A stretch of DNA of 64,000 nt from Isoetes taiwanensis (Eukaryota > Streptophyta > Lycopodiopsida > Isoetales > Isoetaceae), in NCBI GenBank assembly GCA_021234155.1, contig JAJEKV010000025.1:4117773-4181772 (forward strand), written 5' to 3'. This document shows, piece by piece, positions 1-64,000 of the stretch. The position numbers and the translations under genes were made by a program. Position 1 is the first letter of the stretch; each line of letters opens with the position of its first letter. The notes beneath the pieces were generated by a model that worked only from the letters and a program-made list of their open reading frames with translations, searched no databases and had not been told where the DNA came from.

Positions 1-801
1 AGGTTCTTTTGGCAAGCTGCATATGCTAAATCTGTGGAGGGCTTTAATGAAGCTATCCAAAGCATGAGGGCAATCAATAACAGTGTTACAGATTGGATGC
101 TTGCTTCAGCACCCGCACAATATTGGGCAACTGCACACTTTAAAGGAACACGGTTTGGTCACTTGACTTCTAACATTGCAGAGGCCTTAAATTCTTGGCT
201 TCTTGAAGCTAGAGATAAACCTATCATTCCAATGCTAGAAATTATTCGAAGACAGCTAACTGAACGCTTTTACAAGAACCGTGTTGAAGGTGAGGCTTTG
301 TGGGCGTCTTGTGGAGAAGCTGCTACATACACTCTAGTGAAAGATGCTCAACAACATATTACAAAGGTCACTGAACGAGCTAGAAGGTATATAGTATTTC
401 CTTCTGATGCATTTGTGTTTGAAGTACAAAGTCCAGAGCGATCAGTTGTGGTTAACATTGAGTCTAAAACATGTTCGTGTTTGGAGTGGCAAATGTTAGG
501 ATTGCCTTGTGGTCATGCAGTTGCTGCTATTCTTTTTCGACGACAACGTCCAGATCTTTATACCCATCCAGGTTACTTGTTAAGCTCATTTTGCTATTCA
601 TATGCTGGAGCTATTTATCCACCAAATTTTGAACTTGTTGGAAGTAATGAATTACTACCTCCTGCGACCACGTCGTCCTCCCGAAAGGCCTAGAAGGAAG
701 CGGGACGGCCACGAAGGCGAGAGATAGAGAAAAGCGGGTGTACAAGTGCACACGTTGTGGCAATGGCGGCCATAATGAACGCAGTTGCAGAAATCCTATT
801 T
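1..801 (+). pseudogene. MULE (MuDR) transposase, C-terminal part, copy 1
   Basis: This is the C-terminal third of a Mutator-like transposase; the reading frame enters from the left edge of the window (a Phe-Phe-Trp-Gln segment precedes the first Met). The SWIM zinc finger is visible near 469-525 as CSC, eight residues, then CGH. It is followed by a Pro/Arg-rich linker and a CCHC knuckle at 738-797 (C-x2-C-x4-H-x4-C). A one-base frame break near 655-690 creates a stop at 691-693 and separates the two motifs. SWIM and CCHC fingers are standard C-terminal parts of MuDR proteins and bind DNA or RNA. The catalytic D-D-E core is outside the window or deleted. A diverged paralogue lies at 17,805-18,745. 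Confidence 0.9.
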
Positions 802-887
802 GACATTGCATATTTTGTCATAATTTCATGTTGTGAAAATTATTTTGGAGCTCAAGAATATGTGGTATTAAATACTTTCATTCCATC

Positions 888-990
888 TGTAACTTTCATT
901 CCATCTGTAAAAACAATAATCTATTGTGAATTTGGAAAGTTGCATGCATTCCATCTGTAAGAATAATAATCTATTGTGAATTTGGAACGC
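888..990. repeat. short direct repeats in the MULE 3' region
   Basis: A unit beginning with ATTCCATCTGTAA and including AATAATCTATTGTGAATTTG occurs twice in tandem, with a shorter partial unit just upstream. The same arrangement is present in copy 2 near 18,823-18,925. It lies between the transposase stop and the right TIR. Confidence 0.7.
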
Positions 991-1007
991 GTTACCGGCT
1001 TTTTGAT

Positions 1008-1115
1008 AATTTTTAGCATAGAAAGGGCTATTTGGGAAAATAATGAAGGGCTTTTTGGGAAATAAGTCAACAATTAAGGTTATTTTGGTAAATTTCCCAA
1101 AATAATAACAATACT
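1008..1115. repeat. MULE right terminal inverted repeat, copy 1
   Basis: This AT-rich block carries repeated GGG-x-x-ATTTGGGAAA motifs and ends near GGTTATTTTGGT. The reverse complement of 17,371-17,470 has the same motif order, so the two behave as TIR arms. The left arm of copy 1 would lie outside the window. I could not find a 9-bp target duplication. Confidence 0.55.
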
Positions 1116-1584
1116 GATCTAGGAGGAATACCAGGGAAATGTAAAACAGGCCGATCCCCATCTGTTTGAGTTTTACGTATAAGCGGAAGTGGAAACAAAT
1201 TGGCATCCATGGCGTTGGTGTAAGCTTGCGGAAGGAAATTGGAAGTAAGAAATTAGGCATCTATGCCCCCGATTCCGACAAAGGGAAGCCAATCGCAAGC
1301 TAGAAAAGGGTGGGCGACGGCGAGAGGCGGCGAGAATCACAATTCTCGTAAAAAGTTTTAACAGGAGATCGAGAGAGATGAATCCCTTAGCAAAATGCAG
1401 GAAAATAGGAAACTACGAATAATTTATTAGAATCAAAGCAAATTTGAGAGGTCGGATCTGTAAGCCTAGTTGGTTATCTCGACTTAAAATTGGCAAATAA
1501 TCAAGCCCGATGCAAAGCGTGATAGGCGTTAAAAGCGAATCGCGATGCCCGACAACAGAGGCCCGGTGCAAGACTTCCCGGGAA
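1116..1584. other. MULE flank, no gene seen
   Basis: I see no convincing coding sequence or element here. It aligns with 19,027-19,527 and ends at the CTAAG target site of the copia insertion. Confidence 0.6.
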
Positions 1585-1589
1585 CTAAG

Positions 1590-2047
1590 TGTTAGAAATT
1601 TAATCATGCCATGTATTGGAAATATGACCAATCTGGGCACACAAATAAAAAGGACACGTATGGGTGAAGCTTACGGAAAAGACAAGTCCTATCCTAATTA
1701 GAAGAAAAGGGGAATAAAAAGAAACGAAAAAAAAAAAAAAAAAAAGCGGTTGAAGGGCATCGAAGTGTGTGGTTGTGTGATCGAGATAAAAAGCTGGAGG
1801 ATGTTTGCTTGAGGGGGCGATGGTTGCTTGTGTGGGCGAGAGATAGATCGATGGAGCCGATTAGCTAAGGGGATACCGCCGGAGCCGGAAGTGCACGATG
1901 GTGCTAAACTACGGATAGTCGCGGTGACCTTGTTGCGGAGGACTCAAAGTGGTGTTTGCGGTGGACCAAGTGAAGAAGCGCAACGTGTGTGTAGGAGACC
2001 GAGCATTGGATTTGTTGGGTTCAACTCCCAGGACTCGAAAATTAACA
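1590..2047 (+). repeat. Copia-1 5' LTR
   Basis: It starts TGTTAG and ends in CA, and includes a poly(A) run near 1727-1745. It pairs with 5926-6388. Most LTR-LTR differences are CGG versus CAGG or CTGG-type changes. Confidence 0.95.
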
Positions 2048-2048
2048 T

Positions 2049-2064
2049 TGGAATCGAGCCATGG
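2049..2064 (+). other. Copia-1 primer binding site
   Basis: TGGAATCGAGCCATGG begins two bases after the LTR and resembles the initiator-Met tRNA complement used by many plant copia elements (TGGTATCAGAGCC). A closer second match, TGGTATCGAGCCATG, lies at 2410-2424. Confidence 0.6.
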
Positions 2065-2309
2065 TCCCAAGTGGAAGGTGCTTAACCATCGGGATAGTCC
2101 CCATGGTGTAGGGGGTGAGAATGAGCAAAGCTTGGCGGTGGAAAGCCCAACCCCACGGTGGTGGGAGTTGCCCGAGGGGGAGCATGTGGATTGTGGTGAA
2201 GGCTGGAATGGACGGGTGTGCCCATTAAGGGGAATGTTGGAATGTTGGGTATGTGTAATAGGCACACATGAAGAATGACTTCGATGGAAGAGTACCGAAG
2301 CCCATCAAA

Positions 2310-2381
2310 GGGCGGTAGCTCGATGGTAGAGTACTTGGCTTGCAAGCAAGAGGTCCTCAGGTTCGATCCCCAGCCTGTCCA
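2310..2381 (+). pseudogene. tRNA-Ala-like sequence (UGC anticodon) in the Copia-1 leader
   Basis: The segment has an A-box-like TAGCTCGATGG, an anticodon-loop-like CTTGCAA with TGC in anticodon position, and a B-box GGTTCGATCCC at tRNA-like spacing. The anticodon stem has one mismatch, and the T stem and acceptor stem pair poorly. It is therefore a tRNA-derived relic or SINE-type head, not a clear functional tRNA. It sits inside a retrotransposon and is separate from the PBS. Confidence 0.5.
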
Positions 2382-2849
2382 CCCAATCATAGAAGGCTCA
2401 TTTCTCAACATGGTATCGAGCCATGAACCCAAAAATGGAGTTTTCTTGCCAAAATAGTTGAACGTGTGGAGGGGAAAATCCATCCGAGTTAAGGCTGTGA
2501 TTGGAACCGGGCTTCCGTGGATGGGAACCTTTGGGGGTAGTGTTTTGGATTCCTTTATTGAATCCAGGAAGACTCTATTTTGAAAATCGGGCAGGGCATA
2601 ACCATGAGCATGAATCAATTTTACCAACTGTTCCCTTAACTATCGATTCGAAGTAAAAAACCGTGAATTGCCTCGGAAGGATTGATTAAAACATTGAAAG
2701 AACCTGACCACCATTGTGTATGCGAATGGGAAACGGTGATTTGCATAAGGTTAAGGGTTCTGCGGGAAAGCTTGAGTTTTACCATAATGGGGAAGCGTAA
2801 AGGTATGCACGGAGAATGCTCTCTGTATACACCGGTATGTTGTTTAATT
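2382..2849 (+). other. Copia-1 leader and missing gag region
   Basis: About 470 bp separate the tRNA-like relic from the first protease-like reading. No UBN2-type gag or CCHC knuckle is readable. Either gag was deleted or it is too corrupted to recognise. Confidence 0.5.
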
Positions 2850-4041
2850 TGATTTCGATGCTTGAGACTTAGTGGATCTTTGGATACAAAGTAAATTTTG
2901 ATACTCCTCATTGTGAAATAGTTGGGAATGGTAGAAAGATTTATCACGAAAAGAAAAGGAAAGTTATATTGTTTAGATGCTTTTTCCTTCATTTGGCGAT
3001 ATTAGCTTGTCGAATTATGGCATCCGAGGTGTGGTCATGTGAATGATGCAACAATAAAAATAATGAGCAAACATAAATTGGTAGAAGGATTACACGCCAA
3101 CATGGATCTTGGATGAACATAGAATATGTCATGGATGCATGCTAGGGGAAACAGCACTAGACATGCTTTTAAGCCCTCGGTTCTCGAAAACATTAGGGGT
3201 GTTGAATTTGGTGCATTGGTTTGTGTGGTCCGATCTTGGCGTCACGATATGAGTGGCAAGGTGTATTTTATTACTTTTATTGATGATTTTTCTCGGAGGG
3301 CGAGGTGTTATTTCTTGAGATCTAAAAGATCGAGGCATTCCAAACATTTCAGTTGTATTTGGCGAGAAAGCGAGCGTGAAGACCTCAGACGGTTGAAACG
3401 TCGCGTTCGGTCCCCCAAGTATCTGTCAGGTGCTTTTATGCAGTTTTGTCGAGAAAAAGGGATTCGTCGGCAATTTACTTGTAGGCATACTCCACAGCAA
3501 AATGGTATTGCTGAAAGGAAAAATAGAACTTTGATGAATGCAGTAAGATCAATGTTAAAACATGCTGGTTTACCTAATTACCTATGGGCGGAAGCAGTAC
3601 AGGCTGCGTGTTATATTCAGAACAAGTTGCCGTCAGCAGGTATTAGAGGAAGAATTCCGGAAGAAGTATGGTGTGGTAAAAAACAATCTGTAGAAAGGTT
3701 GCGTGCATATGGTTGTCTGGCTTACATGCATGTGCCAAAAGAATTGCGCTCAAAGCTGGATGATAGAAGTGTGGGAAACATATCTTGTTGGTTATGAGGA
3801 TCGGGGATCTGGTGTATGACCCTAAGACCAAAAAGATTCATATAAGCCGGGATGTAGTTTTTGATGAAACCAAGTTTTATAAAGATAGGTTGGTCAAGCA
3901 AGATGTGCCACGGGAGAAAATGAGAAATTTAGAAAATCAGCCTTGGGCTCCAGAAGGTTGGTTTGAAGATGATGAGAAGGAAGATGTTGAGGCTCAAGAG
4001 GATGGTGTTGTGGATGAACTTCGGAAGATGCACGATTAGAA
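2850..4041 (+). pseudogene. Copia-1 protease C-terminus, pre-integrase and integrase
   Basis: The end of the protease domain is readable near 2850-2980. The pre-integrase motif LWHPRCGHV follows near 3010. The integrase core includes the conserved stretch FITFIDDFSRR (3269-3302) and a readable HTPQQNGIAERKNRT (3488-3532) holding the catalytic Glu. The integrase C-terminus continues in a shifted frame from 3785, with DPKTKKIHISRDVVFDE. At least two frame breaks and a damaged region between 3315 and 3420 interrupt it. These proteins excise nothing; they insert the cDNA into the genome. Many breaks are at CHG sites and may be base-calling errors. Confidence 0.9.
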
Positions 4042-4299
4042 GATCAAAATGTGGAAGTAAGCATGGAAGAGCAAGAACAAATAATGGAGCCGGGAGATAT
4101 AAGAGTTGAGGAACCCGGTTGAAGAGCGCATAGAGAGCCAAGAGATGTAGGGGTCGAAAGAGCCGGCTCGCACCTAAGCAGTGATGCGGCAAGATTAAAG
4201 CGAGAAGTGTCTTTTGATACATCAAAATATGGAAGGGATGAACGTGGTAGAAGCACACGCCAACGCTGAACTTCCTGCAAAGTTTAAGGAGTGCAGTTT

Positions 4300-5235
4300 G
4301 GGGCCACCATCGATGTTGTGTCTTTGTAGAGCCAAGGTCATTACAATGAAGCGGTTAAGTCACCGGATGGAGATAAATGGCACAAGGCAATGGAAGAAGA
4401 GTTGAACTCATTTAAATTAATGTGTACCTACGATCTAGTATCCCTCGTCCTAAAGAGAAAAAAATGTAGTAGGATGTAAATGGATTTTTAGATTGAAAAA
4501 AGGGACCTGATGGTGAAGTTGAAAGATACAAGGCGAGGTGCTGGTGGCGAGGGTTTACACGTAAAGAAGGTATAGATTATCATGATACTTTCTGTAATTG
4601 TTAAAGCCCGACCGGTTTGAGAGCTTTAGTAGCCCTTGCAGTTGAACATGATTTAGAACTTGATCATATGGATGTGAAAACAGCGTTTTTGAATGGGGAC
4701 TTGGAGGAGGAGATTTTCATGGAACAGCCAGTTGGGTATGAGGTGCAAGGGAATAAAGTTTGCAAGTTGAAGAAAGCAATATGGCCTCGGACAAAATTTG
4801 CTTTCGACAATGGTAATGCGTATGTATGAATACGTTTTATTATCTCAAGGCTTTGAAAAATTAAGCGAAGGAAATTTATACATAAGGAGAGTTGGAGATA
4901 AATTTTGTGTTATTGCTTTATACGTTGATGACTGTATAATGACTGCAAGTGATAGAAAGTTTCTGGATGAATGTAAAGCTATTCTGAGAACTAGGTTTCA
5001 GATGAGTGATCTGGGATGTTTGAAAAAGTTTTTAGGGATGGAGGTTACCCGGAGTAGGGAAACTGGAACGCTTGTATTGACTCAGAAGCAATATATCAAA
5101 AAGATGCTTGATAAGTTTTTTATGACCCGTGTAAACCAGGTTCCCACACCTTTGGTAGTAAATAATAGGATTTGTGGAAGCATGTGTCCTAGAACCGAGG
5201 AAAGAGAAAAGACAAATGAAAAAGGTACCATCTGA
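4300..5235 (+). pseudogene. Copia-1 reverse transcriptase
   Basis: The fragments carry recognisable copia RT motifs: HMDVKTAFLNGDLEEEIF (motif A, 4665-4720) and YVDD (near 4921-4932). After YVDD comes the typical DLGCLKKFLGMEV stretch. The frame breaks near 4490-4610, where the lead-in to the palm is out of frame, and again near 4790. The enzyme would copy element RNA into DNA. No single open frame covers the domain as sequenced. Confidence 0.92.
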
Positions 5236-5304
5236 GGGAGCTCATAGGGAGTTTGCTTTATGTTGCTAATGCCACCGCACCGGATATAAACTTTTCTTTA
5301 AGCT

Positions 5305-5917
5305 TTGTTGAGTAGGTATTTGAACAATCCGGGATGGGCCTTGCGGTGGTTTAAAAAGCGAGTTCTCGGATATTTGAAGGGGACTATAGATCTAGGAATT
5401 TGTTATACTAAAAAGCAATGGGAACCACGAGATAGCGGGGTTTGCGAGCTATCACGGTTATCTGATCACGGTGGGCTGGAGACTTGGATGAGCGGAAGTC
5501 TACTCTTGGATATCTTTACAAACTTAATCAGGCGGATGATTTCATGGTGTAGCAAGAAACAAAATTGTACAGCAATGTCAAGTCGCAGTCGAGTACATAT
5601 CAGCATCATCGGCTAGTAGAGAAATAATTTGGCTAAGGAGGATGTTACATGAGCTTGGAGAGAAGCAAACAAATCCGACTAAACTTTATTGTGATAATAA
5701 GAGTTGTATAGCCATAGCCAAGAATCCGGTATTACATTCGAGGACAAAGCATATCGATCTTCATTGCCATTTCATTAGAGAGAAGGTAGCCGACGGTGAA
5801 ATTGATTTGCAATACATCTCTACCAATAAACAAGAAGCAGATATTTTGACAAAAGCACTAGGTGAAACCAAACATGCGCAGTTTAGGAAAGCTATTGGCA
5901 TTGGGAATATGGCATGA
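5305..5917 (+). pseudogene. Copia-1 RNase H
   Basis: RNase H-like fragments include LYCDNKSCIAIAKNP (5684-5728), HSRTKHIDLHCHFIRE and a C-terminal EADILTKAL, all typical of the copia RNase H end. The stop lies at 5915-5917, just before the polypurine tract. The N-terminal half (5305-5600) is shifted relative to 5642-5917. Confidence 0.9.
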
Positions 5918-5925
5918 AGGGGGAG
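5914..5925 (+). other. Copia-1 polypurine tract
   Basis: The purine run ATGAAGGGGGAG lies directly before the 3' LTR, where plus-strand DNA synthesis is primed. Confidence 0.75.
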
Positions 5926-6388
5926 TGTTAGAAATTTAATCATGCCATGTATTGGAAATATGACCAATCTGGCACACAAATAAAAGGACACGTATGGTGA
6001 AGCTTCTGGAAAAGACAAGTCCTATCCTAATTAGAAGAAAAAGGGGAATAAAAAGAACAGAAGAAAAAAAAAAAAAGAAAAACGGTTGAAGGGCATCGAG
6101 CTGTGACGGTTGTGTGATCAGATAAAAGCTGGAGGATGTTTGCTTGAGGGGGACGATGGTTGCTTGTGTGGGCAGAGATAGATCTGATGGAGCCGATTAG
6201 CTAAGGGGATACCGCCAGGAGCTGAAGTGCACGATGGTGCTAGACGCTGCAGTAGTGCAGGTGACCTTGTTGCAGGAGGACTCAAAGTGGTGTTTGCAGG
6301 CTGTGACCGAGTGAAGAAGCGCAACGTGTGTGTAGGAGACCGAGCATTGGATTTGTTGGGTTCAACTCCCAGACTCTGAAAATTAACA
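5926..6388 (+). repeat. Copia-1 3' LTR
   Basis: It starts TGTTAG and ends AATTAACA, followed by the CTAAG target duplication. It matches 1590-2047. Confidence 0.95.
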
Positions 6389-6393
6389 CTAAG

Positions 6394-6643
6394 AAGCGCC
6401 CAATCCTCTTCATTTGATACCACTAAACCTTTCCCAAGCAATTCCCCCAGTATGTCCTGTGAAAAGGGACTCATTCCAAAATGCCCAGCTTTCTTAGACA
6501 GAACCTCCGTCGCCATATCCGGATCTTCTAAAGTAAGCCTCGGTGCATGGCCACCATATTTATCAGCATAGAACTTACGATCAGGCAGAATGTGATCCAC
6601 AATATCATGAGTAATTTCACTAAGTCCTCTCTGTGCCTGCATC
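6394..6643 (-). pseudogene. cytochrome P450 (CYP72-clan-like) exon fragment, copy 1
   Basis: The minus-strand translation has the N-terminal substrate-recognition region of CYP72-clan P450s. ITHDIVDHILPD and YADKYGGH are followed by LEDPDMATEVLSKKAGHF, LGKGLVVSNEEDWA and then nothing. P450s are haem mono-oxygenases anchored in the ER. A splice acceptor CCCAG sits just before the exon (minus strand, 6648-6644). Homology ends at the WAL position next to the copia insertion and at the same place in copy 2, so truncation came before the duplication. The haem-binding Cys and I-helix are absent. Confidence 0.75.
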
Positions 6644-6726
6644 CTGGGTCAGCAAAGCAATCCCGCCAGTAAGAGAAACTAGTCAGAAATTCGCAAGTTC
6701 GATAAAGTAGCCAGAGTTTTGCCACG

Positions 6727-7070
6727 CTTAGATTAGAGCGTTGGAGGAGAAAAATTGATCAAGAAGACACCCTGGCATGTTGGACGAAGATTAAAAAGCT
6801 GGGGATGGGCTTCTGCATGGCATGCCGATTGCATAAAGCACCTTTATTTTAGAACCAAAACGCAATGTCACTGCACAAGTCCAAGATCTCGCCAAACACG
6901 GCTACTCTTGGATGATCTATATGAGGGGACTCCAAGCCCCTCGAACAAGCCCTGGATCAAATGAAACTGCGGAGCAAAAGGCATGAAAAACCAAGAACAT
7001 CAACTCACAAATGCATCTTACATTCATTCAATCGACAAGCATCTTAAAACTCAAAACACCAATATGCATT
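6727..7070. other. intron-like stretch between P450 exon fragments
   Basis: I see no clear coding sequence. If the P450 model is right this is intronic. The Pro-rich hinge expected after the membrane anchor is not recognisable here. Confidence 0.4.
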
Positions 7071-7075
7071 CTTAC

Positions 7076-7166
7076 CATGTAGAACACCCTTCTCCTCGAG
7101 GATCACTAAGAAAAACAACCACTTGAAACCAACATGCATGCATAGAGATAAGAATAAAGCTTCCAT
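7076..7166 (-). pseudogene. possible P450 first exon (membrane anchor), copy 1
   Basis: A minus-strand ATG at 7166 opens a hydrophobic N-terminus (MEALFLSL..., then LFFLVILEEKGVLH) ending at a splice donor GTAAG at 7075-7071. The exon is 91 bp in both copies. A signal-anchor of this kind would suit a P450. Its splice phase does not join directly to the 6643 exon, so a middle exon is missing or the assignment is wrong. Confidence 0.35.
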
Positions 7167-7406
7167 TGTACCTGCTGCTATAGGATGCACGCTAAAAGTT
7201 CTCTGGCACCTGCTACAATGCGCCCGCTAACAACCAAGTATGTACTTTTATGGTGAGAATCCAAGAGTAGAATCGTGTAAGGAAGTGGAAGAGTGAGAAG
7301 AAAGACTAAAGGAGGGGGAGGGAAAAGAAGAGGGAAGCAATGGGAATGAAAGAAGTCTTTGCTTTGTGAGAAGAAGCCGATAAGCGGTCTCGAATGTGGA
7401 GTGCAC

Positions 7407-7413
7407 TTATATA
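7407..7413 (-). promoter_or_regulatory. TATA box for the minus-strand P450-like unit, copy 1
   Basis: TATATAA on the minus strand is followed by a CT-rich leader and then the ATG at 7166. The arrangement is conserved in copy 2. Confidence 0.45.
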
Positions 7414-7611
7414 ATGGCTCGTCCACCCTTAGAATCGCGATCCGGGGCTCCCGGATCGATCACGATTAATAATTGATTAGGTTAGCTTGCATAAGTTAAG
7501 GGTAAGGTTGAAGCACAAAAAATTGAGAATTTATGGGGTACTTATGACCAAATTGAACCTACATGGAATTTCACTAACAGCTTTCAAAAACCATGTGATC
7601 GAAGCTAAAAA

Positions 7612-8100
7612 ATAAGATAAGATAAGATAAGAGTTTTTAACGTCCACGAGAACCCTCTTGGGTTATGGGACCAGAACAGAAAAAGGGGGCATGAGCCCTA
7701 ACAAAACTCGGGAGCTATGCCCCCTAACAAGTCTCAAATACCAAGAACAAAACAAGCGGGCACAAGCCCAAGCAGAATGGGGGGGCTATGCCCCATAACA
7801 ATGTAACCAATAAAACGAAAGGGTGAAACCAACCAAACCAAAACCAAACCAAAATGGAGGCGGGAAGCATAGGGCTATACAAAAACTGTCCATGGATCAG
7901 TCGGCCAATAATCTCGGATGATAGCGGCCTCCCTCTGTATCGACCCACTTCGTTCTTGATCAAGCCTACATGGACTTCGGCATAATTCTTCCTTAGATCT
8001 CTGGTATGTCTTCTGGGCGGAGAAGCGGTTCCTTTCAAGTGATTGCCATGTCGGAGGATGTGTAACGGACAAGCCATCTGAAAAGGACTAGCGGTGTCGG
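7612..8100 (-). mobile_element. non-LTR retroelement 3' end with ATAAG-repeat tail, copy 1
   Basis: On the minus strand this block ends in a (CTTAT)n tail (plus-strand 7612-7632). It is preceded by a GGTCCCATAACCC and GTGGACGTTAAAA terminus, which resembles the 3' end of the SINE-like insert at 10,201-10,442. A LINE 3' end shared with a SINE is a plausible reading. No reverse transcriptase is readable, so the class is inferred from the tail only. Confidence 0.45.
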
Positions 8101-9430
8101 GGGCCGTCGGGGTCGTCTTTGCTCCAACTCGGTGTCGCGGAGAGGATGCCCTACTGCTGTATGTGCATTACACGAGTGAAAAACTTGGTCCACCTCAATT
8201 ATAGCGAAGTGTCACTCGCCTCTTCAAGACCTACAATCGTGGGTTCGTATGGAGGTGTGCTACGTGTCTCTACCAGCTCAAAGCGGGATCTTGGGTCGGC
8301 GGGCAAACAATCCTCTGCCCCATGTGTTGTGGAGCCCTAGGTAATCATAGCATCTTCACGGGCATGGCATGTACATGGTCGGTGGTGATGTTATGATGAG
8401 CGGTGAGAAACATTAGATACCTACCACTGTAGTAGTATCTCCAAAAGTTGTACCCAAATTTCTAGGGTAATTGAGCGTATGTCTCGTGAGTGTGACCCGT
8501 GGATTGGACCGTGTAGAGCTTGACCAACAAATACGAGGCATACAATGGATCGAGCAGCGGTTGTCAAGGCTGCAGCTAAGGATGCATTGGGAAGCGGACA
8601 TTGTGCCGTGATTGGGCGGGGCCAAAGGAGGGGGCTGCCTAGAGTAGGAGGGCTCTATCGTGGGGTCATAGGCTTAGCAGATGACACGGGCACCCTAATG
8701 AGGTTCTTTGCCTTGCGGGTGGCTCTCGGCCCATCACGTTTGTCGCTTACGGGTCATTGTGATGTTCTATGAGACAGAACCCAGGCAAGGCAAAACAACG
8801 AAGTTGCAAATAGCTAGGCAGAGGTAGGAAGCGGAGACCAAGGCAAGGAGAATTTAAGAGGGGGCTAGAAATTAGTAGCTGGCCGGAAATCAGTAGCTGG
8901 CCTGAGATATAGGAAATTTCAACCCCTGGTGTGTGAGGGTTGTCTTTGTCATTGTGCCATCTTGGCAAAGAGGTAGGGTTCCCGACTCTAGGGCCTTGGG
9001 CTGGGAAAGGGGACCGGGCCGTCGATCACGAGAGCTAATATTGCCGGCGCCAGTAGGGTCTAGGGATGTGCTATTGAGCACAGCTATACAAGAATAACAC
9101 GCAAGAACCGACCCACTGGAACTCGGAGCTACAAGAGGGCTAGAATCGATCTACTAAAGGAAAAGCATAATGGGCCTGCCTGAAGCCCAACTAACCTAGT
9201 GCAAACCTTGTGGATCAAACCGAAGGCAAAAATCAGGCTGGTGGATTCGGGCCTGCGTTGATGGAGCGGTTCTGCTGTGGCTGGACTGGCTGGACCTTGC
9301 CGAACTGGGTCCCAAGCTTGCCAAAGACCTTGTCGAAGACTGGAGCTGCTGGAAACAGGAGTTGCACTTCTGTTTTTGCTTCAAAGCCTAGCGCCCAAGC
9401 GCCTAGATGCTAAGGCGGCGGTGCCTAGAT
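8101..9430. other. GC-richer unclassified repeat-like block, copy 1
   Basis: It aligns with 21,241-22,570 but with many small differences at CHG and CG sites. No domain is recognisable in either direction. It may be the upstream part of the non-LTR element or an LTR-element remnant. Confidence 0.35.
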
Positions 9431-10185
9431 GCTGAAAAAGCATGTATGAAATGTTATGTGGTCTATTTATATATTGTCATGGCTAAACCTCACAACATCC
9501 ACTTGAATTCATCAATAAACATCACTAACTATAATCATTCTGGAGTTTTGGACCTATAATAGTGGAGTTGATCCAATTTTTTATACTTTAATATGTTAAT
9601 CTGGCTCTTGTACATCATGTTTGAATTCCAAAAATTGCATGGTTACACCCTAGTTACACTATATGAAGTTGATAAGAGTTATGTTCTATGTAGATATAAA
9701 TAGAATGCATCATTTATTACCCACATGGCATTATGGGTGGTTGTTATTGGAGCATTTTAACATATACTTTTGTCCAAATTTCTTTTATAGTAGATTCTTT
9801 TAGTAAATATTGAGGTTAACATGACTTATGAACACTTCAAAAATCATGAAAGTATAACTTCATATAGTTAGTAACTCATGGCCACAAGAATTAAGTCAAA
9901 ACTTATTATAATAAGAAAGAAATAATTCTTGAACTTCAAGCAGCTTGTTTGACCAAAATAGGGCTTGGCGGCTTCCATTGATGTCAGATAATAGCAAGAA
10001 AACATGGGAACATAAAACTCAGTATGTTCTATGATAAAAGGCAAATATCTCCAACTTTAGCAAGGTTTAGGTCAATTTATGCTAGAAATATCGAAGAAGG
10101 CAGTTCTGGACTGCCAAATTTTCCAACGTTTGAACAACCACCACAAGGTATAGGTGTCCCCATTGGTCTTGAAATTTACACATGC
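9431..10185. other. AT-rich sequence without genes, copy 1
   Basis: Nearly identical to 22,575-23,331. The few differences are at CTGG-type sites. I see no gene. Confidence 0.6.
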
Positions 10186-10200
10186 CATTAAGAAATAAGT

Positions 10201-10442
10201 AGAATAGAATAGAATAGTTTTTTTATCGTCCACTGAGACCAATCGGCCTATGGGACCCAGAAGAAGCGCAGCAAACTTATTACTGTCCGGGTTAAAAAAC
10301 CCCCGCCCCGAAGGGTTTTCGAGGGAAAAACCGTGGCAGTAATAAGAATGCTGTCAAACTGTACAGGTATACATCATCATGAAATAAATGTGTATGTACA
10401 TGTCAAGTGCGTGCCCGAGGACATAGCTGATCTCGCATGTCG
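10201..10442 (-). mobile_element. SINE-like insertion, 242 bp, with 15-bp TSD
   Basis: The insert is flanked by CATTAAGAAATAAGT at 10,186-10,200 and 10,443-10,457. Copy 2 has this once, at 23,332-23,346. In minus orientation it ends in a poly-T/A run and a (TTCTA)n tail. Length, tail and long TSD suit a plant SINE. It contains the hairpin at 10,276-10,346. No Pol III A and B boxes are obvious, so its RNA origin is unresolved. Confidence 0.8.
10276..10346 (-). other. structured hairpin inside the SINE-like insert
   Basis: The outer arms CTTATTACTG and CAGTAATAAG pair perfectly over 10 bp. Inner G/C arms follow, capped on the minus strand by CCC-TTCG-GGG. The same architecture with different arm sequences occurs at 36,043-36,123. 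Confidence 0.7.
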
Positions 10443-10457
10443 CATTAAGAAATAAGT

Positions 10458-12520
10458 GGAGACTCAAACGATAGTGGTATATTATAAAATTGAAATTTCT
10501 TTCGTGACTTACATGGGTTTAAGTGGCAGAGGTCAGGAATGGTCCCATGGACAGGTCTAGTGTTAAACTTACCTATTAATCTAGAATTCTAACCAGCTAC
10601 TTCCTAAGGACTATGAAGAGAAACCTCTATTTTAGAGCACTACTAATTCTATGCTACCCTGCTAAATTTCAAATTTGGCTGGACAAATGCGATTAGACTC
10701 CATAGGATTTAATGGAAAATGCTCATGTAGAAATCTGGCCATCAAAATTTGGGAGATTGATCGATTGCTTCTGGCGTCTGAATGATTTTATTCCCATAAT
10801 TTACAAATGCCAAGCGAGATTAAGTTTTGAAAGTGGGAAATGCCACAACACAAATGAATAATGCAATAGAAACCCTTAATGCCCTGGTTCTCAGGTTCAC
10901 ATGCTACAATACAATGTCAACCGTCCATTTCAATGATGCTACTAGCTAGTAACGTCGTACTGGCCCATATTTTATAGGCACATACTCATAATAGCATAGA
11001 GAAATACAGTAGTCTCATAACACCCTAGAATATTACCATCTCCCCGTTGTTCATTTTCTTTGCTCATGCCTCCGTCGCCATAGCCGTCTTCTATCTTTCC
11101 TAATGCTGCTTTCAAGAAGGTAGTGCTTACAAATCTGGGAGTAGGTTTGAGTTCCACGACACGAGATTTAGTTTGAGCCATTTTTAAGCTCCATTCAAAC
11201 GGTTTTTGTCTTTTTTAAGTCTTGGTTTTGCTGATTTTTTGGCTATTGATTTTCCCGTCATTAGCTTCTAATGGAGCGGAAAGAGGTCGAATAGGGTGTT
11301 AACGCTAATGGGGGAAGTGAGATGCTTATTTTTTGGTTCTTCCCTTGTCATGAGAGCCATGTCTCATTATCATGTTGCGATACCATGATTCAATATAGTT
11401 GTTCTTCTGAAAAGCCTTTTCTTTACTCTTTCTTTTGTTCTTATTTAGCTTGCTCTTTTCTTTCCTATGTCAAGGGGGCTCAAAGTGCGTAGCAACAAAA
11501 GAAGCGGTCTTGGAAAGCGGGGTTCAATTCCACGCCTCGATCATGAAACCATGGTTCCATGCCTTGCTCCTTCTCCTCTTTTTCATTGTATCCATCCTCA
11601 AGTATTCCATTCCGACCTCTCTCTCTTATGCAAACCATTAAGGGGTTATAATGCTACGGCCCTCGGCTTGAGCCAAAACTTTTTGGGTCGTGTGGCCATA
11701 GCCAAAATGGCTCGGGCATGTGTTGCATGCACACACTCGCCATTCAGCCGCCATGGCCACATGGCCCTCAAATTTTTTTTTTTTCAAGTAACGCCCTTGT
11801 TTCACCTGTAACATATTTCGTCTTAAAAGACTTTGCGAATATGAGAAGGGAGACCCTAATATGGAGGAAGCCCCAAGGACTTAGCGATTATCCTTCGGCC
11901 TTCGGTGCTCTGGAGATGGTGCAAGGTTGTGCACCTTCTCCTCAAAAGAACACTATTAGTGTTGCATTACAATGATGCTTAAACCTTCATCATCGAGGCT
12001 ATTATTAGCATCGGGTTTAAATCTTTTCCTGCTCCTTGTTTTACGCTATATGATGATCAATTCTTTGACAATATGAATGTATATGATTCTCAATTTATGG
12101 ATTATGATGGTTTTATAAGTTGGATTCTTTCTTTGAAATGATAAGAACTATGCACGAATGATCTATTCTTTTGATTACCAATTTAAGTCTCTGATGAGTA
12201 TCAACTATGTTAAGTTGTTTTGTTGACTGATGATGAAAGAGCTTGATTTCAAACACTTGGAATGAGTTTTTTTAAGGATAAATCACGCATTCTTTCTATA
12301 TTCTTTGAGAATTACTCTCTTGTGATGATCGGGGTAAGATTTAAGTTCTATTGGAGCAACCTTGATTGCTATGTAGAACCAAATTGGAGACTTCTTTTTT
12401 AGATATGGATTTCTATCTTCTACTGTAAATTTAACGAAGTGCTTTTCTTTTTTTTTTTTTTTTTTTTTTTTTTGACATTTCGATCTGCACCACATTGACT
12501 TGACCTGTTCATTACTGTTT
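10458..12520. other. mostly non-coding; conserved C-terminal reading near 11,890-11,975
   Basis: No full gene is visible. A short plus-strand reading that ends before AATGATGCTTAAACC (11,970-11,984) is kept, with changes, in copy 2 near 24,800-24,885 and in the inverted third copy near 46,430-46,515. It contains a Trp/Lys-rich tail resembling FWPF...RWCK. It may be the end of an unknown gene. A short minus-strand frame at 10,972-11,181 is broken in copy 2. Confidence 0.35.
12448..12473. repeat. poly(T) tract, copy 1
   Basis: A run of about 26 T. The equivalent tract in copy 2 (25,356-25,373) is shorter, and the third copy has only a few T. Confidence 0.9.
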
Positions 12521-12988
12521 TGTTAGCAGTTAGCGGCAGTTGAGTGGTAGCACTATCTGCCTGTCGACCCATCCCCGGCGTGTCCAAGAACACGATATTA
12601 GAGATACTTGGTCTCTTTAATGCATTTGTCCAATGCATATATATTAGTCTATTGTAACCTTTTTGTACTTCATTCAATACAAAACCCAACTATATATTCC
12701 CACCATATCTTGTTGCGCGCTCTATATATTCATATAGTATCGGGGCGTCGGGTATGGCGCACAAGAGTAAAAACCAATGCCGTGAGAGAGATAAAGTGCA
12801 AGCTTGCTACACTTGGAGTGAACGAGAGAATTCAAAAGCTGCGTCGTTCCTATATTCGGCGACCCAAATTCCATCGTTATTGTTGCCAAGGGAGAAGACC
12901 AAGCATTTTTTAGCGCCTCTCCTTTCCTTGAAGCCAGATATTTGCCTTTATTTGGTATTTATTTTATTCTTACTAAGATGGTTGGGCC
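12521..12988 (+). mobile_element. Copia-2 5' LTR and gag leader, truncated at the duplication end
   Basis: TGTTAGCAGTTAGC starts the LTR (12,521-12,732). It ends TTCA before a PBS-like TAGTATC segment. Identity with copy 2 stops at 12,988, nine bases into the gag start. Confidence 0.8.
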
Positions 12989-15900
12989 GGATTAGATATT
13001 GGCTCGAGATTTTCTACATTAGCATCGAGTTTAGGCCCTTATGTGATCCCACCAAACCTCTAACGGGATATCCTCACTAAACTTATGTTAGATTTCTTAG
13101 GTTTCTGGTTTTACTTTTAAAAAAGTAATAGAACACCCAATGAACAGTTGATTTTGAAATAGATAGTTGATGGATATGTGATCTTTGTGAATATTACAAG
13201 TGATATTGGTAATGTATGTTGACAAACATGTACTATTGATGTGCAAACACTTATTCAATGTCTATGCTAAATAATTTCAAGTATATTTTATATGGTTGGT
13301 ATTCTAGTTTTAGGATTCCCAAAATCCCACGGAGTGAATTGAATCGATAGAATAAATGTCGCAGCAATACATTTCTTGTGAAAAGTAACGATTTCTTAAA
13401 AAAGAAGTTCTAACTCAAACAGTAGCAATCAATTTACTTGCTGGCTAGCTGCAAAAATTTAGATGCTTCCAATAATCTGAGATCGGGCATTTGGCTTAGC
13501 GGGCATGTACATGTGCGGACAAACATAACACACCTCAATAATGCGAGGAAGCGGACATAGGCGAGGCATGTGCATGTGCATGTCTTGAACAAGCCTGAGA
13601 ATTCAAAATTTGCACACAATTATCTATCCAACAATGCGCGAGCGAGGCATAGGCATGGGCATGTGTATCATAAAACAATCAAACAAATAAAAACACACTG
13701 CACGCAATCATCGATATTCTTAAATCTACAAGAAATATCGGGGACGTAAACCACCTCTGAACATTTCTTTTGTCCAACTTCGTGGCAAGTAGATTTCCCA
13801 CAAAAGATCTCGATATGAATATAGACTAATAACGAATATGGTTTTTAAACGAGTCCGATGCCCTTTATATATGTCAAGGTGAGTTGAATTGTTTTAATAT
13901 TTGTTTGAAATTTTTTTTACTGCTAGTTATATATGGCATCGGTTGCTAGTTATTGAGGAAATTCTAAGTTCGACATTATCACATGCGGTTTATAGATTCA
14001 TTGGAGGATTCCTATGGGAACAAAATGAGATCTCAAATTTCCTTTGATGTGTCATGGATAATGTCGTGTCATTAGTAGTTCGTTGTTAGGAAAGATAGAT
14101 AGATAGATAGGTAGGTAGGTAGGTATGTAGAGCAAGGCCTAATATCTTCTTTTTACAAAGAGATGGTGTTGGTATTTGTCTCGGGGAAGGCCATATGTTA
14201 CGCCATGCAAACCTCCCTTTCCCCTTGGAATTTGTTGACCTCCTATTGAATGCATTTTGAATTTAGTACTTCAGACTAGGTGAAGGTCCGGATATGGAAT
14301 TGGTGGCATTCCATCTGTGCGGTTTTGAAGCGATTAAACTCACAAATTGAAGATGCCATAGCCGTAACAAACTTGCTTATCGGTGCATTTCTTCATCGTT
14401 CTCTTATGTTGCTTATGCATCATCCTACCAAGTTGGTATTCACTTACTTGGATAGCTTTTGCATAACTATTTTATGTTTCATGTTCGACAACTTTGAAAC
14501 GCTTTAGAGTGCTATAAGCTGAGGCATCAAGCTTCAGGTCTATAATTTTTTTGGATCGATCTGCGACTGCCACTGCCATTGCCGAGGCCATACATATTGC
14601 ATGAGGCCAACGGTTAGGAAAGGTCATTGGTCTCTTTTTGACGAATCTTCTTTGTTACTTCATGCCATTCTTAAATTGTGGATCTGTCCATTTGTAGGTT
14701 GGAATTGTATATGAACATCCATGTGCTCTAGGGTCTTCAAAATGGATCAAGGTACTTATCTAGCAATAGTGTTTTCCCTCATTTTTAAATAACTCTACCA
14801 ATGGGCATGCTTTTGCATGCCCACCTATCATTCTTATAACGATTTTTGTTATAAGTTTCATATAGCAGACTTCATTCGTCCTCTCCGGTTTTAATAACTA
14901 CAATCTTATCTTTTTTAGGTATGCCACATTTGCTTAATGAAAATGCTGAATTGTTATGAGCATCCCAACATTGCATGAAGCATTTATGGTGCAGGTGCCA
15001 GGGTAAGTAATTTGAGTTTGTTGCATTATTGTGGGATTGGAAATGTTCAATATGTGTATACATAATTGTATATCTTATACATATATCGTTTCAAGTATAT
15101 AAATTTGGTGAGAATAATCTGTACGTACAACAATGGATGCATCATTAAATGCGGTGCTACATTCATTTTGTGGAGGCATTTCAATAATTGTTTCAAGTAG
15201 TTACCGTTCTACTTTTTGCTCAAATTGTTCTTCAAAGTTCTTACATCACATTCGACAAATTTCAATTTCAAATAGGTCACAAATCATATATTCCCAAGGA
15301 TGGCAAAACCACTACAAACTAGTAACAAGATTAGAAAGGTATCTCCAACAATACATAGCATGACGATGTCCCAAGAAGTGTCAAAGAGAGATTAACAATG
15401 CGAATTGAGCTCGGAAAATCAAGCACAAAAGGAAATTGTCAAACCTAGGAAAGCACCATCATCGAACTCAAGAAAATCAACGAATTGTAAATCACATAGT
15501 CGTCACATAGAAGCAAAGGCAAGTTCGTCCACTCGAGCACTTTCTAGTAAAAAATGTAGAAAAGACAAACCATATAGGAAAACAATATCGTGAATGACCC
15601 GGATGGCATACTATGCACAAAACCATATAAAAGCGAAAGATAAAGATAGAGGTACTAAGCCCCAAACAATATAAATTGAGGGCCTCCAGATATGTCGAGC
15701 ACGCAAAACTCCCACCAAATGGCAAGCTCAAAAAGCCCTCAAAGCAATATGAGAACGTATAAGTTTGTTTCCATATCCAAATTGTACATATGACAAGAAT
15801 TGAAAGCATCCATATATTATGAATGCAAGTCATTAACCATATTCACTCCTTTATGTTTCAAAATAAAATACACATGCAAAAATGCATCTCATGAAAAAAC

Positions 15901-17370
15901 ATTCCAATTATTAATCAAGTAACCATACTTAAACGAATTAATGCCAAGAAATATTGATAGAAAAACAATAGCCTAAAGCAAGTTGATATAATCGTTGAAA
16001 GAAGCAAACCTAGAATGGATACCTCACACACGGGACTCAACTTGTATAAAAATCGACAAATGATGTGCGCCCAAGTCCGGATCAAACAAGTCAAAACCAC
16101 GGTCCCTATGGCAAGAGCCCGGACTAAGGAAAAGATAGCAAAATGAGATAATGATGTACTATAGTTGATGGAATGACGTGATGGAATCATCGAAACAAGA
16201 GGAGAACATCCCCCCTATTGACCTAATAAAAATGGAACTTGAAAAGGCCACAAAGGAACTTCCTCTAGAAAAATATCTCAGCAAAATAATTGTCTACATT
16301 GATGATCTGAGAATTCTGAAGCAAGAATGCCCAACCCTGTAAATCCAACTTTACCCAAACCTTCTGCCAAGTTTATAATCAGCAAATATACCTCATATCC
16401 AAAACCAAGGATCAAATCCAAAATGATGTATGATGATAAGGTAAACTACAATTAAATGCCCACCGAATGTAAAACCAAGCATAAGTCCAGATGCAAAAAG
16501 GGATATTTATGATATGCATATAAGAAATTTAGTCTAAAATAAACTTGATGTATTGATCAAGGCGAAGAAACCCATAGAAATATGTGAATGGGCATGCAAA
16601 TCAACATGGAAAAAAGCGGATGTGCGTAAGTATCCAATGAGACGTAAATTATAAGAGCAACAACTTAGATGACAATGAAAGTAATTATTCAAAGATTAAT
16701 ATTAGGACCAAATTAGGCTAATATGGGCAAATACCAGATAAGAAACCAAGTATACCATCTCCCGGATTAGCATGCCACAAATGACCAATGCCTTTGTATA
16801 AGTCAAAACAATTTACACTTGCAAAAGGACATCGTATAGAAAACACACTGTAAATTACTAATTGAAAACCATGCCAAGGCACCCCATACATAGAGAGTAA
16901 ATGCCCTCCTAAAATTTCAAATAACTCTAGAAGCACAAATAACGAGGCAATCAATCTATGGATTCATAGAATCGAGAAGAAATTGCCTTGTATCATGCAC
17001 AAGAACAACCCTATGAAAAAACGATAGTTGTAAGAAATGCTACAACAGGACCTTGACGTAGAAAATGATCGAACAAAAAACCGTCTACATAACTCTAAGC
17101 AAAAACCCCGACATATAGAATTCTTTGCAAACTCCTAAACCTGAGACTAACCCCTAGCCCAAGGGCAAGCCAACATATGCACATCCAATTGATAGACATC
17201 TACCTAAGTCATTTAGCAATAATTGAAACAACTGAGATAACATCCACAAGTCAAGTAGCAATATCTTAAACAAATGAGATGGCACACCAGATGGACCTGC
17301 ATAAAACTATCATAACTTAGGAAAAGGCCAAAAGGAGATACAATACCCAGAAACAATATAAATATGGCAA
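12989..17370. other. long AT-rich stretch without recognisable genes
   Basis: About 4.4 kb with only short non-conserved open frames on both strands. If the tandem-duplication model holds, this is the left part of unit 2. Its partner would lie just left of the window. I see no RNA gene or complete element. Confidence 0.5.
14092..14130. repeat. GATA/GTAG microsatellite
   Basis: A run of GATA units passes directly into a run of GGTA units. Confidence 0.9.
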
Positions 17371-19026
17371 ACCAAAATAACCCTAATTTTTGCTGTATTT
17401 CCCAAATTGCCCTTTGTATTTTTGAAATTCCCAAATTACCCAAAAGTAAAATGGAAAATCCGAAAATAGGCTTGCCGCTTAAAAATCTTCTCGCTTCGAT
17501 TTCTTCTCCGTTTCCTAATCCCGACCGATGTCGATCGCTATGGTCACGATACAAACCCGACTGAATTCAATCTTTGCCGACCAATTCGATCTTCTTCTTG
17601 ATTCCACACCGAGGTAAGTCATTAGTAATGCTGGATTACGCCATTATTTAGTACTAGAATCGCATGCCCGGATCCGCAGCTTTCGTAGTTGGATTCCACA
17701 CAGGTTACTTCCGCAGATTCCCTTTACAACCCCTTGCTTCTTTTGGCCTCGCTTTAAGATTGTTTGCTTCCGAAATTAACCCGGCTTTTAAGATTTGGCT
17801 CTGGACTTTTGTTTTACGATAGAATGAAAGGTTTATTGCCGCCTATGGATCTTGTGTTTCCGGGAGTTCATCATGCTTTTGTATGAGACATTTGGACGTT
17901 AATCTTAAAAAGAAGTGCAACAATGGTGAATTCATCGTTCTTTTGGCAAGTCGCATATGCTAAATCGTGGAGGGCTTTAATGAAGCTATCCAAAGCATGA
18001 GGGCAATCAATAACGGTGTTCTGATTGGATGCTTGCTTCAAAGACCACACAATATTGAACAAATCGCACACTTTAAAGGAACACGGTTTGGTCACTTGAC
18101 TTCTAACATTGCAGAGGCCTTAAATTCTTGGCTTCTTGAAGCTAGAGATAAACCTATCATTCCAATGCTAGAAATTATTCAAGACAGCCTAATCAACGCT
18201 TTTACAAGAACCGTGTTGAAGGTGAGGCTTTGTGCGGGCTCTTGTGGAGAAGCTGCTACATACACTCTAGTGAAAGATGCTCAACAACATATTACAAAGC
18301 GCTTCACCGAATCGAGCTAGAAGGTATATAGTATTTCCTTCATGCATTTGTGTTTGAAGTACAAAGTCCGTGAGCGATCGGTTGTGGTTAACATTGAGTC
18401 TAAAACATGTTCGTGTTTGGAGTGGCAAATGTTAGGATTGCCTTGTGGTCATCACGATTCTTTGCTATTCTTTTTTCGGCGACAACGCCCGGATCTTTAT
18501 ACCCATCCAGTTACTTGTTAAGCTCATTTTGCTATTCATATCTTTGGAGCTATTTATCCACCAAATTTTGAACTTGTTGGAAGTAATGAATTACTACCTC
18601 CTGCGACACGCCGTCCTCCGGAAGGCCTAGAAGGAAACGGGGATGACCTGTACACGAGAGATAGAAAAAAGGTGTACAAGTGCACACGCCAGGCAATGGC
18701 GCCATAATGAACGCAAAATTCAGAAAATCCTATTTGACATTGCATATTTTGTCATAATTTCATGTTGTGAAAATTATTTTGGAGCTCAAGAATATGTGGT
18801 ATTAAATACTTTCATTCCATCTCAGTAACTTTCATTCCATCTGTAAAAAAACAATAATCTATTGTGAATTTGGAAAGTTGCATGCATTCCATCCGTAAGA
18901 ATAATAATCTATTGTGAATTTGGAACGTTGCCGCGGCTTTTTTGATAATTTTTAGCATAGAAAGGGCTATTTGGGAAAATACGAAGGGCTTTTGGGAAAT
19001 AAGTCAACAATTAAGGTTATTTTGGT
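17371..19026 (+). mobile_element. MULE deletion derivative, copy 2
   Basis: The inverted arms are 17,371-17,470 and about 18,940-19,026, both with AAAGGGC-x-ATTTGGGAAA and GGTTATTTTGGT motifs. Between them lie a GC-rich leader with a splice donor (CCGAG|GTAAGTC, 17,611-17,622) and only the C-terminal third of a MuDR transposase. At about 1.66 kb it is far shorter than an autonomous MULE, so the catalytic region has been deleted. No matching 9-bp TSD was found, so the ends are approximate. Confidence 0.6.
17805..18745 (+). pseudogene. MULE transposase fragment, copy 2
   Basis: The reading starts about 130 bp earlier than copy 1 as seen in this window, at a FPGVHHAF...MRHL stretch typical of MuDR just after the catalytic core. 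The SWIM finger remains (CSC, then CGH, 18,409-18,450). Several one-base breaks follow, and the CCHC knuckle that is intact in copy 1 has lost Cys residues here. Differences from copy 1 fall at CAG/CTG sites, such as the codons after CGH. It is not translatable as sequenced. Confidence 0.85.
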
Positions 19027-19527
19027 AAATTTCCCAAAATAATAACAATACAGATCTAGGAGGAATACCAGGGAAATGTAAAACAGGCCGATCCCCATCT
19101 GTTTGAGTTTCTGTATAAGCGGAAGCGTGGAAGCAAATTGGCATCCATGGCGTTGGTGTAAGCTTGCGCGGAAGGAAATTGGAAGTAAGAAATTCGGCAT
19201 CTATGCCCCCTGATTCCGACAAGGGAAGCCAATCTGCAAGCTAGAAAAAGGCTGGGCGACGAAGCAGAGGGCAGCAGAATACGAATTCTCGTAAAGTTTT
19301 AACAGGAGATCGAGAGAGATGAATCCCTTAGCAAAATGCAGGAAAATAGGAAACTACCAGAATAATTTATTAGAATCAAAGCAAATTTGAGAGGTCGGAT
19401 CTGTAAGCCTAGTTGGTTATCTCGACTTCGTGGCAAATAATCAAGCCGATGCAAGCGTGATAGGCGTACAAAGCGAAGCCTGAATGCGGTACTGACAACA
19501 GAGGCCCAGTGCAAGACTTCCCCGGAA
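19027..19527. other. MULE flank, copy 2, no gene seen
   Basis: Counterpart of 1116-1584. Confidence 0.6.
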
Positions 19528-19532
19528 CTAAG
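19528..19532. other. empty target site of Copia-1
   Basis: A single CTAAG joins the sequences that flank Copia-1 in copy 1. This gives the pre-insertion allele. Confidence 0.95.
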
Positions 19533-19782
19533 AAGCGCCCAATCCTCTTCATTTGATACCACTAAACCTTTCCCAAGCAATTCCCCCAGTATGTCCTGTG
19601 AAAAGGGACTCATTCCAAAATGCCCAGCTTTCTTAGACAGAACCTCCGTCGCCATATCCGGATCTTCTAAAGTAAGCCTCGGTGCATGGCCACCATATTT
19701 ATCAGCATAGAACTTACGATCAGGCAGAATGTGATCCACAATATCATGAGTAATTTCACTAAGTCCTCTCTGTGCCTGCATC
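19533..19782 (-). pseudogene. cytochrome P450 (CYP72-clan-like) exon fragment, copy 2
   Basis: It is identical in translation to the copy-1 exon at 6394-6643: ITHDIVDHILPD through NEEDWA, with the CCCAG acceptor before it. Homology ends at the same residue, where sequence near the MULE begins. That makes the P450 a pre-duplication truncation. The identical coding exon contrasts with the noisy flanks. Confidence 0.75.
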
Positions 19783-20210
19783 CTGGGTCAGCAAAGCAAT
19801 CCCGCCAGTAAGAGAAACTAGTCAGAAATTCGCAAGTTCGATAAAGTAGCCAGAGTTTTGCCACGCTTAGATTAGAGCGTTGGAGGAGAAAAATTGATCA
19901 AGAAGACACCCTGGCATGTTGGACGAAGATTAAAAGCTGGGATGGGCTTCTGCATGGCATGCCGATTGCATAAAGCACCTTTATTTTAGAACCAAAACGC
20001 AATGTCACTGCACAAGTCCAAGATCTCGCCAAACACGGCTACTCTTGGATGATCTATATATGAGGGGACTCCAAGCCCCTCACAAAACCTGATCAAATGA
20101 AACTGCGGAGCAAAAGGCATGAAAACCAAGAACATCAACTCACAAATGCATCTTACATTCATTCAATCGACAAGCATCTTAAAACTCAAAACACCAATAT
20201 GCATTCTTAC

Positions 20211-20301
20211 CATGTAGAACACCCTTCTCCTCGAGGATCACTAAGAAAAACAACCGCGAAACCAACATGCATGCATAGAGAGATAAGAATAAAGCTTCCA
20301 T
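20211..20301 (-). pseudogene. possible P450 first exon (membrane anchor), copy 2
   Basis: The 91-bp counterpart of 7076-7166, with ATG at 20,301 and donor GTAAG at 20,210. Two compensating small indels change the middle residues but keep the length. Confidence 0.35.
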
Positions 20302-20539
20302 TGTACCTGCTGCTATAGGATGCCTGCTAAAAAGTTCTCTGGCACCTGCTACAATGCGCCCGCTAACAACCAAGTATGTACTTTTATGGTGAGAATCCAA
20401 GAGTAGAATCGTGTAAGGAAGTGGAAGAGTGAGAAGAAAGACTAAAGGAGGGGCAGGGAAAAGAAGAGGGAAGCAATGGGAATGAAAGAAGTGCTGCTGT
20501 GAGAAGACGCCGATAACTGGTCTCGAATGTGGAGTGCAC

Positions 20540-20546
20540 TTATATA
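20540..20546 (-). promoter_or_regulatory. TATA box, copy 2
   Basis: TATATAA on the minus strand, same position relative to the P450-like first exon as in copy 1. Confidence 0.45.
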
Positions 20547-20743
20547 ATGGCTCGTCCCTGCCTAGAATCGCGATCCGAGGGCTCGGATCGATGCGATTAT
20601 TAATTGATTAGGTTAGCTTGCATAAGTTAAGGGTAAGGTTGAAGCACAAAAAATTGAGAATTTATGGGGTACTTATGACCAAATTGAACCTACATGGAAT
20701 TTCACTAACAGCTTTCAAAAACCATGTGATCGAAGCTAAAAAA

Positions 20744-21240
20744 TAAGATAAGATAAGATAAGAGTTTTTAACGTCCACGAGAACCCTCTTGGGTTATGGG
20801 ACCAGAACAGAAAAAGGGGGCATGAGCCCTAACAAAACTCGGGAGCTATGCCCCCTAACAAGTCTCAAATACCAAGAACAAAACAAGCGGGCACAAGCCC
20901 AAGCAGAATGGGGGGGCTATGCCCCATAACAATGTAACCAATAAAACGAAAGGGTGAAACCAACCAAACCAAAACCAAACCAAAATGGAGAGGGGAAGCA
21001 TAGGGCTATACAAAACTGTCCATGGATCGATTGCCTACCAATAATCTCGGATGATAGCCCCTCCCCTCAGATCTGCCCCTTCCAGATTGCGGTCAAGCCT
21101 CGCGGACTCGGCATAATTCTTCCTTCCGTCTACAGAGCTGTATGTCTTCCTGGACAGAGAAGGCGGTTCCTTTCAAGTGATTGCCATGTCGGAGGATGTG
21201 TGTCTGGACAAGCCATCCCGAAAGGGACTAGCGGTGTCGA
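20744..21240 (-). mobile_element. non-LTR retroelement 3' end with ATAAG-repeat tail, copy 2
   Basis: Counterpart of 7612-8100. The tail and terminal block are identical to copy 1; the GC-rich upstream part differs at CHG sites. Confidence 0.45.
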
Positions 21241-22570
21241 GGGGCTACGGTCGGGGTCGTCTTGCTCCAACTCGGTGTGGGAGAGGATGCCCTGCACAGT
21301 ATGTGCATTACACCGAGTGAAAAAACGGTCCACCTCAATTATAGCGAGAAGTGTCACTCGCCTCTTCAAGACCTACAATGCGGGGGTTCGTATGAGGAGG
21401 TGTGCTCAGGTCTCTACCAGCTCAGGCGGGATCTTCTACCGGCAACAAACAATCTCTGTCGGGCGGCCGGAGGGCCTAGGTAATGTAGCATCTTCCTCGG
21501 GGCATGGCATGTACATGGTCGTGGTGGTCGATGTTATGATAGACAAAGTGAAACATTAACATGGCCCTGCGCCGACCAATAGTATCTCCAAAAAGTTGTA
21601 CCCCGACTTTCTAAGGGTAATTGAGCAGATGTCTCGTGGAGTGTGGCGGTGGAGATTGGACCGTGTAGAGCTTGACCAACGATTGGAGGAATACAATGGA
21701 TCCGGAGCGCAGCTTCCGTCCAAGGCTGCAGCTAAGGATGCATTGGGGGCGGATTTTGCTGCAGTTGGACCTTTGGGGCCAAAGGAGGGGGGTGCCTAGA
21801 GGTAGGGCTCTATCGTGGGGTCATAGGGCTTAGCGCATGACACGGGCACCTTAATGAGGTTCTTTGCCAAGGGTCGCTCTCGGCCATACGCGAATCGCGA
21901 CGGGTCATTGTGATGTTCTATGAGACAGGAACTGGGCAAGGGCAAAGCAACGAGTTGCAAATAGCTAGACAGAGGTAGGAGCAGACCAAGGCAAGGAGAA
22001 TTTAAGAGGGGGCTAGAAATTAGTAGCTGGCCGGAAATCGATGCTCGGCACGAGATATAGGAAATTTCAACCCCTGGTGTGTGAGGGTTGTGCTGTCATT
22101 GTGCCAATACTGGCAAAGAGGTAGGGTCGTTCCTGACTCTAGGGCCCTTGGCCAGGAAAGGGGCTTGGGCGTCGATCACGAGGAGCTAATATTGCCAGGC
22201 CAAATTAGGTCTAGGGATGTGCTATTGGTGACGCTATACAAGAATAACACGCAAGAACCGACCCACCGGAACTTCGAGCTACAAGGGGGCTAGAATCGAT
22301 CTACTAAAGGAAAAGCATAATGGGCCTGCTGGCCCAACCAACCTAGTGCAAAACTTGTGGATCAAACCGAAGGCAAAAATCAGTGGGGTGGATTCCCGCT
22401 GCGTTGATGGAAGCCTGGAGCTGCCGTATCGGATTTGGCCGGACCTTGCCGAACCGGGTCCCAAGCTTGCCAAAGACCTTGTCGAAGATCGGGCTACTTT
22501 GGAAACAGGGAGTTGCACTTCTTTTTTGCTTCAAAGCCTAGCCTAAAGCGCCCTAGATGCTAAAATGGTG
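21241..22570. other. unclassified repeat-like block, copy 2
   Basis: Counterpart of 8101-9430. No domain recognised. Confidence 0.35.
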
Positions 22571-25420
22571 CCTAGATCTTTGAAAAAGCATGTATGAAAT
22601 GTTATGTGGTCTATTTATATATTGTCATGGCTAAACCTCACAACATCCACTTGAATTCATCAATAAACATCACTAACTATAATCATTACGAGGTTTGGAC
22701 CTATAATAGTGGAGTTGATCCAATTTTTATACTTTAATATGTTAATCTGGCTCTTGTACATCATGTTTGAATTCCAAAAATTGCATGGTTACACCCTAGT
22801 TACACTATATGAAGTTGATAAGAGTTATGTTCTATGTAGATATAAATAGAATGCATCATTTATTACCCACATGGCATTATGGGTGGTTGTTATTGGAGCA
22901 TTTTAACATATACTTTTGTCCAAATTTCTTTTATAGTAGATTCTTTTAGTAAATATTGAGGTTAACATGACTTATGAACACTTCAAAAAATCATGAAAGT
23001 ATAACTCGTATAGTTAGTAACTCATGGCCACAAGAATTAAGTCAAAACTTATTATAATAAGAAAGAAATAATTCTTGAACTTCAAGCAGCTTGTTTGACC
23101 AAAATAGGGCTTGGCGGCTTCCATTGATGTCAGATAATAGCAAGAAAACATGGGAACATAAAACTCAGTATGTTCTATGATAAAAGGCAAATATCTCCAA
23201 CTTTAGCAAGGTTTAGGTCAATTTATGCTAGAAATATCGAAGAAGGCAGTTCTGGACTGCCAGATTTTCCAACGTTTGAACAACCACCACAAGGTATAGG
23301 TGTCCCCATTGGTCTTGAAATTTACACATGCCATTAAGAAATAAGTGGAGACTCAAACGATAGTGGTATATTATAAAATTGAAATTTCTTTCGTGACTTA
23401 CATGGGTTTAAGTGGCAGAGGTCAGGAATGGTCCCAGGGACAGGTCTAGTGTTAAACTTACCTATTAATCTAGAATTCTAACCAGCTACTTCCTAAGGAC
23501 TATGAAGAGAAACCTCTATTTTAGAGCACTACTAATTCTATGCTACCCTGCTAAATTTCAAATTTGGCTGGACAAATGCGATTAGACTCCATAGAATTTA
23601 ATGGAAAAATGCTCATGTAGAAATCTGGCCATCAAGAAATTTGGGAGATTGATCGGTGCTACGCGTCTGAATGATTTTATTCCCATAATTTACAAATGCC
23701 AAGAAGAGCAGATTTGAAGCGAGATTAAGTTTTGAAAGTGGGAAATGCCACAACACAAATGAATAATGCAATAGAAACCCTTAATGCCCTGGTTCTTAGG
23801 TTCACATGCTACAATACAATGTCAACCGTCCATTTCAATGATGCTACTAGCTAGTAACGTCGTACTGGCCCATATTTTATAGGCACATACTCATAATAGC
23901 ATAGAAATACGAGTAGTCTCATAACACCCTAGAATATTACCATCTCCACTTTGTTCATTTTCTTTGCTCATGCCTCCGTCGCCATAGCCGTCTTCTATCT
24001 TTCCTAATGCTTTCAAGAAGGTAGTGCTTGCAAATCTGGGAGTAGGTTTGAGTTCCACGACACCCGAGATTTAGTTTGAGCCATTTTTCGCTCCATTCAA
24101 ACGGATTTTTGTCTTTTTAAGTCTTGGTTTTGCCTGATTTTTTTGGCTATTCAGATTTTCCGTCATTAGCTTCTAATGGAGATGAAGAGGGTCGAATAGG
24201 GTATTAACGGTGCGGGAAGTGAGATGCTTATTTTTTGGTTCTTCCTTGTGCGAGCCATGTCTCATTATCATGTTGCCCGATACCATGATTCAATATAGTT
24301 GTTCTTCACGAAAAAGCCTTTTCTTTACTCTTTCTTTTTGTTCTTATTTAGCTTGCTCTTTTTCTTTCCTATGTCAAGGGGGGCTCAAAAGTGCGTAGCA
24401 ACAAAGAAGCGTCTTGAAAGCGGGGGTTCAATTCCCACCTCCTCGATCATGAAACCATGGTTCCATGCCTTGCTCCTTCTCCTCTTTTCCGACTGTATCC
24501 ATCCTCAAGTATTCCATTCCGACCTCTCTCTCTTATGCAAACCGGAGCATTAAGGGTGATAATGCTCTGGCCCTCAAAGCTTGAGCCAAAACTTTTTTGG
24601 GTCGTGTGGCCATGGCCAAAATGGCTCGGGCATGTGTTGCATGCACACACTCGCCATTCTGGCCATGGCCACATGGCCCTCAAATTTTTTTTTCCAAGTA
24701 ACGCCCTTGTTTGCACACCAACATATTTCTGTCTTAAAAGACTTTGCGAATATGAGAAAGGAGACCCTAATATGGAGGGAAGCCCTAAGGACTTCGCGAT
24801 TATCCTTCTGGCCTTTCGGTATCTCCTGGAGATGGTGCAAGGTTGTGCACCTTCTCCTCAAGAACACTATTAGTGTTGCATTACAATGATGCTTAAACCT
24901 TCATCTGAGGCTATTATTCGCATCAGGTTTAAATCTTTTTCCTGCTCCTTGTTTCTGCTATATGATGATCAATTACTGCGACAATATGAATGTATATGAT
25001 TCTCAATTTATGGATTATGATGGTTTTATAAGTTGGATTCTTTCTTTGAAATGATAAGAACTATGCACGAATGATCTATTCTTTTGATTACCAATTTAAG
25101 TCTCTGATGAGTATCAACTATGTTAAGTTGTTTTGTTGACTGATGATGAAAGAGCTTGATTTCAAACACTTGGAATGAGTTTTTCAGTGATAAATCACGC
25201 TGCATTCTTTCTATATTCTTTGAGAATTACTCTCTTGTGATGATCAGACAGTACTTTCGTTCTATTGGAGCAACCTTGATTGCTATGTAGAACCAAATTG
25301 GAGACTTCTTTTGTAGATATGGATTTCTATCTTCTCGTAAATTTTAACGCTTTGCTTTTTTTTTTTTTTTTTTGACATTTCGATCTGCACCACATTGACT
25401 TGACCTGTTCATTACTGTTT
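22571..25420. other. AT-rich sequence of copy 2, no full gene
   Basis: Counterpart of 9431-12,520 without the SINE-like insert. It includes the conserved C-terminal reading near 24,800-24,885 and a poly(T) tract at 25,356-25,373. The part at about 24,780-25,420 recurs inverted at 45,890-46,575. Confidence 0.5.
23332..23346. other. empty site of the SINE-like insertion
   Basis: The 15-bp target sequence occurs once here and twice around the insert in copy 1. Confidence 0.95.
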
Positions 25421-25634
25421 TGTTAGCAGTTAGCGGCAGTTGAGTGGTAGCACTATCTGCCTGTCAGCCCATCCCTGCTGACGTGTCCAAGAGACACGAT
25501 ATTAGGAGTAACGGGTCTCTTTAATGCATTTGTCCAATGCATATATATTAGTCTATTGTAACCTTTTTGTACTTCATTCAATACAAAACCCAACTACATA
25601 TTCCCACCATATCTTGTTGCGCACTCTATATTCA
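25421..25634 (+). repeat. Copia-2 5' LTR
   Basis: 214 bp, TGTTAG to TTCA. The left edge is defined by loss of similarity with the third copy. The counterpart is 12,521-12,732. Confidence 0.75.
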
Positions 25635-25878
25635 TATAGTATCAGACGTCGGGTATGGCGCACAAGAGTAAAGCCCAATGCCGTGAGAGAGATAAAGTGC
25701 AAGCTTGCTACACTTGGAGTGAACGAGAGAATTCAAAAGCTGCGTCGTTCCTATATTCGGCGACCCAAATTCCATCGTTATTGTTGCCAAGGGAGAAGAC
25801 CAAGCATTTTTTAGCGCCTCTCCTTTCCTTGAAGCCAGATATTTGCCTTTATTTGGTATTTATTTTATTCTTACTAAG

Positions 25879-28800
25879 ATGGTTGGGCCTTCGTCTCATG
25901 GGTTAGAGAAATTCCTTTTAAAGTTTCTAGAAGAATTTACTTGCCATAATTTTCATACCTGGTCCACAAAATTACAATTGATGCTAATGAGAGAGGCTAC
26001 CTACAGAGTAGTAGATGGGACAGAAAAATCTGTTGAGGCTGCCAAAATTTCTGAGTGGGAGCAAAGGTATCATAAGGCCCTCACCACCATTGGCTTAGCC
26101 CTTGCAGAGGAGTATGTGCATTTGATAGACCTTACCAGATCTGCACATCATAATTGGAGCACTTTGCTAACAACATTTGGAGGCTCCGGTAAGGCATGCG
26201 AGTTGTCTCTTAAGCAACAATTATTTGCCTAAAGATGGAGTCCAGTGAAGCCATTGCTGAATATTTAAGCCGCATGAGATTCCTTATTGTGCAATTGGCT
26301 CGGGTCAATGCCGTTGTTTCTAAGGAGGACCAGATGGCGATATTACTTAAAGGCCTCGCATCATTATAAACATGTTGTCATCACGTTGACGAACATTCCC
26401 AATCAAACTATGGATTTTGCTGCCCTTATGGAAGAAGAGAGAAAGATGAAGATCTATGATCGAGGTAATTCTAAAAATGATGCATTCTTTATGTGCAGAA
26501 GAAGACCTATTGTTGGCAAGAAACCAGTTCGAATTAATGCTGCCCGTAGGAGTCAAGGGCAAGATGGTGGTATGCATTATAATTCTAGACGCCCCTCTCG
26601 AAATGGAAGAGGAGAGTGTTTCGTTGTGGGAAACTTGGGCAAATTTCCACAGATTGTCGTGTGGGACAGCCAAATGATCAGAGTAAACCATCTTCTTCTT
26701 CTTATATGAAAAATGAATCTCGAACTGGTAATAAACTATTTATGGCATCAACTTTTGAAAACCATCCTCAAAATCGAGTTACATGGCTAGACTCAAATGC
26801 CTCTATGCACATGATGCCATTATTATTATTTTTTTTGAAGTCAAAATATTTAAATTTTATTAATGAGTAAAATAGGGTACGTGACCTTATTTGGGCTCCA
26901 CAATAGGCCAAATATGCAACATCTAAACACTGGTCACCAAATAGAAAGAAGTCCGCCCAACATTCCAAAATCGGAGTCTACAAACTGATATAGACCTTCC
27001 CTACCTGAACAAAGATTAAGGTCAATGTGTAATCTGCAGCTGCGACCATTTGAAGCTCACCACCATAAAATACAAGCAATTGAAAGAGCATTGGAGGCAA
27101 CTATCATTCCGCGCATTTACTTGGCTAGAATCCATCCTGCAGCATCGTACTACAGAAGATTATGTCCCTGTTCCATATATGTACTAGGGGACTCAATGCT
27201 CCATCTTCCAACAATGCAGAAGATCATGCTGGCCTGCCCACTAGGGGTGGTTCAATTGCTAACCAAAAGGTCTTCCTATTACTAGCATAGGCCACAACTG
27301 AAAGATGCTCAACTTCCTCATTGATCCGGAATTAAGCTCCCCTTGGACACTTGAATCACAGCTCAATAAGTTAGCAGCGGTAAAGAATACTTGGTCTCCC
27401 GCCCAAGGCTCCTTAATCAGACCCCTTTCATTACCCAAGGAAAGTTCAGTACCATGTCCGTCCATAGAATCTGATTTCCCCTTGCTGGGAAAGGGGGAGG
27501 ATGATATTGAAGTAGCCAAGACTAAAGATACATCTCAAGACGCCACAACAGAACAGCAAAATGATCAAAGATGCATCCAAACATCTGCATTCCGTAGACT
27601 TGCTCCCACACCCACAAGATCTGCAGCTCCTAAAGGGAAGGACAGCCCATTTCGTGCAAACAACAGTCGCACCATTACCTATAGTGTTGCCTTATCACGA
27701 ACTCCTCCAAGTTGAATATAGTCCAAGTTTGTCAATATCTTTTTCTGACTCAAAACCATAACAAAGACTTGCAACATATCAGCTGCATCCAACCCCAAGA
27801 CTGCAGTGAGTGCAGTCAGAACCACAACAGACGTGGCCTTCCTGTTGCAGTGAGTGCAACAAAAGAGGATCAATATACACACTGATAAAACAAGCTTAAA
27901 TAGTGCTTCTGAGCCAATAGCAGTAGCTGATAATAGAATGAGACAGAAGGCAAATTTTGAGCATACAAATGGAGCTCAAAGACGCCCAGAGTCTTAAAGC
28001 ACAAGCTGCCTGCTATCTTTAGCCTATTGAAATCGAAATCCAGAGAATAGCCACAAGGACACAGTCTTACCAGTCAAAAATCTTATGCTATGAAGATAAA
28101 GCACTAAGAGCATCGGCCCAACCCTAGCACTGGACTTCTAGAGCAGAAGATTCGAGGATGACTAGCAGGCCAATCTTGCAACTATAGCCAAACCCGAGGC
28201 CAACGGCAGCAGCAGATCATGCTGCTCTTCCAGCTACGAAACCCTGCCTCTGGAGTCTGCATGCACCGGGCGGCCGCCGCCGCCGCCGCCCTAAACAGCG
28301 CCCAAAACCCTAGCCATCAATCCAATGCCAACCACATGATGCCATTAAGATCATACTTATGAATCTCTTAATAACCAGCAACAAGTTTATGCAAATTTGC
28401 ACCACCTTCACCTTGTGGAACCTGTCAAAACCACGTGCATTAACGGGAGGGGGCGGTTTTTTACCCTTTTCCATATGTAAGTTAGGGGTCATAGGGGGTT
28501 TTGGATGTTCTTCTAGTTATAAAATCAAAGGAAAAGGGTCAAATTTGCCTAAGAAACACGTATACTGGGGGTTTTTCAGCTACCCTATACAGGCAGGTGG
28601 CATATCCCATATAAAGAAGGTGGATCCCCGGGGAGTTTATGTGGGAGATAGCTGGTCTTATCAAGTATGTGGGAGAGGAACTATCTTAGTTCAACTTGGT
28701 GAGACCCCTAAAGAGATTCAAAATGTGTTCCATGTTCCCGGCTTAACCCAGACACTTCTCTCTCTGAGTAAGATTACTGATGCAGGTTCTTATGTCATCT

Positions 28801-29104
28801 TTCGCTCCAACAAGTGTTATATTACTTATGCTGAGGGAGCTCTAGCAGCCACGGGCACTAGACTGGAAGGCTTATATAAATTGGATGCCACACTTACGGA
28901 ACCTCCTTAAGATCTTGTTGTTAAGCCCAAACTATCAAATCTGTGGCATAATCGATTGGGGCATGTTATTGAGCAAGCTCTCCAAACTTTATCCTGGTCT
29001 AATATGGTCTCTAGTTTAGATCCTATTGAAGGCAATGATGATATGGACTTCTGTGAATTAGGAAAAATGACATATTTAGCAAAATTTAGACTTATTCAAG
29101 TCTA
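25879..29104 (+). pseudogene. Copia-2 gag, protease and pre-integrase
   Basis: The gag reads from MVGPSSHG at 25,879 and has a UBN2-type body: LMLMREATYRVV, WEQRYHKAL, and, after a frame shift near 26,230, SSEAIAEYLSRM. The CCHC knuckle near 26,616 has lost its His (CGKLGQIS). The protease site reads DSNAS instead of the usual DSGAS. Reading resumes after the LINE (28,333) at the expected next protease residues. It ends with the protease C-terminus (28,640-28,900) and LWHNRLGH of the pre-integrase (28,941-28,964). The element cannot be autonomous. Confidence 0.9.
26823..28332 (-). mobile_element. L1-like LINE insertion, internally deleted, with 15-bp TSD
   Basis: CACATGATGCCATTA flanks the insert at 26,808-26,822 and 28,333-28,347. 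On the minus strand it starts with a GC-rich leader holding a (GGC)n run and ends with an A-rich tail (plus-strand T-rich 26,823-26,836). Those ends and the long TSD are LINE-like. At 1.5 kb, with no readable endonuclease or RT, it is an internally deleted copy. A processed pseudogene of an unknown gene is the alternative. Confidence 0.8.
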
Positions 29105-29168
29105 ACTGATGTGTTTTTGCACAGTTTTATATATAATCTTGAAGGACAATAGTACAATCTTTTCCATT

Positions 29169-29266
29169 CGCAACGCCAGGTACACGTTTACTAATATATA
29201 ATGGCAACGCCGGGCACACGTCTACTAGTACAATGGCAATGTCGGGCGCACGTTTACTAATAACTA
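29169..29266. repeat. three-unit minisatellite
   Basis: Three units of roughly 30-40 bp share GCAACGCC(A/G)GG, CACGTTTACTA and ATGGCAA, with one unit reading GCAATGTCGGG. Confidence 0.8.
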
Positions 29267-30013
29267 AAAGAGGATATTACATTATCAACATGTGCTCTCT
29301 CTCCCTTTTCTTTCGTTTCTTTTTAAAGGATGAACAAAAAGTTTACTTATCAAAACTAGGAATACAAGAAGTACGTGTCTCAACTAGCAATGTAAGCACA
29401 AGACGAAGCCTTGAAAATATGAGCTTGAAGCACTATATACATACTCCAAACATAAGAGACTCTAGATAAGAATTAATTTGATGATAGTACATCCAAATAT
29501 AGTTTCTCATATCTTTTTCCAAGGATGGAACACTCATAAGACATCAGTATCTTAGCATGGGCTATATTAATAATACAAGAATGAGTAAATTCAATGGCAA
29601 ATGTTTAGTCTATGACATTCCCAGATTGACCACAGGAGGAAACCACATCAACATGAAATTCTTTTCTGTTTATCTTGGATCCATGCATCTGAGTAGCATG
29701 TCAAGGGATTACATTGGCTATGTAGTGTATATATACATTACTTGACATATCAATGAGGTGGAGAAATTTAACTTAAAATACATTTACCAAAGGTTAGGCA
29801 AGTGAGTAAGTACAATTTCTTAACCATTAATTAAGAGCCCCTATACATTACCTATAAAAAGAAGGGGAGGGAGTAAAGGTGGAACTAAAATTGCTTCATA
29901 GGTCTTGCTTCACCTTAAACGAAACAAAATTTTCTTTTTTGGTTATTTAATTGGACATGTTGGTCTAAGGGTGTCCACCTTATACCAAACATAGAATGTT
30001 AGATTATGACAAA

Positions 30014-30180
30014 TATTGGACATCTATGTTATAATAAACAGATAAATAGAATGTATAATAATCAAATCGTTGTTAAGATTATACATCGGGGATGTATTTC
30101 TTTTTCTTATTGAATTGGACATCTATATTATAATGAACATATAAATAGAATGTATAATGATCAAATTTCTTTAAAAATTA
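30014..30180. repeat. 100-bp tandem duplication
   Basis: ATTGGACATCTAT begins two similar units 100 bp apart; both contain ATAAATAGAATGTATAAT. Confidence 0.8.
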
Positions 30181-30185
30181 TACAC

Positions 30186-31165
30186 TTAAGAAAAACTTGT
30201 ACAATAGAGATGGCTAGATAGAATCCAAGCTATTAACCATCTTTTTTTTTTTTCCAATTTAGATCCCAAATATTGTCTTGCTAAGCCTGCACTGATGTGT
30301 TTACCTTGATATCCTGAATTTAAGGCTAATAACATTGTCGCAGCATTTGACATTCTAACTTGGCTGTTGGTAATTATATGCCTTCTAACATGAGAAGCTC
30401 TAAGCTGACCATGTTGTCTAATTTCACGAGAATTGCTTCTTTTACTATCACTACAATCATTATACGTGAAATTAGTCTTTGTTTCAGATCCAGAGCTGAT
30501 CCAACATTCTCTCGAGGTGCCCAATACTCTTGAGCATAATATAAAGATTTGTGTATATCATCAGAATTTTCTTCCCATCTTTCACGAAAAAACTCTTTCT
30601 TGAAATTACATCGAAGAAACTCTTATGTGCTTCCATAACTACATGCTTCTTGTAGATAAGGCAATAAAAATCCCATTAGAAAGTTGTCTTCCTTATTCCC
30701 CATATATTAGAAAGGATGCAAGACAATATATTTTGGATTTCGAAATGATTTTCTGTAATCATCATCAATCATAATAGTGTTATGCACACTATATTCTAGA
30801 TATTGCCCCCATACTTTCTTGAGATCTTTGATAAAAAATGACCTCTTATGGAAAAGCTCGTCATAACCTAAATTTGTGCATTTTCTTTGACACCATAAGA
30901 ATTTGAAGACCTTATCATTGGGCACAATCTTTTCTAAGCAAGTCAATAAGCATGTCTCAGACATTGTTGTCCAAATTGCAACCTCTGCAAACTTTAGAAG
31001 GTGTTCGATAAAAGCAAGACAGTTCGGTCTGACTATGATCTCATATTTTTTATCTTCCAAACGTACACATTTCAATAAAACTCCATTCATATCAAGAATA
31101 ATAAGTTTCCTCGAGCCTTGTTGAAATATTGGTGTTGCTTGTACAACTTCCATATCTATTAACAA
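30186..31165 (-). pseudogene. FCP1-like HAD phosphatase region
   Basis: The open part (31,165-30,707) has a HAD fold of the FCP1/SCP type. KLIILDMNGVLL is the first Asp motif (DMNG in place of DxDGT, as in several plant members). AIWTTMSE is the second motif, and NTIMIDDDYRKSF carries the acidic third motif. These enzymes usually dephosphorylate proteins. After a stop, a continuing reading (DNFLMGFLLPYLQEA, then REC...KTNFT) reaches about 30,186. The first Met lies just after an AG acceptor-like site, so this is probably a downstream exon of the gene in 31,501-33,862 or of a lost gene. It could still be a small expressed gene. Confidence 0.65.
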
Positions 31166-31500
31166 ATTGTGAGTTATTCAATTAGTTCATCACATAAGAA
31201 TTAATTGTAAAGGACATGAAAATAGCATTTTATGATTGATTGAGATAATCGAACTGTATAATAATAAAACCATCTCATTCTTGTCTTTCCAATGACAAGA
31301 AATCTACAACATATATTGGACATAAAGAGGTTCTGGACATTTAGAAAAGAGGCTCAGGTTCCTTGATTCGACCATCATCATATTCCTACGAATGCAGAAA
31401 ACAATTAGTTGAAACATCGAACATATGTTCGAAGTGATACATTATGCTTCAACTACATCAAGGCTCAAATTTGAACCATATTCATCAAGTTGAATGTCAT

Positions 31501-33862
31501 CTAACATCTTTTTAACCTCAAAATCACTTGTAGAGCCGTAACCTCTAGAATATAATACATTTCTTTTATGAATATGGAAAAGAATTTCACGTGGATTTCG
31601 TTAACTTCCTTGTCTGCAAGCGTTGGGCAGTGCAACCCTTCCTCTTGTAACTCTACCTCATGTTCTTCTCCACCATTATGTTCTACATCTTGGTCTTCAT
31701 TTTTATGTTCTGTATCCTGGTCTCTGGACTTCAGCATGGCTTCTTCCTTTCCTACAGGGGACTGTACATCATGTGATTCTACATTTTTCTTTTCCTCTAT
31801 ATCTTCTTGCATGTTCCCGTCTATATCTGCATCAACATTTTCATCTTCCTCATTAAAAGCATCTTCATGAGAAAGATCTTTTGGAGAAGATGTGGACAAA
31901 ACTGTTGTGCAGTCTGAAAAGCTGTAGATGTAGATTCCAGTTCCTGAACTTCATATGATATATGTAACTTGAGTATGTGAAATAGAGACAGCTTTGAAAA
32001 CTTAGATATAATAGATTCAATTGCAGTCTTTTGAATAGCATTATTTGTTATCACTTGTCTTCCAAGAAGCAACGCTTCCCGAGCAACATTGCCTCCGTAA
32101 TTAACCTCCACTATTGTTTGGTTCAGCCTGGAGAGAGCATCAATGACCTAAGTGTAGCATTTTTCAAAATTGTATCTTTTACTATCCCGCCACCTTGCAA
32201 TCCACTGGCCATTGAATAGCTCATAGGCTTCAGATATAAATCCAACTACTTAGAATCCTCAACCTGCAAAACTAGTTCATAATCTGGAGCTAGATCTTAT
32301 GTTCGAAAATATAATGGACAATCCTTGTACAATAGTGATTGCAATAATCATTTTGCATCCTTTGAAACACGTGCAAGAATAACAAAGATCTTTAGCGCAA
32401 GGACGCCTTTATCTGGTGCATTAGTTTCATGGTAACCAAAAAGAATTTGTACTTTGCCCTCAATAGCATTTAAAATTTCTGTGCAATCATGTATCTCGTG
32501 CGGTGTTAAGAAAAACAGACAAGAATAACAGAATACAAAAATTTAAAAAACCAAGATGCAACAACCATAAGAAATAATATGATTATGAAAGTATAAGATA
32601 TTAAACTATAAATCTTTATCACAACATACCTCTTTATTGATATCAGCCACCAAACTAATAATGTCTTCAAAATCTTTTTTCTTCCATCCTTCTTGTGTGT
32701 GAACTAACAATTAAATCTATAGTTTTCCTTTCTCAAAAACCCTTACATCTCTAGTCTTCGTGACTCCTGGTCCTATGTTGTACACAACAACAACTTTATG
32801 GTCCATTCTAACATGCCCATGATCTGTATCCCACATGGCTTCAAGCTGATCAGCAAGGCTTGGCATACTACTACTTTTACTTTTATCCAAAACTTCTTTG
32901 CACCATGCTGAACAATAGCTGAGGAAGCGATTGTAGGACTTTCTGCAAATAACTTTGACAAAGTCAAGTTCTGGTCACGTGTATAATTCTTCATATGAGT
33001 TAACATGCCCTTCTTTAGTACTCGACACTCTCTTTCATCCGATCGGAATACTCAGCCACATGTTCTAGCCCCCGTTCATTTGCCTTCTTGCTCTTCCAAG
33101 TAATTGAGCCGTCCAGTAATGCATTTGCAACATCTTCTAATTCCTTAATGTTTAATTGTTGCATACAACGAAACAATGATAAGTTTATCTCTTTTCCGCT
33201 TCTAGCACCTCCAGTATTTTTTTGCCAATCTGACAAATCACCCTTGTTATACAGATCAATAGCTTTGCTCCATTTATCAAATATATTTCTCTCTGTTGTT
33301 AAAAGGTTGTAGATCACAGAAACTGATGCCTTACCTCCAAATGTAACTTTTGCAATTTCACCAAACTCCTGCATGCATGATAAAATTATGTTTGTTAGAA
33401 ACTTCCAACACTAGTTGGAAGTTGAATCATGAACATTTAAATGTTAAGAAACTTTAACTTTTCACATGTTGGATGCGTGAAGTTGAATTGCAAAAAATGA
33501 ATAAAACGAAAGGATCATCTTAAACTCTGCAGTGGTCGTCTTTCCTTGAACTGTTGTAGGGCATTTCATAATTTCCCATTGTGCCCTAGCCTGCTTAAAC
33601 TGGTCTAGAAAAGGTGAGACAAATTTATTCTTTTCATTCTTTTTGTTCACCTCTAATGAGATTTCCATTAGTTTTAGCATTGGTGTGCCATGAGCAATGA
33701 TCCTAGCTGCGCACATGCCCCACTTTCTCCCCTTCTCTTGTATTCTGGACTTTCATTTGAAAGCAACTGCATCGCCCTCATAGAATGTTGATCGGCTATT
33801 ACTACAAACCTCATCTCTTTGCTGCAAACTTCATCCACATTCTTTACACAAAGAGTCCGCAA
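31501..33862 (-). pseudogene. degenerate multi-exon gene of unknown family
   Basis: I do not recognise the family. On the minus strand, readings follow in order: EMRFVVIADQHSM (33,800s), KFVSPFLDQFKQARAQWE, GEIAKVTFGGKASVSV, EDVANALLDGSITWKSKK, an MDHKVVVVYNIGPGVT stretch (32,800s), FEDIISLVADINKE before a GTATGT donor (32,639), ILNAIEGKVQILFGYHETN (32,400s), EALLLGRQVITNNAIQKTA (32,060s) and a highly acidic Glu/Asp tail (31,899-31,560). GT-AG sites with matching phase occur (for example an intron at about 33,371-33,517). Single-base breaks and stops occur in at least four places. It is followed downstream by the FCP1-like region. Confidence 0.45.
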
Positions 33863-33912
33863 TGTGTAGCATCTATAGGCAACAAATCAGCAGTCTCTGA
33901 AGTGCTAGTAGG

Positions 33913-34975
33913 ATGCCTCAACATATGAAGCAAGATTTAATAAAGAAGAAATGGTTTTTTGAAGTTATAGCAGGGTTTACATTCTTTAATGAGGTTTCCT
34001 TATTCGATGAAGATCGACATATTTATGGAATATTATTGAAACATCATGATGTGCCTAGTGAAGATGGTAATTGCGTGCTTGAGGCTTTGGTGGAAAATCC
34101 AGGGGAGAACAAAATTTGTGGATACTCTCTTTGCTTTGAAAATTTTGATATCAATAAAATGGCCCAGACTGAGGAAATTGAGGTCAGTTGTCGATGTTAT
34201 GGTTGGAAGTTGCCTAGTTATACTGACTTAGAAGCATCTGGTTTACATTCTCATGATGACCTTTATGATGGGCTTCGTATGATTTGTTCAAAATTATCAA
34301 GAGAGGATGCTGGTTCTCAAGTTTATGTGAAACTTGCAAATAAGAAGCCTAAAGGCACTCAGAGTTGTTCTATATTGAAGAAGGAAAAAGATGCTCCAAA
34401 ATGTATAGATTATCCACAAAAGAAGAAAAAGAAATCTCAAGAAGAAAGCCAGGAGAAAACTAAGGAGGATGCAAAAAATAAGAAAAGAAAATCTTAGGAT
34501 TTGGGGAAGGAGAAAGTGGCAAAAATAAGAGGCACAGATGCCAATGCCGTAAAGATAACAAATGCAAATGATAGAGCCATAATTTGCTTACCAGAAGGAT
34601 CACCAAAGGATCACCAAAGGTTTTGCCATTAAACATGAAGTCAGATGATGGAAAAAAGGCTATGGATAGTGCAACAAGTTCAAAGAAGAAGAACAAACAG
34701 GAACTTAACACTGAAAAGGCTGTTAAAGAAGATTCAAAATATTTTATATTCGGTTTTTCACTTCCCATTATGATTAATGTTCATAACTGCATCATTCCTG
34801 ACCTTAGTAAATCTAAGGAGTTTGCGCAATGGAATTATCAAAAATTCAATCCAAGTCATGTTCAGTGGCTAACATCTTCCAATGAAATTGCTCTGAACCT
34901 CGCATTGGTGTCTGTCAAAAACATGCAAACAAATATTAATAAAAATGTAAGCATGTTGCATGCAATCTAGTTTTT
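33913..34975 (+). CDS. uncharacterised gene, basic Lys-rich middle, two frames
   Basis: I do not recognise it. The first open frame (33,913-34,497, 194 aa) begins MPQHMKQDLIKKKWFFEV. It contains a Cys-Arg-Cys motif and ends in a Lys/Glu-rich tail (KKKKKSQEESQEKTKEDAK) that looks like a nuclear localisation segment. A second frame (34,584-34,970, 128 aa) continues with the same lysine-rich style and a folded-looking end (HNCIIPDLSKSKEFAQWN). The segment ends at AAT|GTAAGC, a possible donor. The next plus-strand exons may be those near 39.93 kb, with the palindrome array in the intron. Its start is divergent from the minus-strand gene at 33,862. Confidence 0.4.
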
Positions 34976-35817
34976 AAATTCAAGTGTAACTAATAGGTCA
35001 ATGTTCAAGCCAAACATCCAATGCATGTTGGAAGCGAGGTCGCATCAGCTCAAGAAGTGTCATTCTACAATCAAATTACATACATATATCTTAGTTTTGT
35101 TTGAAATTTTCCATTCTCTAAAATGCAACATATAACTTCCAATACATGTTGGAAGCGACGTTACAACTTCATTTCAAAACCTCCTCAGTAAAACATAAAT
35201 CTAAGTTTCAACTGCCACCACAACATAAACTTAGGGGTTGAAAGAAAAGTGCTCATCTAGACTTTCAACTTCCAACCCATGTTGGAAGTCAGACCAACAT
35301 TATGTTGGAAGCCATAATCTCAATTCAAACCCAACTTCCAACACATGTTAGAAGTACTGCCCCAACCTCAATTCCAACCACCACACTAAAATGAGAATCT
35401 CAGTTTGATCTATAAGTTTGTGAAACTTATATTTAAGCTTCAACTTCCAACCTATGTTGAAACTTAGGTCGTAATCTAGGTTAGAAAAAAGATGCATGTC
35501 TAGAGATATTTTAAACCTCCATCATTAGAATATAAGACCTCCAACTCAGGTTGAAAATAAACCCACATCTTATAAACTTACAAAAGTTGCTTTTCTAGAA
35601 TGTCATCGATTCGCGTAGCGGATCGAGATTCTTGCACAAGACGAGCATGCATGCATCGCATGCATTTTTAGGCCGTTCATCAGGTTGGGGGATCGCTATT
35701 TATTGCAGAGTTCTTCATCGACTTTTCATCGACGCTTTCTCATCTCTCAGCAGTATCCATGGCTCCCACCCTCTCCCCCTTAAAATTGTTATTTATATAT
35801 TCATTTTGTTATAATTG

Positions 35818-35913
35818 TCGCGTGGCACGCGTGACCAGCCCCTCGCTTTTTTCGAGGTGTAAATGTTGTTTTTTGTCGCGTGGCACGCATGACCAGCCCC
35901 TCGCTTTTCGAGG
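35818..35913. repeat. 57-bp tandem repeat
   Basis: GTCGCGTGGCACGC and TGACCAGCCCCTCGC occur twice with a 57-bp period. Confidence 0.8.
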
Positions 35914-36042
35914 TTTTTTCTATATTGATTTTTTTTTGTTGATAATGTGCAAGTCCAGGGGTGATGTGCGACTTCGGTATTCTCTGTGGAGCGTGGGTTT
36001 TTTTGTGGGAACGTTTAGCAGCCCTGCGTTGTCCAAGCCCCT

Positions 36043-36123
36043 TGCCGAGATTTTATCGCTAGGATTTTTCCTCGAAAACCCGAAAGGGCGGGGTTTTTTA
36101 ATCCCGGCGATAAGCTCTCGGCA
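36043..36123 (+). other. long structured hairpin
   Basis: The outer arms TGCCGAGA/TCTCGGCA and TTATCGC/GCGATAA pair perfectly, followed by GGATT/AATCC and an apical ACCC-GAAA-GGG. The upper core matches the hairpin at 10,276-10,346, but the arms have different bases. Confidence 0.7.
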
Positions 36124-37850
36124 GGTACATTAGCCAACATCTGTAGCACATAATTTTATTTGGGGTCCAGGTGTTATAACTGGATATTCCCTATGTTTCT
36201 CATTTTTTGGGTAGCTTGCAATGTGCAGCTACCCACCCTATACCATTGTAGAAAAAATTGCTGAGATGAAGTGCAAGAAGCTAAGATTCTAAAAAACCCC
36301 TACAATATTTAAAATTCCAACTTCCAATACATGTCGGAAGCCACAACCTCATTTCAAACCTCCATAACAATTTTCAAATACCCGTATCTAAATTTTACTT
36401 CCAACCTATGTTGGAAGTTGAACGTAAGGCCACAAACTTAAGGTGCATGTTGGAAGCCACAACCTCCAACTCATGTAGGAAGTGATGCCACAACCTCGAT
36501 TTAAAATCTCCACACTATCTTCCAACACATGTTGGATGCCACAAGCTCATTTCAAAACATTCAAAACCTATATCTAAGCTTTACTTCCAACCCATGTTGG
36601 AAGTGCTGGAAGCTACAAGCTCATTTCAAACCTCCATAATGAAATAAAAATCTAAGATTCAAAGCCTATCTCTAAGCTTTACTTCCAACATGAGTTGGAA
36701 GTTGGAACTGATGCCACAACTTTAAAATGAAAAAAAAATGCATGTTGGAAGCCACAACTTCATTGCAAAACAAACTTCCAGCTCATGTAGGAAGTTCAAT
36801 CTTCAACCCATGTTGGATGTTGCCACAACTTAGGATTGAAAAAGAAATGGTGTCTAGAGATCCTTTAAACCTCCATCATTACAAACCTCCATCATTAGAA
36901 CATATGACTTCCAACATAAGCCCATTCTGAGACCTCTACAATATTTTGAATCCAACTTCCAACACATGTTGGAAGCCATAATTTCAATTCAAATCCAACT
37001 TCCAACACATGTTGGAAGTACTGCCCCAACCTCAATTCCAACTTTGATCTACAAGTTTGTGAAATCTATATTTAAGCTTCAACTTCCAACTCATGTTGGA
37101 AGTCAGACCACCACTTAGGGTTGGAAGAAAGATACAAGAAACCTCTACACTATAGTGAATTCCAACTTCCAACACATGTTGGAAGCCGCGACCTCATTTC
37201 AAGACCAACTTACAATACATGGAAGTGATGCCACAACCTCAATTCAAAGCCCATGTTGGAAGTTCAACTTCCAACCCATGTTGGATGTTGCCACAACTTA
37301 GGATTGGAAAAAAAATGGTGTCTAGAGATCCTTTAAACCTCCACCATTACAAACCTCCATCATTAGAGCATATGACTTCCAACACAAGCCCATTCTGAGA
37401 CCTCTACAATATTTTGAATCCAACTTCCAACACATGTTGGAAGCCATAATCTTAATTCAAACCCAACTTCCAACACATGTTGGAAGTACTGCCCCAACCT
37501 TCATCCAAGCTTTACAATACCTACATCCAAGCTTTACTTCCAACCCATGTTGGAAGTTGGAATTAAAGCCACTACTAAAATTAAAAAACAAAGGTGCTTG
37601 TCAAGGGGATCCTTTCAAGATAAATTTGGAAAAGGTGCTTTTTAGAACCTTTAAAACCTTCAACTTCCAACCCATGTTGGAGGTGGGGTCACAACTTAGA
37701 AGACCCTAACCTCCAACACACCTTGAGATGTGCTAGTTCATTGAACCATTAACTATCAAAATAGTGGTGCTTTAGGCCTAGGTTGACATAGAAACCAATC
37801 TATCTTCTAACACATGTTGGAAGCAGCCTAAGCTTTAAATTCATAAAATG

Positions 37851-39928
37851 CTTCATTTTAAAGCTTTATCACCTAAAATCTAGGAGTTGGGACCTAAATC
37901 GTGCAATTCTAAATAGATGCTTTTGACTTTTAAAAGGATGCAAAGATGTCATATGCCCAACAAAAAAGCATCATGAGAAAGACAAAAATAGCATCTATGA
38001 CTTTGATTGTTTTTAGTTATAAGAAAGAAAATGTAACACACTCGTTTGGCTGCCATCAAATCCTCAATATGCAATAGCAAAAGATGAACTGCAATCATTT
38101 TATCAAAAAATTCTTTTGTCAACACATTTAGAATATTTCACGTATGATTTTTTGGCAAGCATCAAATACAGCTATATGCCTTTGGGCTCAGAGAAAATCA
38201 AATGTAATTACTCATGTTTTAAGCATGAAACAGTAAATTTTTACTATCTGGTTAAAAAGGAAAAATTGTCCTTGCAGCAACCACTGTTTTGCTCCAAATT
38301 GATTCTTATTTGCATCAAATTAACCACCACTTTGCAAGAATCCCTGTTCTAACCACCACTCTTCAAGAACATCTGCTCTGCCTAAGCCTACTCTAATTTG
38401 ATTTGCTTATAATCTCTCTTCTGCTACATCAAGCCCTGCTGCTCTATTTAGTTAAAGAATTTCTGCTAATCTCTCTTCTTTTCTACCAAGCCCTGCTGCT
38501 CTGTTTAGTTAAAGAATTTCTGCTGCTCTGCTACAATTTCTGTAGTCTCCAGAAAATGCACAGCCATAATAGTCTCTCAAAACATAAGCCAGAATTGTCC
38601 ACCGCAGAATCGTCCACCACAACCTTGGAGTAAACAAAGAAGCACAAAAGCGGGAAAAAACAAGCAAGAGAAAGAAACTAAAACATAGGCATGCAAATTA
38701 AAAAAGGCAACCACGTGGCTGTAGATATTAAAAGAATCTGTTGTTACATTAAAAAATCTGTTCTTATTAATTAAATAAACGTTACAACATTAAATATATT
38801 ACGCCTACGTGTAACTAAAATGATAAAAAGTTGTTGAACCCTTCTTGACAAGAATCGGCTGCCAACATTTTCCCCCCATAAACTACTTGCAAGTTTTTTT
38901 TCCCGCATTCCAAATAATACTCCCAGGCTTTAGCATCTTTGTTCTAGAATCTCTTCACCTGCTTCAAGGATCAGGGACCATGGATTTGCAAGAGGTAAAC
39001 ATGAAAGATTAGTAAATAAAAAATCAAAGTCTAATGAGAAGCTTTGCAAAAGATCTATTGCATTCAGATTTATTTTCTTTTCTGGCCGACTTGAGATTCA
39101 GACCAGCCTATTGCAGAGATTTAGCTCTGCCTCTACAAATGCATCTCGAAAGTAATTATCTGAGCCCGCTCTTGCTCTGTAAAACCTTCAAGAGCCCTAT
39201 TTCTCCATATCTTAATCAACATTTGGAATACTTCAGGCCTCAATCTTGTGCCCATACAGCCGCCTCAACATACAAAATAAACAGGTCTGTGCTAGAGAGT
39301 GGAAGCTCAGTTCTGGAAAATCATGGCAGGGATCAGCTTTCCCTTTTCGAAACATATTTCCTGGTCAGCTTCTTGGTCGGAGCTTCTTGAAAGGACCAGC
39401 TATGGCCTGTTCTTGGGCCTGAAAACCCTGGCTTATGATCACTTGCAGGGATCGCCAGCAGGTATGGCGGAGTTCTGGCCTGCCAAAAGGAAAACTTTTC
39501 AACCCATCATGTTTGCTTTTTAATTTTCTATTTTTGACTTGATGAATTCTAAAGTTATATACATTGTGGTATATATTAGATAGACTATAAGTCTAAACAT
39601 AAAATGTTGTAGTCATATATTTGCATATCTCTTAAGGAAATTTCCAACCCATAAGATTTTAAACCGGAAATTTGCCTTTTCTAAACCAAAACATGCAATT
39701 TTATTCATTTCTGATAAATTAAGTTTCTCATTTGATATTGCAAGTTTGGAGCTAAAGAGAAGCAACAGTACATTTCGTTATAGTTTCTAAGGTACCTACA
39801 ACCACTTGTTTTAATTTAAATAGGAAATGTGAATCGACTTAGCTACATGTGTAGGTTACCCCCAATTCATCTATTCAAATTATTCTATCTTATAACAATC
39901 AACATTTGTTGGGACTTTTCTAATAAGG
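37851..39928. other. AT-rich, no convincing gene
   Basis: The open frames are short and non-conserved. It contains the 57-bp tandem repeat below. Confidence 0.5.
38411..38525. repeat. 57-bp tandem duplication
   Basis: AATCTCTCTTCT opens two units 57 bp apart; both contain AGCCCTGCTGCTCT and TTAGTTAAAGAATTTCTGCT. Confidence 0.85.
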
Positions 39929-42831
39929 TTCAAGAAGCTTAAACAACAAATAGACACTGCCATTTATATACATAGTTATAAAGATGCTATGGCTTCTCAG
40001 GTATGGATGTCACTAATTATTCAAATTATAAAATCGTTATGTGCATTATGTAACTAAGCAAAAGTGTTGCTTACAGAGCAAGGAAATCCAAGAAAGAATG
40101 CATGTTACACTCATGGAGAATGATACAGATGTAGCAGAAGGAACATTATTCACCATGGATCCAAGCAGATATTGCCACAACCAAATATTAGGTGATGGAT
40201 ATGTCAGCATTTCTTTAAAGGTTGTCTACGACAAACCTACAAATCCATCACATAATTATCTACTGGCGCATGTTGGTTCTTTTGTGAGATGGAAGAAAAG
40301 CAACTTGAGATGTTGAAAATCATGCTTTCAGTCCCAAAGGTATGACCTCGCCTAAAGAAGACAGTCACAAGTTCAATCCAGATGATAGATCTACATGGGC
40401 AAACAATAGGGTGATTGTCCTAGACAAGGAGAACAATAAGTTGGGATTTGCTTTTATTGTTGTGGCATTTACAAATGAAGTTGTTGACAGTGCCTATTTG
40501 GGAGAAGAGGACCTTGGGATTACAGTGTTTGAGATGATGGTTGATGATAGCTCATTCGAGATTGTTAAACTTATGCGATGGCCTATCAAAAACTTGATAT
40601 TACTCAATGGAGAATCGTTGCTTGGGGAAAAGCATATAATTGATGAAGAAGTTACTAATGTGGCGGGCAGAATGAAGAAATACAAGTGTCCTTATCATTT
40701 TATAAAGAGGAAGAGAGCCAAATTAGTAGTGAAAAAAGCCAAGGTGACCCTTGTGATATGGAGAATATTGCTATTATTGCATCTATTGATCGTTGTCCAA
40801 AGCATTGTTGCCAATATGCTAATCGAGAGAAGATTCTAATTGCCCGAACTGAATATCATTCTTTGAAATTTGATGAACAGACAACTTTCACATATGATAG
40901 CTTTGCAGCGTGTAAAAGGTGAAGATGGAAAGTACGAGGGCATGTTATTTGATGGGAGTGTTATATGTTGTAAAGGATGGTATACAATTTATGGGATTGG
41001 CAAAGCCACTTTCTATAATAGGAGGAACAAATGGCTTAATGGAGCAAGAAAGGGCATGCATGGAAACAAACTTGTAAAGCGAAGTACGAAAAGAATGGAA
41101 GCTGCAAAGGTTGCACTTACACAATTGTAGATGTTACAGCTAATCAGATGCCACATCGAAGTAGAATTACATGTGATGGAGAGAGAGATTATCAAAGGGT
41201 GATGCCACCTACCTACAATATGATGTCCATGTTAAAGGAAGTGAATGAATCTCTAAGCATGCAAGGGCTACCACACATCTCCCAATCTAGCTTTAGTCGC
41301 TTGTGGAATGAAGATTTCAAAGATGTCCTTATTTCACGAGAGAACAATAGCTTCTCCAAATGCGAAACGTGTACAGATTTAAAGAATAGGCTGGAAAGCA
41401 CAAAAAATCCACAGGAGAGGGAGATACTTCGTTATAAAATGGATAGGCACAATATGGAGCAGCGAAGTTCTCGCAACATTTATTATTCATGGAGATATTT
41501 GTCTTTCGGGAGGCCGCAGATATTTTTGTGTTTGATACATGATAAGATGGATCAAAAGAAAACATGCATTCCTAGGTTAAAACCGAATCCAAACACCACG
41601 AAGAATGCTATGCAATTGCCTATGGCTTTGGCAGGAATCCTTACTCATGGGCATGGCCCTGCTTCATATGGTCATTTTGCCACATGGAATTAAGGTCCAT
41701 TGCAAAATGTTAGCGAAATTTAGAGAGTTACAACGTTGGAGATAGAGGAGATTTAACTCCAACTTTCACCTCAGCAACACAACCCCTTCATAAAGCATTG
41801 TTAACAAGAACAGATGGCATGCAATTAACCAAAGTAGAGCATCATGATTTTAAGCCTCTGCCAAAAGTTCTCTTGTTGCAGGTTGACAATTGTATCTCTG
41901 AGAACAAGCATCGATTTGTCTTGGCATACTTGGCGATGTTAGTGGCAAGGGGACATTTTAAAGAGATAGTGATGGCATTTCTTATGGTTGGACATACACA
42001 TGAAGATATTGATGCATTCTTTAGCAAATTTGGGGACAGTTTAAGAAATCGGCATGCACACACTTTGCCTCAATTGTTTGAAATGTATGAAACATGTGTA
42101 TCTGCTAGAAATATTCCATATCTCATATAAGAAGTCCCTAATTTTAAGAAATTTGTGGATGGTTATATAGAAGATGGTCGCCATAAGTTGGTGGGGTCTA
42201 CGAAGCCATTAGATTTTCGTTATAACTAGATGATAAAGGAGATCCTAAAATGCAGTATAAGGTGCACCCTAAGCAGGCAACATGGGAGCCTGAAGATGGT
42301 ATTGAACTTTTTAAAAAAGATGATGCTAGTAGGCAAATATTGCCCGATGGTGAACCTGAGCCTGTGCCCCTTAATGAATATATGAGGGAAGAGGAAAATA
42401 TCATATCTGGTATTTCAAAATACATAGATTTTTGGAAAATAGGGTTAATTGGACATTTTGAACACTCTAATTATCAAGAAATAGTGCAGCCAATTATTAC
42501 ATACTGGGAAAATATCATAGCAGAACTACAGGAATCTCCAGTAAGAAATTCCAAGTTACAAGATGGATTTTGGCCTCGCTCACAGTGGATGCTCCATCAA
42601 CATATAGAAGATGCTCCTATTATGATGACTGACAATGAAGAAGAACATCACGAAGTGGTGTATTGTGGCCCTACAAGTGGTAAACCAAAAGAGGAATTTA
42701 AACCTGAAAAAGATATTATGGAAGGTATGTTTCTATTCTATTCTATTCATTGTGATATGAAAGAGACTCCATTTTGGCTAGGTGCAGCATTGACTAATTC
42801 GACTGGCATCGAAACATCAACGGACTGGTAA
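39929..42831 (+). pseudogene. DUF7869-like transposon-associated protein
   Basis: An exon (39,929-39,998, ending KDAMASQ before GTATGG) joins in phase through a TTGCTTACAG acceptor (40,076) to SKEIQERMHVTL. Downstream readings in order are LLAHVGSFV, AWP-type MRWPIKNLIL (40,575), a Cys-rich segment near 40,800, a helix-turn-helix-like GIGKATFYNRRNKWLNG and HGNK (41,000-41,070), and MDQKKTCIPRLKPNP (41,547). After these come LLQVDNCISENKHRFV and GHTHEDIDAFFSKFG (41,870-42,035), the signature of DUF7869. A C-terminal FWPRSQW stretch follows (42,570). The family is found, as I recall, in many plants and invertebrates and is thought to derive from transposons; the reaction is unknown. At least five frame breaks prevent one reading. 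Confidence 0.7.
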
Positions 42832-43619
42832 TCGAATCGTCATGCACTAGCAATTACCTTCAAATAAAATATGAAAAGGCAAAAACTGAAGCAGGTCGGA
42901 ATCTTAGGGCTTTTTTGTGGCAATTTTTGGATTCGGCAATCGTTGCAAAAATTCTCAGCATTCGACACTTGGGTTAGTATTCTCAGCACTCGGATTCTCA
43001 CAGCCTTGTACCTGTGCGCAATCAGTTTTGGGTCCAGCAATCAGTTTTCCCTGTATTTGTGCAATCTCTTTTGCTTTAATCTGGTAACTATATGATTTTG
43101 TTTGCTTTTCCTACTGCCAATTTCTCAGTTATTTCCAGTTCCAACGTGCTCTTTGATACAACCATATTCCGATACAGCCATATCCTGAGCGTTGAATCAG
43201 TGTTGAGCCATTATTTCCAATTCCACTTGCAGACTATGCTTTCAGTTTTAACTCCACTTGCTTTTAGTTTAAATCTATTTGCTTTCAGTTTGAATCTCAC
43301 CTGGTGAATAACCATTTGCAAGTGCAGGTCGTTCTTGAATCTGCCCAGGTCAAATTTGAAGCAGCCCAGTTCAAGTTTCAAGCACTCAGAAGTCTAGGTC
43401 AGCCAGGTTCCCTTCTATTTCTGTCGGTTTTTTCCCTTTGTGTTCTTTCAAATACAAGTTAATGTAAATATATTGGAATTTGTGTTATTGTGTTCTTTCA
43501 AATACAAATGCAAAAACCATAGGGTGCTCATTGTTCTATGGACACAGATGACATGTAAATATTTTCTCTATGAGACGTTCATGTTTTTGTAGCCTATAGT
43601 ATTGCCTTTATAATAATAC
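42832..43619. other. intergenic, nothing recognised
   Basis: No gene or repeat recognised apart from AT-rich sequence and duplicated words TGTGTTCTTTCAAATACAA. Confidence 0.5.
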
Positions 43620-43740
43620 GACATGTCTTATTTTGCATTGTGGAAAACTGTGAATATAAGACATGTCTTATGTGAATAATACATGTCTTATATTAAAGCA
43701 GTAGAAAACTATTCTTTTTAAGACATGTCTTAAATATGGC
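43620..43740. repeat. TAAGACATGTCTTA palindromes
   Basis: Perfect or near-perfect 10-14 bp palindromes containing ACATGT occur four times in about 120 bp, at the left side of the MITE. They are a different palindrome from the one at 35-37.8 kb. Confidence 0.75.
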
Positions 43741-43763
43741 GTGGAACCTAAAAGGATGTCTTA

Positions 43764-44412
43764 GGCTGGGATCGCACTTACTAGAATGACCGAAGGTTAA
43801 TAATGAAGGATCGAATAGCATAATGCCATGTGGCAAAATGCAAAGAAGTCTGTATCGCACTTAAACGGCCAAACCGCCTGCTTTGTTTCGGCGGGCGCCC
43901 AAGTTGTGGCGGGCGAGATTGCCCGCCCAAGTTCGGGCTACTGCATACGTGGACAAATTGGAGGGAATTGCATCTGGAATTGCAGTATATGATCGGCTGC
44001 AAGCAGGTGGTGAACGAAGACATAGACAGTGGTCGAGCTTTTTGAGCACAAGCAACAATCCCAGATTCTTGAATTTGAGATTGGCTCCATTTGCCTACAT
44101 ATAGGAATGAAAAGCTCTATTGGAAATTTGATTTCAAGAATGATCTTGCCTGAACTACAAGAACAGACAACAGCAGCTTACCTACAGACGTCTTCGCGCG
44201 TGGAGTTCGAAGAAGAAAGAGTTCGAAGAAAGACGTCTTCGCGCTTCAAGTTTTGGCGCCGTGGAGTTGTTTGCCAACGTGTAAAACTGATGTGGCATTT
44301 TCTTCCCTCTTCAGTGCGATATCGATCCTCGGGCACCCACCTCCACCGTAACCGAATCCTGCCCCATGACTGCCTAGCGAGTTGGGTCAGTCCAGTAAGT
44401 GCGATTTGGGCC
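43764..44412. mobile_element. PIF/Harbinger-type MITE, 649 bp, TSD TTA
   Basis: The left end GGCTGGGATCGCACTTACT pairs with the right end, whose reverse complement starts GGCCCAAATCGCACTTACT. Inverted similarity continues for about 30 bp. TTA flanks both ends (43,761-43,763 and 44,413-44,415), the signature target of PIF/Harbinger elements. No transposase is encoded. The element sits between two similar host repeats containing GTGGAACCTAAAA. Confidence 0.88.
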
Positions 44413-44415
44413 TTA

Positions 44416-45186
44416 TAAAAATATGTCTTAAATATGACGTGGAACCTAAAATGACGTCTTATAAAAATGTGACAGTCATAAAATAAGACTGATGTGCCTT
44501 AGGTCATACAACTATTAGAAACGAAGGGTCTGTTTTGACCATGGAGAGCTTTGGGCCAGTTTGAACAACATTATTGGTGTACGAATGAGATATAGCAAGA
44601 AGGAATTCGTGATTCCATTCCCGAATTGGTGAACTGAACAGAGAATTTGAATGTTTGACCATTTTCTAGATCTTCTCGATTTTGATGGACAAAATTATTT
44701 TCTGTTTACGTGACAAAGGGACGATAATAGCTGACCTTCCTCTCTTGTTCAGACTTTTTGGATTGTCTGGTGCTTTTGAATCTGGACATATAATATTTGG
44801 TGCCAGATTTAGGGCCCTCGAGGCGCTTGAAATTGAGAAGAATAGTGTAGAAAAACACAGGCTTAGAAAAGCCACCGTCTTTTTATAGCAGCAAGTGGCT
44901 AGAATCCCTTGGATCGACGCTCCTTGGCCGAATTTTAATCACATACATTGTAAATAATTTAGCACGAGGCCGTTGAATTTGTATCCAATCCAAATGCCAA
45001 TTTTCTTTGAAGCTCATAAGCAGGCTTCCTGGAAACGGAAGTCCTGGTCAAAAGTTGCACTTAGTTTTACTAAGTCTAGGGGGACCCATCTGCCGAAACC
45101 AAAAGATGATTGGAAGTCAACAAAATCTAGCTAGAACAGAGCTGAAAAATTCAACATCAGGATAAAATCTGCAGAGTGGCTGAGAC
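44416..45186. other. SAUR upstream region
   Basis: No gene recognised. An open frame of 68 aa at 44,682-44,888 has no known domain. Confidence 0.5.
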
Positions 45187-45194
45187 TATATATA
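45187..45194 (+). promoter_or_regulatory. TATA box of the SAUR gene
   Basis: TATATATA lies about 100 bp before the SAUR ATG, allowing a short 5' leader. Confidence 0.65.
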
Positions 45195-45291
45195 AGGTCT
45201 TCATTTTCTTAATTCCGACATCCGCCTCGCTTCTGAAATAAAATTAAATCTCTCCATCTAGTATCTTGTGTAGCAGATTAAAAACAAGAAG

Positions 45292-45591
45292 ATGAGGCTC
45301 CTCAGTCTGAAACGCCTTTTGAACTCAAACAAGTCTGATCAAAAATACATGAAGGTAGAGGAGCAAACGGAGGAGGATTTTGTGAGTAAAGGGTTTGTAG
45401 GTGTGTACGTGGGAGAAGAACGTCTGAGATTCTTAGTCCCTGTTGCATATTTTCGACACCCCTTATTCTTGGCACTCTTGAAACTATCTGAGAACGAATT
45501 TGAATTTTGCCTTGAGGGTGGATTAGTCATTCCTTGTGATGTTACATTGTTTGAGACTGTCTTGTCATCTATCCGGTTCAAGGCATTGTAG
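45292..45591 (+). CDS. SAUR-family auxin-responsive protein
   Basis: The 99-residue intron-less protein has the SAUR core. KGFVGVYVGEERLRFLVPV is followed by AYFRHPLFLALLKLSENEFEF and GGLVIPCDV near the C-terminus. These are the standard SAUR sequence blocks, including the HPLF and IPC motifs. SAURs are short-lived proteins, often inhibiting PP2C.D phosphatases to raise plasma-membrane H+-ATPase activity during auxin-driven cell expansion. The first ATG (MRLLSLKRLL) is right for the family's short basic N-terminus. It is the only gene in the window that looks intact, with no breaks. Length is typical for the family. Regulation by auxin is inferred from the family, not seen. Confidence 0.93.
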   Translation: MRLLSLKRLLNSNKSDQKYMKVEEQTEEDFVSKGFVGVYVGEERLRFLVPVAYFRHPLFLALLKLSENEFEFCLEGGLVIPCDVTLFETVLSSIRFKAL

Positions 45592-45889
45592 CTTCATGCA
45601 TTGAGACGAACAATTTTGATATGCAACCAGAGGCCTCAGAGTGGCATTTGATGGGAATTGTAAATGAACCTTGTAACTCCTGCTATGCTATGGCTCCTGC
45701 TATGCTATGGTATATAAGAGAGGATTTTGCTCTGCTTGAAGTATATCTATATTGCAGAGCCCCATTTCGGAAAGTAACCAATTGTTGTGGTGGAATCTGC
45801 AAAAGTTACCAGAAAAAAAGAATGCCATGGAATAGATAAAGCAACACTATCGCATATTTGCATGAAGACCAGTGTATAAGATTCACATA
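45592..45889 (+). other. SAUR 3' flank
   Basis: A 17-bp tandem repeat (CCTGCTATGCTATGGCT) lies at 45,678-45,711, followed by a TATATAAGAG motif at 45,711-45,720. No second gene recognised. Confidence 0.45.
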
Positions 45890-46575
45890 ACAGTAATGAA
45901 CAGGTCCAGTCAATGTGCTGCAGATCGAAATGTCAAACAAAGTATATGCACTTCCTTAAATTACTAATAGAAAATAGAAACCCATATCTACAATAGAAGT
46001 TTCCAGTAGGTATCCAATTTGTTTCTACATAGCAATCAATGTTGCTTCAATAGAACGAAAGTATTGTCTGATCATCAGAAGTGAACAATTCAGGTACTTT
46101 AAAGAAGTCAGAAAGAACGCATCGTGATCACTGAAAAACTCATTCCAAGTGTTAAAATCAAGCTCTTTCATCATCATTCAAGAAAAAAACTTAACATAGC
46201 TCATAGTCATCAGAGACTTAAATTGGTAATCAAAGGAATAGATCATTCGTGCATAGTTCTCATCATTTCACAGAGAGAATCCAACTTATAAAGACATCAG
46301 AATCCGTAACCTGAGAATCATATACATTCACATTGTTGCAGTAATTGATCATCATATGGCAGAAACAAGGAAACAGGAAAAAAACTTAAACCTGATGCAA
46401 ATAATAGCCTCAGACAAAGGTTTAAGCGTCATTGTAATGCAAGACTGAAAGTGTTCCCTTGAGCAGAAAGTGGATAGCCTTGCACCATCTCCAGATATCG
46501 AAAGGCCAGAAAACAGTTAAAATCTAGAACACCATACCTGGACGGAGGAGCTGATAATCGCGAAGTCTTTTAAGA
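45890..46575 (-). repeat. inverted third copy of the duplicated unit
   Basis: The reverse complement aligns with 24,780-25,420 (and 11,880-12,520). It shares GGAGATGGTGCAAGG, ATGATGATCAATTACTG and TGACATTTCGATCTGC. Similarity is clearly lower than between copies 1 and 2, with many ordinary substitutions. It stops at the point where the Copia-2 LTR starts. About 45 bp extra lie at 46,518-46,560 relative to copy 2. Confidence 0.85.
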
Positions 46576-48654
46576 GATGCAATATGTTAGGATTTCCCTT
46601 ATGTTATTAGGGTTTCCTTTAGACCGTTGGACTGAGAAGCTCATAATCGCGAAGTCTGTTAAGACCGACAATATGTTAGGGTTTCTATTTCCTATTATAT
46701 TGTGCACTGAAATTTTTGTAAATTTAAAAAGGAAGATTGATCTGACGAGGAATTCAGAATCGTCTTAAAGGTGATTTATTCTTTAGGAGAATTTTTGTAT
46801 TATATATAAAAAGTACAGAGTACAATGTTTCAATCTTCAAGGAGGAGTACTACAGGAGTAAACTCAACCTCTTCGTCCTCCATGAATTGAGACTTATTCT
46901 GAGCAGGAAGAAAACAAAAGAAATATAAGATAGAGGTCACAGAACCTTCTCAGTGTCTTCTGAATCAACTGAATGGGTCACCACAGAAGGAGTCTTCCAC
47001 TTTCATTGTCCATGAAGGAGCCCATACATCCTCCACTAAATACAGCAGACATCGATAGACAGTCACCATCATTTCTACCTGTATATAACTTTTGAAGCGG
47101 GATAGGTGGACAAACCCTATCACCAAGCTGCATTACTCTTACCAAGGCACTAAGAAGGTGGTAGAGAAAATGGACCAGTATTAGAAGAGCAGCCTGCCAC
47201 TCTGCTCATAGAAGCTGCCACTGCTTCTTGAATTCTAGTTCCTCACCTCATAAGCAAGCAAATCATCATGAACATTAAATTGGAACAGATGCTGCATTGT
47301 CGGGATAAGCATTCAACCTGAAGCTATGCCCAGCCGCCAGAATCCTCCCTCTAGAGCCCGGTACATGATGTATAGATCAGCATATCCCTAGCTCGGCAAT
47401 CCACTCCAGTCTAATCCATTCCACCTACTTGCATTATAAGCAAAAGAAGACTAAAATTGCGTGGGTACCTGATCATTTATCTGAACCACCTATTTAGTCT
47501 TTCTGCCAGCAAGAAAGGGTAAGAATAAAACCATGACACTCTAAATCACTGCGAGATTGTATATCTTTGGATAAGTCCAGAAATAACCCAAAGACTTAAA
47601 CCTGCTACAATTTGCAACAATTCAGCCTGTATTTCTTCATTTCATCCCAGGTCGACCCAGCCATAGACAGCTGCAAGGAAGATATGAACTAATACGGTGG
47701 AAAAGAAGCAGGATTGTAGACCACCCCCAGATTATGTCTCAAGAAAAACCTGGAAAAAAACTTGTGAAGGACTAATCTTACAGCAAAGGAGTGTCTTGGC
47801 CTGGCAGCCTGGAGTGTGATATTACATTCTTAAGTCTCTCTTGTCATCATATTTAGCCATTGACACCAACAATTTTAAAGGCCTCAACTCCCTAAGAATA
47901 TTTAGTTCCCAGACACACTGTTTCATGGACACAATCATGGTAGCACAACAAATTCTTCAATCCTCTATGGAGGTGAATGCTTCTCCTTAAACCACAGGTC
48001 TTGCAATTTATCATGATCGGACCGTTCCCAGCCATTAGATCAAACATATGTTATATTATGGAACTTGGGGTAGCTGAAGATTATCACGATAATCTCTAGA
48101 GGTTATCACAATAATCTTCCAAATATTCTAGTATTCTAATCTAATGGTTGTTTGCTTGCCACGTGGTGCTTCCAAGTTACCTCCTCCATCATTTTCCCCC
48201 CTTTTTGCTCTGTTCCGGCGTCGTTGCTCTGTTCCTCTGCTCGGCTTGCAAAATGCATGGATCCTCTGCTTAGCTTCCTCTGCTATGCTCGGGTTGCTCT
48301 GCTCGGCTTGCAAAATACGTGGATTAACTGCAGGAGTGGAGATGAAGTTCCGACAATAGCTGAGCTATAGTTTTTCTGTTCATAAAGGTATCTATGCATC
48401 AACTCGCACTTCTCGGCTATGCTTATATCTTTTCTCACGCCGTCTGTGATGCTCATAATTTTGGGCTCTATTTTCATTTTTAGGCAAAAGCAACTGCCTT
48501 TTACCTTCGTCTCCTCCAAGGTCGGCCATGCTTAAGGCCTAACAGGCTACTTGTTGGGCCATGCTCTGATTCTTTTCCCACTTATGGCAGCCTAAACTTC
48601 TACCCAGGCCGTTATTTTTAGATTGACAGTACAGTTTAGCTTTCTAAACAGGGC
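46576..48654. other. intergenic, nothing recognised
   Basis: GACTTCGCGATTAT-type sequences repeat twice about 70 bp apart near 46,555-46,640. A 60-70 bp imperfect duplication containing GCTCGGCTTGCAAAAT lies at 48,238-48,320. No gene is convincing. Confidence 0.45.
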
Positions 48655-48676
48655 CATTAGAGAAAATATGGGGTCT
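48655..48676. repeat. left terminal inverted repeat of the 7.4-kb element
   Basis: Perfect 22-bp inverted match to 56,011-56,032. Confidence 0.75.
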
Positions 48677-49040
48677 TAGAATATCCCTTTAAAAAATGCT
48701 CGAAATTCCACATCAGATTTTGCAATCCACCAATAAGGGGCTTGCTCTTTGTTCAAATGGCATGTCTACATGGCAAGGGGATGCCCCAAATATTTAGAAA
48801 ATAGTGCATGAAATCCCCTAAAGATATTGTTAGATATATAGGAATCTTGTTTACGTGAGGTGTGAAATAACTACATTGTATTGCATCGAGCATCCAATAG
48901 TTAATGCATGAAAAAAAACACAGCTCCCAATTAGTAGTTTCAGACGGCCGCCTGGCGGTTTAGGGTTCTCAAAGGCGCCTTCATGGGTTTAGCCTAAACT
49001 CAACTCGATCAAGCACGCCAGGGTAACATTCTAATCCGGT

Positions 49041-50391
49041 TTGGCATTTGATTTCTTTGTGATCATGGTTTTGATTGGGTTTTTCTTTTCTCGTTTAGGA
49101 TGCCAAGATCGGGAGGCGGTGACCGTTTTCTTATGCAATAACAAGAATGAAGAAGGCGAATGGGAGAAGCTCCATCTCAAAGTAATTGGTTCCCGGGTGA
49201 CAATGAGGCCATTGCGGTGGCTACCATGGTGTCAAAGGGCTAAACAGTTAGGCTGCTTTGACCCATTGGAAGGGACGAGTAAAAGAATTTGTTTTGGACC
49301 CGGAGGTAAGGTTGTAATGGATCCGGTTGTGGAGCATGCATACGACTCACATGACATGGCTAAGGAGTCTATTTCAATGAAGCATTCCTTTCCTTCTCTT
49401 GAACCCAACTTCGCTTTGCTCCTCGGATTTTACTTGATGTTGTTTTACCAAGAGCATAACTAGTGTACTTGAAGTGTACCATTGCAAGGAATTGGTCATC
49501 ATTGTTCAAGGATTCGACCATGAGGAGCTTGAAAGAAAGAGGTATATGGTTTCATGCATATCATTCAAAGATATCGAGGTAAAGGGATAGGAAAGTCGGT
49601 AGAGATTGATCTACCGGATCCAAACTTATAGGTACCGAGTTTGGTGGATATGCAAATTGTTGACAACATCCGAGATCATTTAGGCGGAGAAGTATTTAAG
49701 AATCTTAGGGAAAGAGGAGGAGTGAGATGCTCATTTAAAGTGTTTCTTCCAATTCATGTTTTCTCTTATTTATTTCAATCTGAAACTTCAATTAGGATTG
49801 CACCACGGACTTATACAATCCGGGTGTATCCTCTAATAGTCCGGAGAGTATATTTTCCGCCGGTGGAAGGAAAGGGATCATGAAACCGGGCAGCAAATCA
49901 CAAGGTGCACTCCTGCAAATGACACATTTATATTTAGGTGAGGATTGGCAAGTTTTAGCATCGGGTTTTACATTTGCATATATCCGTTTTACTAGATTCT
50001 CATTGTATTGAATACATTTCGATTTCTATGGTGTTAAAAAGTACAAGTTGTGTAGCCGGATGCTATACATCAATTTTTTATTGAGAGAAGGAAGCGTGTA
50101 TGGGAGAAATGCCACCGGGCTTGGAGATCAGTAGAAGATCATGGACGGAGAACTCACCCCTTATGGATTTAGTCATTGGTTTTGATGGCATGACTCGGGA
50201 GAAGGTCTTTGCATGTTGAGGAAGAATGGACTTTACATGAATGTCGGGAGTTCTTGAATACATGTGCAATGAATGGTGACTTCTATTTCCTTTTGAATGA
50301 TAGAAAGATTGGTTATAGAAGGGAGTGTTCTGTAAAATGCAAGGAATGTAAATCTCCATCTACATTGTGCGTCAAATACTTGTTGCTTTAA
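49041..50391 (+). pseudogene. plus-strand unknown readings in the 7.4-kb element
   Basis: I do not recognise the protein. One frame (49,041-49,463, 140 aa) runs through FGPGGKVVMDPVVEHAYDSHD. A parallel frame begins MPRSGGGDRFL at 49,100. A third (49,641-49,883) includes IVDNIRDHLGGEVFKNL, and a last one (50,209-50,391) has a Cys-x2-Cys-type end. The fragments read as one broken gene of about 1.3 kb. In a MuDR-like layout this would be the second gene, but nothing here shows that. Confidence 0.35.
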
Positions 50392-50419
50392 TGGATAGAA
50401 AAACATAAGAAAGGCAGTT

Positions 50420-50720
50420 GGTTTTGCAGGTTCAATTCCTGCAGCTATGTCTAAATTTGGTTGCTATTTAAGAATATGTTTCTTGCTGGACTTTACCATT
50501 CCTGTGAACTAATACTTGTTGAATCCAAAAATACATCTGCTATAACATTTGCTGATTAGTTCATGTAAGCCTTTTGCTGTTTATGTGAACTGCTGCAAAC
50601 TCAAGTGGTTAATGGTTTTGCAGGTTCAATTCCTGCACTTTATCTAAATTTTGTTGCTACTTAACAATATCTACTTAGCTGGACACTACCATTCCCGTGA
50701 ACTAATACTTGTTGAATCCA
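50420..50720. repeat. direct repeat with T-arm-like word
   Basis: Two similar stretches about 193 bp apart both contain TTTTGCAGGTTCAATTCCTGC, shortened here, and GTGAACTAATACTTGTTGAATC. The GCAGG-TTCAATT-CCTGC part resembles a tRNA T-arm, but no tRNA body precedes it. Confidence 0.6.
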
Positions 50721-51039
50721 TGTAAGACTAATAGTTCATGAAAGACTTTCTTTGTTTTGCAAGACTCGATTTGATATGACACTTTGAATTGGCGGTGTTT
50801 TGGTTAATGTGAACTGGCTTTGCAATCTCAAGTGCTTGTTATTCTTTGTCCACAACACGATGAAATCATAGACATGTCTTAGAAGATTGATTACCGCTAG
50901 ATATATTCTTGCCTTATATGTAACTTGGGTTTGGAAGGGCTTTCATATTCATGCTTGCTCAATAACAATGTTTGCTCGACTTTAATCTTAAAGAGATGGT
51001 TATTTAGCTGAACAAGCTAGAACTTTAGAAGTTCAATGA

Positions 51040-51250
51040 CAGTTAGAAGTTCAAGAGACAGTGGTATTCAGCTTACACTAAAGTTCAAGAGACAATAGTA
51101 TTCACATCACACTTAAAATGCATTGAAGTTCAATGACGGTTAAAGTTCAAGAGACAATGGTATCCAAACTTACACTTAAACATTTAATTGACAATGAACA
51201 TTGACAGCTTAAGACAATAGTATTCACATCACGCTTAAAATGCATTGAAG
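51040..51250. repeat. imperfect tandem repeat
   Basis: AGTTCAAGAGACA and GTATTCACATCAC recur with TTAAAATGCATTGAAG at about 51,117 and 51,235. Confidence 0.6.
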
Positions 51251-51754
51251 GATATATTCAGAAAGCAGATAAGAAGAATGTACACACAGCATGCATGCAA
51301 TTAGACATTAGATTACATGTTCCCAAAAACTTTGAGAGTTTCAGAAAAAACTGAGAATACTTGAACATAAGCACACAATGGTGAATATATTTAAGACATT
51401 GAAGAATAAACTCAGAAATCAGAAGGAAATACACAAGAAATACATGACTGATTTTATATTATATACTCCCAAAAAACAACCGTCTCATGGACGAATTTAC
51501 AAAAGGCCTGTACATAGCAGGCATGTTCCATCACAAAAAGAGGTAGCATCATAAGTTATGGAGATGAGTTATGGAGATTCATATACATGGTCGAGAAAAC
51601 AAAAGCACAACATTGAAAAAAAAAAACACAGGGGTATCCTAGGCACGCCCAGAGGCGCATCCCGAGCTCCATACGCTGTGTCATTGCCACCGGCTTGAAT
51701 AACCATCTCCGTAAGGCCATGGTCCAAATGAGGACGGTCTAGCCATCTTGAACC

Positions 51755-52105
51755 TTATCGTAAACTACTGACTCCCTTCGAACTAGGGCTCCACCTCCAC
51801 ACACGAAAATCGGGCGACATACTTGATCCTCTTGCGGTGGCTAGAATTCCTGCACTTCGTCCATGGGAACTCTGGCGGTGATCTTGATTCTGGCCATGCT
51901 CGTTACGATTCTGCTGGGTATGGTTCTGGGAATTGGGAGGAAGATGAAGAGCACCCGTCCAATCGAGTGCAATGATCTGCATGCATACGAAATGCACTGT
52001 ACTTCTGTCTAAAAAGGCGTGCCATGCAATCAATGGCTTCGTCAACTGATATATTTTTTTTATTGTTGGTTTAGGGTTGTGCAAGTTTGGTGTACTATTG
52101 GTCAC
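51755..52105 (-). CDS. short minus-strand open frame, function unknown
   Basis: 116 residues rich in Ser, Asn and Gln, with no recognised domain. It lies downstream of the large minus-strand gene and may be its last exon or chance. Confidence 0.2.
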   Translation of the reverse strand: MTNSTPNLHNPKPTIKKIYQLTKPLIAWHAFLDRSTVHFVCMQIIALDWTGALHLPPNSQNHTQQNRNEHGQNQDHRQSSHGRSAGILATARGSSMSPDFRVWRWSPSSKGVSSLR

Positions 52106-52859
52106 ATTTGTTATTTGTCAATGGTCACATTTGGAAATATGTATGAAGTTCATGGTTCAAAATTGAACCATAAACTTTATGAACCATGAACTTTATCAAA
52201 ATTGAACCATACACTTTATAAGTGAACTTTATGAAGTTTATGGTGAATCTTGAACTAGCATTTTATGGTCACAATTTTGCAAAGCATAACTAGTATGTTC
52301 ATTATGCAAAGCAATGGTCACAATTATGTTTAAATATGGTAACAAGTATTATGGAAACTTAGAATTTTTTTGGAGTTTGATGTTCATACAAGTATTGCAA
52401 TTGAAAATACAAAAGGGAGTTTGATGTTCGTACAAGTATTGCAATTGAAAATACAAAATTGAAAACAAAGAAACCTTATATATGACTAAGTTTATTTAAC
52501 CCTAAGCATGTGGGATAATTCAACCACTACTGACTATTTAGGGTTTGAACTCGACCTTTGGGATGGGTTTTAAACTGATATTGATTGTTAAGTTCTGCTA
52601 TTGATTGTTGATATTAAGAACCCGATATTAATTGTTAAGTTTCAGCTTGATCCCAAGAATTTGATACAAAATTCTTGGGATAGATGGTTGATACAAAAAA
52701 TCTGCACAATTTGAAACAAGAATATGCACAAAATCTGATACAACAACACAACTATACAACGGGTTTCTGAAATGCACAAATTAAGATATGCCATAAATCT
52801 GATACAAATGCAGCTTGCTATAAAGTTTGAGATTCATAAGAAATCAGATAACAATATAC

Positions 52860-55348
52860 CTTTTTCCAATTCTTTGTCTCTTGCTTCTCCACTCATTTAG
52901 TTTGTTCACGCCATTCGATTCTGACCAAGCCCATTTGTCGACGCCTCTTCATAGCAACCGCCATTGCATCATGCAAAATTAGCGAGGCACGCCTTGCCAC
53001 ATTCTCTTCATGTCTTGCTAGCACTCCTCTATAGAACCATTGTCCCATTTGGACCAATGGATTGGATTGACGAGAAGTTAGATTATCCGCCTCGTTGAGT
53101 CTTCCTATTAAAACCATCTTGGCTTGCTTATGTGATTTTTCCATGCCTTGTGTGTTCCATATGGCCAAGCTACCATACCTATCTGCAAACCAAGGCCCAT
53201 GTGCAAAAATTATATGCACATAATGTGTAACCTCGCTCTCCCCCCATGCATCTATGTATGCCTTTGTAAATGCATTAACAAAGCAACTGAAATTCCAAAT
53301 TGCTTACGTTGTGAGAAAGTCTTGTTTCTGCAACAACAGATTTAAGTTGGATAAGGCATTCCATGCATGCCTTTTTCTGGTTCTTCCATTAGTGGTTCTG
53401 TCCATCTCTGCATCTACAAGTTTTTTCCCAAAGTCCCATACACCTACCTTGGCACTTTCATTGCATAGAAAGTGCTTTGCCCTCTCACCTCCAATAGACA
53501 CCTTGGCTGGAACCGAGCTTCTTCCATTGGAGGACTGTTTAGTATCCATTTCCAGCTTCACACATCCACCATGCAATCCTGCATTTGATAATACTGTCTC
53601 CACTCGTTCAATAGCTTCTTTCCGTTGCTTCTCATCCTTAATGTTCCAGACAAACAACTCTGAAAGCCAAATCATCTTTTCTACTATCCTAACAAGAGCG
53701 TGCAGTGTACAAATGTGAACTCTATCCAAGGGAATAGGCAAAATTGGGATCAGATCTTTATCCTTTAGGTGTCTATCAGGAGCTGAACTCTGATTACATT
53801 TGAGAGTACTCTTTGAGGGGCCATTTTTTTGTTTCTTTCAAAGTCTCACAAAGAATACAAGCACATTCGAGAAGTCTTTGCACCGAAGACCTAATATTAT
53901 ACATGGCTTTCTCGCCAGATCCATGCCGTGGAAATTAATCAAAAAAAGAACCAAAACCTTCAACACAAACCTTCTTACCTTTATTATAGCTGTCCACAAG
54001 CATAGGTATACACAATACGCTCAAAGACCCATTTCAAGACTTCATTGTTCTCCTTATGAACTTGGAAAAGGCCCAACCACCACGTATGCTCCTCGGATTG
54101 GATTGAAAACCACTTTCGAGTCTCTAGCCTTCCTCTTTAACATTTTTGTTGTTCATAATCTGCAAAGAAATGCCCGATTCATGGATCACAAAGACACCCT
54201 TTCATACTTGACTTTGTGGTCGAGTTCCATTTCATCAAGCTTCAAACAAACCTCCAAATGGCTGTTTTGAATGCTATCTTCATGTATATTATAGAAAACT
54301 ACCATAAATTTCAGAATGCTCTCCAAGTCAAACCACAAATTGTTTCTCTCATGGAGACTTATAATTTTGTTGTCATTGGGGATACCTTTCTTAGATCTTG
54401 GCCCGAAATAGTGAATGGTGCTTCACACTTGATTGAGTGCATTCCTCCAAGGATCTCTTCAACCATAGTGTTTCTCCTTGCCACGACAAGATTCAGATGG
54501 TGTGGCCTTGGAACCATAACTTTATTTGTCCCAACCATGTTCAATGCATCCAGAATTGCTTGAAGAGCAATCTATAAGTTTCTTTATACTAATTCCAGCG
54601 AGAATCACATACATTTTGAATTTTATTTGCATCCATTTTAGAACTCACCTCATGAAGAAGCAGTCCATAACAGATTTCTTCAAATCAGAATTCTCGGTGA
54701 ATTTAACATTGAAAGTATTTCTTCTTTTGTGGCAATACTTCTTACAATGCTTTTATAACATTCTTCCTCACACCCTTCTTTCCCTTACTACTTGATCAGC
54801 ACTTGCTTCATAGCATAAATTCTCCTTCGAGCAGCCCCACATTTAATATTAAGTGTTTCAATTGGCTTGAATTCTTTTTATTCTCTCTCGAGCACCAAGA
54901 ACAGTCCTCTTTGATCTCTCCAATCTCTTACGCAAGAAGACATTACATTGTTTCATATTCTTTCTAGCATCCGCCATTGCTGAAAGTCTTGCAAACCGTA
55001 ATTGCTTGACACATTGTTGAAACATCACAATATCTTCCTCCAATTGAGAATTCCTTTTTAGTTAGGGTTGACGCTTATCCTTTTCCTTTCTTTGCTGCTC
55101 TAATCGATCTCTCAATTTAGACAACTCCGTGTCTCTCTCAAATGCAAGCAATGTGACAAATTGTTATTTTGATAAATTAATTGCAAATCAGATTGTGCCG
55201 GGCTCTCACAATAGCCTAGCAGCCCCGACTTTCCCTCACAAACAAACCTCACAAGGCTTGACACACAATTGAAATTTGGACATTTACCTGAATGGATTTC
55301 GTGGGTAAATTTCCCCTCTTGTCCCGATATCGGCATGCTTGGCTCCAC
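52860..55348 (-). pseudogene. large uncharacterised transposon-like gene, minus strand
   Basis: Readings on the minus strand, in order: an N-terminal acidic/Cys segment (55,348), a basic coiled-coil (55,043-54,858, ARKNMKQCNVFLRKRLERSK), VGTNKVMVPRPHHLNLV (54,500s), SKVVFNPIRGAYVVVGPFP (54,100s), DRVHICTLHALVRIVEKMIWL (53,725 on, 145 aa open, trimmed), and then a 108-aa frame from 53,219. The last includes IIFAHGPWFADRYGSLAIWN and QGMEKSHKQAK and ends in a basic KRRRQMGLVRIEWR. A His-rich THALxRIVEK core and the GMEKSH motif look like a conserved family that I recall from repetitive plant and animal genomes; I cannot name it. Stops and frame breaks occur in at least six places. Confidence 0.5.
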
Positions 55349-55512
55349 TCAATCTCAAAGCATTATGTTCTTCTTTTTCGACGATGGATTTTGCAAATTC
55401 GATGAAGGCAAGGTAATTCTCATTTGAACCATGGCAATGACCGCAGCCTAGCGTAAAACCATCCCGTAAACTCCATTGTTGATTTTATAATTTTTGATTC
55501 AAATGTTTCAAA

Positions 55513-55700
55513 AGGGAAATTCAAATTTGAACTACAATTCAAAATTTCCGAAAGCACTTTAGAGTAAGGGAAAATCAATATTGAACTGCAATTCAAATTT
55601 TTCCCGCAAATGCAATGAGGGAATTTCAAATTTGAACTATGATTCAAAAAATTTCGTGAGCAAATGCAATGAGGGAAATTCAAATTTGAACTCACACGCC
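55513..55700. repeat. 52-56 bp minisatellite, four units
   Basis: Four units share GGGAAATTCAAATTTGAACT (exact in units 1 and 4) and CAAATGCAATGA. On the minus strand they would encode repeated NCSSNLNFP-type peptides just before the large gene. Confidence 0.85.
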
Positions 55701-56010
55701 CATGAACCCTAAACCTTGGATCTCGAGCTCAAATCGTGCATCCGGCTGCCTTGGAAAACCACCGGACACCTCGCTTGAATAGGGAGATCTCGTATGCATC
55801 TCTCGACACGCCCGAGATCTCACGAACGGATTCGAGGAACCCTAATCGAGATTTCCTCCTCTCTCTCTCCAAATGACGTGGCATAATGGGATAGGTCTAC
55901 GTGGGCTCTAAGATACACTTGGATTCTATATTTATGAAGGATAAATGCTCTCCAATATAATTAGGAAAATAGAAAAAATAACTTATAATATTTCTTAGGG
56001 GGACACCAAG

Positions 56011-56032
56011 AGACCCCATATTTTCTCTAATG
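56011..56032. repeat. right terminal inverted repeat of the 7.4-kb element
   Basis: Exact reverse complement of 48,655-48,676. Confidence 0.75.
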
Positions 56033-58079
56033 TCAATCCAAATGGTCATTTGAATGTGTAGGCTGTGGAATCTGAAAGTACTTGGAAAATTCTATTCAGT
56101 GTGCTGGAATGTAGTCTCCAGAGCAAGAAGCAAATTTTTATCGGAGTTAGAAACTAGTGATGGCCTCAAGAATACAGGTCCTTTGCTAGAGTAGACCTGT
56201 TGCATCAATGCACAGCAGATAAATTGCTCGATCTGTGGTTTAAGGGAGATCAACCCTCCCCTCTTGCAGATCATGGGAAACAACCCTCTCGGCCTGCAGC
56301 CTCGAGGGTTATTTCCCATAATCTGCTCGAGAGGAGGTTAACCTCCTCTTCTACTCAGGGAATTCTACCACTAGAGTTCGCAAGGTGTTTGATTAATAAT
56401 TAGATTTAGTAAACAATAATTTGAAATGACATTTTGCGCAAACCAATATATCATTATCGTTATATGCATATAAACACACTTACCATGCAAGAGCATGCAT
56501 GTAGGGATTGATCCCAGCTGTTGATTCGAGAAAATAGAGGGGCAGGATGCATACACCTCATGGGGATTGCATGGGTGCATGCATCACATCTCAATACCAT
56601 CAAATCAAGGAGGGAGATGAAATCTTGGCCGTCGAATGTGCCCAAGACGTTTGGGGCTTTCCATCTCAACCATTCGTAGACTAGGGCCTTCGTGTTGGTC
56701 GTTTATTTAAAAAGGAGCAATTATTAATGTCAGTTCATGAGGTGGCATTTGCCACCTCATGAACTGAGGTTTTTGTCATTTTCATGCGAGCCCCATTCTA
56801 GAATTCATTCTCAATGTTTCCAAAAAGTAGAGGGATGGTAATCTTTTTTTTGTCGTCCAACCATTTATAGTATTTGACACAAGCAATATGCTACAACTTC
56901 ATCTTCATCTCATTCCCTTCTTGATTTGGCAGAATGAATGCGTTGTGATGTAGATATTGAATCTAGCCATGGATCTGGTTGCTCTTTCTTATAATTGAGG
57001 GCAATGATAGAAGAAAAGAATAAGCTAATCAATCAAATGCAAAATGCAATTTATGCATTAAATGATAAGCAATATCTGTGGATATAGGATTTCCTTGTTG
57101 GATCATGTGGGCATGCATTTGTATTTTTAACATGGAAGTTGGGGCACCATTTTGAGTTGAGGGTGAATCTCGTCGTGATATCATGTGGTATCCTTTATAT
57201 TCGAGTGGAAGTTGGGTTCAACATTTTGGCGTAACAATTTTTGTCAGTTTATAGCGCATTCCCCTGTTTACGTTGCACTTTCCATTGCTTTTGCCCTATT
57301 TTTCCCTTTTTATTCTGCTTCAGTTATGCGGCATATAATTTCTCAACCAAAATAATTCTTCCTCTTACAAAGATCATCTAGGTGTTGGGGAGGGGGAGGT
57401 ATTGGTACCATCAGAGCTGCGATGGCAGCCCCATAGGATACCATAATGCCCATTGAAGGCTGCTAACGCTGAAATTCCACTGGCACAGTTATGGGCATAT
57501 GAACTGAACACCAATCCTTTGATGGCATCTCAAATTTGAAGCTTCGACGATGATTCCACTACCGCAGTTAGAAGTTAGCAAAACGCTGCCCTCAAAACTG
57601 AAAACTCTCACATCTAATTGCAAAACACTCGGTTAACTATCAGGGGAGCACTGCCATAAGTTTTAGATTATGATAATTGCCGTGGGCTGGATTCCTGCCA
57701 AGTAGAGAGCAGATGCCATAGATTTTTGCCAAGTTTGATTTTTTTAAATTCTTGAATTAATTGCCGCTGCCGTGAGTGGAATCATCGCCTATCTTAGGTC
57801 ACAGAAGGAAGCCGCAGTTGAGATTTTGCTCCCAAGTGACGTTGCCCATGGTGGAATGTGGCCCTAAGATGGTATGCATAAAATTGACCTACTAATTTTT
57901 TTAAAAATAGTTTTGATCAATTCAAACAGCAGTATTTGAAAGCATTAATCTGCCTTCCACTTTGTTTCTCTTGCCTAACCCTGTAAAACACAACATTCCA
58001 ATATTAGTTAACTCTTGATGCCTCCCTTTCCCAATAGGGGAAGTGTGGTTTTTGCTATCGATATAATAAAAAAAAAGTT
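56033..58079. other. intergenic with a strong hairpin
   Basis: No gene recognised. A near-perfect hairpin and a perfect palindrome lie at 56,266-56,348. Confidence 0.5.
56266..56326. other. near-perfect hairpin, possible small-RNA precursor
   Basis: GCAGAT, ATGGGAAA and AACCCTC pair with GAGGGTT, TTTCCCAT and ATCTGC, with only two C-A mismatches over 23 positions and a 15-base loop. A perfect 18-bp palindrome, GAGGAGGTTAACCTCCTC, follows at 56,331-56,348. Confidence 0.5.
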
Positions 58080-58797
58080 TAATGTAATAAATTGGAGCAG
58101 ACTTGCATGATACTATTTGCTACCTCTGTAATTAAAAAATGTAGCATTAAACAGTCCAAGCGTATGACATGCTTTCCAAAAGAGCTAAAGGAGGTCTTTA
58201 ACAATAAAGGCAAAAATACATTGATTCACATGGTTTTTCTGTTCTTGGTCTCCCCATTGTTTTCAAGAGCATGCTGGGAAAATGAGGAATAGCTAGAAGG
58301 ACAAGATGGAATAAGCAATTTGTTCTATGCTCTTTCTGGAGAAGCATGGAGATGGTCAAACAAAAGAGGGTGAATCAGCTATTCAGAATTAAAGCAAACA
58401 GTGCTGTTCTCTTTTTTTTGTTACCTGATTTAACAGTAATAGAAAAAGTAAATTAGAAGTGTTTGGAGTCAATCTGAAAGGCAAAGAAGAGCATGAAATC
58501 TTTGAAAAGGCCACTAACACGTACAAGGCATCATAGCATTTTTTTAATCCCTTAAAGGGATTAAAAAGAGAATCAATCATGATGTAGGTTCTGTAATAAG
58601 CTTTACACGAATCAATCATGATGTAGGTTCTGTAATAAGGTTTACTTCTAGGTCTTTTTAATCACTTGCTCGATTTATCTATCACCTCCAATGTAGGGGA
58701 TGCTCCTAGATGATGAAGTTTTGATGTACCCTAAGGGTCTCCTGTAGACATTAATAATGTAATAAATTGGAGCAAACTTACATGATACTATTTTGAC
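58080..58797. repeat. direct-repeat-bounded 0.6-kb segment
   Basis: A near-identical direct repeat of about 42 bp (TAATGTAATAAATTGGAGCA, then CATGATACTATTT) lies at 58,080-58,121 and about 58,755-58,797. Confidence 0.7.
58570..58647. repeat. two-unit tandem repeat
   Basis: AATCAATCATGATGTAGG and TTCTGTAATAAG appear twice about 41 bp apart. Confidence 0.9.
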
Positions 58798-58848
58798 GCT
58801 TCTTCGGCCATAGGCACATGGAACAAGGCTTCGTTAGATTCATGCAAA

Positions 58849-61338
58849 TTAGAATGCCTCCATCTTCAAATGCATAAACCTCCTCATCCTCATCTGATAT
58901 GCAGACATATTGAAGACTCTTGGTTGCGTCAAAAGCATGCGAGGTCGATTTGCTCCATATAATAAGCTTCTCAACTTCCTAGTTCTAGCCTCCCATTCTG
59001 CATCTGCATTCTTTTGTGCCTCCCTCTCATCCTTTTTTTTCTTCCTAGATGCCGTAATTAGTTCCATGTCCTTTCTTTTTCTTTCTTGTTCCACCTTTTT
59101 CTGTTCTGCTTTTTGTTTCTTAATCTTTTCGGCTTCCTCCTTCCTAGCTTTATCTTCTTGTACAGCCCTAATCCAACCATCGCTCGTGAGATAATGCTTA
59201 TTCCATAACTCAGGAAACATCCTGGTCGTTTTCCCTACAAAAATACCAAATGAGACAAAGCATGCACAAATATATCTGAGTGTACATGGCCTGAAAATTA
59301 TTGAATCGAAAGTTGATAAAGAGAGAAAATATACCTCTTGGAGGCTCATGCACATGGCTTGGACCAGCATCATCAGTTACACTTGCAGCAACATTTAGAA
59401 TCTCTAACCCTTGAATTCTACATATAATAAATAATCAACCCCATAACAATTTAATAAAACAGCAAAACAATGTAACAAATTGATAGTGATGTACAAAATG
59501 CAAGCAAAATGCCCCAATCTTCAGCTCAGTTCTTAAAATGGAGTTGGTACCTATATATACAAAATCCTGTACATCATCGAAGTTAAAGGAATAAGGCATT
59601 TGATAAAACCAAATAAAATAAAGAGTTTGATACCCCTAAGAACATAAAGAAAGACTATAAAAAACAAGTAAGAAAAGACCACCATTTGTGGTTTTAAGCA
59701 CTATCCCTTGAGCGCTAAGTTTGCAGGTTTAGCAGATAGCTTTTGCAAGAAAACATTGTCACTTCAACATATTCCATCTGTAGAATAGAGTTGCTATACC
59801 AAAAATACTGTTGCACACAGCTAGCTAGTTAACTATCAGAATAAAAAAACTGAGAAATATAAAAAACTGACCTCGGCACGTGTGCATCATCCAAGTGATC
59901 GTCGTGGTCATGTAGTCCCAAAGAACTCTCACCATCTTGATAATCTTCAAATTCAGCATCTACAGCTCGTTGAGAATTCTGAATTGAGGATTAATTGGCC
60001 AAAGTAGACTCACCATCTTGTTGAGCTTCAACTGGGGCATCTACGGTAGTTGTCGTTGAACATGTAGGAGTAATAAAGCCATCTATGACAGCAGGATTAA
60101 GTGGCCAGATTCCAGTGGCTTTAAAGCCAGCTTTAATATTCTCAGGCGTTAGACCTGTGGCCAATGCATTAGAAATCAGACCTACAAATAAGAAAGAAGT
60201 TAGTGTCATAACCAGACTGGGGCATAAAATCAGCATACACGTACCTGCTAATTGTGCCTTGTTCGGCTCAAAACCTTCCCTCTTGTCGTCCTTGTCATTT
60301 ATGTATGCAGCTCTTTGTCTTCGAAAATACTGTTTAAATGGTCCAAAGACTGCCACATCAAGTGGCTACATTTTATGAGAGGTATGGCGAGGCAAAATAA
60401 CTAGGTGAATCCCCAACGATCTGGCTAAAAGCACCACCCTCATCATTTACATGGCTTCCATGGCCATCTAAAATGATAAGATGATGGTTGCTTTCATTAA
60501 CCCCTCCAGGCACATTAGCTTTAAAATGTTCCCTCAGCCAAATCATAAACAACTCTGTAGTCATCCATGCCTGCTGAACTGACATTCCAGCCCCAATCTC
60601 ACAATTGACTACATGGTTAGCTCGAAGTCTAATGCCTTTGAAGATATAGTAGCTAGGAATAGCGGTACCTGAGGCGTTGCAGCATGCTAAAACAGTCACC
60701 CATTCTCGATTTCGCATCACTATCTCATGGACTGCTCTACTTCCCTTTTTCGCTATCACTCTCAAACCACTAATCTTCCCCGCTTGAATGCCAGTTTCAT
60801 CTGCATTCCAAATGTGGCTAGGCTCAAAATTAAAATGGCTATAAACTTCTTCCAATGCTGTGTAAAAGGAGCGAAGTTTTAAAGGATGTATGGCTCGTGC
60901 TCTTGCAACATCCAAAGTTTCTGTTGACAATGAAATATCAGGATGTCTTTTTTTGAACATCCACCATTTATCTCCTGGTTTTCCATTCAATGACAAAGTA
61001 TTTTTGCCTTCACACATGCTTGCTGCTTTCAATTTGAATTGCTCCAAAGTCACTCCCATGCCTGCGGTTACTCTATCTAATGCCCATTTTTTCAGTTCTA
61101 ATTCCTGTTCCTTAAACATCTAGGATCTTGGCCAGCTTTCTTACTGTAAATGCCCCTCATCCAATTACGTAAGCTTGACTTAAATATGTTAAACTGCCTT
61201 GCTGCTTCTCGAATTGTTAAAATTTCCTTGCCATCAAAATCTGTCCAAAGAAATCATTTATTAACAATAACAGAGATAGTAACTGAGTAAACAGAGATTA
61301 CCTTCGGAGAAACTGAATCCTGACAAGAATTGGTTCAT
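58849..61338 (-). pseudogene. pogo/CENP-B-like transposase gene, five exons
   Basis: Exon 1 (61,338-61,302, start MNQFLSGF) joins in phase to exon 2 (61,240-60,245) with a psq-type helix-turn-helix (ILTIREAARQFNIFKSSLR), then the CENP-B-like DNA-binding part. The DDE_1 core has NADETGI (first Asp), ILDGHGSH (second Asp) and PLDVAVFGPFK (third Asp). Exon 3 (60,181-59,872) follows a 63-bp in-frame intron (60,244-60,182). Exon 4 is 59,420-59,335. Exon 5 (59,234-58,849) is a Lys/Glu-rich coiled coil. All junctions are GT-AG and phases agree. Damage is limited: frame breaks near 61,120 and 60,435, a TAG before PLDV, and a TAA near 59,991. The TAG and TAA look like C-to-T changes of CAG and CAA. 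The transposase would cut and paste its own element; a domesticated gene is the alternative. Confidence 0.85.
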
Positions 61339-62423
61339 GTAAACGAATACAAAGAGATGGATATATTACATTACCATTTTTTTCAACAGAACAAACGATT
61401 TGTCAAAGAATACAGGCCTCCATCATCCAGCAAGACTCCAGATCATCCAAGTAGCAGTCGAAATGCACGCCTATGTGGTCTGAGACGAACGCCTATGTGG
61501 TCTGGTCGCTGGAGCCTTCAACCTCAATCTACGAAATTTTCAGCGGCATTTTCCACATCCGCGTTTGGGCTTTTTCCACGTCTGCCAATGGTATTTTCCA
61601 CGGCGTACGTGGGACGTGCAGAGCCAATGGCCGCCCTCCTCTAGAACTTTCTCCTCTCTCTTAGAAAAATTTGTAATCAGGAACTATATGGTCTGGTCTT
61701 AGACCGTGGTTATAGGGCATCTGAAAGCAAAGGAACCAAAGGAAAAGCAAAGATATGAAAGGTTTACTGCTACCATCGCTGCTGAGATTCCAAGTCTATC
61801 AAACCGCAAAAAGGTCATTATTTATCCCTCTGAAACCACTGTTTTTCAAGATTTTGCATGCCACTTCAAATGTTTGTAGATAAGAGTGAAGAACTCTTTG
61901 GGCCAAAAATTGAGGCTATTGCTTTTCTACACAATGGGGATCTGCCTTGTGCAGTTGTCGCAGGTTTTAAGCAAAAAATTCTACATTTGTCCTCCTATTT
62001 TTGCTAGTTCATACATTTTTCAATCACTGTAAGTTCAGAAAGGAATTTTTAGGAGGTCTCATTTAGGAGCATTTCTTTAATACAAGTTCCTTCTACTTAT
62101 TCCATCTTTAAGATAAGGATGCTATGTATCTACTATTTACATACTGATATCAATGGTACAGGTACAGAGATAACTTTACGTACAGTTGTAGTAGAAAAAC
62201 AGAGCTAAAAAAGATATATTGTGCAAGATAATCTAATGACGAGGGCAAGCTCTTACTTGCAAGGGCAGAACCCTTGGCATAGTCACACCAAATGATTCGC
62301 TCATGTACAGACTGACCTGCAGGAAGGCTCCAATTGAAACTATGAAACATATTAGCCAGAGTTAGCTAGACCATGCAAAGACCCAAATTCCAACAAGGGC
62401 ACATTCTTTTGCTGGATCCAAAT
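61339..62423. other. intergenic with an unrecognised short reading
   Basis: A plus-strand reading at about 61,690-62,005 contains KKVIIYPSETTVFQDFA and, in another frame, EELFGPKIEAIAFLHNGD. The style is protein-like but I do not recognise it. Confidence 0.3.
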
Positions 62424-62703
62424 GGCAACTCCTCGTAATCCTAGCCCCTTATATCCTTATTGCTTCATATAAACCTTTCTGGACTGAATATTTCAGGCTC
62501 ATCCCATGTGTTAGGATCTCTCCCTATTGCCCATACATTTACTAGTAGTCTGGTCTTCTTTTGGCAACTCCTCGTAATCCTGGCCCCTTATATACTTATT
62601 GCTTCATATAAACCTTTCTGGACTGGATATTTCAGGCTCATCCCATGTGTTAGAATCTCTCTCTATTGCCTATACATTTACTAGCAGTCTGGTCTTCTTT
62701 TGA
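62424..62703. repeat. 149-bp tandem duplication
   Basis: GGCAACTCCTCGTAATCCT starts two units 149 bp apart (62,424 and 62,573), more than 90% alike over their length. Confidence 0.92.
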
Positions 62704-62779
62704 ATTGTAAAACTCTCTATTTTGCATTCCTCTATAAATTCATGTGGGATGAGCAAAGGAGCTACAGGATGCAATCTGA

Positions 62780-63345
62780 AGGTTTTTTTCACAATTGATT
62801 CCAGATAGTGTAAATTGAGTCCCCACAATAGAATATATCTCATCTTGAGCCTTGTCTAAAACGCGAAGGGCACGAATAAGCTTTGCTAGAGCCCATTCTA
62901 TAGTGACTTAACTGGTATCAGTCCCTCAAGCAATATATCCTGTATGCATCGCAAATATTTTAGCAGCAACATATGGCATCAAAGAAGGAGATATATCGTC
63001 ATTTACCATAACACAGGGTTTGATCTTGTCATGGCTCAGTCCACCAACTCGTAGAAGCACATCTACCAGATCATGGTTTTGATCAGAGTAAATTTTCTGT
63101 AAATGCTTTCAATAACACATTGAAGAAGTGCATCCATTTGCTTATGAGTTCTCCTCATCCGACACTGGTAGCCTTGAAGATCAAGCCAACTCAAAAGGCA
63201 AATAATCTCCAAAGTTGAAAGCACCATCTAGGAATGTAATCTCCCGAGTTAATTCCTTGAAATAGTATGCTGCAACTTGGGATTCAAAAACCTTGCCTCC
63301 CAATGCTATTTGTGTAATTACCCTTGCAGTCATGGCCTCAGCCAT
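62780..63345 (-). pseudogene. CYP71-clan cytochrome P450 pseudogene
   Basis: Minus-strand readings match the middle of a CYP71-clan P450: AMTARVITQIALGGKVFES, then WLDLQGY (63,188-63,168), THKQMDALLQCVIE, and DLVDVLLRVGG. The I-helix GTDTS (62,925-62,911) is followed by a stop, then VTIEWALAKLIR and [10 protein letters not shown] (62,851 region). The GTDTS motif is the oxygen-activation site. Frame shifts and stops lie in at least four places, and the N-terminus and haem-binding Cys are not seen. P450s of this clan are ER-anchored mono-oxygenases of secondary metabolism. Confidence 0.85.
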
Positions 63346-64000
63346 GGGTTGGGCTGCGAAGTGGTTTGGAAGTGATTTTTGGGAAGGATCTTATCTGAAA
63401 GCCTTGATATTCATGTACTTACCATGACTATAAGTGTGTTCTGTCCTGTTTCAGCATCTGAGAAACATGCTCTAAATTCCAATTTTTCATCAAAATTGTT
63501 TTTATCAGGTAGGCAGCCAAATCTCTTTATTGATTTAAATGGGTATTTTCTGTTCTATTTTAAGTAAGCAGCAACATATTTTATCATTCGAAATTGGTAA
63601 TTTTGCCAGCTTCCAAAGTGTGTTTTGTCGACATATTGCTTTATCCTCTGTAACAAGACAGGTTTTGATCTTTACATTAACATGCTTTATAATATTCACT
63701 TAGAGTCCTGATCCAGCATTTGCAACATAGGCCTTGCATGTCTCAGCATTCGTTTTCATGTTTGCCCAATTGATTCTCTTCGTAGAGCTGTAGATCTTGT
63801 TGCTTGGTAGTCTCTCATGCTCTTACAACTTTCACTTCCTTTTAATTATGATTCACTATCATTTGTAAGGGTAGAAGCATATGAAAGCATCTTTGAGTCC
63901 TTGTAGAGCTTCATTTATTGGATATGCTCAAAGTTGCAGGTTATAGACTGACTAAGTGAACCAAATTGATGATTATGGCCAAGAGGCAGTGGAAAATGCA
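63346..64000. other. intergenic, nothing recognised
   Basis: No gene seen; possibly P450 upstream debris. Confidence 0.45.

Follow-up and report, generated by a model that had tools for sequence, protein, structure and literature searches.

Residual consensus errors at CG and CHG sites probably explain most differences between near-identical repeat copies in the Isoetes taiwanensis assembly

The window analyzed here is a stretch of 64,000 nucleotides (C1029:4117773-4181772) of the Isoetes taiwanensis assembly, which has 1110 contigs and 1,658,258,908 bases in total. Positions 1-25889 form part of a three-unit tandem array; copy 0 lies upstream of the window, at -18217 to -4994 relative to it, and is followed by copies 1 and 2. 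A unit measures about 13.2 kb, of which the spacer accounts for 5 kb and the body, carrying a frame with a SWIM motif (PF04434, E=2.7e-9, in the open frame at 1-690), for 8 kb. Pfam matching gave no transposase domain in the SWIM-frame region, and our reading of the body from its sequence is that it may be MULE-like. Copia-1, with Pfam matches in the integrase region at 3123-3794, is private to copy 1, and the corresponding empty site in copy 2 lies at 19524-19537. An insert of about 240 bp is found in copy 1 and, judging by spacing, in copy 0 but is absent from copy 2. The features are as follows, with altered LTRs called dirty and unaltered ones clean.

1-1588, plus strand: array copy 1 body, first part, aligned with 17937-19532; read as MULE-like, with the open frame at 1-690 and its SWIM motif
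514-532, plus strand: clean example 3' of the SWIM motif, CATGCAGTTGCTG; the altered form, CATCACGATTCTT, lies within 18450-18470
1585-6393, plus strand: Copia-1 insertion, with the target duplication CTAAG at 1585-1589 and 6389-6393
1590-2047, plus strand: Copia-1 5' LTR, dirty, with 11 events of lost CAG/CTG versus 0 in the 3' LTR
5926-6388, plus strand: Copia-1 3' LTR, clean in the LTR comparison
6389-12988, plus strand: array copy 1 body, second part; differences from copy 2 are densest at about 7880-9400
9534-9551, plus strand: example of CTGG versus ACGAG; the partner lies within 22682-22698
10204-10442, no strand assigned: insert of about 240 bp; a near-duplicate of 18 bp flanks it
12978-17936, plus strand: repeat-unit spacer, which also precedes copies 0 and 1
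17937-25889, plus strand: array copy 2 body, without Copia-1 and without the 240-bp insert

An earlier note on this DNA had claimed that copies 1 and 2, and likewise the two Copia-1 LTRs, differ mainly at CAG, CTG, CCAG and CGG sites, usually through short compound indels, while long AT-rich stretches are identical. Both allele pairs that it quoted are present as listed above, the identical AT-rich stretches are real (for example, 9629-9778), and counts of events and of trimers both agree with the claim. In these comparisons, 877 of 8567 columns differ, grouped into 244 events. CAG or CTG occurs within 4 bases in at least one allele in 116 events, where random placement expects about 59, and in exactly one allele in 83 (about 31 expected). 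Counting mismatches by trinucleotide context, as the note had proposed, revealed enrichment of the CG/CHG contexts: the trimers touched were CCG/CGG in 135 of 249 cases, CGC/GCG in 117 of 227, CAG/CTG in 159 of 325, ACG/CGT in 80 of 224 and CGA/TCG in 114 of 326, and the touched fraction in the remaining 27 of the 32 trimer classes ranged from 0.26 to 0.06. Many CHG sites in the array are nevertheless unhit, with the same letters in all copies; copies 1 and 2 show no difference across 6389-6688, part of a block with 17 CAG/CTG and 14 CG in its first 500 columns. Within the array letters, the observed/expected ratio of CAG/CTG lies at 0.44-0.85 for five stretches located between 3 and 25889, compared with 0.96-1.11 for four stretches from position 26000 onward. 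This CAG/CTG (CWG) depletion of the array could partly reflect true decay.

As a third copy lies upstream, the differences can be polarized. Of 348 events in the three-copy comparison, 80 do not split two against one; among the rest, copy 2 stands alone in 131, copy 1 in 110 and copy 0 in 27. Where two copies agree on a trimer, the third departs from it in 152 of 470 cases for CAG/CTG, 58 of 238 for CGC/GCG and 45 of 249 for CCG/CGG, against a baseline in the same comparison of 0.051 overall and 0.011 for ATA/TAT. Per cytosine, the altered fraction is 0.306 for CAG, 0.321 for CTG, 0.156 for CG and 0.144 for CCG versus 0.037 for CHH, and within 100-column bins the odds ratios relative to CHH cytosines are 12.8 for CAG/CTG, 3.8 for CG and 3.1 for CCG. 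The odd copy switches blockwise: copy 2 alone is odd in the first 250 columns of block B1, and copy 1 alone in columns 1250-1500.

Context alone is insufficient to identify an artifact, because real decay of 5-methylcytosine (5mC) also strikes CG/CHG. As a control, we used 20 of 37 loci of a dispersed repeat outside the array (among the 40 scored of 1496 candidates), excluding from the count the columns without a letter common to 14 of the 20 loci. This repeat, with ordinary decay, is likewise CG/CHG enriched (CCG changed in 18 of 60 cases and CAG in 43 of 240, versus 0.089 overall). The clustering described by the earlier note is real but is no proof of artifact, and we dropped context counting as such. 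The product spectrum differs between the array and the dispersed repeat, and thus the products, rather than the context, decide. Changed CAG became CAA or TAG in 30 of 43 cases in the dispersed repeat versus 14 of 152 in the array (p=7e-15), whereas it became CGG (30 cases) or C-G (8) in 38 of 152 cases in the array versus 2 of 43 in the dispersed repeat (p=0.002). The 513 differing columns of the dispersed repeat comprise 341 transitions, 122 transversions and 50 gap columns, and 325 of its 403 events occupy a single column (78 are multicolumn); the 1228 differing columns of the array comprise 441 transitions, 376 transversions and 411 gap columns, and 255 of its 486 events span several columns. 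Ordinary deamination of 5mC would change CHG mostly by C to T or G to A; in the array only the 14 of 152 fit that expectation, and the products are instead stereotyped ones other than C to T.

The two LTRs of one element start out identical, so that altered sites shared among elements, each beside a clean partner LTR, indicate recurrence rather than descent. We extracted six further Copia-1-family loci. Seven clean LTRs among them (L004a, L004b, L005b, L006b, L007a, L008a and L009a) are nearly identical even though their elements are spread over six contigs: L005b, compared with L004a of a different element, shows 0 substitutions in 573 positions, and L006b shows 8. In contrast, 34 substitutions and 18 gap columns separate L005a from its own partner L005b. 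Altered CHG sites are common to L005a, L006a and L007b. In the eight pairs with at least three CAG/CTG losses (C941, described below, excluded), 70 losses fall on one LTR versus 4 on the other. Divergence with age would spread changes over both LTRs, at sites not shared among insertions, and the dirty pairs do not show this pattern.

Eight further LTR pairs came from 11 Copia loci near the top of a score-ranked RVT_2 list (150 scored of 13951 candidates), a sample of high-scoring rows that favors intact elements; among these 11 loci, L057, L059 and L060 yielded no LTR pair. Two of the eight pairs carry the signature, L063 and, by one compound event, L062. Following up the L063 family, we obtained partners for 8 of 14 unpaired LTRs, making 17 pairs with the 9 that were ready, and 16 usable pairs after removal of C941, whose 3' LTR is truncated and poorly aligned. 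The signature is carried by 3 of the 16, C1104 and C739 being dirty at the 5' LTR and C27 at the 3' LTR; C1075 (5'), C985 (3') and C1026b (3') have one event each. Pairs without the signature (six of the eight from the RVT_2 list and 13 of the 16 in the L063 family) show few differences or divergence of other kinds, and near-identical pairs clean on both sides exist (L053, L058, C556, C1081, C1043 and C908), so that uneven polishing alone cannot predict which pairs are dirty. The artifact is thus patchy, not universal. The initial six pairs (that of the window, L005, L006, L007, L062 and L063) were all dirty in the 5' LTR. With one fixed rule applied over 30 pairs (C941 included), the 5' LTR has more losses in 9 pairs and the 3' LTR in 4; among pairs with at least three losses, these counts are 7 and 2, and we rejected a 5' bias as an established effect.

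Comparable marks occur in genes. Two 5S rDNA arrays (C13 and C907; 27 kb) gave 72 BLAST pieces, 61 of them with at least 90 of 119 bases aligned. Eight of these 61 units are perfect and 53 are imperfect, with recurring changes: A40, within the CAG at 39-41, is lost or changed in 37 of the 53, as is A77, adjoining a CTG, in 44, while positions 79-93 are free of substitutions and deletions in all imperfect units. Some CCGG and CGG sites (positions 6-8 and 28-31) are barely affected, and the strongest single recurrence is an additional A following position 53 (45 such insertions across the 53 units), at a site in GTTAAGCG four bases before a CG. A homogenized 5S pseudogene family could mimic part of this pattern. 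Histone H3 genes have intact frames in all 15 of the 15 top-scoring matches, a ranking by score that would hide broken copies. The near-identical H3 pair L019/L020, with 40 CAG/CTG sites, shows no compound CHG change in its homologous part and is a weak control.

Masking, by which substitutions are counted only outside 5 bases of any CG/CHG, lowers the apparent divergence. For copy 1 versus copy 2, the substitution rate drops from 7.69% to 0.57% in block B2, from 6.59% to 0.56% in B1 and from 5.50% to 1.83% in B3; between the LTRs it drops from 11.9% to 3.0% (5/166) in Copia-1, from 6.0% to 3.5% (7/199) in the L005 pair, where a purine run is the likely source of the residue, and to 0 in the L006 and L007 pairs. 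Since masking also removes true decay, these values are lower bounds. The longest open frame in the SWIM region is 191 codons in copy 0, 290 in copy 1 and 118 in copy 2. The suggestion that frame breaks in the repeats are technical holds in part: copies 0 and 1 have an intact SWIM motif, whereas that of copy 2 is broken at the very CAG/CTG sites that the earlier note had named, and we regard frame breaks in the repeats as partly technical, judging from sequence.

Context, products, recurrence and patchiness, with clean and dirty copies lying side by side, are directly visible in the assembly. Very probably, most of the differences are errors of the consensus at methylated CG/CHG sites, which short-read polishing failed to remove from some of the near-identical copies. 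The array copies would be nearly identical in the living plant. Native DNA with 5mC in CG and CHG, above all in CAG/CTG, would have been read on nanopore R9.4.1 and miscalled by a basecalling model without training on such methylated DNA, and the long-read consensus would have retained stereotyped errors (CAG to CGG or C-G, GCTG to CTTTG and compound replacements). Short-read polishing would then have cleared errors in unique sequence and in whichever near-identical copy drew the reads, and those staying in the other copies would form adjoining clean and dirty patches. An error present in some copies only fits short-read polishing that reached one of several near-identical copies. Base-calling error at CG/CHG cytosines, proposed from the outset, is thus supported by context, products, recurrence, the 5S marks and the published recipe, while cytosine methylation at the altered sites and the uneven polishing are what we infer. 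Some differences away from CG/CHG, including the masked residues of B3 and of the L005 pair, speak against this explanation. The rbcL gene on C840 is of land-plant type and looks like that of a lycophyte. The published recipe of I. taiwanensis v1 starts from ONT R9.4.1 reads called with Guppy 3.1 flip-flop, continues with miniasm, racon and pilon, and includes gap filling and haplotig purging; the result was 1658.30 Mb in 204 scaffolds and 909 contigs (1113); the word "Methylation" is absent from the main text of that paper (PMC8566536).

A motif-dependent nanopore error without methylation, in which CAG/CTG and CG would be misread in any state and be visible only in unpolished copies, appears improbable to us. 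The affected motifs can be defined by sequence, and methylation is here predicted from sequence; however, plant DNA has two symmetric methylation contexts, CG and CHG, and CHH cytosines are spared, ONT consensus errors have been tied to 5mC motifs in published work (PMC6591954), and the near-identical H3 pair is clean, although H3 was chosen by score and may simply have been polished. Real mutation, with 5mC deamination in CG/CHG driving the copies apart at exactly such sites, is still less credible: it acts in the same genome, as the CAA/TAG changes of the CG/CHG-enriched dispersed repeat attest, and may be seen in the CAA/TAG minority of the array, but most CAG changes in the array are CGG, C-G or compound, with many gaps, and altered sites common to independent Copia LTRs beside an unaltered partner are unlike decay. 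We consider it just as doubtful that the assembler falsely duplicated haplotypes or repeats and that the differences are allelic, an explanation that could hold in addition; in its favor, Copia-1 is confined to a single copy and haplotigs were purged in the published pipeline (PMC8566536). There are, however, three copies, with the 240-bp insert uniting copies 0 and 1 and Copia-1 private to copy 1, and false duplication would leave the products, the LTR-pair marks and the 5S-array marks unexplained. Least plausible is that gap filling with raw long reads inserted unpolished sequence into some copies. The recipe did include two rounds of LR_Gapcloser separated by a pilon step (PMC8566536). Raw R9.4.1 reads, however, would carry errors everywhere, and AT-rich stretches of hundreds of bases are identical between copies.

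Nanopore consensus error at 5mC motifs is documented as a kind of error, and methylation-linked miscalls in the array would be a further case, in plant repeats; among titles and abstract openings, we found no report of CHG miscalls surviving polishing in plant repeats. Plant reads are treated in a study that we take to be Ferguson et al. (2022). There, plant methylation was named as a likely cause of lower ONT read accuracy with generic basecallers, in a main text without "CHG", "systematic" or "transpos" (PMC9749173). Wick et al. (2019) reported that about 70% of K. pneumoniae consensus errors lay in Dcm motifs with then-current ONT basecallers, a similar case in that native-DNA consensus errors clustered in a 5mC motif missing from basecaller training (PMC6591954). 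As in that case, differences here are concentrated in 5mC-bearing contexts (the CAG/CTG odds ratio given above), and the assembly was presumably built from native-DNA nanopore reads, as in the recipe of v1 (PMC8566536). Their system was a bacterium with one methylated motif, Dcm CC[A/T]GG (PMC6591954), whereas here, in a plant, all CHG as well as CG would be concerned, and clean and dirty repeat copies remain after short-read polishing.

A further reading, to which we give little credence, is that the residual errors form an accidental methylation record of CHG-methylated copies and that lycophyte 5' LTRs may be more CHG methylated than 3' LTRs. The 5'-over-3' part of it is weak because of the 9-to-4 and 7-to-2 counts of lossier LTRs. 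If the reading were true, the density of dirty CHG sites would reveal CHG-methylated repeat copies in an assembly made without a methylome.

Under our preferred explanation of miscalls at methylated CG/CHG, the repeats in all likelihood appear older and more broken than they really are. Affected young elements would appear several percent diverged and frame broken, and LTR ages, repeat-divergence landscapes, pseudogene calls and 5S variant counts derived from the assembly would be biased, a bias that is probably to be expected in other early nanopore plant assemblies as well. The asymmetry between clean and dirty copies, together with the CAG-to-CGG product, would provide a read-free test for such artifacts that is applicable to any plant assembly.

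A piece of about 640 bases of the tandem array (units of about 13.2 kb, of which copies 1 and 2 lie in the window) occurs a further time, inverted, outside the array. Its positions, and those of two other features of the window, are:

11897-12523, array piece in copy 1
24806-25423, array piece in copy 2
45885-46511, further, inverted copy of the piece
35264-37591, cluster of direct repeats, diverged and not part of the array
60376-61119, DDE_1-containing open frame on the minus strand (PF03184, E=1.4e-11)

The inverted piece shares 84% identity with copy 2 versus 78% with copy 1, and this lower identity to copy 1 is expected if errors in the piece are more numerous in copy 1. One pair among the direct repeats (36780-37045 and 37248-37513) is 93% identical over 266 bases, and the DDE_1 frame also matches a Tc5-type DNA-binding domain, with a score below that domain's cut-off. 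The internal region of the retrotransposon Copia-1 contains a tRNA-like match (2310-2381, plus strand; RF00005, 33 bits, E=0.0048).

Elsewhere in the assembly, the following loci were recorded:

L064:4598-6055 (contig C908), minus strand, histone H3-like domain frame (PF00125, E=3.2e-42)
L029 (contig C1018), second locus with the histone H3-like observation
L010 (C1052:5414403-5418329), second rbcL-like frame of the assembly, 512 aa open

The open frame in L064 is 485 aa long and carries the PF00125 match at its end (residues 372-481); the 470-aa frame that follows had no match in the Pfam search. Similar domains occur on many contigs, in open frames that reach 494 aa, as judged from 150 scored out of 8705 first-look candidates. 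Perhaps their source is a repeat family carrying a histone domain; literature searches listed no such case.

The second rbcL-like frame, on an 11.4-Mb contig, shares 89.5% identity with the rbcL of contig C840 (L011) across 1454 bases. It may be an old plastid insertion or else foreign DNA.

In the 5S rDNA arrays (L050, L051 and L052), 8 units were perfect and 53 altered. Counts of 5S variants taken from this assembly would be misleading.
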